A stretch of DNA of 64,000 nucleotides from Lepidurus packardi (Eukaryota > Arthropoda > Branchiopoda > Notostraca > Triopsidae): contig JAKZAN010000004.1 in the NCBI GenBank assembly GCA_023053545.1, positions 12,437,235 to 12,501,234 of the forward strand, in the 5' to 3' direction. Under the pieces are notes generated by a model. That model saw only the letters and a list, made by a program, of their open reading frames with translations, was not told the DNA's origin and searched no databases. Of the stretch, positions 1 to 64,000 are shown piece after piece (positions within the stretch are counted from its first letter, which is position 1; the number at the start of each line of letters is the position of its first letter). Made by a program: the position numbers and the translations under genes.

Positions 1-599
1 TTTAAGCACTCCTGAGAACAAATTTGCTCCAATTATTATGACTAACTAGTTAAGGGTTCCTAGTAGTAGAAAAGAAATTAGAGTTAGCTTTAAATCAATA
101 TTTAATTCAGAATTAAATCAATAAGAACTTTAGAAGAAAATTAGAAGAGTAAGAGAAAGGAAGATTGGGAATTCCCCATGCGTACTCGGAAGGAAATTAC
201 TTTGACGAGGTCTAGTGTCGAAGTTGGATGCTCAACCTTATTCAAGAACTGGGTTGAATTAACTTCTAGCCAAGTCTCAAATCCAGTTTAGATACAGTTT
301 ATAAACAAGGAGCACAAGGTCAGCCCCGCGGGCCCAGTCAATCTTCATTATCGCGATATAACAATAACAAAGGCTTGTATTACTAGTTATTTATCATTAT
401 TTATTTGTTTATTTTGGAAAAGATAGACGAAGGTGACATTTTTCAACTCTAGTGTATATGGACGCACTAGTTTCAACGCGAAAGTATCCGCACACGCATT
501 CAAGTCCTAACTAGCAATCCTAACGGACGTTCGCTCACAATTTCGGCCAATACTTAGTTTCAGTAAAACCACCAACCACATAATTTCACCTCAAATAAC
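1..599. other. Leading intergenic sequence
   Basis: I see no coding exon, RNA gene or clear repeat here. The stretch is AT-rich and lies upstream of the first growth-factor gene. Unlike the other A-group copies it lacks the shared 300-450 bp promoter block with its TATAAAT box, so the first gene must use a different or diverged promoter. Confidence 0.5.
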
Positions 600-1066
600 A
601 TGCAGAGTCTGAAATCCGTGTTTTTGTTCTGTTTAATAATCAGCCCCTCGTATTGGAGGGAAACCAGTGGTACAAGTTTGCGCAAAAAACTGCTTTATGA
701 AAATTACAGAATTAATGAACAAGAATTAAGACGAGAAGGCAGATGCGAGCCCAAAATCCGCCTTTTTTATATCGGTAAGCCTAATAAGTCATGGATTTTT
801 AAAAGCTTTTCTTCGTTATAGCGGATCACCCCGGTCGAGAGCCGTACGTGGCTTACTATCCTCCGGCAACAGTACTTCACGTTTGTGATCCTACAGGTGG
901 TTGTTGCTATGAAAGTGCTCACCATCAATGCCTGCCAAGTCTAGAAGAGTCAGTTGAAGTAGTTTTTTCAGCAAAGCGACTAATACAGCGACAAACCAGC
1001 TTCCAAACCTTTACATTTACCAATCACACATCATGTACTTGCATGGATAGAAGGGAATTGGAATAA
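600..1066 (+). CDS. PDGF/VEGF-like secreted factor, copy A1
   Basis: This is a two-exon gene: exon 1 is 600-774, exon 2 is 822-1066, and the phase-1 intron is only 47 bp. The product is 139 aa. Residues 1 to about 24 form a hydrophobic signal peptide. The single cystine-knot domain starts at CEPKIRL and continues through YYPPATVLHVC, GGCC, a QC and a C-terminal HTSCTC. These match the PDGF/VEGF family order of cysteines, but the Cys of the canonical P-x-C-V motif is Thr here. That leaves seven cysteines in the mature chain. Family members are secreted dimeric ligands for receptor tyrosine kinases of the PVR/VEGFR type; binding is inferred, not shown. The start is the first ATG giving a signal peptide and matches the other copies. 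An AATAAA lies at 1125-1130. This is the most diverged A-group member. Confidence 0.85.
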
Positions 1067-1854
1067 CGTCTGATTTTTGGAGGCTAGACACAGCAACATA
1101 CATAATAATGGCAAACAGTGTGGCAATAAATGAATAATTACAAGAAAATATTCAACTTAAAGCTTCCAATGGTGTAGTATAGCAAATACGTACATAATGT
1201 TTACAGAAATTCTAAGAAGTTTTTACTAATTCTACATTTTCGCGAGGAAAATGGGAAATCATCCGTGATTATTGGGCGGTTATGGGAAAACTTGAATCTA
1301 CCATAGAACTATCGACATCGTTTTTTTAGGACAGCAAACTTCTTGGGAAAAGCGCAAGTTTCATTGTGGTTAGATATGAATGTGAGCAAATGTGTCTAAA
1401 TGGCGAACTGGGACCAGTACGATATGTTGCGCACTCTTGAAAGGTTCAATACATTTTTTATTATACTTTGTAATTCGGGAATTTTTTGCAATGTAATTTC
1501 CGAGATTCCTTGTTTTTACAACTCATTGTTGCCTGTCTCTGTTTCTTGGGGGGTTTCATCTTTATTTCATAATAACGAAGAACATTGTAAGAAATAAGAA
1601 CTACAAGCAAAACTCAAAAGCTAATGACAAGTGCTAAAATATAAATTTCTTTTTTTCGCGTCTTAAAAAATAACGCTACTTACCAAACAAGGCGTAAAGC
1701 CGGGTTCGTAGGACAGGTTCCGGGTAGCCAAAGACAATGCAGTCGCGCTAAACTCGTTGCACCGTTGTACCACTGCCAAGGCACACGGGACCATCAATGT
1801 ACAAGGCATACCGGTGAATAAAGTAAACCTACAACTATATTCATAAACTATATT
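1067..1854. other. 3' flank of copy A1, partly duplicated
   Basis: There is no gene here. The stretch holds the A1 polyadenylation signal AATAAA at 1125-1130. Its sequence recurs at about 3340-3745 behind the broken copy at 3.1 kb, so the A1 tail was duplicated together with exon 2. A few AT-rich ORFs occur but show no protein features. Confidence 0.5.
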
Positions 1855-1966
1855 CCTAAACATATATTCCTAAACTATATTCCTAAACTATATTAATACT
1901 GTTAATATGAATGTAGTTTAGGGTCCCAGTACATTGTGCTCTCGCTAGCTTTTTTTAGTCAGACAT

Positions 1967-1976
1967 TGACGTCAAC
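1967..1976 (+). promoter_or_regulatory. TTGACGTCAA palindrome (CRE-like) upstream of A2
   Basis: A GACGTC-centred palindrome lies about 210 bp upstream of the TATA box. The same element is a perfect TGACGTCA at 4730-4737 upstream of A3 and at 17508-17515 upstream of A5, and is degraded near 9270 upstream of A4. TGACGTCA is the known CREB/ATF site; binding here is inference. Confidence 0.4.
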
Positions 1977-2184
1977 TTAACTCTTTCCTTTCCTTTTTTT
2001 TCTGTCCACTAAACCGGGTTAAGAGCCAGGCTCCCTGTATGCATTATCCCAGGGACTTTTAGATCGGGGATGCCCCATATCCATGCAGGCGGATTCAGAG
2101 GAATCTTTCCCTTTTCGCAGTCCGACTGTGACGCCATGATGCTCTAGCGCCAGTTCTAACAGCAGACTTGGGGGGTTTCTTACG

Positions 2185-2192
2185 TATAAATA
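2185..2192 (+). promoter_or_regulatory. TATA box of copy A2
   Basis: TATAAATA is followed by the A2 start codon 143 bp later. The same box and spacing occur in A3 (4939-4945), A4 (9060-9066, minus) and A5 (17716-17722), inside a duplicated 5' block. This indicates that the copies were duplicated with their core promoters. Confidence 0.65.
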
Positions 2193-2334
2193 TGGCGTGA
2201 TTGCTCGACAGAACCAGCATTCAAGCGTGAACAAGCAGACCCACAGCATCACGTTTATTCCAAGCAAAGAAACGAGCAAAGTCCAACCGTAAAGCAGTAA
2301 TTTAACACCGAGTTCTATCATTCCATTCGCCAAG

Positions 2335-2912
2335 ATGCAGTCTCTGAAATGTGTGCTACTTGTGTGTCTTATTATTAGTGCCGTTTACGAACTGGAAGTG
2401 AGTGCCAGAAACGTCAACATTCTTAAAAAGGAATTGTTTGAACAATACCGATTGAACGAACAGTTACTCAGAAGAGAAGGACGATGTGAGCCCAAGATTC
2501 GTCTCTCCTATATCTGTAAGTATTACCTGGATCAGCTGTATCTTTAAGTACAGTGTATACAACGCATTACATCACAGTAGTTCTAATTATTGCATTATAA
2601 GGACAATGTGTGTTGCAATTGGCTTATAATTTTGTTACTTTTGTTTCGCTTTGAATTATAGTGGATCACCCAGACGCCGAGTCAGGAATCGAATATTTCC
2701 CTCCCGCCGCCGTTCTTCATGTGTGTGAACACTCCGGTGGTTGTTGCTATGAAAGTACTCGCCATCGATGCCAGCCTTACGAAGAACAGGAGGTCGAGGT
2801 AGTGTTTATTACCAAACGACTCGGCCATAAGCACACCGGCTTCCAAACCTTTACCTTCACCAATCATACACAATGTGCTTGCATGGACAGCTGCACCATC
2901 AAAGATCTCTAG
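2335..2912 (+). CDS. PDGF/VEGF-like secreted factor, copy A2 (altered C-terminus)
   Basis: Exons are 2335-2515 and 2662-2912, joined by a 146-bp phase-1 GT-AG intron. The product is 143 aa, with a signal peptide at about residues 1-22 and a PDGF/VEGF cystine-knot domain from CEPKIRL to HTQCACM. Where A3, A4 and A5 end in MDSGEHPR, this copy reads MDSCTIKDL. Relative to those copies about 180 bp is missing just after the last knot cysteine, so reading runs into what is 3' UTR elsewhere (the GATCTCTAG segment). The change adds an eighth cysteine to the mature chain. An AATAAA-type signal follows near 2928-2935. Function is inferred as for the other copies. Confidence 0.85.
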
Positions 2913-3102
2913 TCGTAATTCTCTAATAATAAATATTTTCTGTACCAGTCACAATGTCCCAATTTGAAAACTCGCTGAAATCTAATGTGTGAAGTGAAGA
3001 AATACTCAGGAATCGCAACTGTAAGTGAAGACGAGATGATAATTCTATCTTCTAGCGGTTGGATTTAGGACTAATCATGTGTGTGCTCAACTGTCATTTC
3101 CA

Positions 3103-3343
3103 TACTATCCTCCTGCAACAGTACGTGTGTGATCCCACAGGTGGTTGTTGCTATGAAAGTGCTCACTATCAATGCCTGCCAAGTCTAGAAGAGTCAGTTG
3201 AAGTAGTTTTTTCAGCAAAGCGACTAACAGAGCGACAAACCAGCTTCCAAACCTTTACATTTACACATCATGTACAATCACAATCATTTACAATCACACA
3301 TCATGTACTTGCATGGATAGCAGGGAATTGGGATAACGTCTGA
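3103..3343 (+). pseudogene. Broken PDGF/VEGF-like exon 2 (A1-derived fragment)
   Basis: The segment repeats A1 exon 2 from TACTATCCTCC onward (GGCC, QC and downstream residues readable), but it has no exon 1, acceptor or promoter. It is fused to 3' flank sequence of copy A2 at about 3100. It lacks five bases inside the VLHVC stretch and carries a short internal duplication just before the last cysteines. Downstream sequence to about 3745 continues as a copy of the A1 tail. It is most simply a non-functional duplication remnant. Confidence 0.75.
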
Positions 3344-4638
3344 TTTTTTAGGCTAGACATAGCAACATACATAATAACGGCAAACAATGTGGCAATAAAT
3401 GAATAATTACAAGAAAATATTCAACTTAAAACTTCCAATGGTGTAGTATAGCAAATACGTACATAATGTTTACGTTACGTAAGAATCACAGAAATTCTAA
3501 GAAGTTTTTATTAATTCTCTTTAATTCTTTAATAGTTTCTATTAATTCTGAGTTTCATCTGTGTTTCATAATAACGAAGAACATTGTAAGAAATAAGAAC
3601 TACAAGCAAAACTCAAAAGCTAATGACAAGTGCTAAAACATAAATTTCTTTTTTTCACGTCTTAAAAAAGAACGCTACTTATCAACAAGGCGTAAAGCCG
3701 GGTTCGTAGGACAGGTTCCGGGTAGCCAAAAACAATACAGTCGCGCTAAATAATTCATTCTTGTCTTCGTTCATTCACTGAACTCGTTGCGCCGTAGTAC
3801 CACTGCCAAGGCATACCGGAGAAAGACGATGCGTCCCCGCCTAAACTTACAGAGAATGTCGGTTAGTTTTTACTTTGATGTATTGTTAATCTTCGCTCGG
3901 TCCATGAGATTTCAATGGAATGGAATTAAAGTTTCTTACAGTTAAACTTGGGAAAAGTCACCTTCTTAACTCACACATAATGTGCTTGCCAGTCATCATC
4001 TTAATAATAGTCAAAGTATTTTAATAGAAGACAATGTTATACTCCATTACTAACCATATCTTAATTACTATCTAGCTTATGTGTGAAAAAAGGTTAGGGT
4101 CCGAGTACATTCTTTTCTTGCTTGCTTTTATTTTCCTTTTTTTTTTTAAAAAAAAAAAAAAAACAGACATTGATGCCATACCAAATTTGTCTGGTCCACG
4201 AATTATAATTTTTCCGGAAACTATTTTGCATTTTTCCATTCTAAAATACGAACGCGTCTGTAACAGAAATCCCCTTTAATCTTTATATATAGCCTCCTTT
4301 TTTCAGCCACTTAACGCAGTCAAAAACCAGGCTTCCTATTTATATTAATAGAGGAGCTTTTAGAACGGGGATCTCCCAAGTCCTTGGCACGCTTGAATGT
4401 TGGTTTTCTCTAGCAGTCACGCTTCATTTATACATAAAAAAAAACAAGTCCGCTATTATAACTGGTGGACGTAAGACACAAACATACAGTTTTATTACAG
4501 TTTATTTCAGTTTATTACAAAACAATGCAATGGCGCTAAATAATTCATTCTTGTCTTCGTTCATTCACTGAACTCGTGGCGCCGTTGTACCACTGCCAAG
4601 GGATAACGGACCATCAATGTACAAGGCATACCGGTGAA
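3344..4638. other. Duplicated flank with decayed promoter pieces
   Basis: There is no intact gene. From 3344 to about 3745 the sequence is a copy of the A1 3' flank. Around 4315-4465 there are decayed pieces of the A-group promoter block, one of them in inverted orientation with a TTTATAC TATA remnant. A poly-A/T run lies at 4138-4162. The stretch reads as rearrangement debris between copies A2 and A3. Confidence 0.5.
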
Positions 4639-4938
4639 TATAGTCCTAAACTATATTCATACTGTTAATATGAATGTAGTTTAGGGTCCCAGTACATTGT
4701 GCTCCCGACAGCTTTTTTTAGTCAGACATTGACGTCACCTTAACTCTTTCCTTTCCGTTTTTTTCTGTCCACTAAACGCGGTTATAAGCCAGGTTCCCTA
4801 TATCCCAGGGGATTTTAGATCGGGGATGCCCCATATCCATGCAGGCTGATTCAGAGGGATCTTTCCCTTTTCGCATTCCGACTGACGACATCATGCTCCA
4901 GCGCCAGTCCTAACGGCAGACTTGGGGGGCTTCTTACG

Positions 4939-4945
4939 TATAAAT
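4939..4945 (+). promoter_or_regulatory. TATA box of copy A3
   Basis: TATAAAT lies 150 bp before the A3 ATG in the duplicated promoter block. A perfect TGACGTCA palindrome lies further upstream at 4730-4737. Confidence 0.6.
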
Positions 4946-5088
4946 GTGGCGTGATTGCTCGACAGAACCAGCATTCAAGCGTGAACAAGCAGACCCACAG
5001 CATCACGTTTATTCCAAGCAAAGAAACGAGCAAAGTCCAACCGTAAAGCAGTAATTTAACACCGAGTTCCATCATTCCATTCGCCAAG

Positions 5089-5663
5089 ATGCAGTCTCTG
5101 AAATGTGTGCTACTTGTGTGCCTTATTATCAGTGCCGTTTACGAACTGGAAGTGAACGCCAAAAGCGTCAAAATTCTTAAAAAGGAATTGTTTGAACAAT
5201 ACCGATTGAACGAGCAGTTACTCAGAAGAGAAGGACGATGTGAGCCCAAGATTCGTCTCTCCTATATCAGTAAGTATTACCTGTATCAGCTGTATCTTAG
5301 AGTACAGTGTATACAACGCATTACATCACAGTAGTTCTAAAAATTGCATTATAAGGACAATGTGTGTTGCAATTGGCTTATAATTTTGTTATTTTTGTTT
5401 CGCTTTGAATTATAGTGGATCACCCAGACGCCGATTCAGGAATCGAATATTTCCCTCCCGCCGCCGTTCTTCATGTGTGTGAACCCTCTGGTGGTTGTTG
5501 CTATGAAAGTGCTCGCCATCAATGCCAGCCTGACTTAGAAGAGGAGATCGAGGTAGTGTTTATTACCAAACGACTCGGCCATAAACATACCGGCTTCCAA
5601 ACCTTCACCTTCACCAATCATACACATTGTGCTTGCATGGATAGCGGCGAACATCCCAGATAA
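5089..5663 (+). CDS. PDGF/VEGF-like secreted factor, copy A3
   Basis: Exons are 5089-5269 and 5416-5663, with a 146-bp phase-1 intron. The product is 142 aa: a signal peptide at about 1-22 ending near NA, a short charged linker, then the cystine-knot domain (CEPKIRL, YFPPAAVLHVC, GGCC, QC, HTHCAC) and the tail MDSGEHPR. Seven mature cysteines are present, and the canonical P-x-C cysteine is Ala. It is very close to A4 and A5. The last base of exon 1 differs from A2, so the junction residue is Met rather than Leu. The AATAAATATT signal lies about 180 bp past the stop. Role is inferred as a secreted PVR/VEGFR-type ligand. Confidence 0.87.
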
Positions 5664-6185
5664 AAAGCTAAAAGAATTCCCGCAGCTTTTCTAAAATGCT
5701 CCGCCAAAAACAACAACAACGGATATACGTGGCCTTTGAATCAAAAATGGAGAGATTCACAAACACGAAATATGAACTGACTTTAATGAATCTCCCCCTC
5801 TCTCTCTGCACCTTCAAAGATCTCTAGTCGGAATCTCTAATAATAAATATTTTCTGTACCAGTCACAATGTTCCAATTTGAAAACTCGCTGAAATCGAAT
5901 GTGTGAAGCGAAGAAATACTCAGGAATCGCAACTGTAAGTGAAGACGAGATGATAATCTTATCTTGTAGCGGTTGGATTTAGGACTAATCATGCGTGTGC
6001 TCAACTGTCATTTACATGACACTTTTGTGGAACACCAATACTGTAAACGCATTTTCTGAACATGCCCTTTGTAAAATTTGCTAATATATATGATCATTTT
6101 TGGAAAATTTAGCGTTTGTTTTTCTATATTTTCACTGCCCTGCTCAGGTCTTCTGTCTACGATGAAGGATTAAAAAAAAAGAGGT

Positions 6186-6545
6186 AACGCAAAAATCCCG
6201 ACTTGGGTCATGCCGGACTTGTAGCGTTTCTCCGGCTAAAGCCTCGAAGTTGATCAACACAGAAAAATAAGGGACCAAGTTCAGCGCGATGCCTTTTCCC
6301 GGACTTGTTGCCCTTCTTGGGCATGCCATCGTGGATAATGCCATATATTTCCCATTTTTCATTGTCAGCTTAGAAAAACCCCATAAAAGTCAAGCCGGAG
6401 TAATGGCTATAAATCCGGCCAAACCCAAGTCGGGTTTCTGCGGTCCCTTTTCAAGGGACCTTTCCGAGGAAACCTTCTGTTGGGACAGGGAACTTCCACA
6501 ACGGGTTGCAGGTCAGCTGGTTTTGGACTTAAAATCAACCGGACA
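6186..6545 (+). mobile_element. Foldback repeat element, copy 1
   Basis: This is a non-coding element built from inverted modules of about 45 bp (CCCGACTTGGGT, then GCCGGACTTGTAGCG and TTCTCCGGC). The module at 6200-6245 is matched in reverse complement at about 6390-6440, so the element can fold into a hairpin. Related copies lie at 7467-7845 (minus), 18965-19320 (plus) and 31318-31660 (minus), and a second subfamily lies at 10 kb, 12 kb and 16.5 kb. No transposase is present. It is probably a non-autonomous MITE or foldback type; target duplications were not determined. Confidence 0.6.
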
Positions 6546-6551
6546 GGATAG

Positions 6552-6559
6552 TATATAAA
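6552..6559 (+). promoter_or_regulatory. TATA box of truncated copy B1
   Basis: TATATAAA lies at the edge of the foldback element, 176 bp before the B1 ATG. B2 (about 11689-11694, minus) and B3 (about 13770-13776, minus) have related but weaker TATA sequences in the same context. Confidence 0.5.
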
Positions 6560-6734
6560 GGCTAGCCTTGGCTGTTTATCGAAAATACCCATTCGCTAAC
6601 GGGAAGTAGCACCAGCACGTCCCGTTTCTACTTTTTCCACTTTTCCCATATACCAAGTTTGTTCACGTCCATTGATTCGACTTGAATCACAGTTGAGTGC
6701 TGAGAAACGTCTCTATTTCCGTAGCAAATATAGA

Positions 6735-6941
6735 ATGGAGCTGAAATGCGCGCTTTTAATTTGCATTGCGATCAGTGCGGCAAATCTGTTGGTGGTTAAC
6801 GCCACTAATGGAAACGATCAACAGGCGACAAAAGAACAACAGGAGAAGTTCAAGCTAAACGTGCAGCTTCTGAAAAGAGAAGGCAATTGTGAGCCTAAAA
6901 TTAGACTGTCCACTTACAAGAGCCAAAGACTGACATACTAA
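6735..6941 (+). pseudogene. Truncated PDGF/VEGF-like gene, copy B1 (exon 1 only)
   Basis: The ATG at 6735 opens the same exon 1 as B2 and B3: a signal peptide beginning MELKCALLICI, a linker, and the first knot cysteine in NCEPKIRL. The splice donor that follows in B2 and B3 is replaced here and the frame runs to a stop at 6941. No exon 2 is found in the next several hundred bases. A 68-aa secreted peptide could be made, but it would lack the cystine knot. Upstream in-frame codons back to 6672 lack an ATG. It sits between the two arms of an inverted duplication. Confidence 0.75.
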
Positions 6942-7466
6942 TTCGCATTATGTGTTATATAATGTCTTTATTAACTCTTTGATATTTACATTTACCATGA
7001 AACAATATGAATGAATAAAATACTTGATCGTGTTGTCAAAAAAGATTCAAATACACTTTATAAACGACACAAGTTGTTAATTGACACATTTGGGGTGAAG
7101 AATTGCTTACAAAACTTGAAGACTGTATACGTTTACTTGTAGTTCGCATTTTTATGTAGGCCTATACTTCTAGTTCAAAGATAGTATACATTGACTTGTA
7201 GACGTCAAGGGTCCGGATGATGAGCAAACGCGTCAAATGACCACGGCCGATTTGAAATCGTCAGATCCGGTTGTGATACCTATCACCTCTCGTCACCGGG
7301 AAGATGCAGTCACCGACCATGGTGAGACAGATTACATCCTCATTGTCAAACGGTGGAAAGGCAAGGAGTCGAAACTGGAAGCGTACGCCAAGAAAGGCTT
7401 TGGCAAGGAACAAGTTAAGTGGAATCCCACCCATGGTGAGACAACAGAAATTGGTGACACTAGGTC
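6942..7466 (+). other. Spacer between inverted arms with a protein-like open frame
   Basis: The first half is AT-rich and featureless. From about 7193 to 7500 one frame stays open and looks like protein (for example [20 protein letters not shown]), with a higher GC content than its surroundings. There is no start context, splice signal or homologue I recognise. It may be a captured exon fragment, or it may be chance. Confidence 0.35.
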
Positions 7467-7845
7467 CAAGGTTTGCTGTCCTAAGTCCAAAACCAGCTGA
7501 ACTACAACCCGTTGTGGAAGTTCCCTCTCCCAAAAGAAGGTTTCCTAGGAAAGGTCCCTTTAAAAGGGACCGCAGAAACCCGACTTGGGTTAGCCCGGAT
7601 TTATAGCCATTACTCCGGCTTGACTTTTGTGGGGGTTTTCTAAGCTGACAATGAAAAATGGGAAAGTTATGGCATTATACACGATGGCATGCCCAAGAAG
7701 GGCAACAAGTCCGGGCAAAGGCATCGCGCTGAACTTGGTCCCTTATTTTTCTGTTTTGATCAACTTCGAGGCTTTAGCCGGAGAAACGCTACAAGTCCGG
7801 CATGACCCAAGTCGGGATTTCTTGCGTTACCTCTTTTTTTAATCC
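7467..7845 (-). mobile_element. Foldback repeat element, copy 2
   Basis: This is the reverse complement of copy 1 at 6186-6545, with the same paired GCCGGACTTGTAGCG modules. It forms the inner end of the right arm of inverted duplication 1. Confidence 0.6.
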
Positions 7846-8350
7846 TTCATCGTAGACAGAAGACCTGAGCAGAGCAGTGAAAATATAGGAAAACAAACGC
7901 GAAATTTTCCAAAAATGATCATATATATTAGCAAATTTTACAAAGGTCATGTTCAGAAAATGTGTTTACAGTATTGGTGTTCCAACAAAAGCTTTATGGA
8001 AACGACAGTTAAGCACACACATGATTAGTCCTAAATCCAACCGCTACAAGATAAGATTATCATCTCGTCGTCACTTACAGTTGAGATTCCTGAGTATTTC
8101 TTCACTTCACACATTCGATTTCAGCGAGTTTTCAAATTGGGACATTGTGACTGGTACAGAAAATATGTATTATTAGAGAATTCCGACTAGAGATCTTTGA
8201 AGGTGCAGAGAGAGAGGGGAGATTCATTAAAGTCAGGTCGTATTTCGTCTTTGTGAATCCCTCAATTTTTGATTCAAAGGCCACGTATATCCGTTGTTAT
8301 TGTTTTTGGCGGAGTATTTTTAAAAAAGCTGCGGGAATTCTTTTGGCTCT

Positions 8351-8916
8351 TTATCTGGGATGTTCGCCGCTGTCCATGCAAGCACATTGGGTATGATTGG
8401 TGAACGTGAAGGTTTGGAAGCCGGTGTGTTTATGGCCGAGTCGTTTGGTAATAAACACTACCTCGATCTCCTCTTCTAAGTCAGGCTGGCATTGATGGCG
8501 AGCACTTTCATAGCAACAACCACCAGAGGGTTCACACACATGAAGAACGGCGGCGGGAGGGAAATATTCGATTCCTGAATCGGCGTCTGGGTGATCCACT
8601 ATAATTCAAAGCGAAACAAAAATAACAAAATTATAAGCCAATTGCAACACACATTGTCCTTATAATGCAATTTATAGATCTACTGTGATGTAGTGCGTTG
8701 TATACACTGTACTCAAAGATACAGCTGATATAGGTAATACTTACAGATATAGGAGAGACGAATCTTGGGCTCACATCGTCCTTCTCTTCTGAGTAACTGT
8801 GCGTTCAATCGGACGTGTTCATTCAATTCCTTTCTAAGACTTCTGGCGTTCACTTCCAGTTCGTAAACGGCACTAATAATAAGACACACAAGTAGCACAC
8901 ATTTCAGAGACTGCAT
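8351..8916 (-). CDS. PDGF/VEGF-like secreted factor, copy A4
   Basis: On the minus strand, exon 1 is 8916-8745 and exon 2 is 8598-8351, with a 146-bp phase-1 intron. The product is 139 aa. It has the same signal peptide as A3 and A5, but a shorter and different linker (ARSLRKELNEHVRLNAQ), then the conserved knot domain (CEPKIRL, YFPPAAVLHVC, GGCC, QC, HTQCAC) and the tail MDSGEHPR. Differences from A3 and A5 concentrate in the linker between signal peptide and knot. The minus-strand TATAAAT is at 9060-9066. It is head-to-head with neither neighbour; it faces A3 tail-to-tail across the B1 spacer. Confidence 0.87.
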
Positions 8917-10149
8917 CTTGGCGAATGGAATGATGGAACTCGGTGTTGAATTACTGCTTTACGGTTGGACTTTGCTCGTTTCTTTGCTTGGAATAAGCGT
9001 GATGCTGTGGGTCTGCTTGTTCACGCTTGAATGCTGGTTCTGTCGAGCAATCACGCCACATTTATACGTAAGAAACCCACCAAGTCTGCCGTTAGAACTG
9101 GCGCTAGAGCATGATGACGTCGCAGTAGGAATGCGAAAAGGGAAAGATCCCTCTGAATCAGCCTGCACGGACATGGGGCATCCCCGATCTAAAAGCCCCT
9201 GGGATATAGGGAACCCGGCTTTTAACCGCGTTTAGTGGACAGAAGAAACAGGAAAGAAAAGAGTTTAGGTGACGCACATTTAATATTAGAATAATACATT
9301 GTGTTATTATTGAAATAAGCGTTTGTTAATAAGGTGATGGACTGGCAAGCACACTATGTGTAAGTGGTGAAGGAAACTTCTGTCAATGTTTACGTCTTAG
9401 GCATACTAATTCCATCTGGCTCCGTTTGTCTTGGTTAATGGATTGCTTTTAGCATTTGTCGAAACAGAATAACTTCCTACATGGAAAACCGGACCCAATA
9501 TGTTCTAAATTCCTTAACGTCATGAGAGCGTCAATGGTACCGCGATACATGACAGGGATATGGGGATACGTATACAGTGCGTTCATTGGTTGCAACGCGT
9601 TGTTGCCACCTTGGCTTTTTAGTCAATGCACTGGTCAGTTCATCCTGCCCGAGGTTAGAGTGAAAGGAGATGGGTTTTCAGTAGGATCAAGGCTCTGACG
9701 TCACAGATGTATTTTCCCTAAAAATTGAATCTGTTACTGAACTACGAATTGAAGTATTGAGCTTGCATTGCCTGTCAAGCTTTCCTTAAGGTATTCGTGC
9801 GTGAATTGTTGTCTCTTTGCAATTCCGTATCTTGTCCAAGCCACGTCTAGACCTCCAGGAGTAGACAGTGGACAAGAATGAGTAGTATCACAGTTTCCGG
9901 TTGCCCCGTTTGAAGCTGTGAAGGAATGTTTAAACGAGTTTAGGTAGTCCATACACGAAGCGTAGTGCGTTAAGGGTCGTTGCTGTACTTCCTTTCTAGA
10001 AGCTCAAACTGAGCTTTGCTTGCTACCAGTGAACTCGGTACGTTCCTTTTTTCTTAAGGAATAAACCGTACTGCTGGCATAATTCTACAACACATTCATC
10101 ATACAAATGGTCCATAGTTAATTATGACATTCAGTAGATGCCACCAAAA

Positions 10150-10370
10150 AGAAAATAGATGCCACCAAAAAATGGTAACCCAGCAAACGAGGGTCAGGCC
10201 GGACTGGTAGCGTTACTTCGGCCTGCTTCAAAGTTGCGCGACAATGAAATATTATGGACCGAGCGAAGCGAGTGGAACGTTGTGGACAAGAGTGAATTAT
10301 TTAGTGCGATTGTTTGGTTTTTTCCTAGCCCGGACTTGTACCACGAACCCGGCTGGTCTTGTTTAAAAAT
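10150..10370 (+). mobile_element. Foldback repeat, subfamily 2, copy 1
   Basis: The module GGTCAGGCCGGACTGGTAGC followed by a TTCGGCCTGC half is related to the GCCGGACTTGTAGCG module of the main family. An inverted partner (TAGCCCGGACTTGTACC) lies near 10327. Copies recur at 11895-12130 (plus) and 16385-16560 (minus). It is non-coding. Confidence 0.5.
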
Positions 10371-10780
10371 ATATATTAACATTTGAACACTTCTAATTAG
10401 ATTTTAAGTTGTGTTTACCATTCTTATTTCTCAAACGTTCTTCTTTATTATAAAACAAGGACGAAACTCTTCAAAAAGCAGAAACAGCCGACAATAAGTC
10501 CCCTTTCTTGGTAAAACATCTTTGGTAAAGCAATCTCTGAATATACATTGCAAAATGTCACGAATTAGAAACTAATAAATAATGTATTGAACAGTCCTTA
10601 GATAGTGCACAAGATATAGGACTACATCATAGTTCGCATTGAAAGATTGGTTTGATTGATCGTATATTACATGAAACATTGCAGTTGGCTATTCAGCTTA
10701 ACTTCCTGTTGTATCACATTTCTAAGCTGATTTCTTCAACGACTGGGTCTAGAACCCTATAAGTACCTACTATTTAGATA

Positions 10781-11512
10781 TCAATGCAACCTGATGTCCA
10801 TGCAAGCACATTGGGTGTGATTGGTAAAGGTGAACACTTGGAAGGCTGGTCTCTTTCCTGGTCGATTTGCGTTAAACACGACATCCACTGTCTCTTCCTC
10901 GGAAGGCTTGCAGTTATATAGATTACTTCCGTAGCAGCAACTACCGGTTGATTCGCACAAGTGAAGCACAGCTGCGGGAGGAAAGTACACGATGTCCGGC
11001 TGTGCATCAGGATGATCTGCTATGTAAAAGAAACAATAAAGTATTAATATTCATGAAATATTAATAAAATAGTACGAAACGAAATCTTAATAGTTCGTAT
11101 TGATACCAGCTATTTTACTATCAAAGCTGTTTGGGTTGGCTTTGGAAAGCTGTGGAATGTAGTGTAAGATGAGATGAAGGGAAGCTGTTTTCACAGTTTA
11201 TTTTTTTTTAATTAAAAAGATTAGAAACAAATATGCCACCACGCACTAAAACGGTGTTCTGGTTACGGCTAAAATTAAACCAAAGCTTTAGTTCTAAGAT
11301 CTGCATATAGATTACACCCTTTACTTACATATATATGCTAGACGAATTTTAGGCTCACATTTGCCTTCTCTTCGCAGAAGTTGCTCGTTTAGCAGGTACT
11401 TTTCGTATTGTTTTTTTCTCGTGTGTCGATCGTTTCCATTAGTGGTGTTAACCACCAACAGATTTGCCGCACTGATCGCAATGCAAATTAAAAGCGCGCA
11501 TTTCTGCTCCAT
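10781..11512 (-). CDS. PDGF/VEGF-like secreted factor, copy B2
   Basis: Exon 1 is 11512-11329 and exon 2 is 11019-10781 on the minus strand, with a 309-bp phase-1 intron. The product is 140 aa. The signal peptide (about residues 1-23, ISAANLLVVN) differs from the A group. The knot domain reads CEPKIRL, YFPPAAVLHLC, TGSCC, NC, HTQCAC, giving seven mature cysteines, with Ala in place of the P-x-C cysteine. Upstream in-frame codons lack an ATG, so the start is the first Met. Identity to B3 is high in exon 1 and lower in exon 2, where residues between GSCC and HTQC diverge (YGSNLYNCKP versus YESVRHECKP). Confidence 0.85.
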
Positions 11513-11750
11513 TCTATATTTGCTACGGAAATAGAGACGTTTCTCAGCACTCAACTGTGATTCAATTCGAATCAATGGACGCGAACGAACTTGGTATATG
11601 GGAAAAGGGGAACAAGTAGAAACGAGACCTGCTGGTGGTACTTCTCGTTAGCGAATGGGTATCCTCGGTAACAGCCAAGGCTAACCTCTATATAATATCC
11701 TGTCCGCGTACGCGTATATGATTCATCCATGAAAAAAGTCCCCAGTTCGG

Positions 11751-13832
11751 TACGTTCCTTCCTAGAAGCTCAAACTGGGCTTGGCTTGCTTCCGGTGAAA
11801 TCCGTACGTTCCTTTTTTCTTAAGGAATAAACCTTACTGCTGGCATAATTCTACAACACATTCATCATACAAATGGTCCATACTTAATTATGACATTCAG
11901 TAGATGCCACCAAAGAAAAATAGATGCCACTGAAAAATGGTAACCCAGCAAACTTGGGTCAGGCCGGACTGGTAGCTTTACTTCGGCCTGCTTCGAAGTT
12001 GCGCGACAATGAAATGGACCGAGCGAAGCGAGTGGAACGTTGTGGACAAGAGTGAATTATTTAGTGCGATTACATGGTTTTTTCCTAGCCCGGACTTGTA
12101 CCACAAACCCGGCTGGTCTTGTTCGATGAGTAGCTTTATTTTTTAAGGCGTGAAAAAAAATATATTAACATTTGAACACTTCTAATTAGATTTTAAGTTG
12201 TGTTTACCATTCTTATTTCTCAAACGTTCTTTTTATTATAAAACAAGGACGAAACTCTTCAAAAAGCAGAAACAGCCGACAGTAAGTCCCCTTTCATAGT
12301 AAAAACATCTTTGGTAAAGTAATCTCGGAATATACATTGCAAAATGTCACGAATTAGAAACTAAGAAATAATGTATTGAACAGTCCTTAGATTGTGCACA
12401 AGATATACGACTATTTCACAGTTCGCATTGAAATATTGATTTGATTGATCGCATATTAGATGAAACATTGCAATTGCCTTTTCAACTTAACTTCCTGTTG
12501 TACCACATTTCTAAGTTGATTTCTTCAACGACTGGGTCCAGAACGCTATAAGTACATACTATATAGAACAGTTGCTCTTGAACTACGTTTCCATTTTAGC
12601 ACTGGGAGCAGGTACAAAATAAATGCATAGCAAAACAAACAGCAAAATGCGACTAGAGATTTTTTTACCGATATCAGACCGTTTCAGATTATATTAACAT
12701 GCATGTACGATAGATGGCGTTGCTTGTAGTGAGCTTGGGACGGAGCCTGTTTTGGCGAGAAGTCTTTTAGCTGAGGAGAAGTCATTAAGTCGATTACTGA
12801 AGAAGTGAGCTTCTTTTCACATAAACGCTTTCGGTTAGGTTTATCTTGGGAGCTCGCTAAATGTCCATGCAAGCACATTTGGTGTGATTGGTAAAGGTGA
12901 AGGCTATGTAGAATGCTCTCTTTCCTACTGGCTGTTCCTGAAACACAACCTCGACTGTCTCTTCCTCGGAAGGCTTGCATTCATGTCGAACGCTTTCGTA
13001 GCAGCAACTACTGGTTGATTCGCACAAGTGAAGCACAGCTGCGGGAGGAGAGTACAAGAGGTGCGGCTGTGCATCAGGATGATCCGCTATGTAAAAGAAA
13101 CAATAAAGTATTAATATTCATGAAATATTAACAAAATATTACAAAACGAAATCTTAATAGTTCGTATTGATACCAGCTATTTGACTGTCAAAGCTGTTTG
13201 GGTTTGCTTTGGAAAGTTGTGGGAATGTAATGTAAGATGAGAAGAAGGGAAAGATCTCGACACAGCTGCTTTCCATGATTATTTTTTTTAATTAAAAAGA
13301 TTAAAAACAAATATGCCACCACGCACTAAAACGGCGTTCTGGTTACAGCTAAAATTAAACCAAAGCTTTAGTTCTAAGATCTGCATATAGATTACACCCT
13401 TTACTTACATATATAAGCTAGACGAATTTTAGGCTCACATTTGCCTTCTCTTCGCAGAAGTTGCTCGTTTAGCAGGTACTTTTCGTATTGTTTTTTTCTC
13501 GCCTGTTGATCGTTTCCATTAGTGGAGTTAACCACCAACAGATTTGCCGCACTGATCGCAATGCAAATTAAAAGCGCGCATTTCAGCTCCATTCTATATT
13601 TGCTACGGAAATAGAGACGTTTCTCAGCACTCAACTGTGATTCAAGTCGAATCAATGGACGTGAACCAACTTGGTATATGGGAAAAGTGGAACAAGTAGA
13701 AACGAGACGTGCTGGTGCTACTTCTCGTTAGCGAATGGGTATTCTCGATAAACAGCCAAGGCTAGCCTTTCTATACTATCCTGTCCGGTTACACGTACAT
13801 CATTCCATCCATGAAAAAAGTCCCCAGTTCGG
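11751..13832 (-). repeat. Direct tandem duplication, unit 2 (carries B3)
   Basis: This is the second copy of the unit at 9990-11750. It is longer by about 0.3 kb, mainly extra sequence near 12560-12850 at the 3' side of the gene. It includes the subfamily-2 foldback repeat at 11895-12130. Confidence 0.65.
12857..13592 (-). CDS. PDGF/VEGF-like secreted factor, copy B3
   Basis: Exon 1 is 13592-13409 and exon 2 is 13086-12857 on the minus strand, with a 322-bp phase-1 intron. The product is 137 aa: the B-type signal peptide, CEPKIRL, YSPPAAVLHLC, TSSCC, EC and HTKCAC, ending at MDI. Seven mature cysteines are present. GGCC of the A group is SSCC here, so the glycine pair typical of the family is lost while the cysteines remain. 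It is a tandem duplicate of B2. Confidence 0.85.
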
Positions 13833-14279
13833 GAGTGATTCAGGTTTGCCAACTTAGCGGGGAATACCGGTCATCTTTGTAGGTTCATTCAGCGGGTTTC
13901 AAGGATATACAAGTATAGATGCCATTAACCGGTATTCCAACTTCAACGGTGTCCGAAGCTGGCACTTGCACGGACACAATGCCTTTGCTGTCAGACACAA
14001 GACCAAGTGAAAGTACAAGGGGGAAGTACTTAAACCGAGGAGTGCTAAACAGACAAACCGGAAGTTTAAACATTCAGGTTTAAACATTAATAAGTTTAAA
14101 CATTCAGGTTTTATTTCTATAGCAGGACTTGGTGGAACTTTTAAATTGTCCCCTTATTCTTTAGTTCTTATACCCTAAACCATGTAAATACTCAATAGTA
14201 AATGTACATGTACATGTAAATGTACAGTTATATTTGTAAAGATTGCATGTCCTTTTTTAACAGTGTATGATACTTGGAG

Positions 14280-14467
14280 CTATAAAACAGTGATATCTTG
14301 GGTTTACATTTGCCGTTCCTTTGCAAGAGTTTAAAAACTCTTGGGTTTCTTTAAAACTCTTTCTTTAGTATTCTCAGAACGTTGGAGCTTTGGGTGGCAG
14401 GTAACAGAAAATGACACAAATTGACAATAAGACAGACTAATAGCGCAGATCTTGGACACAACTGCAT
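14280..14467 (-). pseudogene. Decayed PDGF/VEGF-like exon 1
   Basis: Read from an ATG at 14467 on the minus strand, it begins MQLCPRSALLVCLIV, runs through a hydrophobic signal-like stretch and VLRILKKEF, then hits a stop. In a shifted frame it resumes as LLQRNGKCKPKISLFY, which aligns with LLRREGRCEPKIRLSY of the live copies. No GTAAGT donor follows and no exon 2 was found downstream. It is an eleventh, dead member of the array. Confidence 0.65.
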
Positions 14468-16384
14468 TAGGGGATTTAGACCAAAAGGACTAGGTTTTCT
14501 TGTTTTCTGACGGAAGGTTTCAAATGGAAACGTGCTTTAGCCTCTTAACTGTTTCGTTGGATGCTTAGCCTGGTCTTAGAAGTATTGCTTTTGGGCATGG
14601 GATCATGTACCGCATTACTTATTCATTCAAGGGAAAGCTCCCTAGTATTCAGCAGGTCAAGTACCTTTTGCTACCTCTAGCATGAATACTCTGTTATACC
14701 ATACAATCAATTTTGTGCAAAAAAGATTTGACCAATAAAACAGCAAAGCTCTTGTTTATGTTAAATGAATACTCTTAACAGAACATTCATTTAACATGAG
14801 TAATACTTCTTAACACTTCTTAACACTTCTTAACACTTCTTAATACTTCTTAACAGAGTATTCATTTAACATGAATACTCTGTTATACCATACAATCAAT
14901 TTTGTGCAAAAAAGATTTGACCAATAAAACAATAAAGTCTTGTTTATGTTAAATGCATACTCTGTTAAGAGTATTCATTTAACATAAACAAGAATACTCT
15001 TAACAGTGAATACTCTTAACAATGAATATTTTTTACTGTTAAGAGTATTCATTTAACATAAACAAGAATACTCTGAACAATGAATACTCTTAACAGAGTA
15101 TTCATTTTACATGAAGACTGTTATACCATACAATGAATTTTGTGCAGAAAGATTGGACCAATAAAACAAGAAAGCTCTTGTAAGTGGACTATAGAAGAGT
15201 TCTGTGTAGTAAAGAAGCTTTATTAATAGACTGCGTATCTATTTCGGAAAAGGAAAGTCCCCGGGGAACTAACGAAGTCATTAAAAGCACCGGAAGCAAG
15301 ATACTCGTGGCTCTCAGTGATTCGCTCCCTTCTAAAACTCGTTTTAGAGAAACAACTTTTAGAGAAACTCCGTTTCTTTTCTTTTAACTTATTAACGAAT
15401 TATGTGTCTCAATTATAACTGTATCTGGGGATTTACATCTTGATTATTCTATATATTTTTCTATTTTTTCTTACTATTATTATTGGTATTAGTAGTCATA
15501 GTATTGCCAAACTGTAATTCTTATAATTATTTACATTTCTCATGTTATATCAATTCATTAACGAAATTTAGAATTCAGAATCTGTTCCAAATTAACATAA
15601 TCTGGTTAAACATTATCTTCGCATGTCGGTAATATGTAAATGAGTCGTTATTTTTAGAATGGTGTCAAACCACTAACCTTGCATTTTGCGTAACATGGGA
15701 TACATGACATCCTAGTGTCTTTAGATCCTTACGGAAGTCAAAAGGAATTCGGAAAAACCACAACCATGCCCAAAGCTTTTGGCGTCAAAATCTTTCGCCC
15801 AGTTCCTGATCGTTGCTATGCCCATTTCTGTAGTGATTTTTTATAGAAAGAAAAATTAAGAAATTTTTTTTCTACTAATTTCCGTCCGAGAGGTTAAGGT
15901 ATAGTAATGTAATTTTAAATTTCAAGTTGTGGAATTAATTTCGGGTTTTTTAAACGTCATTTTTCTCATGCTTTACCCACGCGTTATGAAACAAAAGTCT
16001 TGGTATTTGGAAACTCATTGAATACGTCAATGTGTTGCAGTTGAGGGTGCAACCGCTGTCATGTACTGTACGTCAAAAGTGTATACGACTTTCCGGTCAC
16101 TTAGTGTTGTAATCGTTTACTGTGAGGGGTAACGTCATTGTATTTTCTTTTGTCCAGAAATGGGCAAACATATTAAGCGATTCATAGCGAAAGGAATAAA
16201 TCATTTTATGCAAAACATATTTTTTGCGGGGGTGCAAGGGGTTTTGCCTCACATTGGAAGGGCGCGGGCAGAGCGAATGAACACTTGTACTGAGTTGGAG
16301 GATTTAATAACCATGTGAATCAGAAAGAGACTTATTGGTTTCCAGTATCGTATGTTAAACTCCATTGTCTGCGACTGACTTCCC
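14468..16384. other. Gene-free stretch with ATTCATTTAACAT palindromic repeats
   Basis: I see no gene. Between about 14690 and 15170, short segments such as TACTCTTAACAGAGTATTC and ATTCATTTAACATAAACAAG recur in both orientations with the flanking unit ATACAATCAATTTTGTGCA, so the block can fold on itself. The rest is AT-rich, with only short chance ORFs (15184-15387 and others). Confidence 0.5.
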
Positions 16385-17715
16385 AGAATCTGAGCTTCAC
16401 GACATCCCCGCCAGAAAGTCAAGCGGGGACCGCTTTTTTTTATATTTTATTAATATTTCATTGTCGCGCAACTTCGAAGCAGGCCGAAGTAACGCTACAA
16501 GTCCGGCTTGACCCTCGTTTGCTGGGTTACCATTTTTTGGTGGCATCTATTTTTTCTTTGGTGACATCTACTGAATGTCATAAATAACTATGGACCATTT
16601 GAATGATGAATGAGTTGTAGAATTATGCCAGCAGTACGGTTTATTCTTTAAGAAATAAGGAACGTACCGAGTTCACTGGAAGCAAAGCCAAGCCCAGTTT
16701 GAGCTTCTAGAAAGGAAGTACAGCAACGACCCTTAACGCACTACGCTTCGTGCATGGACTACCTAAACTCGTTTAAACATTCCTTCACAGCTTCAAACGG
16801 GGTAACCGGAAACTGTGATACTACTCACTCTTGCGACACCACTGTCTACTCCTGGAGGTCTAGACGTGGCTTGGACAAGATACGGAATTGCAAAGAGACA
16901 ACAATTCACGCACGAATACCTTAAGGAAAGCTTGACAGGCAATGCAAGCTCAATACTTCAATTCGTAGTTCCGTAACAGATTCAATTTTTAGGGAAAATA
17001 CATCTGTGACGTCAGAGCCTTGATCCTACTGAAAACCTTCTCCTTTCACTCTAACCTTGTGCAGGATGAACTGACCAGAATATTGACTAAAAAGCCATGT
17101 TTGCAACAACGCGTTGCAACCAATGAACGCACTGTATACGTATCCCCATATCCCTGTCATGTATCGCGGTACCATTGACGCTCCCATGACGTTAAGGAAT
17201 TTAGGACATATTGTGTCCGGTTTTCCACGTAGGAAGTTATTCCGTTTCGACAAATACTAAAAGCAATCCATTAACCAAGACAAACGGAGCCAGATGGAAT
17301 TAGTATGCCTAAGACGTAAACATGGACAGTAGTTTCCTTCACCACTTACACACAATGTGCTTGCCAGTCATCACCTTACTACTAAAAGCTTTTTTCAATA
17401 ATAATACAATGCATTTACTCTAGTATTAAATAATGATACTATGAATATGAATGTAGTTTAGGGTCCCAGTACATTGTGCTCTTGCTAGCTTTTTTTAGTC
17501 AGACATTGACGTCACCTTAACTTTTACCTTTCCTTTTTTTCTGTCCACTAAACGCGGTTAAAAGCCAGGTTCCCTATATCCCAGGGGCTTTTAGATCGGG
17601 GATGCCCCATGTCCATGCAGGCTGATTCAGAGGGATCTTTCCCTTTTCGCATTCCGACTGTGACGCCATGGTGCTCTAGCGCCAGTTCTAACGGCAGACT
17701 TGGTGGTTTCTTACG

Positions 17716-17722
17716 TATAAAT
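17716..17722 (+). promoter_or_regulatory. TATA box of copy A5
   Basis: TATAAAT lies 150 bp before the A5 start codon. A perfect TGACGTCA lies upstream at 17508-17515. Confidence 0.6.
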
Positions 17723-17865
17723 GTGGCATGACTGCTCGACAGAACCAGCATTCAAGCGTGAACAAGCAGACCCACAGCATCACGTTTATTCCAAGCAAAG
17801 AAGCGAGCAAAGTCCAACCGTAAAGCAGTAATTCAACACCGAGTTCCATCATTCCATTCGCCAAG

Positions 17866-18440
17866 ATGCAGTCTCTGAAATGTGTGCTACTTGTGTGCCT
17901 TATTATTAGTGCCGTTTACGAACTGGAAGTGAACGCCAAAAGCGTCAAAATTCTTAAAAAGGAATTGTTTGAACAATACCGATTGAACGAACAGTTACTC
18001 AGAAGAGAAGGACGATGTGAGCCCAAGATTCGTCTCTCCTATATCTGTAAGTATTGCCTATATCAGCTGTATCTTTGAGTACAGTGTATACAACGCATTA
18101 CATCACAGTAGTCCGAAAAATTGCATTACAAGGACAATGTGTGTTGCAATTGGCTTATAATTTTGTTACTTTTGTTTCGCTTTGAATTATAGTGGATCAC
18201 CCAGACGCCGATTCAGGAATCGAATATTTCCCTCCCGCCGCCGTTCTTCATGTGTGTGAACCCTCTGGTGGTTGTTGCTATGAAAGTGCTCGCCATCAGT
18301 GTCAGCCTGACGAGGAAGAGAAGGTCGAGATCGTGTTTATTACCAAACGACTCGGCCATAAACACACCGGCTTCCAAACCTTCACCTTCACCAATCATAC
18401 ACAATGTGCTTGCATGGACAGCGGCGAACATCCCAGATAA
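17866..18440 (+). CDS. PDGF/VEGF-like secreted factor, copy A5
   Basis: Exons are 17866-18046 and 18193-18440, with a 146-bp phase-1 intron. The product is 142 aa, nearly the same as A3: signal peptide, linker AKSVKILKKELFEQYRLNEQ, the knot domain (CEPKIRL, YFPPAAVLHVC, GGCC, QC, HTQCAC) and the tail MDSGEHPR. It differs in the acidic loop (DEEEKVEIVF versus DLEEEIEVVF in A3). Polyadenylation signals of the AATAAATATT type lie near 18620. It is inferred to be a secreted PVR/VEGFR-type ligand. Confidence 0.87.
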
Positions 18441-18964
18441 AGAGCCAAAAGAATTCCCGCAGCTTTTTCAAAATACTCCGCCAAAAACAGCAACAACGGA
18501 TATACGTGGCCTTTGAATCAAAAATTGAGAGATTCGCAAAGACGAAATATGAACTGACTTTAATGAATCTCCCCCTCTCTCTCTGCACCTTCAAAGATCT
18601 CTAGTCGGAATTCTCTAATAATAAATATTTTCTGTACCAGTCACAATGTCCCAATTTGAAAACTCGCTGAAATCTAATGTGTGAAGTGAAGAAATACTCA
18701 GGAATCGCAACTGTAAGTGAAGCCGAGATGATAATCTTATCTTGTAGCGGTTGGATTTAGGACTAATCATGTGTGTGCTCAACTGTCATTTCCATGACAC
18801 TTTTGTTGGAACACCAATACTGTAAACGCATTTTCTGAACATGACCTTTGTAAAATTTGCTAATATATATGATCATTTTTGGAAAATTTCGCGTTTGTTT
18901 TTCTATATTTTCACTGCCCTGCTCAGGTCTTCTGTCTACGATGAAGGATTAAAAAAAAGAGGTA

Positions 18965-19320
18965 ACGCAAGAAATCCCGACTTGGGTCATGCCGGACTTG
19001 TAGCGTTTCTCCGGCTAAAGCCTCGAAGTTGATCAACACAGAAAAATTATGGACCGAGTTCAACGCGTGGCCTTTGGCCGGACTTGTAGCCGCTTCTTCG
19101 GCCTGCCGAATGCCTGATGCCATTTTCCCTTGTCAAGTAAGAAACATCCACGAGAGTAAAGCCGCATTAATCGCAACAAGTCCGGCCTAACCAAAGCCGG
19201 TTTTCCGCGTTCCCTTTCTTGGGGTCCTCGTCGATAAAAATTTTTGGGAGCAGAGACTTCGACAACGGGTTATTGTAGGACAACTGATTTTGGATCATGG
19301 AATACCTGACAATCTTTCGA
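18965..19320 (+). mobile_element. Foldback repeat element, copy 3
   Basis: The 5' half (CCCGACTTGGGTCATGCCGG) matches copy 1 closely. The inner half is diverged (GGCCGGACTTGTAGCCGCTT, then CAAGTCCGGCCTAACC in inverted sense). It ends the inverted arm carrying A5. Confidence 0.55.
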
Positions 19321-22150
19321 AAACATGAATGAACATTTGAAGTGTTAACTACATTTAAAGCGCATTCATTTAATTCTTTATTTTCCGAATCCTCCACGAA
19401 ATCCATATAAGGAGCGTAAGAACAAGAATTGGACTTGACGACATGCACAACAAAGGAAATCTATCTAGGCTTCCTGTTTTCTCAGATCTTGAATGCGGAA
19501 ACTTCGGCCCTCTTACTTCACTTCATTAACACGGTTACTCCATACAAATTTTCCCGTGCTTATGTGGAGCACGTCTTCGTACGTGTCTTCACTTCCCTGG
19601 TTTATGTTAGAAAGCGCAGAATATTATTGCAATATTGCTCTCACCATGATGTCATGTATATTAAAATACGGAAATTTTCTTCCCAGAAGATCGATTGCTC
19701 CAACGCTGTATACTAAGTATACCACTTTGCCCATTAGGGGGTTGCATTCCAACTTTCTAGCACCTTCCATCGAAGTAGTTATCGTTCCCTTTCCTAAGAC
19801 CTGGCAATCACCCGGAAGTTTTCTTTTCCAATTGATCTTGCGAAACGCCTCATATCGATCGTATCGATATATAAACGCCTCATCGATATATAGATCGATC
19901 TTCTCGGTTGCTACTCGCCGCGTGCTATGGCGTCTTTTTCTCCACTTTCAATGACATAATTTCTTTCAATAAAATCTTTCAATGACAAATGACATAATTT
20001 CTCCAATTTATAGCTAGTTTGCTCGGTAAAACTGTGGCGTCATAAACTGCCCCAAAGTATGCAATTAAAAAAGAAAGGTTAAAGATCAAATGTGTAAATG
20101 TACTTGTATCGTTTGTTATTAAGCTATTCTAATTTGTACTACAGCAGCAGTATTTAATCATTGCTTATTATTAAATTATAATGTACTATTAAACAGAAAT
20201 AGGGTTATCCTTTAGGGAACAGTGCTGCCACCGCAACTTTCTACCTATAACTGTTCAGTGTTAGCTTCTTCCAATATAAAAAATGGGACACAATTTAAAT
20301 TAATAAAGAAATGAAAGGATCACCTTGTAACCATTCCTTAGCTTCAGTTTTATTGCGAAAAAAATGGGAAAAGAACTTGCGTCAACCAATTGTCGTAGGA
20401 AAACCTAAACTGCGCCGGAAGAACGATCCCAATATGCATTGCGTCCTTCAGCCGTGCGAAATTGCACCATTCCTTGACGTCGTTCTATTCTTAACCCTGT
20501 TCAGCCAATCCTGGAGCCCTAAGTTTTCGTTTTTTTCTTTCTTTTTTCTTTCTTTCATTGCAACCATCTTTGGTAATACGGAAAAAACGGGAATTGGTTG
20601 TGTTAAACCTCGGAAGCTGACCTGTGAAATCTACAAAAAATTCCCAGATACTTTGACGTACGTTCACTAACGCACCAAAACCCCCCTTATTAAATACACG
20701 GTATTTTGCTACCTGGTAAAAGAAACAAAACTGGTCAAACCGGTAAATTGAATCCATAATTCTTGAAGAATCACTAATAGACCACACAAAGAACAAGTTT
20801 TTAGGGATTCCATCCATCATAAGTAATTAAGCTGTCAAAGAAAGAAATTTCCATTTCCAGAAAAATTGGAAGACGTAAGAAAAAACATTCTTGTTTTTTC
20901 TTTATGATTTTATACAAATAAATTAGTGAGAATATATATAAATTATAGTTATTAAGGCTCCCGGATACCTTCTTTTGCAAAAGAATAACAAACATCAGCG
21001 CCATCTATGACTGACCTTAGAAAAAACTCCTGCGGAGGACCATGCTAAGACAGAATTCTCGCTAACCACTTTATTAGAAGTGTTTGGTTATATTATCCTC
21101 GCAAAAGGGCCACAGGATAAACCTGGAACTCAGGGGATGAACATTTGAATCTCGCGCGTCAGCTCAACAGACAGGCGAAGATCTAAACACATAATCTTTG
21201 CGAAGAACTTGCACGCGATTCACAAGGCAGTTAACTTTACAACATCAGGCATTGAGCTAGACAAAGTTTCTAGGCGAACTAGACCAACTATCTATTGTCA
21301 GTTGCTAGGAAACTCATGCTATCTAATCTATCTAATCTCTATAAAAATCTAATGCTAGTTAGACGCAGAAATGCTTCATTACTTCCGTTGAAAAAGTCGA
21401 GCCATTCTCTTGTTTAACTTATTTAACTTATTATAATCCTAGCCAGTTTGACTATGTGTTGTCTTGTACCCGGTAACGAGCCATTCTCCTATTCCATGAA
21501 CTTAGCTTTTTATAATCCTGGCCGGTTTCACTATCTGTTGTCTTGTACCTGGTAAGCTAACGCAAATACACAAAGAATGTATTACGAGGAAAACATTTAG
21601 GGAGTTAAAACCCCCCAACTGGGTACAAGTGGAGTATAAGCCCCGAACATGGTCTCAACATTCGTTTTTTTATGAATATTGGACTATTTTTGGCTCTTTC
21701 TAAGGTACTTCTAAGTACTTCTAAGGTACTTCTAAGTACTTCTAAGGTACTTCTAAGTACTTCTAAGGTACTTCTAAGGTACTTCTAAGGTACTTCTAAG
21801 TACTTCTAAGGTACTTCTAAGTACTTCTAATGTACTTCTAAGTACTTCTAAGTACTTCTAAGGTACTTCTAAGGTACTTCTAAGGTACTTCTAAGGTACT
21901 TCTAAGTACTTCTAAGGTACTTCTAAGTACTTCTAAGTACTTCTAAGGTACTTCTAAGTACTTCTAAGGTACTTCTAAGGTACTTCTACGTACTTCTAAG
22001 GTACTAAAGTACATTTGAGAGTCCCGAACGCTGCAATGTGAAAATTAGGACCAAAAGCCAGGTAAGTACCGGATTGTGTCTGCGGCTAGCGGGGATTTTT
22101 CCTTCGTCAATTGACGCACAAGGTATCTGTGCTCGCAATACTCGACTAGC
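19321..22150. other. Gene-poor gap with a minisatellite
   Basis: I see no supported gene. Two longer open frames (19493-19954 and 20311-20670, plus strand) lack family features, splice sites or a TATA box. CGATCGATAT-type palindromes occur at 19858-19905. A segment of about 85 bp is duplicated at 21405-21550 (CTATGTGTTGTCTTGTACC versus CTATCTGTTGTCTTGTACC). Confidence 0.45.
21706..22010 (+). repeat. AAGGTACTTCT minisatellite
   Basis: About 300 bp consist of 10-11-bp units, alternating AAGGTACTTCT with the shorter AAGTACTTCT in irregular order. GTAC is palindromic, so both strands look similar. It lies about 290 bp upstream of gene C1. Confidence 0.9.
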
Positions 22151-22160
22151 TACAGAATCA

Positions 22161-22167
22161 TATAAAA
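22161..22167 (+). promoter_or_regulatory. TATA box of gene C1
   Basis: TATAAAA lies 141 bp before the C1 start codon, a spacing like that of the A-group genes (143-150 bp). Confidence 0.5.
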
Positions 22168-22301
22168 CTAGCCTGACTACTACCGAGCTTTGTCATTCAA
22201 GCGCTTAAACAAGCACACAACGCTTGTATTGTAACATTTGTAAACCAAAAGCCGGCAAAAGTCTCTCAAAGTCGTAGAATTGTCGCGATAAAGCTGAGAA
22301 A

Positions 22302-23721
22302 ATGTGGCAAGTGAAATCCGTGATCCTTATTGGCTGTGTTATCAGTGCTGTGTATTGGCCGGAGGCGAACGCACAAAAGCGTCCCGTTCTCAACAAAGAA
22401 CAACACGCTAATTTTAAAACGAACGACAAAGTCCTACGACTAGAAGGAAAATGTGAACCGAAGATTCGCCTTTCTTATATCTGTAAGTCCATAACGAGTG
22501 AGATTTCACAAGGATTTTAAACGGAGCCCTAAAGCGAAACTAAAAAGAAAAAAATGCGTTACAACGTAATTTGTCTGTTTTTTTACTCAGCGTATCCTTT
22601 GGCTCGCTGTCAATTTTCTTCAAAGTTCCACGAAAAACGAGATTTGAGATTAAACATAAACGAGATTTGAGCGCGGTAGAAGCTTCTTCGGGTTTTTACC
22701 ACTCAAGTTTGAAACTCCCGTGCTAATCTTCTCGCTATACCAGTTGCACCACTGGGTAAACCGGCGTCAAGGATCTTTCAGCGCTCTGTGGCGTTCAATT
22801 CTGGACTTGAACCTCTAAGGTTTGAAAGAAAGAAAGAAGGAAAATAACAAAATAAACAAGTAGCCCAGCCCTTTGGAACGGTCATTATAGCACACTGCGT
22901 CCTTGGACAGTCCAAGCTAAAAGTTACAAAGCTAACTCATGGAAAGCACTCTGTCATATCTTGCTCTTAGAGCTAGTAACAAGGGATACTATCTGAGACC
23001 AAACAATAAAACCGGGTTTCTCTTCCTGCCTTTTTTTAAGGTTAAAAAATCACATTGTTAGGCTAACAATACTAACTACAATAGATGCAAACGTAAGCAC
23101 AATTTGGTTCTCTTGTTCTCTCGCATATTCTGTTACATTCCTTTTCCCTAATTACAAAAGGTAAGGGAAATACAACAGACCTTTTTATGCTGATTCACGA
23201 TTCAACCATTCTTATTATATAACTCTTATAGTAGTAAATAGTATGCAAAGTAAGGGTTCCATTCTGTGAAATACGTGGACTAAGAAACTTATATTAAAAC
23301 AAAATATATATAAATTGTTTTCACAATATACGACAAAGGGTATTCTTGTTGTCGAGGAATCTTTTCCGGATGTTGAAAGGCTAAGCAAAACAAAAACAAA
23401 CATCAGTGCCATCTATCATTGTCTCGCATCGATAAGCTACAGTACGCGGGATGCCTTAAGGATGTACTAAACGTTTGTGTGCTATTTTTCTTTACAGCGG
23501 ATCATGAAGATGCAGAGCCAGATGTTGATTACTTTCCCCCTGCTGCAGTGCTTCACGTGTGCCATTCTACAGGTGGTTGTTGCGAAAATGTTCGTCATCG
23601 ATGCGAACCGCACACAATGGAGCAGGTCAAGATCGTATTCTCAGCCAAACGACTTGGACATCGCAAACCCGTCTATAAAAGCTTCACCTTCACCAATCAC
23701 ACGCAATGTGCTTGTTGGTAA
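22302..23721 (+). CDS. PDGF/VEGF-like secreted factor, gene C1
   Basis: Exons are 22302-22482 and 23498-23721. The intron keeps phase 1 but is 1015 bp long. The product is 134 aa with a signal peptide at about 1-23 (ending EANA), then CEPKIRL, YFPPAAVLHVC, GGCC, RC and HTQCACW as the C-terminus. One residue is missing after GGCC compared with the other copies (CCENVRH versus CCYESARH). It ends directly after the last cysteine, without the basic or acidic tail. It is the most diverged intact member and the right-hand end of the array. The intron contains a tRNA-like remnant near 22690-22780. Confidence 0.85.
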
Positions 23722-23832
23722 TAACAAGTCCAGCTTTGGCGTACCCTCAATTGTCTTCACAAAAAGCTGTTTGCAAAGAATATCAGAAACTTCGCAAAGT
23801 TAGTGCCTCCACAAAATGGCCGACTGCATTGG

Positions 23833-23990
23833 ATATATTGAATATATTGATATACTGAATATATTGATATATTGAATATATTGATATATTGAATATATTG
23901 AATATATTGATATATTGAATATATTGATATATTGAATATATTGATATATTGAAATATTGAATATATTGATATATTGTATATATCGATATC
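23833..23990 (+). repeat. ATATATTGA microsatellite
   Basis: About 150 bp of GAATATATTGATATATT-type units occur directly after gene C1. The minus-strand open frame across it is only the repeat translated. Confidence 0.9.
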
Positions 23991-24483
23991 AAGTTATTGG
24001 ATACTTATTCGAATTTTCTAGCGATGAAAAACACACATTTAGCCGAGGAATCGCTTCTTCAATGTCAAAATCTCTAGTCCCACGTCGTATTTCTTAGACA
24101 TGTGTGTTTTCTCAAGTAGAACAAAAACTTGGGAATCCCTGTTCTTTCAAAAAACAAATCCTCGCGTTCATGTCAACGCGGCAAGTCCCAAGTGCATGTC
24201 AACTCTTCAAGTCAAAGCTGATATGCAAAATAAAAAAGGCGAGTAACTTGTGGCAGCTGTAGTTTATTCATTTCATTTATCTTGAACGTCATCATTATGT
24301 ACTCAAGCACTTTCATTGGGGAGGAAGGAATCTACCAGCCAATCCATACAACTATTTCCTGTCTCATCTTAACTTTGAATACAATATTCTATGAATTTCC
24401 AGCCAAAAAAAGGTTGAAACGGAGACTTTCTTCTTGTTAAGGGCCAAAGCGTCTCTATCAGTTCTTCCAAAACGTGATATGTG

Positions 24484-26468
24484 TTACGATAGCGCGGAAG
24501 GTCTGCTGTTCCTGTAGTCAATACAAGCCAAAGCTTGGTCGCGTCCCGAAGCAAATGCACCATGTGCAGTAGCGTATTGGGTAGCATGGAAAGCTTCGCC
24601 AGCAAAGAACAAAACTGGGCGTAATTGGCTTTCTCCTTCCACAAGACAAATGGGCTTTTGTAAAACCGGGTCCAAGGGTGCTTTGCGGTAACTGTACGCG
24701 CCTTTGACATAGGGATTCGACGACCAGCGAGTACTAAAATTGGGCAATTGAAATTTTTTTAAATATAATTTTAATTTTATTTTAATTTTAATAAAACAAG
24801 GCAATGTCAAGATTGACAGCACAAGCTGGAAAAGTAACATGATATCAGAACCAAAAGCGGTGAAAGGAGGTTAAATATATACCAGATAATCTTAGTAGGC
24901 CATGGGATATCAGGTTTGCCCATAAACTGACGAAGCTGTTCCACGCATGTGCGGCCTATACTCTCGTCGTCTAACATTTCCATAAGCTCGGCGCCTTGGC
25001 CTCCAATCCAGCCCAGAAGGACGCCCGGATGCTGCCAGACCGGATCAAAACCTGTAATATCTTCGTACCAATTGCCCTCTCGGCTGCTTTGGCCATCGTT
25101 GAAAAGCCAGACGAACTGAACCCCAGGGAACTGGCCTTCCCACCATGGCTTTTCGAAAATCAGAAAAATCTTGTTAATCGTCCCATACCCCAGGCAGGCC
25201 AACGCCTAAAGAGACAAACGTGTCTTGATTTCGTAAAGGTTCCAATTAGCAGAACCCTCATACATCAGCCAAGAGGCGTTTCTGAAGAGCTTCGGAAATA
25301 TCTTAAAAAATTAATGAAAAAAAAATCCAAAAAAATCACCTGCTGCCAAGAATGCGGTAAAGTTGGTGTGAAAAGCCGTTCTCTTTGGAGAAACCCCACC
25401 GAGCACGTGGTTATAACCTGTTCGGCAAGATAGGTTCGCTCGGGCGTTTGCAGTGCCACTTTGGGACCATTCCAATCCACACTCGTGACCGGCGTTGAAC
25501 AACGCAAGATATTGGGGGGCAAATGGGCAGTTAAACTGTGCACAATGCTGGAAAAACCACCTCGCACGTTTTGGCAGTAGGTACCCGCACATTCCCGGTA
25601 CTCGCCCCAAGCTTGCGCACACAAATCTTCCAAGCTACGACATGCATTGTCCACCGCTTGATACCTGGGGCCAAAAAACGTTTCATTTCTCACTAATTGA
25701 TATGACGTCTGTATAAATTAGAATGGAATTACTTCAAATGCCACTGAAACAAGGCTTGCTTCAATTTGCGTTCGTCAGAGGTAAACGAGCGGGTACGGGA
25801 ATCCTTGTCGAGGTACAACTGGAAGCCTTGGCGAAGATGGTGGCCTACAGAGAGAGGAATAACTTTGTCTTCTGCCGCTGCAGGGGACTGGAAAGTGCAA
25901 CAATCGTCCAATAAAGTCGTAACTACATTATCAACTTCGGCCACTATAGGTTCAGCGATGGGTAGGCCGCCACAGGTCAGGAACAAACCTAAAAGCCGAA
26001 ACGTAAAACGTAAACGTACAGGGATCTAGACTTGAGAGTAGTGAGTATTGAGATCTGGATCTGGAGTATTGAAGAGCGTTTTAGTTAGATATACGTTACC
26101 CTCTCCTTCGGAAGACGGTTGAGGCGACAGAAGCTTGAATTGCTCCGCAAATTGGTGCAGTTTATTGTCTTCTTCGCCATGTAACCATTGAGCTCCCAAG
26201 TCTAAGAAACTGTTTTCGAAGGTGACAGTCCGTACGCGGCCTCCGGCTTCAACCTGAGCTGGAAATGAGAAACATATGTTACGTTAATACAAGTAATTTC
26301 AAGCTTTTGGCGTATTTTACCTTCTAAAATTACTATATCCTTGATTCCATGTTCGAGCAGCGTGCAAGCTGCGGACAGTCCGGCCAAACCGGCCCCTATG
26401 ATTACTACTTGGTACTCGGAAATGGGTTGCTGAGGATTGGGCATAATAACGGTGCTGGAAGACGACAT
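24484..26468 (-). CDS. SMOX: Spermine/polyamine oxidase (flavin amine oxidase)
   Basis: The protein of 486 aa is read from six minus-strand exons: 26468-26321, 26258-26100, 25988-25733, 25664-25340, 25205-24883 and 24733-24484. All junctions are in frame with GT-AG borders. Residues 25-30 are the FAD dinucleotide-binding GAGLAG, with the ribose-binding Glu about 20 residues later. Then come GGRVRT and GAQWLHGEE, the VGFLQRE substrate-domain motif, GYGTINKIF, and the C-terminal FAD motif SNPYVKGAYSY with FAGEA. These follow the spermine oxidase/N1-acetylpolyamine oxidase order. The family oxidises spermine or acetylated polyamines, releasing hydrogen peroxide and an aminoaldehyde. The exon 3-4 junction needs a 68-bp intron ending CCCCAG; shorter choices shift the frame. 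It starts only 49 bp after the DNLZ stop. Which polyamine it prefers is not decidable here. Confidence 0.85.
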
Positions 26469-26517
26469 GTTAAGACAGTTCGTAATCGTATTGAGAAAAA
26501 CGGGTGGAAAAATCAAC

Positions 26518-27003
26518 TCAGTCTGATTTGTCGGGAGCCTTTTCCATACAAGCGGCAGTGTCTTGAGCCATTTCATAGACGAATTCACCCAGATTTTGTC
26601 TCATTACCATTTCACCTTTGGCTGCCATAATACCTTCAATGTTCCTCTTTTCTTTGGACTCGGAGTACCAGCCAAGATTGTCAGCGATCAAATGCAGGTT
26701 TTGGCAACCCTCGCAACGAACGATAACGACACCTTTTTGATAAGCGACCTTGGAAATCTGCTTTTGGCTTCGCGTTTCACACACTGTGCACGTAAATGAC
26801 AAGAATAACTTGGGCACAATCGCTGCCAAAGGTTCTTTGGTAATACTAGCAGTAGTTTGAGTAGCTTCACCTTCAGGAGGCTTCAAGGAAGACACTTTGG
26901 TAGAACACCAACGTGCATGAACAGGAAGCAAGGGTTGAGCGCTTACACTTAGGCGAGCTAAGGATTTGGCACGTGTAAATTGACGCCATAATAAACTTGC
27001 CAT
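26518..27003 (-). CDS. DNLZ: DNL-type zinc finger chaperone of mitochondrial Hsp70
   Basis: This is a single-exon gene of 161 aa. The N-terminus is basic and Ser/Ala-rich without acids, as expected for a mitochondrial presequence. The zinc finger has Cys72 and Cys75 (TCTVC) and Cys97 and Cys100 (CEGC), and contains the family signature HLIADNLGW. The Zim17/Tim15/Hep1 family keeps mitochondrial Hsp70 soluble during protein import. The C-terminal 40 residues are less conserved. The stop at 26518 is followed after 49 bp by the start of the polyamine oxidase on the same strand. The 5' side shares a divergent promoter region of 666 bp with VHL. Confidence 0.9.
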
Positions 27004-27669
27004 ACTGTGGAGACTTTCTATAAATTCGACAAAAAAAAGATCACGGGGATCGGAACACTTCCGGAGAAGACATAACTAAGGTTTGAATCCCAATATCTGT
27101 CCAGATTAAAACGAAAAACGACTAGGAACTTGAATTGCTCACTCGGCTTCCTTGAGTCGGAATTAGTTTAGGTAGTGCGTGAAGAAACGGTTTGGATTTC
27201 CTGACAATAGGTGGCAAACCTTGTCAAGCGGGCATTAACAGTATATGGAGCGCGAAATTCAAACTTTGGGCGCGGGTTTGAACTTACTTGAGATTCATCA
27301 AATAATATGGTAATATTTAGACTTTATCTTCTTATTGAGTTGCGCAGTTTATAAGGAGTATGAAGTCTGTCTAACGAGGGTTTCCTGACAAAATTCAGAA
27401 GTTTACCGATAACATAACGCCCTAAATGAGAAGCTTCGAATGAGCAAAGCGGATTCCTTTGAAGATTTGAACGATGAACGGGAAAGCTTCTAGAACGTCA
27501 GTGTAAATAGAGGGTACAACAGTTGGCAATAAAAAAACGAGCCAAAGTCAAAATACCGCGCGAATGTAAACTAATTTATAGAAGAAGGTGCAATACAAAG
27601 AACACAGACATGATTATAGGGTTGTGCCCAAAGTTTCACTAATTTTTACGTTAATTTTGGTCGCAAGTC
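27004..27669. promoter_or_regulatory. Divergent promoter region DNLZ / VHL
   Basis: This 666-bp gap between two outward-facing genes holds no exon I can identify. No clear TATA box is visible on either side, which fits housekeeping promoters. Promoter function is inferred from position only. Confidence 0.4.
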
Positions 27670-28399
27670 ATGGGAGATAACGTAGCAAACGAGCACCAAG
27701 AACTACGATCAAGAGAAAGTAGATTATGGTCCTTTGTACGTTTCCAGAATTCAACCGAACGAAAAGTAGATGTTGTGTGGATCAACTTTGATGGCGTACG
27801 TGTGAAATATAAGGTAAAAATTCCTTATCTTTTCTTCAGATTCTAAACTAGAATTAATTTCTGAATGGTATTTGATACTAACCCTTTTCTGTCTAGACAT
27901 TAGAGCCTGGCGAATCTTTTGATGTCAATACTTATGTTTCCCATCCTTGGGTGTTTCTCGATTCTCTAACTCATGAGCGAATGGCTGTCAAATCCAAACC
28001 GATATTCGAACCTTTTCCTTGGTTTGAGGTACCTTCAACTACCCTTTCAATTCAAAGAATTCTAATGCAAATTCTAGTAAATTCTATTGGTTGTTTTAGC
28101 CCCATAGAAGAGATTTACAAGCTGGTCGCCTTCAATTAAACCAAGTCCAACCCCAACGGATTCCAATCTACATAACTATTCCATTGTATACCTTAAGAGA
28201 AAGAGCCTTGCAGGTACTTTTCAAACATGCGATTATTAATTTTGGGAGTCTTGTAAATAAGTTAAGTCTTATTAATAAGTTCTTTTCTATTTGTATCTAG
28301 GCAGCCAGACGACTTCTACCACGCCCTGAAGTAGCATATCAACTCGAATTGCCCCGTGATTTACAGGCTGAGCTAGCCAAACCTGCTGCAAGTGATTGA
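27670..28399 (+). CDS. VHL: von Hippel-Lindau tumour suppressor (VHL)
   Basis: Four exons (27670-27813, 27897-28028, 28100-28213, 28301-28399), all in phase 0, give 162 aa. The beta domain carries VVWINFDG, and residues equivalent to the human hydroxyproline pocket can be placed: Trp37 (W88), Tyr47 (Y98), Thr60 (S111), His64 (H115) and Trp66 (W117), so one conservative Ser-to-Thr change. The alpha domain has IPLYTLRERALQ, the Elongin C-binding helix, with Ala where human VHL has Cys162. VHL is the substrate receptor of a Cullin-2 ubiquitin ligase that destroys hydroxylated HIF-alpha. An AATAAA near 28578 likely ends the transcript, overlapping the convergent gene candidate on the minus strand. 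Confidence 0.92.
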
Positions 28400-28550
28400 G
28401 CTTGATCTTATGCAATGTCTTGTATATTTGGGAAGCATTAAGAAGCTGACAGGGTTAAAAGAAAGGGTTAAAATTGGACATAAAACACGGTATTTTATAA
28501 CAGTGATATTGAGTGGAACAAACGCTGTACAAAGAAACCCTTAAAACGTA

Positions 28551-29421
28551 TCAATGTGTATCGAGTTCAAAGTTGTCAATAAAGCGAAATGTAGCTCGAG
28601 TTCGTCCAATGCTTCGTTTCCGAATTAAGGCTTCCATTCCTAGCTCTGTCTCACCCAACATTTCAGACATAGATTTGCTGTCGTAACCAAGAAGTGTATT
28701 CTCTTCGGCAGTGAAATACACCTTCTAAACCTTCACTAGGAACTGTTACTACGTGGAAATCTCTTCTGGTGCTTTTAAGTGGCCTGTTGCTTATATTTCT
28801 AGCCACGAATGTCACAAACGTACTTGCGCTCAGCACTGATTGACAATAAGGGAATGCTCTTGAATAAGATGCCTTTTTAGGCTCTTTTTCTCTGAAAGAA
28901 ACACCAACGAATCATATCTCATGTTATTATGTTTTGAAATCCAACTTTGCTTCAGTAATTACAGTTAACACAGACATATCTATTGATGTTTTAGGCAGTG
29001 ATAACTCATGCGAATCAGAAAATCCGGCGAAAGTGCTAGGCTTAGGCTAGGAAATTGGTTGGCGAAGAAGATAGCTTTGTCAATAATGCTGGGTTTATGA
29101 AAAAACCGTGCAGGCGTTACTACGCTTTTCTTTGCTGGTAAAGTGATCTTTCCCTTTTCCTTTGGATTCATTTTAATCCTACCAATTACCACTATAGATA
29201 TTATAGTTTAGTATTATATTGTATAGTATTATATTGATAGTTTTATATTGGTATTTATTATAGAATACTACTATATTGATAGTTTTGTAAAATTCCACAC
29301 ATCGCCTGAGAACCCAGGTTTGAAAACGGCGGGCGTCGACAGTCGCGTTTCTAGCGGAAACGCCGCTGAAGCTTCCAAAAAGGCGGGCAAAGCGTTCGTT
29401 CATTCCGTCTGCATTTGCCAT
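28551..29421 (-). CDS. Candidate small multi-exon gene, unrecognised
   Basis: Three protein-like minus-strand blocks occur in order. A start block at 29421 begins MANADGMNERFARLFGSF. A middle block near 29180-29040 contains MNPKEKGKITLPAKKS and FFHKPSIIDKAIFF. A 3' block ends at 28551 and contains TAEENTLLGYDSKSMSEMLG and RKRSIGRTRATFRFIDNF. The last block is preceded by an open frame (ASYSRAFPYCQSVLSAS) that is offset by one base at GAAGGTTTAGAAGGTG. A TTTCTTTCAG acceptor lies near 28893. I could not join all blocks cleanly, so exon borders are uncertain, and I recognise no family. It may be a real gene with a one-base assembly error or an unusual junction. Confidence 0.35.
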
Positions 29422-29667
29422 CTTATACGCCTAAGTGATACTACGTTGCTTTCGTTCAACAAGTCATTATTTCTCGACAAAGTGCTACAGTTTTGGTACA
29501 AAACATAACTCAATAATCATTTCTTCGCCGCATAACGTTTCATAAGGTAACTGTAGTTTCAGTAACGTATAATTCTTTTCTCATTTCTCTTGTTTGCAAC
29601 CTGACAAACGAGATTTCTGAACAGAGGATTTGAAGCTAGGGAACAGATTTTCTGTTTTCTTTCTGAC

Positions 29668-30990
29668 TCAGAGAAGCGACTCGCAATCATCCCTTGTAGA
29701 CGTTCGTGAGGGCGAAAAAACGTCGCAATTCCTACACAGAGATTGGGGTCGGCGGTTATGGGTGCGTCGTATATGTCGCCAAGCGTTACTAACGCTAGAG
29801 AACTGATCGCCACATAGATGGCAGTGTCGATGCTTAGGAAACTGGCTCTTTTTCACGTACTTGCCCCAAGGTACGATGAAAATCTTTCTACAGTTGGAGC
29901 ACTCGTATTCATCTTGAGATAAACTCTCTGTATGCTCGCCTCTCCGAAAATGCTCCTCTCTATGGCTCTCCCAATCCTTTACGAACAATTTCTGCTTGCA
30001 AATGGAGCAAATCCTTTCCAATTTTCGTGTCTTTTTTCTTGGCACGAAGTCTGTGTTGCTGGAATTGTCTGTTTCTAACTCCACCTTTATACTGCCACAG
30101 GTTACGCCCTTGAATTTCATAGGGCCAGGTTTGTTATGCGAACTTTCGACGTGAGCTTGGTAGTCGCTTCGAGTTGGGAAATGAGAATTGCAAGGGACGC
30201 CCTTGAACATCTTCGCAAAAGAGTCTTTCAAGCTCGGCTTGACCTTCGTTATGGTTAAATCCTCAGTTCTCTTAACTACTGTCGCATTATGGGTCGGAAT
30301 TGATGAAGATTTCGGTTCAGCATCGTTAATAGGGACATTGGCCTGAGAATCTGTTGGCTTAGGGACCTCTTTTGAATTGGTCTTTGGAGTTTGTGTGGGT
30401 GGCGTTATTGGATCATTGTAATCAAGTAGCGTTACGTCAATCTCAAGTTGTTTGGCTGTCGCAAGGAAACCCGATACTTCCGCCTCTGGTAAATTGACAT
30501 TTCCGAGGTAGAGGAGATGATTCAGACGTTGAATATCCATATAACTAATAAGGATCAATCATATAAGCTCTTAGCCGCCAAGTCCTTATTTATTATGTTT
30601 TTACCTTAAAAACATACTATTATATTAAACGTAATATTGTTTTTATCTTAAAAACATAATAAATGAGTGCTTAAAATTGAAGTACCTATAGCCTGCTGTG
30701 TATATTGTAACTGGCTGACATGGGCACGCAACATTGCGGAGTAATAGTCGGTTAAATAATGGGCTGCTAGCTGCCAAAACGCATTGATGGAAGCGAACAA
30801 CCTTAGTCTCTGCGACAATGCTCACATCTGCATCTTCTTTCGCATAAAAAGCTGCTAATAACGCCTGCGAAAAATGCTCTTTGTATTGCTGGGTCTTGAA
30901 GTTTCGGTCAACAATAATTTCGATGGTTATGTTCGTGCTATTCAAGCTATTTATAGCGTTTCTTTTAGCCATGGTAACCACATAACGCAT
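29668..30990 (-). CDS. BTB-C2H2 zinc-finger protein 1
   Basis: Exon 1 is 30990-30686 and exon 2 is 30544-29668 on the minus strand, joined in phase 2 across a 141-bp intron, giving 393 aa (387 if the inner ATG at 30972, which has the better ACCATGG context, is used). The N-terminal half is a BTB/POZ domain split by the intron (DADVSIVAETKVVRFHQCVL before it, YLGNVNLPEAEVSGFLATA after it). C2H2-like fingers follow: CSICKQKL with HREEH, CSNC, and CHLCGDQF with HIRRTH, plus a final unpaired CRNC. BTB zinc-finger proteins are nuclear transcription regulators that dimerise through BTB; targets cannot be inferred. It resembles the neighbouring gene at 31914 and is probably its tandem relative. Confidence 0.75.
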
Positions 30991-31017
30991 AAAAACCTCA
31001 CAGCCTTGTGTGTTTCA

Positions 31018-31317
31018 GGAAATGTACTTCACTATCCACATGAGGCATGAATAGTTTGTTTTGAATTTCGTTTCGAACACTTTCCCAGTGTTCCTAATGG
31101 TACCTATCTCACCTTAGCGCTAGCGCCCCTGGTGAGCACTTGTAGCACAAGTTCCAGTGGGGCGGGGCCGCCAGCCACCACTTGATTTTGCCGTCCAACC
31201 AAATAGCGTTTAGACTGAAGCAATAACAGGGGACCAAAGAATTGTTCATAATTGTTAACAGTAGTTAACCATAACAATAATAGTTAAGAATAGTTAACCA
31301 TAATTGTTAACAATAGT
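31018..31317. other. Gap between the zinc-finger genes
   Basis: No gene is seen. A short run of TAGTTAACCATAATTGTTAACA repeats precedes a foldback element. Confidence 0.5.
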
Positions 31318-31660
31318 TAACCTACAACCGATTGTGAAAGTCCCCGCTCCCAATCCAAGGTATCCTCGCAAAGGACCCCAAAAAAGGAAGCACGTGAAAC
31401 GGACTCGGGTTAGGCCGGGCTTGTCGCGTTTACTCCGGCTTGACTTTGACCATGAAAAATGGCATGAAGCACAACGGCATACCGAAGAAGCAGCTACAAG
31501 TCCGGTCAACTGCCACGCGCCCAATCCGCTCCCTTATTTTTCTTTGTTGATCCAGTTCGAGGCCGGAGAAACGCTACAAGTCCGGGGTGACCGAAGTCGA
31601 GTTTTCTTGCATTATGGATTTCACTTCTTTTCTTTTATTCTTCTTTTAGATACAAAATGA
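31318..31660 (-). mobile_element. Foldback repeat element, copy 4
   Basis: This is a diverged member of the same family as the copies in the growth-factor array, in the orientation of the 7467 copy: CTACAACCGATTGTGAAAGT, CAAGTCCGG modules and TTACTCCGGCTTGACTTT are all recognisable. It shows that the family is dispersed beyond the array. It is followed by a short ATTAATGAATGCTT direct repeat at 31672-31720. Confidence 0.55.
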
Positions 31661-31913
31661 AATCTTGCATTATTATTAATGAATGCTTATTAATGAATGC
31701 TTTATTAATGAATGCTTCGCATTATTCCCAAAACTGGGAGTACTTTCAATATTGTCACAATTAAAATACAAAAGCAAAGTTTTCCAGAAACGATACTTTT
31801 CAGTATATTTAAGCCGATAATGCTTACATGCTCTACTCTATGAACAAAGAAATGAAGCCAAACAGAAATCAAGAGATTAAAAAAAAGTTATAATCTTCCC
31901 TAACACGTTTCGA

Positions 31914-33323
31914 TCATTCTATCGCCGTTGTGGGCGTATCTTGGGTCTGCGTATTGGGATGCACCGTTTCCAAATGTTTCAATTTCTTCTTATCACTCGG
32001 AAACACGGCATCGCACATGGGGCACTTAATATCCTTAATGTAGCTGTTGACCAGCCTGGTTTTATGAACATCTCGGACATGAACCGACAGCTCAGTTTGC
32101 GAAGGAATATATGCCTGGCAAATGGGGCAAATCAGCGTTCGCCTCACAAACTCTTCGTTGTCGTCATCGTGGTTCTTGTGTCGCTCAAAATGCTCCGGGA
32201 AGTCGTCTTCCAAGACGCGATTGCAGCAAATGGAGCAAATACGCAGCCAACGGACCCATTTACCGCCCACGACCTTCTCGTGCTGTTTATCCGTCCGAAT
32301 CTTGAGCTTGATCCGATTCCGGCTACCCGAGGGGAGGGGCCTTTCATACCCTTTATGGAGCGCATTCATATGTGCATTCCAGTCCTTATGCAGTACTTGG
32401 AAGCGGCAAATAGGGCATCGAGACATGGTAAATTCTTCCAATTCCGCGTCTTTATTCTCTCGGCGGACGTACTGGAACGTTGTCGACTGACAATCGTCAA
32501 AGTAAGGGACATAGTTCTTTGGTTTGCTGCCAAAGCGCAGCGTTCCATCGTTCACCATGCTCTCATCAGGGTTCTTGGAGGCCACGTGGTTTTGGTGCAA
32601 AACGCTCTTGTGGAAGTTCAAAGCTCCCGCGTTTCGGAACGTGTGGCCACAGATGTCGCACTTGGGCGCGTTAGGCGTCAGATTCTGTTGGGTTTTCGAC
32701 ATATGAACCATATCAGACAGGATATTCACAGTATCTTCAGCAGGTGGTATGACACGAGCTCTTTTTAGCCTTTTAGCGACTACTTCAAGATGATTCTCGG
32801 CTGAACCAGGTTCAACCACGTCCATGGGTTCGAAAGTCTTGTTGTTCGCTTGAATTGTGATAGTTTCGGAGGGGATTAGGCGGTCATTCTTAACAGAATG
32901 GGGTTTCCTAGCCCTGTAGAAGGATAAGCTTGAATTAGGGCAAAGAATTTTGAACTTCTCTAAGGTTTGCTCGAAGATCTTGAACTTGTGCTTGGGCAAG
33001 TCTACTTCGCCACCGTAGCAAAAGTCTTGCAGCCAGAGCAACTGTTCGTAGTCGGCGACTTCATCCATGTAGATGACCAGATCCTCGCAGTCGCAAACTT
33101 GGCGCAAAAGCGATTTGAAGAACGGGCTAAGCGCCGCTAAAACGCAGCGATGGAACTTGACGCGCTGGCCATGTGTAGATAAGGTAACGTCGGCGAAATC
33201 CTCGTTGACGTAGCAAGTGAAGATTTGGTCAAAGTTTTTCAGGTGATTCAAGTTCTTTAACGTGTAGAAAGGCGGTGTGGGGTTCGAAGCCGGCTTGGCT
33301 TGAAGTAAAGCAGGGGTTGCCAT
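31914..33323 (-). CDS. BTB-C2H2 zinc-finger protein 2
   Basis: This is a single-exon gene of 469 aa. A BTB/POZ domain spans about residues 30-127 (FADVTLSTHGQRVKFHRCVL; FCYGGEVDLP). Five C2H2 fingers follow at about 222-243 (CDIC), 303-323 (CPIC), 363-382 (CSIC), 399-420 (CPIC) and 434-455 (CPMC), each ending in H-x3-4-H. A basic segment KRLKRAR near 184-190 could be a nuclear signal. It is probably a transcription regulator; targets are unknown. The absence of introns contrasts with its two-exon neighbour 1.3 kb away. Fingers 2 and 3 share the unusual spacing W-x2-H or F-x2-H with fingers of that neighbour, which supports common origin. Confidence 0.85.
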   Translation of the reverse strand: MATPALLQAKPASNPTPPFYTLKNLNHLKNFDQIFTCYVNEDFADVTLSTHGQRVKFHRCVLAALSPFFKSLLRQVCDCEDLVIYMDEVADYEQLLWLQDFCYGGEVDLPKHKFKIFEQTLEKFKILCPNSSLSFYRARKPHSVKNDRLIPSETITIQANNKTFEPMDVVEPGSAENHLEVVAKRLKRARVIPPAEDTVNILSDMVHMSKTQQNLTPNAPKCDICGHTFRNAGALNFHKSVLHQNHVASKNPDESMVNDGTLRFGSKPKNYVPYFDDCQSTTFQYVRRENKDAELEEFTMSRCPICRFQVLHKDWNAHMNALHKGYERPLPSGSRNRIKLKIRTDKQHEKVVGGKWVRWLRICSICCNRVLEDDFPEHFERHKNHDDDNEEFVRRTLICPICQAYIPSQTELSVHVRDVHKTRLVNSYIKDIKCPMCDAVFPSDKKKLKHLETVHPNTQTQDTPTTAIE

Positions 33324-33990
33324 TTCCTAATGGTTTATTTCTAATACAACACTTTGAAATTCCCTCAACTTGATGGAATTTTCTCAAGCTCCACCATTAG
33401 CACGCCAAAAACGACTCTAAAATGAAAACATGGAAGCGTCTTTGGGTCGACGGCCACCTAGTGGCGACTTCCTACACTACACGTCGCATCAAGCGCGTTC
33501 CAACTTTTGAATCTGACCAAAAACCGTTACAAACCGTTACAAGGAAACCGTGATCTCGTAAATAATACATTTTATTTGCTATAAATAAAACCTCACGTTG
33601 CATTATCTTTTATCCCTCACGCAATTCACACACCGTGAGCTACAATACAAATTAATATAGGAAAAAAAACACAAAAAAACGATACAGAATCAACTTTCCA
33701 CACCTTTCCAACGTTTTCACGTTTCTGTTTTTGTCTTCTATAGTTTGCTAAAAAGTGTTATCCTTATAGCATACAAAAAGCAACAAGACCAGCCTCTTCT
33801 TTTGACCTTTTCCGACCAAACTCGATTGCAAAATTTCCCGTGTTGAATGCTATGTCCCACACGCCGTTCACATTAAAAGCAAAAGCAAACCTCTTGCCCC
33901 CTTGTTAACCCCACCTCCCTTAACGTTCAGACCTGGCACATTGTTCTTCCAAGAGAAACATTTTCCTTGTGAATAAAGAATACATGATCT
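33324..33990. other. Gap holding the ARFGEF 3' UTR and zinc-finger 2 promoter
   Basis: No exon is seen. On the minus strand, sequence downstream of the ARFGEF stop contains TTTATT-type signals near 33568-33590. Close to 33323 the stretch must also contain the promoter of zinc-finger gene 2; no TATA box stands out. Confidence 0.45.
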
Positions 33991-36900
33991 CTACTGTGGA
34001 CTGGGTTGAAGATTGGTTGCCGTAATGCCAAACGTGGGGCCTATGCGCAGAAACGTGCGCCGTAAAACGGACCGCAATTCGGGTTTCAAGTCAAAACACA
34101 TGACTTCGCACAAATAGGGATACCAATTCGCCACATGGGTTCGAAACTATATATAAACAAGTGTCAGCAGACGTTTCTTTCCAAAAATAAGTTAAAAACT
34201 CACTCGATCTTCAGCCATGCGCAATACACGCGTCAGGAAGAGGAGGAGCAACGGCGTCCACGCCTCGCGGTGCGCTTCAGCTTCCAAGGTTAAAAAGTAC
34301 TCCATGGCTTGTCGACCCAAGTCTGTCAAACGAGCCTGGACTTCAGGCCAAGCATCTCGACGAGCTTCATCACCATATATCCGGAAAAGTACGCGTAATG
34401 CGCAAGCCAAGCTTTGCGTTTCTTGCTTGAGCAAATTAGGCTTCACATTACCTCGAAATCCTACATCCAACCCACAAATAAACATGCAGGGTATTAACGT
34501 ATGATACAAAATAGGGTATTGAAAGCCACTAACGTACCAGCTTTCCATAGTAGATTGCGTTGATCTTGATTGGCGTTGAATTCTCGCGCAAAATGGTGGG
34601 ATTGCATGAGCAGATCCAAGAGACAGAGCAAATGTTCGGTAGACAGCAAAGGATACATCCCTTGCTCTTCGCGTTGGGCTCCACTGCCACTTAAATCCCA
34701 CGCTACGCTATCCGCCTTGAATTGAAATCCAAATGAAGCATTACTTAATGAACTTGAAAGTGAACTGAAGGGACTTTGGCCCTTTTTAAGGACTCAAATG
34801 CGAATGAAACGGACCTGGGCGAAGGCCAAAGTTTCTGCATCTTCTTTCCTCGAAGTGGCAGGGAAGAAGATGATGTTATCCACCGTATGGATGAGTTCCA
34901 ACTGGACCAGGCACTTGATTAAGAGCGACGCGAACAAACGCTGATCACTGCCCACGACAGAGCCTCTCCTAATGCTCGCAGCAGTGTGCAACGCTTCTCC
35001 TCCGTTGTGTTCCGTGGCTCCATTGTGGTCCGGATCTCTGGTTTGGGATTGGAACTGGCCGGGTCGCCAAGTTAGCAGGACTTTGGGGAGCGTGGCATGA
35101 AACATGGCTTGCAAACACGCGCAGGTTTGATCCCAACGTTGCGCATCGAAATTCGGACCGTTCGAGATCACCAGATTCTCCAAACAATTCGTCCCAGATC
35201 TGGCCAGTTGCTCGTTATCTAGAAAGAACAGAAGATTCTCTTAGAAACAATTGCCACAATCTAAACAGTTAAAAGTAATAAAAAAAAAATCGAAGTACCT
35301 TGCTGGACACACCAAACCAATTGCGTATAGATGTCATCCAATAGCAAAGGTCCCAGTACTTCAAAGTACTGCGTAACGACATCCACCATTGCATAAAGGG
35401 CGTGGTTACAGGTAGTCGTCATCCACTCTGCTTTCTAAGATAAGACAGAAACATTCTGAAAACGTTGAAAATTTCGGCCCATTTCGCAACAGTTTGAAAA
35501 TTTTGGAAAACTTAGTAATTTCGAAAAATTTCTTCAAATTTTCAAATGTACTACAATTGCTTTCCAAATCACAAAATATCACAAATAGATACGACAGAAA
35601 CATTCTGAAAATGTTGAAAATTTCGGCCAATTTCGCAAAAGTTTGAGAATTCTGAAAACTTAGAAATTTGGAAAAATTTCTGCCAATTTTCGAATGTACT
35701 AAAATTGCCTTCCAAATCACAAAAAATCACAAATAGATACGACAGAAACATTCTGAAAATGTTGAAAATTTCGGCCAATTTCGCAAAAGTTTGAGAATTT
35801 GGAAACTTGGAAATTTCGAAAAATTTCCCCAAATTTTCAAATGTACTAAAATTGCCTTCCAAATCACAAATAGATAAGACAGAAATATTCTGAAAATGTT
35901 GAAAATTTCGGCCAATTTCGAAAAAGTTTGAGAATTTGGAAAACTTGGAAATTTAGAAAAATTTCGACCAATTTTCAAATGTACTAAAATTACCTTCCAA
36001 ATCACAAAATATCACAAATAGATAAGACAGAAACATTCCGAAAATTTTGGCCAATTTCGCAAAAGTTTGAGAATTTTGGAAAACTTGGAAATTTCGAAAA
36101 ATTTCCCCAAATTTTCAAATGTACTAAAATTGCCTTCCAAATCACAAATAGATAAGACAGAAATATTCTGAAAATGTTGAAAATTTCGGCCAATTTCGCA
36201 AAAGTTTGAGAATTTTGGAAAACTTGGAAATTTCGAAAAATTTCCTCAAATTTTCAAATGTAAAAAATTTCCTTCCAAATCACAAAATATAAATAAGACA
36301 AATAGACAAATAAGACAAATAGATAAGACAGAAATATTCTGAAAATGTTGAAAATTTCGGCCCATTTCGCAAAAGTTTGAGAATTTGGAAAACTTAGAAA
36401 TTTCGAAAAATTTCTTCAAATTTTCAAATGTACTAAAATTGCCTTCCAAATCACAAAATATCACAAATAGATAAGACAGAAACATTCTGAAAATGTTGAA
36501 AATTTCGGCCCATTTCGCAAAAGTTTGAGAATTTTGGAAAACTTGGAAATTTCGAAAAATTTCCGCCAATTTTCAAATGTACTACAATTGCCTTCCAAAT
36601 CACAAAATATCACAACTAGATAAGACAGAAACATTTTGAAAATATTGAAAATTTCGGCCCATTTCGCAAAAGTTTGAGTATTTTGAAAACTTAGAAATTT
36701 CGAAAAATTTCCGCCAATTTTCAAACGTACTAAAAATTGCCTTCCAAATCACAGTAAATAGAAGCCCAATTAGTAGCCCACATAAGCCAAAAGCACGTTC
36801 AAGAAAACAGAAAAAAACAGAAAAACCGTACATTGAAGAAAACTCGAAATACTTGCATAGAAACGCGAAAAGAGAGCAAATTAAAGGACAAAGGACAAAC

Positions 36901-39900
36901 TAAAGTATTACCGTAACGAAACTATCACTTTGCTTGACTATCCCGCTCATCGCTTCACCGCCACCCACAGAACCACTCAAAACCAACACCACCCATACAA
37001 AAATACAACAAAACGGAACATAAAGTACACAGAAAGCCAGAACTTACACACACAGCGGAAAACATAGGATCCTAACCCAATCCCCGCAGCGTTTCAAACT
37101 TACTTCCGTCTGCTGCTCAGGCAACTTCATGTTATCAAATATTCGGAATAGGATTTGGAAGAGATCTTTCCACCAATGCGGCTTGAAATGCGCGCCGTAC
37201 ATTTTGGCGATTTCAAAAAGGACAGTTAAACCACGCGTCCGTACGTCCAGCTTGCATCTTCCAATAATGCAGGACAGTTCAAAGAGAATCGGAAACCATC
37301 CCCGTACCCAAACGCGATCTTCCGCGGCGACAGTTACATCCTCCACGTTATGCTCCAAAAACAACTATTTTGAAGAAAAAACTATTAGTCAGTAATGTAC
37401 TCCTTGTATTAGTAAGTATTGTACTAAATACTCTAAATAAAAGTACTAATATAAGTAAATAAAATATAAAATAAATAAATAAATATATAAATAAATATAA
37501 AATAAATAAATAAAATATAAAAGTAAATCTAAATATAAGTAAATAAAATTGGAATACGTAGTAAAGTTGTTATAAGGAGTATTCAGAAGAAATGATTCGG
37601 CTTGTATGGGGAATTTACGTGTGGTTTGTCGTCCACGTGCTTGGCGCACGCGCGGATCAAACGAATGGCTTCCATGGAAGTATCTGGGAAGGCTGCGTTG
37701 CACGCAAACTCGGATAAGGACTTGATGGAATCTTGGAACGAATCGATCATTACAGGAAACTGGGTCTCGTATAATTGGGCTAAAAAACAAAAACTTTCCT
37801 TAAAATTTCGATAATTTCCTCACATTCGATACATTTGGGGAAGCAATACTCACTAACTATCTTGCCAGTCGTCTGGAAAGCTAACTCCACTATGGCCTCG
37901 TCATGGTCAGCAGCTGCCAAGTGAAAGACGCTGAAGATATTCTTCCAACCCGACTTGATATTGAGGGATTGGCTGTGGACCATTTGCGCCACACACCTTA
38001 CTACCATATCACGAATGGCTGGGGACCTATGATGTCGAAAAACACACAGAATGATGACGAAAAGATCACGAATCCTTCATTCACCTTCTGGGTACCAGAC
38101 TATTAAGAAAAAGAGACCGAATCTTACCTATTTCGCTTCATAATATACTCAAAGGGTCGCAAAAAGTCCTTTTGGAACCGAAAATTGCTGAACTCTCCCT
38201 TCTCGATGAACTTCATAGCCAATTGGCGCAAGGAATCCACCGCGAAAAAGGCCACATCTTCATTCGGCCAACATCCCACGCGATTGAAATGGTCGCCCAA
38301 GACTTGCCATATCCTCGACCACTGCAAACGAATGCGGCCCATGTTGTAATAGGAAATCTCGACGAGTTTCTGCAAGGAAAACATGCGCGGTTGGGCCACT
38401 TGGGACAATTCATCCAACGACACCTGAGAACACGCAAGGAAATTCCCATTAATTCCACTTTTAACCCCATTTAGACAGTTTGTACTTGACATAAGGCTCT
38501 AATGAAATCTACAATCGCGTCTCCGTCAAGTCGAGTTGAGCCAGTAAAGATGCGATCCACCGCCACCACCACGCTTTGGGACGAAGTCTCCCCAATGGAC
38601 TCTTTCAAACTCGCTAGAACGAAATCAAGAGAAATGAACTAGTTAGGATACCACACCATGCAAATTCAACATCACATTTGCAGAAAGTAAACCATAATAA
38701 CGTAAAATTATCGAAATTAGGAGTAATTCAGCTTACGATCTAAGGAATGAGGGTTCATTCCGGCCAAATCTGCCCAATACAGCCCAGAAGAAGGTCCAGA
38801 CGTGTTGCCTAAGGCACTTAGCGCTCCTAAAGAGCCCAAAGCGCCTAATCCTTGTCCCAATCCTTGTCCAAAGACTGAAGCGAAGCCGGCTCCAGTCCCA
38901 CTACCGCCCACTCCGCCTCCTGTACCTCCAGTACTGCCTCCCGAGCCCATCAACTGTGGTCTGACCGCCGTTCCAATGAGCTGAGCCAGTTCCAACTGGG
39001 AAATACACCGCAGGACGTCCAACCACGCATGACCGAGGTAGTTGCCATCGGTATGGGCTACCGTGATGAGCGTTTTCAGCGTGTCCACGTTCTTGGCTTT
39101 CAAATCCGTGATGGACGTATTGGCGGTAAGCAGCGAAAAGCGTGCTAAGGCTTGCACAAAGGCGTCGCGCTCTAAAGACATGTGGAATATGCAGGCGATC
39201 CGAACAGCGCAACGAATCCCATCCAAACACATCGTGGAAACGCCTTCATTGTCGTTTATATCTTCCTGCAAGCCCACACTAAAGGCAGCCAAAAACGGAG
39301 TCCACGCCATCTAAAACAAACCAAAATTGGTACGTAATCCGAAATGGCAAAGTATTTCATGGAAATATTCAGGATAGCTGTGTTTTTTGATACGAAAAAC
39401 TCGAAGAATTACCTTAAACATGGGACGAACATGATCTAAATGCTTTGCAGAAGTAAAAGGAGCCTGGACATGGGACACAGACTCCATCAATTGTCGGGCA
39501 GTGGATGACAAAGTTTCCATTTCAAGATTCCAAAGTAATCTTCGCTTTCTTTCACTCCCCACAACAGCTAAAAAGAAAAAGTAAGGTCTTTTAATTAAAC
39601 TAACATACTAATGACTCATTTAATCAATGTATCGGTACACTGATCTATAAGTTTCAAGTAAATAAGTGTTTCGACATAAAAAAAACTATTTTCAAATTTT
39701 GAAATTTTGAAATTTCGACACATTTTGAGAAATATTCAAGAAAATTGTGAAAAGTTTCTAAAAAGAAACAAATAAGAGTTCGACATAAAAAAAACTATTT
39801 TCAAATTTTGAAAAATTGTGAAATTTCGACAAATTTTAAGAAATATTCAAGAAAATTGTGAAAAATTTCTAAAAAAGAAACAAATTCGAGTTCGAAATAA

Positions 39901-42562
39901 ACAAACTATTTTTCAAATTTTTAAATTTCGACAAATTTCGATAAATATTCAAGAAAATTGTGAAAAGTTTCTAAAAAAAAAAACAAATAAGAGTTCGACA
40001 TAAAAATACTATTTTCAAATTTTGAAAAATTGTGAAATTTCGACAAATTTTAAGAAATATTCAAGAAAATTGTGAAAAATTTCTAAAAAGAAACAAATTC
40101 GAGTTCGCCATAACAAAAACTATTTTCAAATTTTGAAATTTCGACACATTTTGAGAAATTTTCCAAGAAAATTGTGAAAAATTTCTAAAAGAAACAAATA
40201 AGAGTTCGACATAAAAAAAACTATTTTCAAATTTTGAAAAATTGTAAAATTTCGACAAATTTCGAGAAATATTCAAGAAAATTGTGAAAAATTTCTAAAA
40301 GAAACAAATAAGAGTTCGACATAAAAAAAACTATTTTCAAATTTTGAAATTTCGACATATTTTGAGAAATATTCAAGAAAATTGTGAAAAATTTCTTAAA
40401 AAGAAACAAATACGAGTTCGACACCAAAAAAATAGTTTCAAATTTTGAATAATGTTGAAATTTCGACAAATTTTAAGAAATATTCAAGAAAATTGTGAAA
40501 AATTTCTAAAAAGAAACAAATAAGAGTTCGACATAAAAAAAACTATTTTCAAATTTTGCAAAATTTTGAAATTTCGACAGATTTTGAGAAATATTCAAGA
40601 AAATTGTGAAACATTTCTTAAAAAAAAAACAATTTCGAATTGTTTGTTTTTTACATTTTTGAAAAAAAGGCCAAAAATGTCAAAAATATTTTGTAACAAA
40701 TTATTTTAAACTCATTATGAGCAGAAAAAGGAGTTTACTTTGCTTTCCAGGTTTGGTAGTAGCCATTGCTTTCATCTTGATTTCATTGCCGGAGATTTCA
40801 TCATAAATCTGGGATAAATATTCCTCGGGCAAATCCTTGGAATCGTTGATGCCTCTGTTCATCTTGATGTACTGTTCCTTGGTCATTTTGTTTTTCACTT
40901 GCGGACTGTGCAAATCCGTCGTTAGCATGATAATGGAATAGGCGAGCACGTATGCTGTATCTGCGCTCGCAAATATCCGCAACCTTTAAAAAAAACAGAT
41001 AGATTCTGAATGAACATTGAACTGAATGTTTCAAAGATTTACTCTGTATTGCACTCGCAATAACGCGATGCAAATTTCTCCATCAACCGGTCAATCTTCT
41101 GCGCTTCGCCTGGCAAACGGAAACCTTCCAAAAAGAGTCTTAACGCCGACACAAAATCTCTTCCGCCAAAGTCCAGTTGATCCACAAACGCATACATGAC
41201 CTTTGAATCCCCAACGAAAACGTATGAAAGACTGTATCTTAAGTTTGTAACTCATGTTTCACCTCTTTACTGAACTTATCGGGGTCCCCTAAGAAATCCC
41301 CCACGACTGTCTTATCCAGGCGATCTTCCGTCAGCAAAAAGTGCGCAATATCGGACGCAGAAGTCCCTAGTAACCCTTGTTCTTGTAAGAAAGTTAAGCC
41401 TTTGCGAGGTTTCCGGTTAAACCTGTAAGAAAAAGCCCAAGTTTAACTAACATTAACATGAATTAGCTAACAGTCATGATTGGATGGTTTCGGTGTGGGT
41501 TTCCCTTACATGTCAATTCCTTGTTCCCAGATTTCCTTTTGTTGCTTCAAGACTTCGTACTGCTCCGGATTGTCATACGCTCTATTGGATGCTGCAGCAG
41601 CAGTCGCGTTTTGCGCCGACGCAGTAGAATTCAAGCTGTTATTACTGCCATAGGAAACCATCGTCCCTTTACCAGAATCACTGTCCTCCCCTCTTTCTTT
41701 ACTCCTCTCAGGTCCTACAAGGAAAATAAAAGTTACAATTTTTCTTTTATTAAAATAATATTATTAAGTATTATAAGTATTAAGTTTACTCCTCTCAGGT
41801 CCTACAAGGAAAATAAAAGTTACAATTTTTCTTTTATTAAAGTAATATTATTAAGTATTACAAGTATTAATTTTACTCCTCTCAGGTCCTACAAGGAAAA
41901 TACAAGTTAAAATTTTCTTTTATTAAAGTAATATTATTAAGCATTATAAGTATTAGTTTTACTCCTCTCAGGTCCTACAAGGAAAATACAAGTTAAAATT
42001 TTTCTATTATTAAAGTAATATTATTAAGTATTATAAGTATTAATTTTACTCCTCTCAGGTCCTACAAGGAAAATAACAGTTAAAATTCTTCTTTTAAAAG
42101 TAATATTATTAAGTATTATAAGTATTAATATTATTAAAGTATTATTAAAACAATTAAAAAAAAAAAATAGAGTTTACCTAGATGGGATTGGGCGTTGGGA
42201 TTCACGTACATGTCTTTGCTCCATTCGACCATGCATTTGAGAATGGAGACTAAACACTCCAATCCCTTTAAACGGAGTGCTTTTTCTTGCAACGCAGTAG
42301 CTCCCAATTCTACCACATGTCTTCCTTGTCCAAGCTTGGAAAGCACGTTAACCAACCTTCAGGAAAAATTAGGAAATTAGTCATTTTTTTTTTTTTTTAT
42401 TTTTTTTTTTTACACCAGCTTTTAATGTTAGCTTGGAAAGCACGTTAACTAACATTCAGAAAAAATTAGGAAATTAGTCATTTTTTTTTTTTTTACACCA
42501 GCTTTTAAAGTTAGCTTGGAAAGCACGTTAGCCAACCTTCAGGAAAAATTAGGAAATTAGTC

Positions 42563-42593
<31 letters not shown>

Positions 42594-42835
42594 CAGCTTT
42601 TAATGTTAGCTTGGAAAGCACGTTAACTAACATTCAGATAAAATTAGGAAATTAGTCATTTTTTTTTTTTTTTTTTTACACCAGCTTTTAATGTTAGCTT
42701 GGAAAGCACGTTAACTAACATTCAGATAAAATTAGGAAATTAGTCATTTTTTTTTTTTTTTTTTTTACACCAGCTTTTAAAGTTAGCTTGGAAAGCACGT
42801 TAACTAACCTTCAGAAAAAATTAGGAAATTAGTCA

Positions 42836-42866
<31 letters not shown>

Positions 42867-44895
42867 CAGCTTTTAAAGTATTTTCTTAAGTTATGTACCG
42901 TTCGAAGATATTGGCGGCATTCATGTCGCAGTCATAGTTGACATAGATGTCAACGACGCTCTGGGCGTCTGCGCAGATGCGCGTCAAGGCTTGGATAGCC
43001 ATCCATTTGTGTTCGAATGCCGAAGTGGGATTTTCCAAGAAATTGAGGAAAATTTCTCGGAAGAAGACTTCGATCTGAGCTTTCAGATGCGTCTTGAAGT
43101 TGGCCAGTAACGCAAGGAACAGGGCCAATGACAGCTCAAAGACTTCAGGCACCGGCGAAGTGCCATTGCGACTTAACGCCACGCAGAGATACTGCCGAAT
43201 GGCGGTGACTAACATCGGATGCGAGCGGAAAACCGGTCCCGCACTCTGGACCACGCCCAGTAACAGTTGCAAAGACAACAATTTGGAGCGTAACTCATGC
43301 GACCTGCTTAAAAACAACAAGAACATGATTGAGTTCAAACAACTTGTTAGGTTTCCAGAGAAATTGCAGAGAAAGAAGAAGAATTCCAGAGAAATTTTTC
43401 TCTGCAAGTCAAGTTTTCGTACTTGGGATCAGGAATGCCCTCAGGCAAAGGCTTCATGGAAAGTTTGCACAAGGCTCTAAAGACTAAAAAGGCATCTTTT
43501 TGCAGAATATGGGTGAAGCAGGCGGATGCTGGAGTGAAATCCTCTCCCATTGTAGCAATAGATAAGGTAGTGTCCATACTTTCCTACAAAAAACGTTTAG
43601 AATTGGGCACTGGAGGTTGGGAAACCTACTTGGGAAGGTACTCGATATAGCGAAGCTGCTCGACTCGGTTTCGAAAGAGGTTCGTGTCCTTCTTCGGCGA
43701 TTAGAACGCCGTTGGTGACTGCCAGGAGCGGCTCATGACTGAAATCGACGTTTTTCTCCACCACCGAGTCGACTAAACTATGTAAAATGGATTCTACGAT
43801 CACAGAACCTTCACTAAGGGTTTCTTCGGAATGCTGAGGGTCGCTTTCATTCGTGGGCATGGTTACAGGCGGACCTTCTTCAAGGGAAACTTTGCTCGCG
43901 CTCCTTTCCTTGCCACTAAAAGAAAAAACAATCGAAAGCAGATAAGCAGAAAAGATAGTTGACGGTTTGAACAGAATGGTAAGTATTACATCCGGGAATC
44001 GGGTAGATGAGCCGCATCTTCCATCGCTTGGTTCTCCATGCGAAGGAAGATGACGCTGAGCATTTGCGTGAGCGTGGCTTTCGCGGTGGTTTGATTGATC
44101 AGATTTTTGCTGGCCAGGAAGATGTTGTAGCATGTCCGCACAGCCAAGAGCAACGTGCCTTCATGGACTTCCACATGCTGGGATGTTACAACGGTCAACA
44201 AGGCCTGTAAAAACAAACAACACATTAGCGTTTCCATGGAAATCCGAGATAAGATAGGCACTTTGTGTCAGTGAACCACATACCTTAATGATTTGCAGCT
44301 GGACCCCTTCATCAGTCTGGGGGCCCGTAAAACAACTGCAAATGGTTTCGACCACTCGATCGATTAATCTGCGATTAGGTTGAGTGGAATCCACCACTGA
44401 TCCGCTCAGATGGCCATACGCGATTAGTTTCTGAGTTAAAGGCACATTTGAGACCTTTTTGACTAGAATGTATGGTTTTTTTTACTTGTAAACAGTCCAA
44501 GGAAGTGGTTACGATCCGAGACGAACGGCTTTGGCAGGCTAGTTCAAAGGGCAGGAAATGCTTTTCGGCTGACACAACATTTCCTGAATCGTTTCTAGGT
44601 AAAGGTAAAGGTGCGGGCGAACTGCCAGTATTCTCCACACCGGCATCTTTCAACTCAACTTTGATCTCCTCTGGAATAGTCCAAGGACAGACATTAGACA
44701 TGTATTGACACTCTTCCAATGGTAATAATGTTATGAAAGAAGAAAGTAAATTCAAGTATAGAATAAGTTACCCAAGGAGGTCTCGCATGCTTTGCGCAAT
44801 TGTAGGAATTGGGATTTCTTGACTTCTTTTTCAGAAAGAATCTTTTCCAGCGCTTTGATCATAAACATTTCTCGAACCGTAGTGTACGTGGGCAT
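33991..44895 (-). CDS. ARFGEF: Brefeldin A-inhibited ARF guanine-nucleotide exchange factor (BIG1/2, Sec71)
   Basis: Twenty-four minus-strand exons join in frame to 1796 aa, close to the usual family length of about 1800. In order: 44895-44772, 44712-44486, 44430-44284, 44204-43990, 43915-43630, 43583-43423, 43303-42899, 42356-42178, 41714-41510, 41422-41263, 41200-41043, 40983-40739, 39567-39413, 39310-38737, 38613-38486, 38423-38128, 38026-37854, 37779-37619, 37364-37104, 35434-35299, 35218-34815, 34715-34538, 34460-34204, 34146-33991. The N-terminal DCB/HUS region includes KYFLPF-like [11 protein letters not shown] and [12 protein letters not shown]. The Sec7 domain starts near residue 630, and the catalytic Glu is about residue 735 in [13 protein letters not shown]-terminal HDS repeats include [20 protein letters not shown] and [14 protein letters not shown]. 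The protein activates ARF GTPases at the trans-Golgi. A Gly-rich stretch of about 55 residues near 1010-1066 replaces a less simple family segment. Four introns are swollen by tandem repeats. Confidence 0.95.
35441..36750 (-). repeat. 150-bp tandem repeat in ARFGEF intron 19
   Basis: About nine units of roughly 150 bp fill most of a 1.67-kb intron. On the minus strand each unit contains TTTCAGAATGTTTCTGTCTTATCT, in part identical to the polypyrimidine tract directly before exon 20, with the AG lost in the distal copies. Overlapping minus-strand ORFs here are repeat translations, not genes. Confidence 0.85.
39660..40670 (-). repeat. About 105-bp tandem repeat in ARFGEF intron 12
   Basis: About nine units contain AAGAAACAAATAAGAGTTCGAC and TCAAGAAAATTGTGAAAA on the plus strand. 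On the gene strand each unit carries GTTTCTTTTTAGAAA, which resembles the true acceptor CTTTTTCTTTTTAG of exon 13. The intron is 1171 bp. Confidence 0.85.
41698..42160 (-). repeat. 88-bp tandem repeat containing the exon 9 acceptor (ARFGEF intron 8)
   Basis: Four intronic copies (starting near 41785, 41872, 41958 and 42045) repeat the true exon 9 border at 41698-41728. On the gene strand each reads TTCCTTGTAG, then GACCTGAGAGGAGTAAA, that is, a perfect 3' splice site plus the first 17 exon bases. Reading on from the decoys soon meets a stop. Confidence 0.85.
42332..42880 (-). repeat. About 85-bp tandem repeat containing the exon 8 start (ARFGEF intron 7)
   Basis: Five intronic copies (near 42429, 42513, 42607, 42696 and 42784) repeat AGCTTGGAAAGCACGTTA together with the acceptor-side TTCAGGAAAAATTAGG and a poly-T tract of variable length. 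On the gene strand this is the exon 8 start and its upstream acceptor. The copies at 42513 and 42784 keep an AG in the right place. Confidence 0.85.
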
Positions 44896-45417
44896 TTCTA
44901 GCAAAACATCTTCGAAATGAACTGGGTAAGGCTCTATACACTATAGTATCAAAGCCGGCAGCGGCACTATCAACGGTTGCTTTTTATTTTGGAGAATCTG
45001 CAAGATGGAGAGAGATTAAAACTGTAAATTCGTTTATTTAGATAGTTTTTACCTTACAATAATACACCGTTTTCCTCGTTTGACGTTTTTTGCCTTTCGA
45101 ACCCGACACGACACGACACCTGGGGTTAAAACATCACGTGTCTGGCCTATCAGTGACGTTCCACTAAAGTGCCGGCTCCAATTTCAGCTTAGTCAGGCAG
45201 TTAATAGAGAGCGTGAACGTAGCAGGCCTTTCAAAAAGGTTACAGGAACAAGCCACGCCTCCGAGCCTGTGCTTATCATCGCAAGCTACATGAGTACTAC
45301 GCTTAGCGCCTGTATAGGTATTTCCTTCGAATTTTTGTTTTGAGGCGCGAGAAGCATGCCGGTTCATCTTATAGCGCAACAAAAATACTATTTATAGATT
45401 AGGTTTTAAGTCCAACA
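44896..45417. promoter_or_regulatory. Divergent promoter region ARFGEF / DHX35
   Basis: The 522-bp gap between two outward-facing genes contains an E-box-like CACGTG at about 45135-45140 and no TATA box in a fitting position. Promoter role is inferred from position. Confidence 0.4.
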
Positions 45418-48281
45418 ATGGCTTCTCGACAGTTTCTAAAACCAGGTAAAAATCTAGATTAAAATATAACTTTCTCAACAATATACCGTTATAATTAAAA
45501 AAATACAAATGGAAATGACCAAATTGGGAAATGTAATGGATTGCTTTTGCTTTTATTCACTTATTATTTTATTCACTTTTATTCAGCGGATGCTGAAGAG
45601 GCTGTGGATTGGAAACAAGACCGGCTTGATACGTACGCTACCGAAGTTTCGACTGCGTTTGTCTACAACTCTATGCGTTCTCAATCCATTGAAAAGCAGA
45701 GACAAAGATTGCCCGTGTTTCGTTACCGAAATCACATTCTCAACCTCGTTGAGAACTATCAGACTGTCGTCGTCGTAGGAGAGACGGGTTGTGGCAAAAG
45801 TACTCAGATTGCCCAAGTACATCATAATTAAACGTTTCCCCATCAAAACACAACTCTAATTCAACTTTCTTAGTACTTGCTTGAAGCTGGATGGGGATCG
45901 CCGCAAGAAGGTTTCATGATTGGAGTTACTCAACCTCGAAGAATCGCTGCTACCTCCTTAGCCACTCGCGTTGCGGAAGAAAGAGGCTGTGATTTGGGCG
46001 ATGTCGTCGGTTATAGCATTCGTTTCGACGATTGTGTGACTCCAGGCACCACAAAGATTAAGGCAGGCCTCTACTATCTTTCTAAAATCCACTTAAATCA
46101 CTGTTCTAATTCTGTTTTCTATGCAGTTTCTTACGGAAGGCATTTTGATTCGAGAAATGATGACTGATCCCTTATTAAGGAATTACTGCGTAATTATGGT
46201 GGACGAAGTTCACGAACGCTCGCTTTTCACAGACATTCTACTGGGCTTACTCAAGAAAATCCTCCGGAAACGCAAAGACTTGCGTTTAGTAATATCTTCA
46301 GCTACAATGGACGCTGAAGAACTGAAAGATTACTTCGATCTCACTACAAGGATCCCCAAAGCACAGCGTGATGACCGCAAGCCTTATGGAAAGTCAATTA
46401 TCCTGACTGTTGAAGGCCGGCATTTCCCTGTAGAAGTTCTCTACCTCAAAGGTAAATAAAAAGTCGTCTAAATAGCAAAAAACTTGTCAAAAAACCGACA
46501 AAAGTGTAGAGCCGGTGCCCGATTACGTCACTGCTTGCGTGGAAACCGTGCTTAAGATCCACGACAAGGAGGATAAAGGGGACGTCCTGGTATTCCTGAC
46601 TGGACAAGAAGAAGTGGACCGTGCTGTCAACCTCCTTACAGAGCACGCACAAAACCGCGTCAACGACAAAGGCAATTTTCTTGCAATTCCATTACTTTAA
46701 CCCTAAACGCTTTGAAATATGAACAGAAGTGCTGTATATAATACCCATGTATGGATCTTTGCCTTTCCGGGACCAGATTAAGGCATTCCAGAGACCGCCT
46801 CAAGGTTGTCGGAAGATTGTGGTGGCTACGAACGTTGCAGAAGCTTCTGTAACCATTCCAGGCATCGTTTATGGTATTGAAATGATCAAAAAAACACTTA
46901 TTTACTCTATTGAATTTACTTACTATATTTACTATATTATTTACTATATGAAATGACCAAAAAAACACTTATTTACACTTGTTTACTATATTTACCTCTT
47001 GAAGTGGTCGATTGCGGGTTCGTTAAGCTCAGATGGTACAATCCAGACACGCAAACAGACGCGTTAGTGGTCGTTCCCATTTCCCAAGCATCTTGCGTTC
47101 AAAGAGCAGGACGAGCAGGCCGGATGCGACCAGGAAAAGTCTATAGGTATAAACTTGTAAAATTTATAGAAAAAAGGGATAAAGGATATTGGTTTGTTAT
47201 AGGTGTTATACGGAAGAAGCTTTCCATACGTTACCGGAATACACCCCTCCGGAAATGCAGCGAACGAACCTAAGTCCAGCTATTCTGCAATTGAAAGCGT
47301 TAGGCATTGATAATGTCCTGCGATTCGATTTTCCTTCGCCTCCGCCAGCGAGAACTTTAGCCACTTGTTTACAGCTATTGTATGCCTTGCAAGCAATGGA
47401 CAAATCCGGTCATTTGACTCATCCCTTGGGTGAAAGAATGGCAGAATTGCCTCTGGATCCAATGCTCGCTCGTTTACTCTGCATATCAGGTCAGTTATGC
47501 TACAACTATACAGAATAAAAAGGCTCTCTAACAATGTCTGTCTATTTTTTCCATTTTTTTGAACTTTTTTTAGGGGAGTTTGAGTGCTCGCAAGAGATTG
47601 CAGCGATTGTGGCCATGTTACAGATCCAGAACATCTTTGTGTACCCTCGGGGAGCTGAAGCTATTAGAGCTCGAATGGTGCGAAGAAGATTTGAAGCCCG
47701 AGAAGGCGACTTGTTGACGTATTTGAACGTTTTTTGTGGCTATGCAGCGAATGAAGGGGCGCAACGATGGTGTTCGCAAAATTATGTCAACAAACGGGCG
47801 TTGCAACGAGCGGAAACGTTCCAGAAACAATTACTATCGACTATAAAGAAAATGGGGGTACCTACTAAGTCTTGTCGAGGTATTTCATTGAAGAATCTCG
47901 CGTTGTTTCCTTCAGTTCTTGAAGATTGATGGATTTAGGCGATGCGAAAGCAGTTTTAAGGTGTATTACGGCAGGAATGTTTCCGAATACGGCGTATTTA
48001 CACACGAGTGGAGAATATCGGACTGTAGCTGCTGATGTAGTCTTGCATGTGCATCCCCATTCGGTGTTTTATACCGAAGAACGTCCTCCGTGGTAAGAAA
48101 CGCAAAAAAAAAGAAAAAAAAAGTTGTTTTAACAGGTTTTACGTGTTTCTATCGTTTCAGGGTTATTTTCGGTGAAGTTCTTCATACGACACAGCTTTTT
48201 ATGCGAGATTTAGTAGCAATTGATCCCAAGTGGTTGGAAGAATTAGCGTCTCATTACTTCCAGAAAGTCGTTGAGAAATAA
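45418..48281 (+). CDS. DHX35: DEAH-type RNA helicase DHX35
   Basis: Eleven exons (45418-45445, 45587-45816, 45874-46062, 46127-46451, 46510-46671, 46727-46873, 47005-47146, 47203-47489, 47574-47879, 47939-48092, 48161-48281) give 696 aa, near the 703 of human DHX35. Motif I is GETGCGKST at residues 74-82. Motif Ia region is TQPRR. Motif II is DEVH at about 175-178 rather than DEAH. Motif III is SAT, and motif VI is QRAGRAGR. The winged-helix/ratchet and OB regions follow ([16 protein letters not shown]). Members unwind RNA with ATP and associate with the spliceosome. Introns 3 (46063-46126) and 5 (46672-46726) only fit with GC-AG borders; the resulting junctions KIK-FLTEG and NDK-EVLY match the family. 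The short first exon encodes only the N-terminal FLKPG tail. Confidence 0.93.
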
Positions 48282-48967
48282 GTATGAAAGATATGGTTTT
48301 TTTAAGCTGAGCGAACGATTTTGTTGCGTTTATAGTGAAAACAGATGGGATAAACCAGCGAGTTTTTAAACAAACTTTCAATACCATTTTAACGAAAGAG
48401 AAATGTATCATTAAAATAGCGCTGTCATCAAAATCTCTTCCAGGTGAGCCAGTTGGTAGTTAACATACGAGTTAACTTGTCTCATGTATACTTTCCGTAC
48501 GAAAAGTAAAGCGCGTGACGTCACTGCACCGGAGGGGGCGTTTCGTGAATCTTCATAACATCTTGTCATTCGAAAAATATAACCCCTGGAATGCAGGCAA
48601 CCTGAGCGAAGTTGCTTTATCGTTGGCCGTCATTTTTGCCCGAGCACCGGAAGAACTCTAATCATATTCGTTGAATATACAATCTTTGACTCCCAGCCAA
48701 GAAACTATACTACAAACATTGTATACCAAAAAAATCCTTCAACCTTCAGCTGAAAAGGTCAAAACACTGCATGGCACTGAGCCAGGTTTTGCGGAGGTTG
48801 CCTGGAGACCAGGGGTTTCTCACTTCTCCACGATTTCAGCTGGCGAAGGGGCGTCTCTTAATGTGGCTCAGCAGGGAAGAACAACAACTGCCTGGGAGTG
48901 GAACGTCTGATAAACTGAACGTGTGATAAAAATTATGAGATTAATAACAAAGTAAATAGTGTTAGTC
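48282..48967. promoter_or_regulatory. DHX35-EXOC6 gap with CRE and TATA-like sites
   Basis: A perfect TGACGTCA lies at 48516-48523, followed by a TATA-like AATATAACC at about 48586. These probably mark the EXOC6 promoter, with a 5' UTR of about 350 bases. An open frame at 48671-48910 shows no family features and is likely UTR. Confidence 0.45.
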
Positions 48968-51900
48968 ATGGCTGAAAGCAGTAAAGAAGGCAAGAACAAT
49001 TACGATGTTTTGCTGCAGGAAATAGAAGCAATTGACGATTATTGGGGACCTACTTTCCGGTTTGTTAGTTAAAACCTCATTTTAATTACGAGTCTTTATT
49101 TTTTACTTTTATTTACAATTTCTTTATTTTTAAATAGGGCAATCTATGATGGAGTCGACCATGAAAAGTTTATGGAACGTTTGGATACTAGGATTAAGAC
49201 GTACGACCGTGATATTGAACGCATGTGTAATGTGTACTATCAAGGATTCATTGACGCTGTACGAGAACTTCTTCAAGTCAGAAGTCAAGCTAAGAAACTT
49301 CATGTAAGCCTTCCCGTATCGCGTTGAGAAATATTTATAATTGTATTTATTATACTTTGTAGTCGGAGATTGTTGGCATTGACGCAGATTTGCGAAAGTC
49401 TTTGGATCAAGTTGAGATGAAAACTCAAGAATTGACGAAAGCTTGGAAAGTTCAGGCGAATATCGGCGCGTCTATCGAGTCTCTGAAAGGTTGCCTGCCA
49501 GTTCTCAACATGTATAGTAAACTGCAACAGCAAATGCAGGATAAACGGTAAAAAAAATCATCCAGCTTCGTTTCTCCCGAGTCTTTGAATCATGTAAACC
49601 CTTTTTTTTTAGGTATTACCCTGCGTTAAAGACGCTCGAGCAGTTGGAGCACGTCCAGTTACCTAGAATTGCCAAGTATCGTTTCTCTCAGCACATGAAA
49701 GATAATATTCCCAAGTAAAACCAACATTACTTGACAAATTACCTTATATTATCAAACGATTACGGTTCTAGGGTTCGACAGAGTATTAAAGACGCTTCTA
49801 TGGGGGATCTAAGAGACTTTCTGGAGAATATCCGCAAGTATTCGTCCAAGATTGGAGAAGTAGCAATGCGACATGTTGCCCAGCAGCTTCAGAAGGAGCC
49901 CAAAATGTCTACGTCCTTGTCTAAACACAAAATATTCGTCAATCCTTTCACAGGCAAGCATATAACCCCATACTTCTTCTCTTCAGTTTGAACTTTTTTT
50001 GCTTTAGACCTTTTTCGCATGAAAATGTCTAAATTTTACTCGTTTCTAATTCTTTTAATGTAATTCTTTTATGTCTAATTCTTTTACTCGTTTTTTAGAT
50101 GATTTGGGCTACGAAGATTTGGCCGAGAGCAGTCAGGAGAGTGAAGAAGATATAAGTGCCCAGGAACTCGTTGACTTTTCACCGGTTTATCGTTGTTTGC
50201 ACATCCATACGGTTCTTGACGACAAAGACGCTTTCGAAGACTATTATAGAAAGCAGCGCAAGAAGCAGGCTCGATTAGCCCTCCAATCACCCACAAATAT
50301 GGTAAAAAACATAAGAAAAAAAATTCATAATAATATATTCCAAGAAAAATCTGAAATATTGGCTTTTCCCAGCATGAAAACATCGAAAGTTATCGACAAT
50401 ACTTCCATGGCGTCGTCGGGTTTTTCGTCGTGGAAGACAGGTTGATGAACACAGCCGGGACTCTTGTTAGTAAAACGTACTTGGAAGAAGTGTGGTCCAT
50501 GGCTGTTTCCAAAGTCATTTCTGCCATTCGCACCCATTCAGTAAAGATGTTCAAACCCGAACACGATTTCGGGAGACAACTTCATTAAATTCGCGTCTTT
50601 GTCTACTTTAGTCCTATTGCACGGAGCCTGTGTTGATGCTAAAGATTAAGAATCTAGTTATGCTCCTCTGCAGTGCCTTAAAGGTATTTATATATTTTTT
50701 TTTAAATGCTTGTGAAGCTAATGTGGACACGCTTTAGAGTTATGGTTACAGTGTCAACTCCATGATGGAGCTATTGCAAGAGCTCAGAGATCATTACCAC
50801 GAAGTGTTAATGCAACGATGGGTGCATGTGTTCCGGGAGATTTTCGAGGAAGACAACTATCATCCTATGCATGTAAGTTTAAAAAAAAAAAAAAAATTTA
50901 AAAAAATGGTGAAACGTAGACTTTTACCGTAAATAAATCTGCAAATTCTAGAAATTGTAATTAATTATTACATTGCATTGTAAGTAATTAAACGAAGTCG
51001 ATTAGGTTTATTTGATAAAAGTTAAGCTCATTGGAAATAATTTTGTTTTGAAAAATCTTGCAGGTGTCAACTCCTGTGGAGTATCAGAATGTTGTGGACC
51101 GTTTTCCCTTTAAAGACGCCAATTTGGAAGCCGCAGCATTTCCGAAGACATTCCCGTTCTCCTCCATGGTTCCCAGAGTGTACGAGGAGATGGGGCATTT
51201 CATAGAAGCTTGTTTGCAGTTCTCCCAAGATTTGGGACTCAGGTAAATTCCATAAAATGTTTCGAAAAACAATTCTTTGAAATATAAAAAATTTTAAAAA
51301 AATATCTAAAAATTTTCTATAGTATGTAAAAAAAAAAGGATTTAAAGTATTTAAAAATGTGATAAAACTCTAATAAATAAAAAAATATATTTAAAAATAT
51401 ACCATTTTGTTTTAACCTTTTGGCAGTCATACCGAGGTTGACGACATGCTGCGGAAGTCAACCAATTTGCTGCTAACGCGGACGTTGAGTGGCTGCTTGT
51501 CGAGTTTGATTAAACGTCCGTCTCTCTCGCTCCTCCAGTTGATTCAGATATCCATCAACACGATCTACCTAGAAAACTCGAGTTCTCATTTGGAAGAGTT
51601 TATCTCCAAATTTACTATGTAAGGAATTGTTTGGATACACTTGAAAGGAACGTAATTATTATTCCTATAATGGCCCTTCTTCTTTAGGTTAAGGCGAGAT
51701 ACTTCCCATGTGGCGCGTTTGCAAGGTCGAGCCATGTTTAGGGACGTGCGTTCCGAAGCAGAGCAGCAAATTTATGAGCAAATGAAGCGCAAAATCGACG
51801 AATTCTTGGAACTCAGCAACTACGATTGGTTACTCGCTGAACCTTCAGGCCAAGCTTCCAGTTACCTCCTAGATTTGATGGCGTTCCTCAAGAGCACTTT

Positions 51901-52673
51901 CCAAGCATTTACCAATTTACCCGTAAAACTATTTTAGAAGATTTGTTTTCTTGAATAATACTTTTTTTTTATTATTATTGTTTTTTTTTATTATTTTATT
52001 ATATGTTTTATTACATGTTTTTGTTATTTTTTCAATTAGGCTCATGTGGCACAAACAGCTTGCTTGTCTTCGTGTCAGCATATCGCTCGTACGTTGATGG
52101 ATATGCTAATGGATGATGAAATCAAACAAGTTTCCACTGGAGCGCTCCACCAAGTCAACTTAGATGTGATTCAATGCGAACGTAATGAAAGACGAAAACC
52201 CCAAAGATCCCCTTAAGAAAATTAAAGATCCAGTTCAAATTCTGTTTTCCTTAAATCTCTTGACAGAATTCGCAGCTTCAGAGCCAGTTCCTGGGTTCGA
52301 TGATGGCGCATTGTTGCTCTGCCTTGCGGATTTGCGACAGCTACTGGATTTGTTCATGGCCTGGGATTGGTCGACATATTTCCACGATTACGGACAGGAT
52401 GGGAGCAAATACCTGCGTGTTTCGCCTCATCGCGCGGTTACCCTCTTAGAAAAGTAAGTCGGAACCCACTTCCTGAGTTGAATGTGTTCCCAAAAGTTAC
52501 TTGGATCTTTAAAGCTACTTATTTGTACCTTATTTGTACCAATGCGTAGGTTACGAGAAGCGGATAAGAAGACGATGTTTTCAGTCCTGAAGAAAAGCGA
52601 GCGCGATAAGAAAAAGTTAATGGAAACGGTGCTGAAGCAGTTGCGACAACTGCTCCAACAATCGAACGCTTAA
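48968..52673 (+). CDS. EXOC6: Exocyst complex component 6 (Sec15)
   Basis: Fifteen exons (48968-49059, 49138-49303, 49363-49547, 49613-49714, 49772-49953, 50099-50301, 50373-50540, 50612-50683, 50738-50872, 51064-51242, 51427-51618, 51688-51922, 52040-52181, 52267-52453, 52550-52673) give 787 aa in frame; human EXOC6 is about 804. Recognisable family stretches are LVDFSPVYRCLHIH, FEDYYRKQRKKQARL, FREIFEEDNY, DDMLRKSTNLLLTRTL, NLDVIQCE and QLLDLFMAWDWSTY. The N-terminal third is predicted coiled coil (LQVRSQAKKLH and following). Sec15 binds Rab11-type GTPases and brings the exocyst to secretory vesicles. Intron 5 (49954-50098) fits only as GC-AG, with the donor CAG/GCAAGC. An AATAAA at 52827-52832 probably ends the transcript, running close to the convergent receptor gene. 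Confidence 0.94.
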
Positions 52674-52934
52674 AAGTTGGAATGTACAAGTAAAAGAAAC
52701 GAAATTGTTAAGTTAAAAAATTTAATTTCTTTGACAGCCAAGTTGCTTCAAGTTTGTCATGCCAATCATCATTTCTGTTCCCATTTTTCGCGGCTTGCAT
52801 TCTTGAGTAAGCAACACTTGAGCCTAAATAAAAAACTATGTACAGACATCTTAGCAAGTAATTATCACACGAAATTATCAATTATGGCGGCTTTTTTGTC
52901 TTCACTCATTTGTTTTTCTCGAAGGAGAAAAGTT

Positions 52935-54486
52935 TTAACTCGAAGGAGAAGAATGAGCATCGAGAATGATCAGTTTGCGCGTGCGCCGAACCACGATTCG
53001 AGCGCCCACTTCCAAAACGACTTCAATTGTATCTTCACTATCGTCGTGGGAGGAGCTTGAGGCCGTTCTTCGGCGACCAGCCTCGGACGCGCCAAAACCC
53101 GAATCCATGGAAGTGTTATATCCTACTGCGGAGTTGAGCAAATCCTGGCCATGCATTCCCATAATGGCCAAAAAGGCATAGCAAGGCGTGCTGTCCATAG
53201 GGGGCGGGGTTTCGCCGTCCAAAAGAGTTAGGGTAACAGGAGGTCCCTGGGTAGGAAATACGGAAGGATCTGAAGACCATCTGGGACGAGAAGATTCGTA
53301 TGGCATGGGGAAAGTAGTCGGAAGATTTGGCAATGAGCGGGTTAAAGGGGACCAATAGAAGGGATTGGGAGGAGCCAAAGATACGGGCGACGTGCTGCGA
53401 GGGCCGTCCTCCATACTAAAAGTCAAAAAGTCCAAACATTAGACTCCCGTGTACCACAGATGGCGCTGATGTTTGTTATGGTTTTGCGCAACAGGTAAAA
53501 ACCCGCAGGCGAAACATGAAATTAGTGTGTCATATAATTTTTAAGAAGAAACTTACTCATAGTCAGGTGCCCAAGTTGAGGGAATTGTTTCCGTACTTCC
53601 ATTTACGTCTTGATTTTCGTTTTGGATCAGGTCTCGATTTGCAGCGTTTTCTGCCTCTTCCACTGGATCAGGAAACCTAGTCAAAGACATAATTATTATT
53701 ATTTATATTTCATTTTATTTTACTTTTACGAATTTTGTATAATAGCCTAAACACTTTACAATACCTTTGATCTTGGCGGCAATGCTCGTTGAGATAAGTT
53801 TCTTTCTCGCCCACAACTTCATTTACAAATGTGGAAGCCGATTGTCGCACGCTTATCGGCGAAGAATATTGATACGGTGGTGGCGGAGATGTCGAAGGTC
53901 TTCTTACTAATTGACGCCTTTCCTCAATTCTCGGTTCTACCCTCAGCTGTACTTGTTTCTTAATTTTCCATAGATAAGCGCTCAAAACAAGCACGAAAGT
54001 AACAAACAGTCCACATCCTAGGGCGATCCAAACGTAAGAACTAGTTTGAACCAATGGTGTTTGTTCGGTAGCAACAATCTTTTGCGTACGATGATCAGGT
54101 TTACAATGAATGGAATACTTTTGATCCGTTAGTTCATCAGATCGAAATCTATAAAAAATCAATAAAAAAGAAATATAATTATGAAAAATTTTCTGAGTAA
54201 TTTAGTTATCGATTTTTTAAAAATCGATTTTAATAAATGGAATCGATTTGAATTACCCTTGCAAACAAGGCCCGCATTCAACGCGTTTTTTGGCACAATT
54301 ACGGGAGCCTTTACTTGGTTCCCGCCTATAAATCTGGCAATCGATACACGGCACACATTTTCTTGTTCCCGTACAATAGTACGATAGTGGACAGTTTTGA
54401 TCAACAACACAACTCGCAATCATATCCGCTTGAGCCGATCCTAACTCCAATCCCCAAATAAGGCACATGGATAGGGGAACCCACAT
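52935..54486 (-). CDS. Single-pass membrane protein with TNFR-like Cys-rich region
   Basis: Four minus-strand exons (54486-54257, 54148-53765, 53676-53557, 53415-52935), all phase-2 junctions, give 404 aa. Residues 1 to about 20 are a signal peptide. Residues 26-76 hold a compact Cys-rich segment (NCPLSYYCTGTRKCVPCIDC, then CAKKRVECGPCLQG) with the spacing of a single TNF-receptor repeat, plus one more Cys near 92. Residues 115-137 are a hydrophobic helix followed by basic WKIKKQ. The cytoplasmic tail of about 265 residues has no death domain that I can see. It contains PPPPY near the membrane (a PPxY motif of the type bound by WW-domain ligases) and a Ser-rich SSSSHDDSEDT acidic patch. This layout resembles the insect receptors Wengen and Grindelwald, but homology is inferred from architecture only. 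Confidence 0.6.
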
Positions 54487-55979
54487 AAGCTAAAGGGGGA
54501 AAAATGAAAAGAATATTTTTGAAATCTTGCGAGATTTAAAAATCGCGCCATCATGCGTCAAGCTTTTTTCTTTGAGGACGACGAGATTTAAAATCGCGCC
54601 ACTTACGCCGATTCGGTTTTCAGTCTCCAGGCTCATATAAAAAAGGGGGGAGAATTTTCTTGGGCGAAAAAACCGCCCTTCTTAGCCGTCGTCAGGTGAA
54701 GCGGGGGGGCGTGTCCTTCTTCCATGTATACATAGGACCCGCTCAACGCGCCCGCTACTTCCCTCAGGCTCTAGGCTGGCCACGCCCTCTTCGTTCTCAT
54801 TCCGTTCAGTTTCATACGAGGGAAAACTTCATGTGAGCAAAAATAGCAAATCAATATACATTTGCCAGTCATTCGCACCATTCAGAATATAGACCAGACA
54901 ACAAAAGTAAAAAAGTACAAATAAATAAAGACATAACATTAAATAAATAAAAACAATCGATGAGTCAGACAAAATTGGCTCGATAATCGATTCGATTTCA
55001 CACATAATTCGATTCGATATCACACAGTACACAAAACGCATAACACGCAATCGTTCATGAATGTGGCTTATTTTCACTCAAAAGGGGGGTAAAATACCCC
55101 AAAGGGGGACTACATCGGGGGGGATATATTGTACCTAGCAAATTCCTTCCCAACAAGTAAAAAGAAGTGCGAAAATGGGACTTACGGAATGTGATTTGGT
55201 TGACGGATTGGTCATCGTGGCGAAAAGCGCACAACTTACGTATACGGAAGATTGAAAGTGTCAGATGAAACCGAAGAGTTCGAGAAACGTGTAAGTGTTG
55301 ATTTAATTGTGCATTCCTGACTCGAAAAACAACGAGGTTAATAGATTAGATAGTCGCAGTGATGCAACAAGAGAAATTCTTTTACCATGCGTGTTCAACG
55401 CTGATTTCGGTGGTCTTTTTCTGACGTAATATTAGGCAAAACACTTGTTGGATACACTTGTGGCGAGAGCAAGACATCAAACGTTAATGTTTGGCAAGGC
55501 TATAGGAGCTGCAGACAAGTGTGCCAGTCACTATAGGAGTCGGGGGACTTGCCGGGCAAGTTCCAACAGGTTGGAAAGGGTCAGTGAAGGAAGCTTAATT
55601 GACAAGCCTGCAAATTTGATGGTCTTCAAACGACAGTGCTGCTTGTAACGGACGTTTCCTGTATACTTTTCCTATCCAGTCTTCCAGATTCTTCTAGTTC
55701 TTTTTCGTACATTGGATATAATTACTTTGTCATTTAATTCTTATGTATATATTTTTAAGACAGAAAGATTTTGGGTTCATAGAGAGTGCATTAAAGAGTA
55801 AACGTAAAAGAATACATAGATTTAATGTAATTATTGTTGTTAAAGACGTTCCTAGATGGCGCGGAGAGTCAGTATTTACTATTTTGTTAAGAAAAAGACG
55901 AAGTTTGTTTACCGGTGTTATTTAACTAAAAAATATAGCATTCACTATTATTGTATTTAAGTATTGAGGAGTATAAAAA
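54487..55979. other. Gap between TNFR-like gene and wolframin
   Basis: No supported gene is seen. A GAGATTTAAAAATCGCGCCA segment is repeated about 60 bp later (54530-54605), and a CATATAAAAAAG box lies at about 54636. ORFs at 55445-55648 and 55743-55925 show no family features. The wolframin 5' UTR must lie in the last part. Confidence 0.45.
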
Positions 55980-58900
55980 ATGGAAAACAGTCAACATAAA
56001 CAAACAAGTGCTACCCCCTCCCAACCCGTTCGAAAAACTTCCAGAAAACAGTGGATTTTACACGGTGAGTTGGGAGTGTCAGAAAAATTGTCTTCTATTG
56101 TAATATTTAAAAATATTATATTAAATTTAAATGAACTCATTGTAAGATAAGACGATGTAGACTCACGAATTAACGTATTACGAATAGATTAGGTTAATTA
56201 TTTGTTTTGAGACTTTCTTTGAGCGAAAACTATTTGGTGTTTGAAAAATTCAAAATAAAGTAACTAAAAGAATGAATGCAGATGGTCCAAATGGTTCGTT
56301 ACATCGTCTTCGAGTTCGTATGGCTGAGGAAGGTTGCTGCGATTCCCAGTTAGCGTTAGCTCAACAATTACTCCAGGAAGATACAAGTACCTATATCTCA
56401 TCTGTTTCATTCCTTATTCTACTATGTTTTTGTATTAGATGAGAGCGACCAGCTTGCAGTGCATTGGTTATTAAGAGCAGCCGAACAAGGCCACGAAGAA
56501 GCATTGAGCTTACTGAGAAATTGCATGGAAAATAGAAGAGGTTTGATCATGCTTTCGAACTCGGAAAACAAACATGAATCTCATTTTAATAAATAATTGT
56601 TATTAGGAGTAACTGAGAAAAGCTACTTCGACGTCAGAACGTGCCTTTCAAGGCCAGTCATTGAGCGTTCAGCAAGAAACGCTGCTCGTCAATTATTTTC
56701 CAAGTAATTTACCTAAAAACCCACTATAAAACGATTTAAAATTCAATTAAAATTGTTATTAATTTTTTTTAAAGCTACTAAAACAAGTCTTTTTCATAAT
56801 AAGTAAAAAGCGTGGCTTCGTGAATATTCTTAGAGCCAAATATTTATTTTTATCACGTTAAAGCAATTTCTCCTGTAAATGTTATTAATGTAAGAAAAAT
56901 CGATTCCTTAGTTTGGCACATGGAAGTGATTTCGTGTCCGTCAACCAGCTAGAGAATGTCTTATTACCCGGTGATCCTGGCAACCTCCCTGCTCCTTCTC
57001 ATGACGTAAATGGTATTGAACCTATGGAACAAACAGTCCGCGAAGGTAAATAAAAATTCAAAAAATTCGAAAAATGTTCAAAAAATGGTGTCAAAACCTA
57101 GTAAAATAGAGACTCCAGAAGATAATTCTGCTTTCTATTTTTCAGTGGTGAATGGATCTGTTGGCGGAGAGTTAATTAGCGAGCAGCACTTCATATCCGC
57201 AGCTTCGCTTTACTCCGAAGGTCATTTACCCCCTTTTCGCCTGAAATTCGCTCCCAAAGGCAGCTTCAGAGACCGGTTCTTGTCCTCCAGCACTTCCACC
57301 CGCTATCTGCCTTTTTTCCTCCTAATTACGGGTGGAATCGGTCTTTTCTGCAAACCAGAAAGCAATGTATTGTTATACTGTGCCATAGCACTACTAATGG
57401 CTGCTCTGGGCGTCGCTATTACCGCCACTGGTAAAATTACCCATTATTTCCATGGACAATTCTAATTATTTCCAATTATTTACATTATTTACAATTATTT
57501 CCAATTATTTACATTATTTACAATTATTTACATTATTTACAATTACAATTATTTACATTATTTACAATTATTTACATTATTTACAATTATTTACATTATT
57601 TACAATTATTCACATTTGCATACGTATTAATTTAATTTTTTTAAAATTAAATTGGCATGGTTTTGCAGTGAGAACTTGTCGGTTGCAGCGAGATTGGCAG
57701 TATTTCCAATCCTGGTCGAGATTACTGCAGATGCACGCCAAAGATCTGCAACCCTACGTTCCTGAAGGTTGTTTCCTACGCCGCTTCTATCCCCCGCATT
57801 ACAGCCGGTAATTTTCCTTATTTTTAACTAAAAAAATCGCTAATTTTCCCTCATTTCTTTAGGTTTTTCATGGCATTAGTACCTTGCGTCATCTTACCAC
57901 CCATTCTGCTCCAAATTTCACCCCTAGCATTGCCTTTTGCGATGGCGCAGGGTAGCTCCACCTTCTTATCGGACTCTTACATGGATTTGCCCTTTGGCGA
58001 GCTCGCATTGGTCGCCCTTTTCCTGTGCTCACTGTGCTGGCCGGCTTTCCAAACGACCTGGGCCCTTACTAGACAACCCTTTGATGACATTTTATGCGGA
58101 TTAGGGTGGGTCTTGCTTCGCTGTGACGTCAACAAGATCCTATGGGATGCTGATGAAGATCCTGCCAACTTGGCGTACCAATTTTCCCATGTGGTCATCC
58201 ACCTGAGTCTTTTCTCCCTCCTGGGGGCGCTTTTGGTGGGCGTGACGTATATTCGCCAAATTCGCCGCCTGGAAAACGCACAAGACATGATCGCTTGGCT
58301 CCTGCCCCACATTTCCAGCTTAGCTTGGCTCTGGCTCGGCATTGATTGGTTCCGCCAAGCCACTTGGGCTGGACTGTTACGTGGATTGATCGGAATAGCA
58401 ATTTGCGCCATTTGGCCCGTTTTATCCTGGACTCAAGTGGCCATTATTGCCGCTGTCAGCTCAACCCATTTGGTATGGAGCCATGGACCAATTTATCTAG
58501 TGGTCGTGGAAGTTTGCCTCGTCCTGCTCATCTATACTAAAACTAAGCCGTATCTCATGCATGCCACGCAATTTAGCAGCACATGGCTCAGAAAATCGCC
58601 CAAAATCATCCTAACTGTCCTCGCTGCGGTCCTGGCCGTGTTAGTATTGAGCTGGCAGCCTTGGTCCTTTGACACAAACATCGTTTTGGAGGCCAGTACC
58701 GAACCAGAAGCGGAAATCCTTACTCCCAAGTTTAACTACATCCCCACAGAAGGTTTTGTCGAGCCGGAGATCCCGCTCGAGACCGAAAGAACGCAGGATG
58801 TCGACTTTGGATGGCAAGATTACCGGAATTTTTGCCATGAACCGGCATGGGAAGCCAATTCCATGGCCCGGACCCAGTTACTGTGTGCCAGCTTGGGAGG

Positions 58901-59696
58901 TTCGCTAGTAAACTGGGACGGAATAGTCAAACAAGTAAAATTGAAAAAAGAATTTACGAAAAATATTTTATTATTATTTTTTATTTATTTAATAACAAAC
59001 TGAAATACATTTGTGTATACTTTTCAATAGGTTCAGATTGTGGAGAGGAGCAATTTGCTTGAATCCGCTCTAAGTTGGATGCCTGTAAGCATAGCTAATT
59101 GGCTGGCGTGTAAATACGGCGAAACTTGGGATCAGTGCAATCAGATATCGGATTGGGACGATTTGGAGCGCAGAAGATGTCAAGTTTTGGGAGCTTTGGC
59201 CCAAAAACGCGGTTACACATGCCATCTGAATCGATGGACAAAGCTCGAGCTGAGGATCGAGGTATATTTGAGGGGAAATGCTCTTAAATGGCTTTATTTA
59301 TATACATTTATATCAAATTGCCCTTTTTTTGGCTAGATCGTGCCTCCCGGACGGTTTTGGGAGCCAAAAACGGCGTTTTTCTTGAGAGTTTACTCGAATC
59401 TTCAGCATCTAGGGTTGAGACTGCAGCCGGAAGATCGGATTCTGTTCACTGGCAAGTTGCTGGGACCCAGTTTAGGGGGATTGCAGCCTGAAATGGAGTT
59501 ATTGGACCTGAGTTGCCAGCTTTGCAAGGCGGGGAACTTTGACACGAACCATCTTCAGAACGTAGACGGAAATTTAGCGGGGAAATTGGTAACTTTAGGT
59601 GGTAAGCACATTTTGACTTCGGCACAAGCCTTGATGGATTTCGTGTTAACACCGTTTTTAAAAGTTAACGTTACTGGGATGTTTTCTACAGACTAA
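55980..59696 (+). CDS. WFS1: Wolframin, ER transmembrane glycoprotein
   Basis: Ten exons (55980-56064, 56282-56386, 56439-56540, 56607-56703, 56912-57045, 57146-57430, 57669-57807, 57863-58934, 59031-59261, 59337-59696) give 869 aa; human WFS1 is 890. The N-terminal cytosolic part has Sel1-like repeats (HWLLRAAEQGHEEALSLLRN, followed by NRRGVTEKSYFDVR). The middle has about nine hydrophobic helices (for example FLLITGGIGLF, VTYIRQI flanked by helices, and ILTVLAAVLAVLVLSW). The luminal C-terminus has NSMARTQLLCASLGG and LSWMPVSIANWLACKYGE, then the C-terminal domain (FLRVYSNLQHL; GKHILTSAQALMDFV). Wolframin acts in ER calcium handling and the unfolded-protein response. One intron carries an ATTATTTACA repeat. 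Confidence 0.93.
57466..57612 (+). repeat. ATTATTTACA microsatellite in wolframin intron 6
   Basis: About 14 units of ATTATTTACA or a close variant (ATTATTTCCA) form a run just downstream of the 5' splice site. The plus-strand open frame crossing it is repeat translation. Confidence 0.9.
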
Positions 59697-60140
59697 AAAA
59701 TGGAAAAAAAAGCACAAAAAACGTTGATCTGCTTTTCCAACATTGTCTAATGTCATTAGTGTAATTTTTTTTTAGATAATAACTGCTAACAAGCTAAAAA
59801 AAAAAAAGCTCTACCATGAAGGTGAGATCTCTCTAATAGCTGTCATAACTACCTTCAGTGTCAAACTAACGTATCTTTGTGTGTGGCTGTATGTTTTGCA
59901 AAAAAAAATAATGGGAAAAAAATTTCTCTGAAATATTTTATATTTTGTTGTCAGTTTAAAAACCATTTGCTCACCCTGGGAACACGTGCCATCTTTGTCA
60001 ACTTGCAGAGAGAAAAAAAAAGAATAAAAAGTTTATTAGTCAGCATTACCAGCACACAAAACCCATGATTTCACCACTCGGAAAGTAGAAAAAAAGGGAA
60101 AAGGAAACGACAAAGTTCTGGGAAAAGAATCGCGGTCACT
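59697..60140. other. Convergent 3' ends of wolframin and LMAN2
   Basis: This short gap contains the 3' UTRs of two genes facing each other. It includes AT-rich runs and the plus-strand AAAGAATAAAAAG near 60020. No other feature is seen. Confidence 0.5.
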
Positions 60141-61548
60141 CTAATAGAACCGTTTCCTTGACTGCTGCTGCTGGTTTTGGTAAATCATGACGCCGAACAC
60201 AATACAAGCAATCACACCCAAAACGCCCACCAACATGAGCAAGAAGAGCTTCACTCCTCCCAACGAAGAAGGTTTGGGATCATCCACGTGATCTAAAAAA
60301 TTAAAAAAAAATTAAATTCGTTATAAAATTATTATTTCATTTCTTGCGTAGCTTTTTACCTCTAGGAGCTTCAAACACGAAAGCAGAAGGCTCAATATTT
60401 GACCGATCTTCGTCCACAGGATCATCCGGAGAAGTTAAATCGTACATTTTGATCGCAATGAGATCGTGGTTGTCCGTTAGGTCTCCTGTGGTAGCTGACA
60501 AACCGAAATAGTACCCTGTTGGCAGTTTCACGCCATTCACAACGAAACAAGGCTTCCAGCCAGCTTTGCCATCAGCATCCAAGGAAACTATTTGAAAAAA
60601 AAAACATTTTTTTATTTATTTTAGAATTAATTTATAATAAGGCATGCTATTTTTCGCTTTAGAGTACCTGTGATTGTATCGTGCTCATACCGAATGGCAA
60701 CGTACGTATCTTGTTCGGTATTTCGTATCTTTCCCTCACAACCAGCTATTTGGGTATGGGTACCATCCCTGTCGTGGTCATAGTGCAAGGTTCCATTGTT
60801 GACCATGGCTGAAATGTATGGATGGGCGTGCTACAAGTGAGAATGGGATTATTTTTTTTAAAAAAAAGTCGCTCATTAAATTAGATTCGGTTTTTGACAA
60901 CTGATTTCTAGAAGCTTACATTGTGTGGCCCGTTGTGATTACTGTAGGTATCAAGGAAAATGGCCAAGCCATGGAAGAAGTCTTTAGAGCCAAAGACGGG
61001 CCCTTGTTGCATTCTGTCTTTGGCGTACCAAATGACCATTCCATCGCCGAATAAGTCTTTCCCTTTGCCTGAGATTTTGAACTGAACTTGCAGTTCCCAA
61101 CTCCTCGCTCTGCACGGCTAGACTCGGAGAAATGGTAATTAAGATTTTAGTGATTTTGAATTATTAACAGGAATTTATTTGTATTTATTTTTAATTAGAA
61201 TTAGGGTTTCTAGAACCTACCACGGTGTTCCAAATGCCTCCTAGTTTACCCTGCAGGTCAGGGGTTAAGCGTATGTAATTACTGGTAACCATTGTGCTTC
61301 CATAAAAGTCCCAGAACGGCATGGTAACTCCTGAACCTGTGGTAGAAGAAATTTATTTGATTTAAAGTTAGAGTGAAATGGTTTTATAATTAGAATCAGA
61401 GATTACCTTGGTAGGGCTTTATTAAGGAATGTTCTCTTTTAAGGTAATCCTTTGTGTTCCACTCGGCAAAACATGACACAATTAGTAGTAATAGACATGT
61501 CAGAGCCTGGAAAATGGTTTTGCTACTTGTTTTGAAGAAGCTTTCCAT
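60141..61548 (-). CDS. LMAN2: L-type lectin VIP36/LMAN2
   Basis: Six minus-strand exons (61548-61407, 61336-61221, 61117-60920, 60830-60668, 60587-60360, 60292-60141) give 332 aa. Residues 12-33 are a signal peptide or hydrophobic leader. The lectin domain starts at YLKREHSLIKPYQG and includes the calcium and mannose-binding region LAIFLDTYSN, YISAMVNNGTL, and GYYFGLSATTGDLTDNHD. A membrane helix (LFLLMLVGVLGVIACIVFGV) precedes the cytosolic tail, which ends in KRFY, the family ER-exit signal. VIP36 is a cargo receptor for high-mannose glycoproteins cycling between ER and Golgi. Neighbouring genes face it on one side (wolframin) and turn away on the other (DENR). Confidence 0.93.
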
Positions 61549-63049
61549 TTTTAGTTTATTTTTTTTCGTTTGAAAACACTTTCTACTTGCCGGTGATTGT
61601 TGTGAGACTAGACACGTCCTGTTTTTTTGCCAGCGACCAATAATAGGGAGTGTTGATAAAACGCGAAATGCGACGCACTAAGTACTGTACTAAAACGCGA
61701 TTCGGCTCTCGTTGTTGACGGGGTTGCATCGAATAGCTTTAGATTATATTATAATAAATTCAAATCGATTAGAGAAGGCGATACAATGCAAACTTTGTAA
61801 AACTCTGTGGCGCTGGTGTCCCTCTTCAATGTGAAACGAATGTATTTCCTACATCTAATTTTCTTCGAAATCGAAAAAAGTCAAGACCAGTTTTTTTTCC
61901 TTTTTTTAGTTTTTCAAACTACGGTAACAGTAATGTATGAGAACTTGTATTTGTGTGCTTTTAATAAAAATACTGTAAAACAAACAAATGGCCTTGTAAT
62001 TATTTCGAACGATTTGGATTCACAATCCAAAATTAAGGAAGGCTTTTTATTACACTTTTAAATACAATACAAACTAATAAATACAATGCAAAATTCTAGA
62101 GAATACAAGTCATGGCAATGGGCAAACCGTCAAATGTATATAAATCGAACAAAAGATGGATGCCCTCACACCCTCACCACCACCACACCCTACCCTCACA
62201 CTGTACACTGGCTCAGTTCATAGTTGTATTTATAGATGTTTCAACGACTATTATATATAAGCCCATGACCGCGTGGATAACACGCACGACTGGGGACCCA
62301 AAGGTCCTCGGTTCGATTCCCGGTCGAGGCACTTTATTTCGTCGAAAATACGAAATATTAAATGGCTCCCTTTCCCTGTACCAAATGCCTTCCCGGCAAG
62401 GTTCCTATTCCCATATTCGAAATTGTGATGCTTCGGCATTACGAGCTCGAATATCGAGGATAGGAAACCGAGCAGGGGAGTTGGGAACAGGGAAAGGGGC
62501 GAGGCTCTCAATTTTTGACGATTTTTCAAGGGGACCCCCTTGATCGTGCAGGGATCCTTATGGAAAAAAGCCCAGAAAACGCTTTCCCAGCTCGAAAAGG
62601 AGCCACGCCCACTTTTTGGTCCAATCCACCAATAGGATTCGTCCTTTTTGTGGAGGCCACACCCTTTTCTGTAGATTTTACGAAAAATCCTGCAAAAATT
62701 TCCTAAATTTCGCCTTTAATTTAAAAAATCGTACATACCTTTTAGCGGAATTTTCAAAAAACCATGGAAATTTTTTTAAATTTTGCTTTTATTAAAAAAA
62801 AAGTACAAATCGTACAACAAAAAGAGGGAGCGTGCAACGGTAAAGCGTGAGGTATTCAACGGTATTATAGCACATAATATTTAAACAATGTGTAGTAATA
62901 ATGTGCTGCGTCATCCTAACTACTGAAATCCGATTCAGGTCTGAAAACCTGGATCCTGAACCTTGAACCGAGCTGCGTTTGTTTACATCAGCGGCAAGTT
63001 ACAATATTCGCTCAAATTTAATTCAGTTTTCCTGTTCCCTGTTTGCAAA
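61549..63049. other. Divergent gap LMAN2 / DENR
   Basis: No protein gene is supported. The region includes a tRNA-like element near 62266-62331. After it comes a segment (62370-62500) in which CCTTTCCCTGT is mirrored by ACAGGGAAAGG about 120 bp later, a possible hairpin tail of a SINE. The DENR promoter must lie close to 63000. Confidence 0.45.
62266..62331 (+). mobile_element. tRNA-derived (SINE-like) element or tRNA pseudogene
   Basis: GGTTCGATTCC at 62310-62320 matches the RNA polymerase III B-box exactly. About 40 bases upstream, GCGTGGATAACACGC resembles a tRNA D-arm with A-box features. The acceptor stem does not pair well and the anticodon arm is imperfect, so it is not a functional tRNA. 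It is better read as the head of a short interspersed element. Confidence 0.45.
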
Positions 63050-63774
63050 ATGTCTGACGATGAAGAAACCAAGAAAAAACAGCCTCTGCAGTCTTACATA
63101 ACAGAATCAGGTTTACCCGTTGGTCCCCAAACAGGCTTTGAATACCCAATCAAAGTGTTATATTGCGGAAACTGTTCTATGCCAGTCGAGGTTAGTCATA
63201 CTAAAGATACATTTTAAAAATCGTATTAGCACCACAAGATCAAAACTTTGAATGTTACCTTCTGTCTAGTATTGCGAATATTACTCTGAAAACGAAAAGT
63301 GCAAGTCCTGGCTGGAAAAGAACTTGCCCCAAGAGTTCCAAAAACTGTTCAAGAAAGAAGGCACCGCTGACAACAAAGAAGAATCCGAGGAAGAAAAGAA
63401 GCGACAGAAACGTGGAGGCAAAGGTGTGCTGAAAACCAAAAAGAAGGACGGTGGGCCCAAGAAGATCTGCGTTTCCTCAGCTCCTAGAGGCAAAAACAAG
63501 CACGTCACTGTCGTTACCGGTTTAAAAAGCTATGGTTAGTCCATATTAATTTACCTAACTTTAACCACCTAATTCTGTCCTTCTTCCAGGCATAGATTTG
63601 AAGGTAGCAGCCAAGTTTTTCGGTCAAAAGTTCGCCTGTGGTTCTTCAGTAACGGGCGACGATGAACTGGTCATTCAAGGCGACATTAAGGACGATTTAA
63701 TTGACCTTTTACCGGAGAAATGGCCTGAAATTGACGAAGATTCCATAGAAGATCTCGGCGAGTTGAAACGATAA
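63050..63774 (+). CDS. DENR: Density-regulated protein (DENR)
   Basis: Three exons (63050-63190, 63270-63534, 63590-63774) give 196 aa; human DENR is 198. The N-terminal part has a cysteine-rich patch ([19 protein letters not shown]) of the type that binds zinc and contacts MCTS1. The middle is lysine-rich ([10 protein letters not shown]). The C-terminal SUI1/eIF1-like domain reads [19 protein letters not shown], then [20 protein letters not shown], ending [21 protein letters not shown] with MCTS1 promotes re-initiation and ribosome recycling. An AATAAA at 63969-63974 probably marks its 3' end. Confidence 0.95.
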
Positions 63775-64000
63775 TCTGCTTTTTTGATTTTGTGCGGCAA
63801 GGACTAAAATTTTGGCATCTCAATACAACTTTCTGTCCCAACGAATGATGAATCCCGAAGCGATTGAAACTTTCTGTCAGGTACTAAAAAGTGTACTATA
63901 AAAACCCAAGTTTTGACTGCATCCAAAGTTGTTTCGCCCAGGGGGGGTCTGTTATAGGCGATCACAGCAATAAATTATACACTGGAACCAAAAAAAGTAC
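63775..64000 (+). other. DENR 3' UTR
   Basis: This is non-coding sequence after the DENR stop, with an AATAAA signal at 63969-63974 and the window edge shortly after. A short ATGATGAATCCCGAAGCG open start near 63845, followed by CAG/GTACT, might be another exon but cannot be judged. Confidence 0.4.

Follow-up and report, generated by a model that had tools for sequence, protein, structure and literature searches.

A dense local array of short PDGF/VEGF-domain genes in Lepidurus packardi, most likely encoding secreted ligands of PVR-like receptors

The window analysed here is a 64,000-nucleotide stretch of the Lepidurus packardi genome (C3:12437235-12501234; the genome comprises 108.6 Mb in 344 contigs), and its positions 600-23721 hold eight intact two-exon genes together with three relics. 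We rebuilt all gene models, and they agree in coordinates and counts with a preliminary description of this DNA, which had read eight complete two-exon genes for proteins of 134-143 aa, each with a phase-1 intron, plus three broken copies; its picture of a dense local expansion with intact copies holds as well, with the addition that the copies sit on both strands. Five genes lie on the plus strand: copy A (600..1066; exons 600-774 and 822-1066; 139 aa), copy B (2335..2912; exons 2335-2515 and 2662-2912; 143 aa), copy C (5089..5663; exons 5089-5269 and 5416-5663; 142 aa), copy H (17866..18440; exons 17866-18046 and 18193-18440; 142 aa) and copy I (22302..23721; exons 22302-22482 and 23498-23721; 134 aa). 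On the minus strand are copy E (8351..8916; exons 8745-8916 and 8351-8598; 139 aa), copy F (10781..11512; exons 11329-11512 and 10781-11019; 140 aa) and copy G (12857..13592; exons 13409-13592 and 12857-13086; 137 aa). Relic 1 (~3122..3280, plus strand) is a copy A-like exon-2 piece with a disrupted end and no exon 1; relic 2 (6735..6911, plus strand) is an F/G-type exon 1 that has a promoter-like part upstream and lacks a usable donor and exon 2; and relic 3 (~14282..14452, minus strand) is a degenerate exon 1 interrupted by one stop. The models use GT-AG splice sites (donor and acceptor strings are displayed for six of the eight), and the introns, all in phase 1, measure 47 nt (copy A), 146 nt (four copies), 309 nt, 322 nt and 1015 nt (copy I). 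Chance open frames were considered and are ruled out by the profile scores and the common splice structure. At gathering thresholds, Rfam gave no match within the window.

A TATA box had been reported before most of the ATGs, and this is borne out in graded form: a strict TATA[AT]A[AT] stands in five of the eight copies, at -150 in B, C, E and H and at -141 in I (TATAAAA), F and G carry looser boxes (TATATAG/TATAGAA at -182/-183), and copy A, without a good box, has only TATATGG at -145. The promoter/5'UTR block of copy B (2165..2334, plus strand; 170 bases with TATAAAT at -150) also stands before C, E and H, with 95-98% identity, and a genome search at E 0.001 gave these four and no further match to it. 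Upstream of the copy I promoter, positions 21677-22046 hold a tandem repeat whose units are spaced ~10-11 bases apart.

The array copies were produced by local direct and inverted duplication. Direct repeats fall into 20 families that link copies and flanks, most of the gene-linked families being 69-100% identical and one of the 20 being a short tandem repeat, while among the 25 inverted pairs in the matches listed, 24 are 90-99% complementary and one is 74% complementary. A non-coding duplicate arm at 9340..9677 (other arm 17032-17369, 94%) is one of several inverted pairs joining the regions at ~9.1-10.3 kb and 16.45-17.7 kb. Copies B, C, E and H are 92-98% identical across exons, introns and flanks alike; in a tree of the eight proteins, one of five inner branches (F+G) is supported, and the longest branch leads to copy I. 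Among the best candidates scored, an exon-2 query of the genome at E 0.01 found nine places, all in the array (the eight genes and relic 1), and an exon-1 query at E 1 found 11, of which ten lie in the array (the eight genes and relics 2 and 3) and the sole match beyond it is a weak one on contig C1 (E 0.63). Apart from this weak exon-1 match, no array-type copy was found elsewhere in the genome, which supports the dense local expansion first proposed.

The array is flanked on the left by a frame for the RNA polymerase II subunit RPB3 (226 aa with Pfam domains, just left of the window) and on the right by a frame with FAD-binding domains. A partial RPB3 copy lies within the array at 7219..7449 (plus strand), 75% identical in amino acids to the neighbouring RPB3 gene, in frame and free of stops in the matched stretch. 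An inverted pair of 339 nt at 96% identity (6193-6531 and 7482-7820) encloses both relic 2 and this fragment. Diverged copies of the 339-nt element lie at ~18972-19294 and ~31320-31605. Short stretches of the element also turn up on contigs C1 to C5 (27 matches), and it may therefore contain a small dispersed repeat. On the same chromosome-sized contig, C3:420943-2792385 carries many PF00379 cuticle-protein domains. In the whole genome such domains gave at least 150 matches (150 of 266 candidates scored), which marks the source as an arthropod.

The PDGF/VEGF identity proposed at the outset is confirmed by the Pfam profile PF00341, whose curated cut-off of 27 bits is passed by seven of the eight spliced products (27.3-31.8 bits), with copy G slightly below it (25.4 bits, E 1.8e-5). 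When a profile of all eight products was compared with 177635 distinct PDB sequences, 13 matches were obtained at E 10, of which 11 are VEGF, PlGF or PDGF entries and the remaining two have E values of 0.61 and 0.78; the best relatives of solved structure are snake VEGF-F (1.4e-4), PlGF (1.5e-4) and VEGF-C. A protein collection suspected to be animal-poor gave no match at 0.001 with copy H (one candidate) or with the eight-row profile (2409 candidates). Judged by these profiles, the array products are members of the known PDGF/VEGF (PVF) family, and the array looks like an exceptionally large though in other respects ordinary expansion within it. The six knot cysteines occur in order and without variation in all eight copies, and in the family numbering C1, C3, C4, C5, C6, C7 and C8 are present throughout. 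Every product also has an N-H-T sequon directly ahead of the last two cysteines, a tail of just 1-9 residues past the last knot cysteine, and a hydrophobic N-terminal stretch (as judged by hydropathy alone, the best 11-residue mean being 2.55-3.32). The cysteine-rich BR3P tail, by which VEGF-C/D-type PVFs are recognised, is absent from all eight.

Outside the array, six further PDGF-domain loci score above the Pfam cut-off, one on contig C6, one at C3:11.07 Mb (matching model positions 1-47 only, in a single frame) and four on contig C1 (4174135-4174353, 4175524-4175751, 4209789-4209983 and 7543760-7543984; L010, L011, L012), bringing the total to at least 14, eight of them in the array. A second query recovered these same four loci on contig C1, along with a fifth match that is doubtful (E 0.07). 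The first two of the four loci are spaced about 1.2 kb apart. A stop falls inside the matched stretch in two of the contig C1 matches, and at the 4175566 locus it coincides with the apparent intron end. The C6 and C3:11.07 Mb loci share the Pfam domain with the array and differ from it in retaining both cysteines C2 and C4, in the spacing C-x2-CC and in the cysteine-rich frames that follow downstream (genomic frames, read without exon models). The gap between C3 and the CC pair is five residues in the array against two in these canonical loci, so the knot ring of the array products would be three residues larger. The contig C1 loci, for their part, read C[DE]G[PS]C, without C2 and without C4, and in two of them the likely donor, judged by eye, lies ~18 residues past the first family cysteine and has phase 0, whereas the array intron comes after 10 and has phase 1.

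The state of the two inter-subunit cysteines that are a hallmark of the vertebrate proteins bears on how the array products might act. In all eight products C4 is retained and C2 is replaced by Ala, leaving seven mature cysteines in seven products and eight in B, which has one additional cysteine past the knot. Together with the presence of both inter-subunit cysteines at the canonical C6 and C3:11.07 Mb loci, this would suit products that stand apart from ordinary PVR activation, as antagonists, as decoys or as partners whose odd inter-subunit cysteine joins them to canonical PVFs. We consider this unlikely, since PMC10328876 describes missing inter-subunit bonds as the rule in protostomes, with dimers able to form nonetheless; for the same reason, the loss of C2 is no sign of a new kind of protein.

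PlGF, VEGF-F and VEGF-C, the closest relatives in the profile search of the PDB, have a cysteine at the position of the array's C2 Ala and lack its three extra residues before GCC, as read from profile alignments; PlGF and VEGF-F are short forms like the array products. In PDGF-C and PDGF-D the interval from the third to the fourth cysteine is three residues longer, as in the array, and both possess a CUB domain, of which Pfam finds none in the array products. PDGF-C is also described, in PMC10328876, as the single vertebrate exception to the eight-cysteine pattern. Arthropod PVFs and crustacean VEGFs share the PDGF/VEGF domain and the six knot cysteines with the array, and the same source gives their inter-subunit cysteines as often incomplete in protostomes (PMC10328876). 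The array appears to be set apart from them by its tail of a few residues, the five-residue C3-CC gap and the invariant NHT sequon. It also differs in number: its eight genes lie within 23 kb, whereas Drosophila has three Pvfs, along with one Pvr (PMC13185635), and L. vannamei has five VEGFs, along with two VEGFRs (PMC11024359). These published counts agree with the earlier remark that arthropods usually have a few PVF genes. No published arthropod PVF array was found in the literature searched, mostly at title and abstract level.

Candidate receptors are encoded elsewhere in the genome. A search with human VEGFR2 returned five kinase loci that are 49-61% identical to it (all with E of 5.4e-18 or below), namely two at ~7.60 Mb (C6:7592109-7602828) and two at ~7.18 Mb (C6:7175936-7183644) on contig C6 (L018-L021) and one on contig C5 (C5:5642810-5644068, L022); among three additional weaker matches, L023 reads FGF receptor-like. 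A catalytic-loop query from L021 recovered the same five loci at 79-100% (one being the query itself), the rest of its 17 matches reaching at most 64%. The piece of L022, the sole receptor piece compared with the PDB, matches VEGFR2 best, with PDGFR and KIT close behind. L021 carries HGDLA, which PMC11024359 gives as a motif of crustacean PVRs; the same paper counts 61 PVR transcript sequences, as distinct from genes, from two branchiopod species. The two adjacent receptor pairs suggest that receptors were duplicated alongside ligands, and several receptor loci, as read from partial sequence, accompany many ligand loci. One may go further and suppose that ligands and receptors co-expanded in this lineage and that the array products, each left with one unpaired inter-subunit cysteine, combine into mixed dimers among themselves or with canonical PVFs, giving a combinatorial code for blood cells or growth; to this extension we give little credence.

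Whether all copies of such ligands are in use can be approached through their divergence. The old lineages (A; B/C/E/H; F/G; I) give 21 between-lineage pairs, with dN of 0.27-0.40 and a dS that is at least 1.38 in 12 pairs and saturated in nine; dN/dS in the 12 pairs with computable dS is 0.08-0.28. In a crude neutral simulation (substitutions only, 2000 runs at each level), the frame stayed free of stops with all seven cysteines in place in 5.1% of runs at 9% change and in 0.2% at 25%. The low between-lineage ratios and the simulation together argue that the old lineages have been kept by selection, and the codon comparisons indicate that this selection is purifying. Among the seven young pairs, dN/dS ranges from 0.22 (C/H) to 0.85 (B/E) within B/C/E/H and is 1.37 for F/G. 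Replacement change lies below silent change for C/H (p 0.005) and C/E (p 0.033), and the other p values are 0.095 (E/H), 0.12-0.68 (B pairs) and 0.55 (F/G), all uncorrected for the seven pairs. The ratios of B to C, E and H (0.53-0.85) do not differ significantly from 1, and B/E (p 0.68) and F/G are indistinguishable from 1. The youngest copies thus appear either constrained or not distinguishable from neutral, and the dN/dS comparison proposed in the preliminary description speaks for constraint in the old lineages and in C/H and C/E, and not in B/E or F/G.

It is conceivable, if on balance doubtful, that only some copies are functional (for example A and I, with one of C/E/H and one from the F/G pair, or a smaller set), with the others recent duplicates drifting to loss. 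Such a course would fit the presence of three relics next to eight intact genes, the near-neutral ratios of the B pairs and of F/G, and the even similarity of B, C, E and H inside and outside exons, and for the retained copies it is compatible with a role as PVR ligands. However, the four lineages have diverged to the silent distances given above and yet keep their frames, cysteines and sequon intact, which argues that at least four lineages were kept, and the constraint on C/H and C/E likewise speaks against it.

The F/G pair raises a different alternative. In its exon 2, 29 of ~178 replacement sites have changed, compared with 14 of the 307 sites in the intron (p 2e-5), and such rapid change might be expected of a secreted effector, for instance a reproductive, egg-coat or gland product, in which the VEGF fold serves a purpose other than growth-factor signalling. 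Yet the silent sites of the same exon are raised as well (5 of ~47) and the 3' flank is just 73% identical, so patchy conversion explains the excess equally well; positive selection on F/G was dropped as an explanation on these grounds. As the genome also has receptor loci for the classical role, we regard an effector function as very improbable.

We consider it probable that the array represents locally duplicated PVF-type ligand genes, most likely supplying several secreted ligands to PVR-like receptors. This reading builds on features taken from the sequence, namely the domain, the six knot cysteines, the exon structure, the intact frames, the local duplication, the constraint on the old lineages and the five receptor-kinase loci. 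We propose the following scenario, in which (i) each product would be exported by means of its N-terminal signal; (ii) it would fold as a cystine-knot monomer, probably N-glycosylated near the last knot strand; (iii) monomers would pair into dimers; and (iv) the dimers would bind at least one of the PVR-type receptor tyrosine kinases that other parts of the genome encode. The copies would probably differ in the timing, place and amount of their expression. By analogy with shrimp and Drosophila PVFs, the role is most likely in blood-cell, growth or immune signalling: published work connects crustacean and fly PVFs with blood-cell formation, immunity, lipid use and growth (PMC13252836, PMC13185635, PMC11024359), and PMC8047416 reports a crab PDGF/VEGF-related protein that drops in the hemolymph upon yeast infection. 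A Daphnia pulex PDGF/VEGF-related gene shows sustained up-regulation in predator-cue-treated juveniles, according to PMC13322756, so PVF roles beyond immunity are possible.

Since its genome has five PVR-like kinase loci next to no fewer than 14 loci with a PDGF domain, L. packardi would offer a chance to test how duplicated growth factors split work among themselves. The array would further allow one to ask whether a short VEGF domain that lacks one inter-subunit cysteine acts as a homodimer, as a mixed dimer or as an antagonist.
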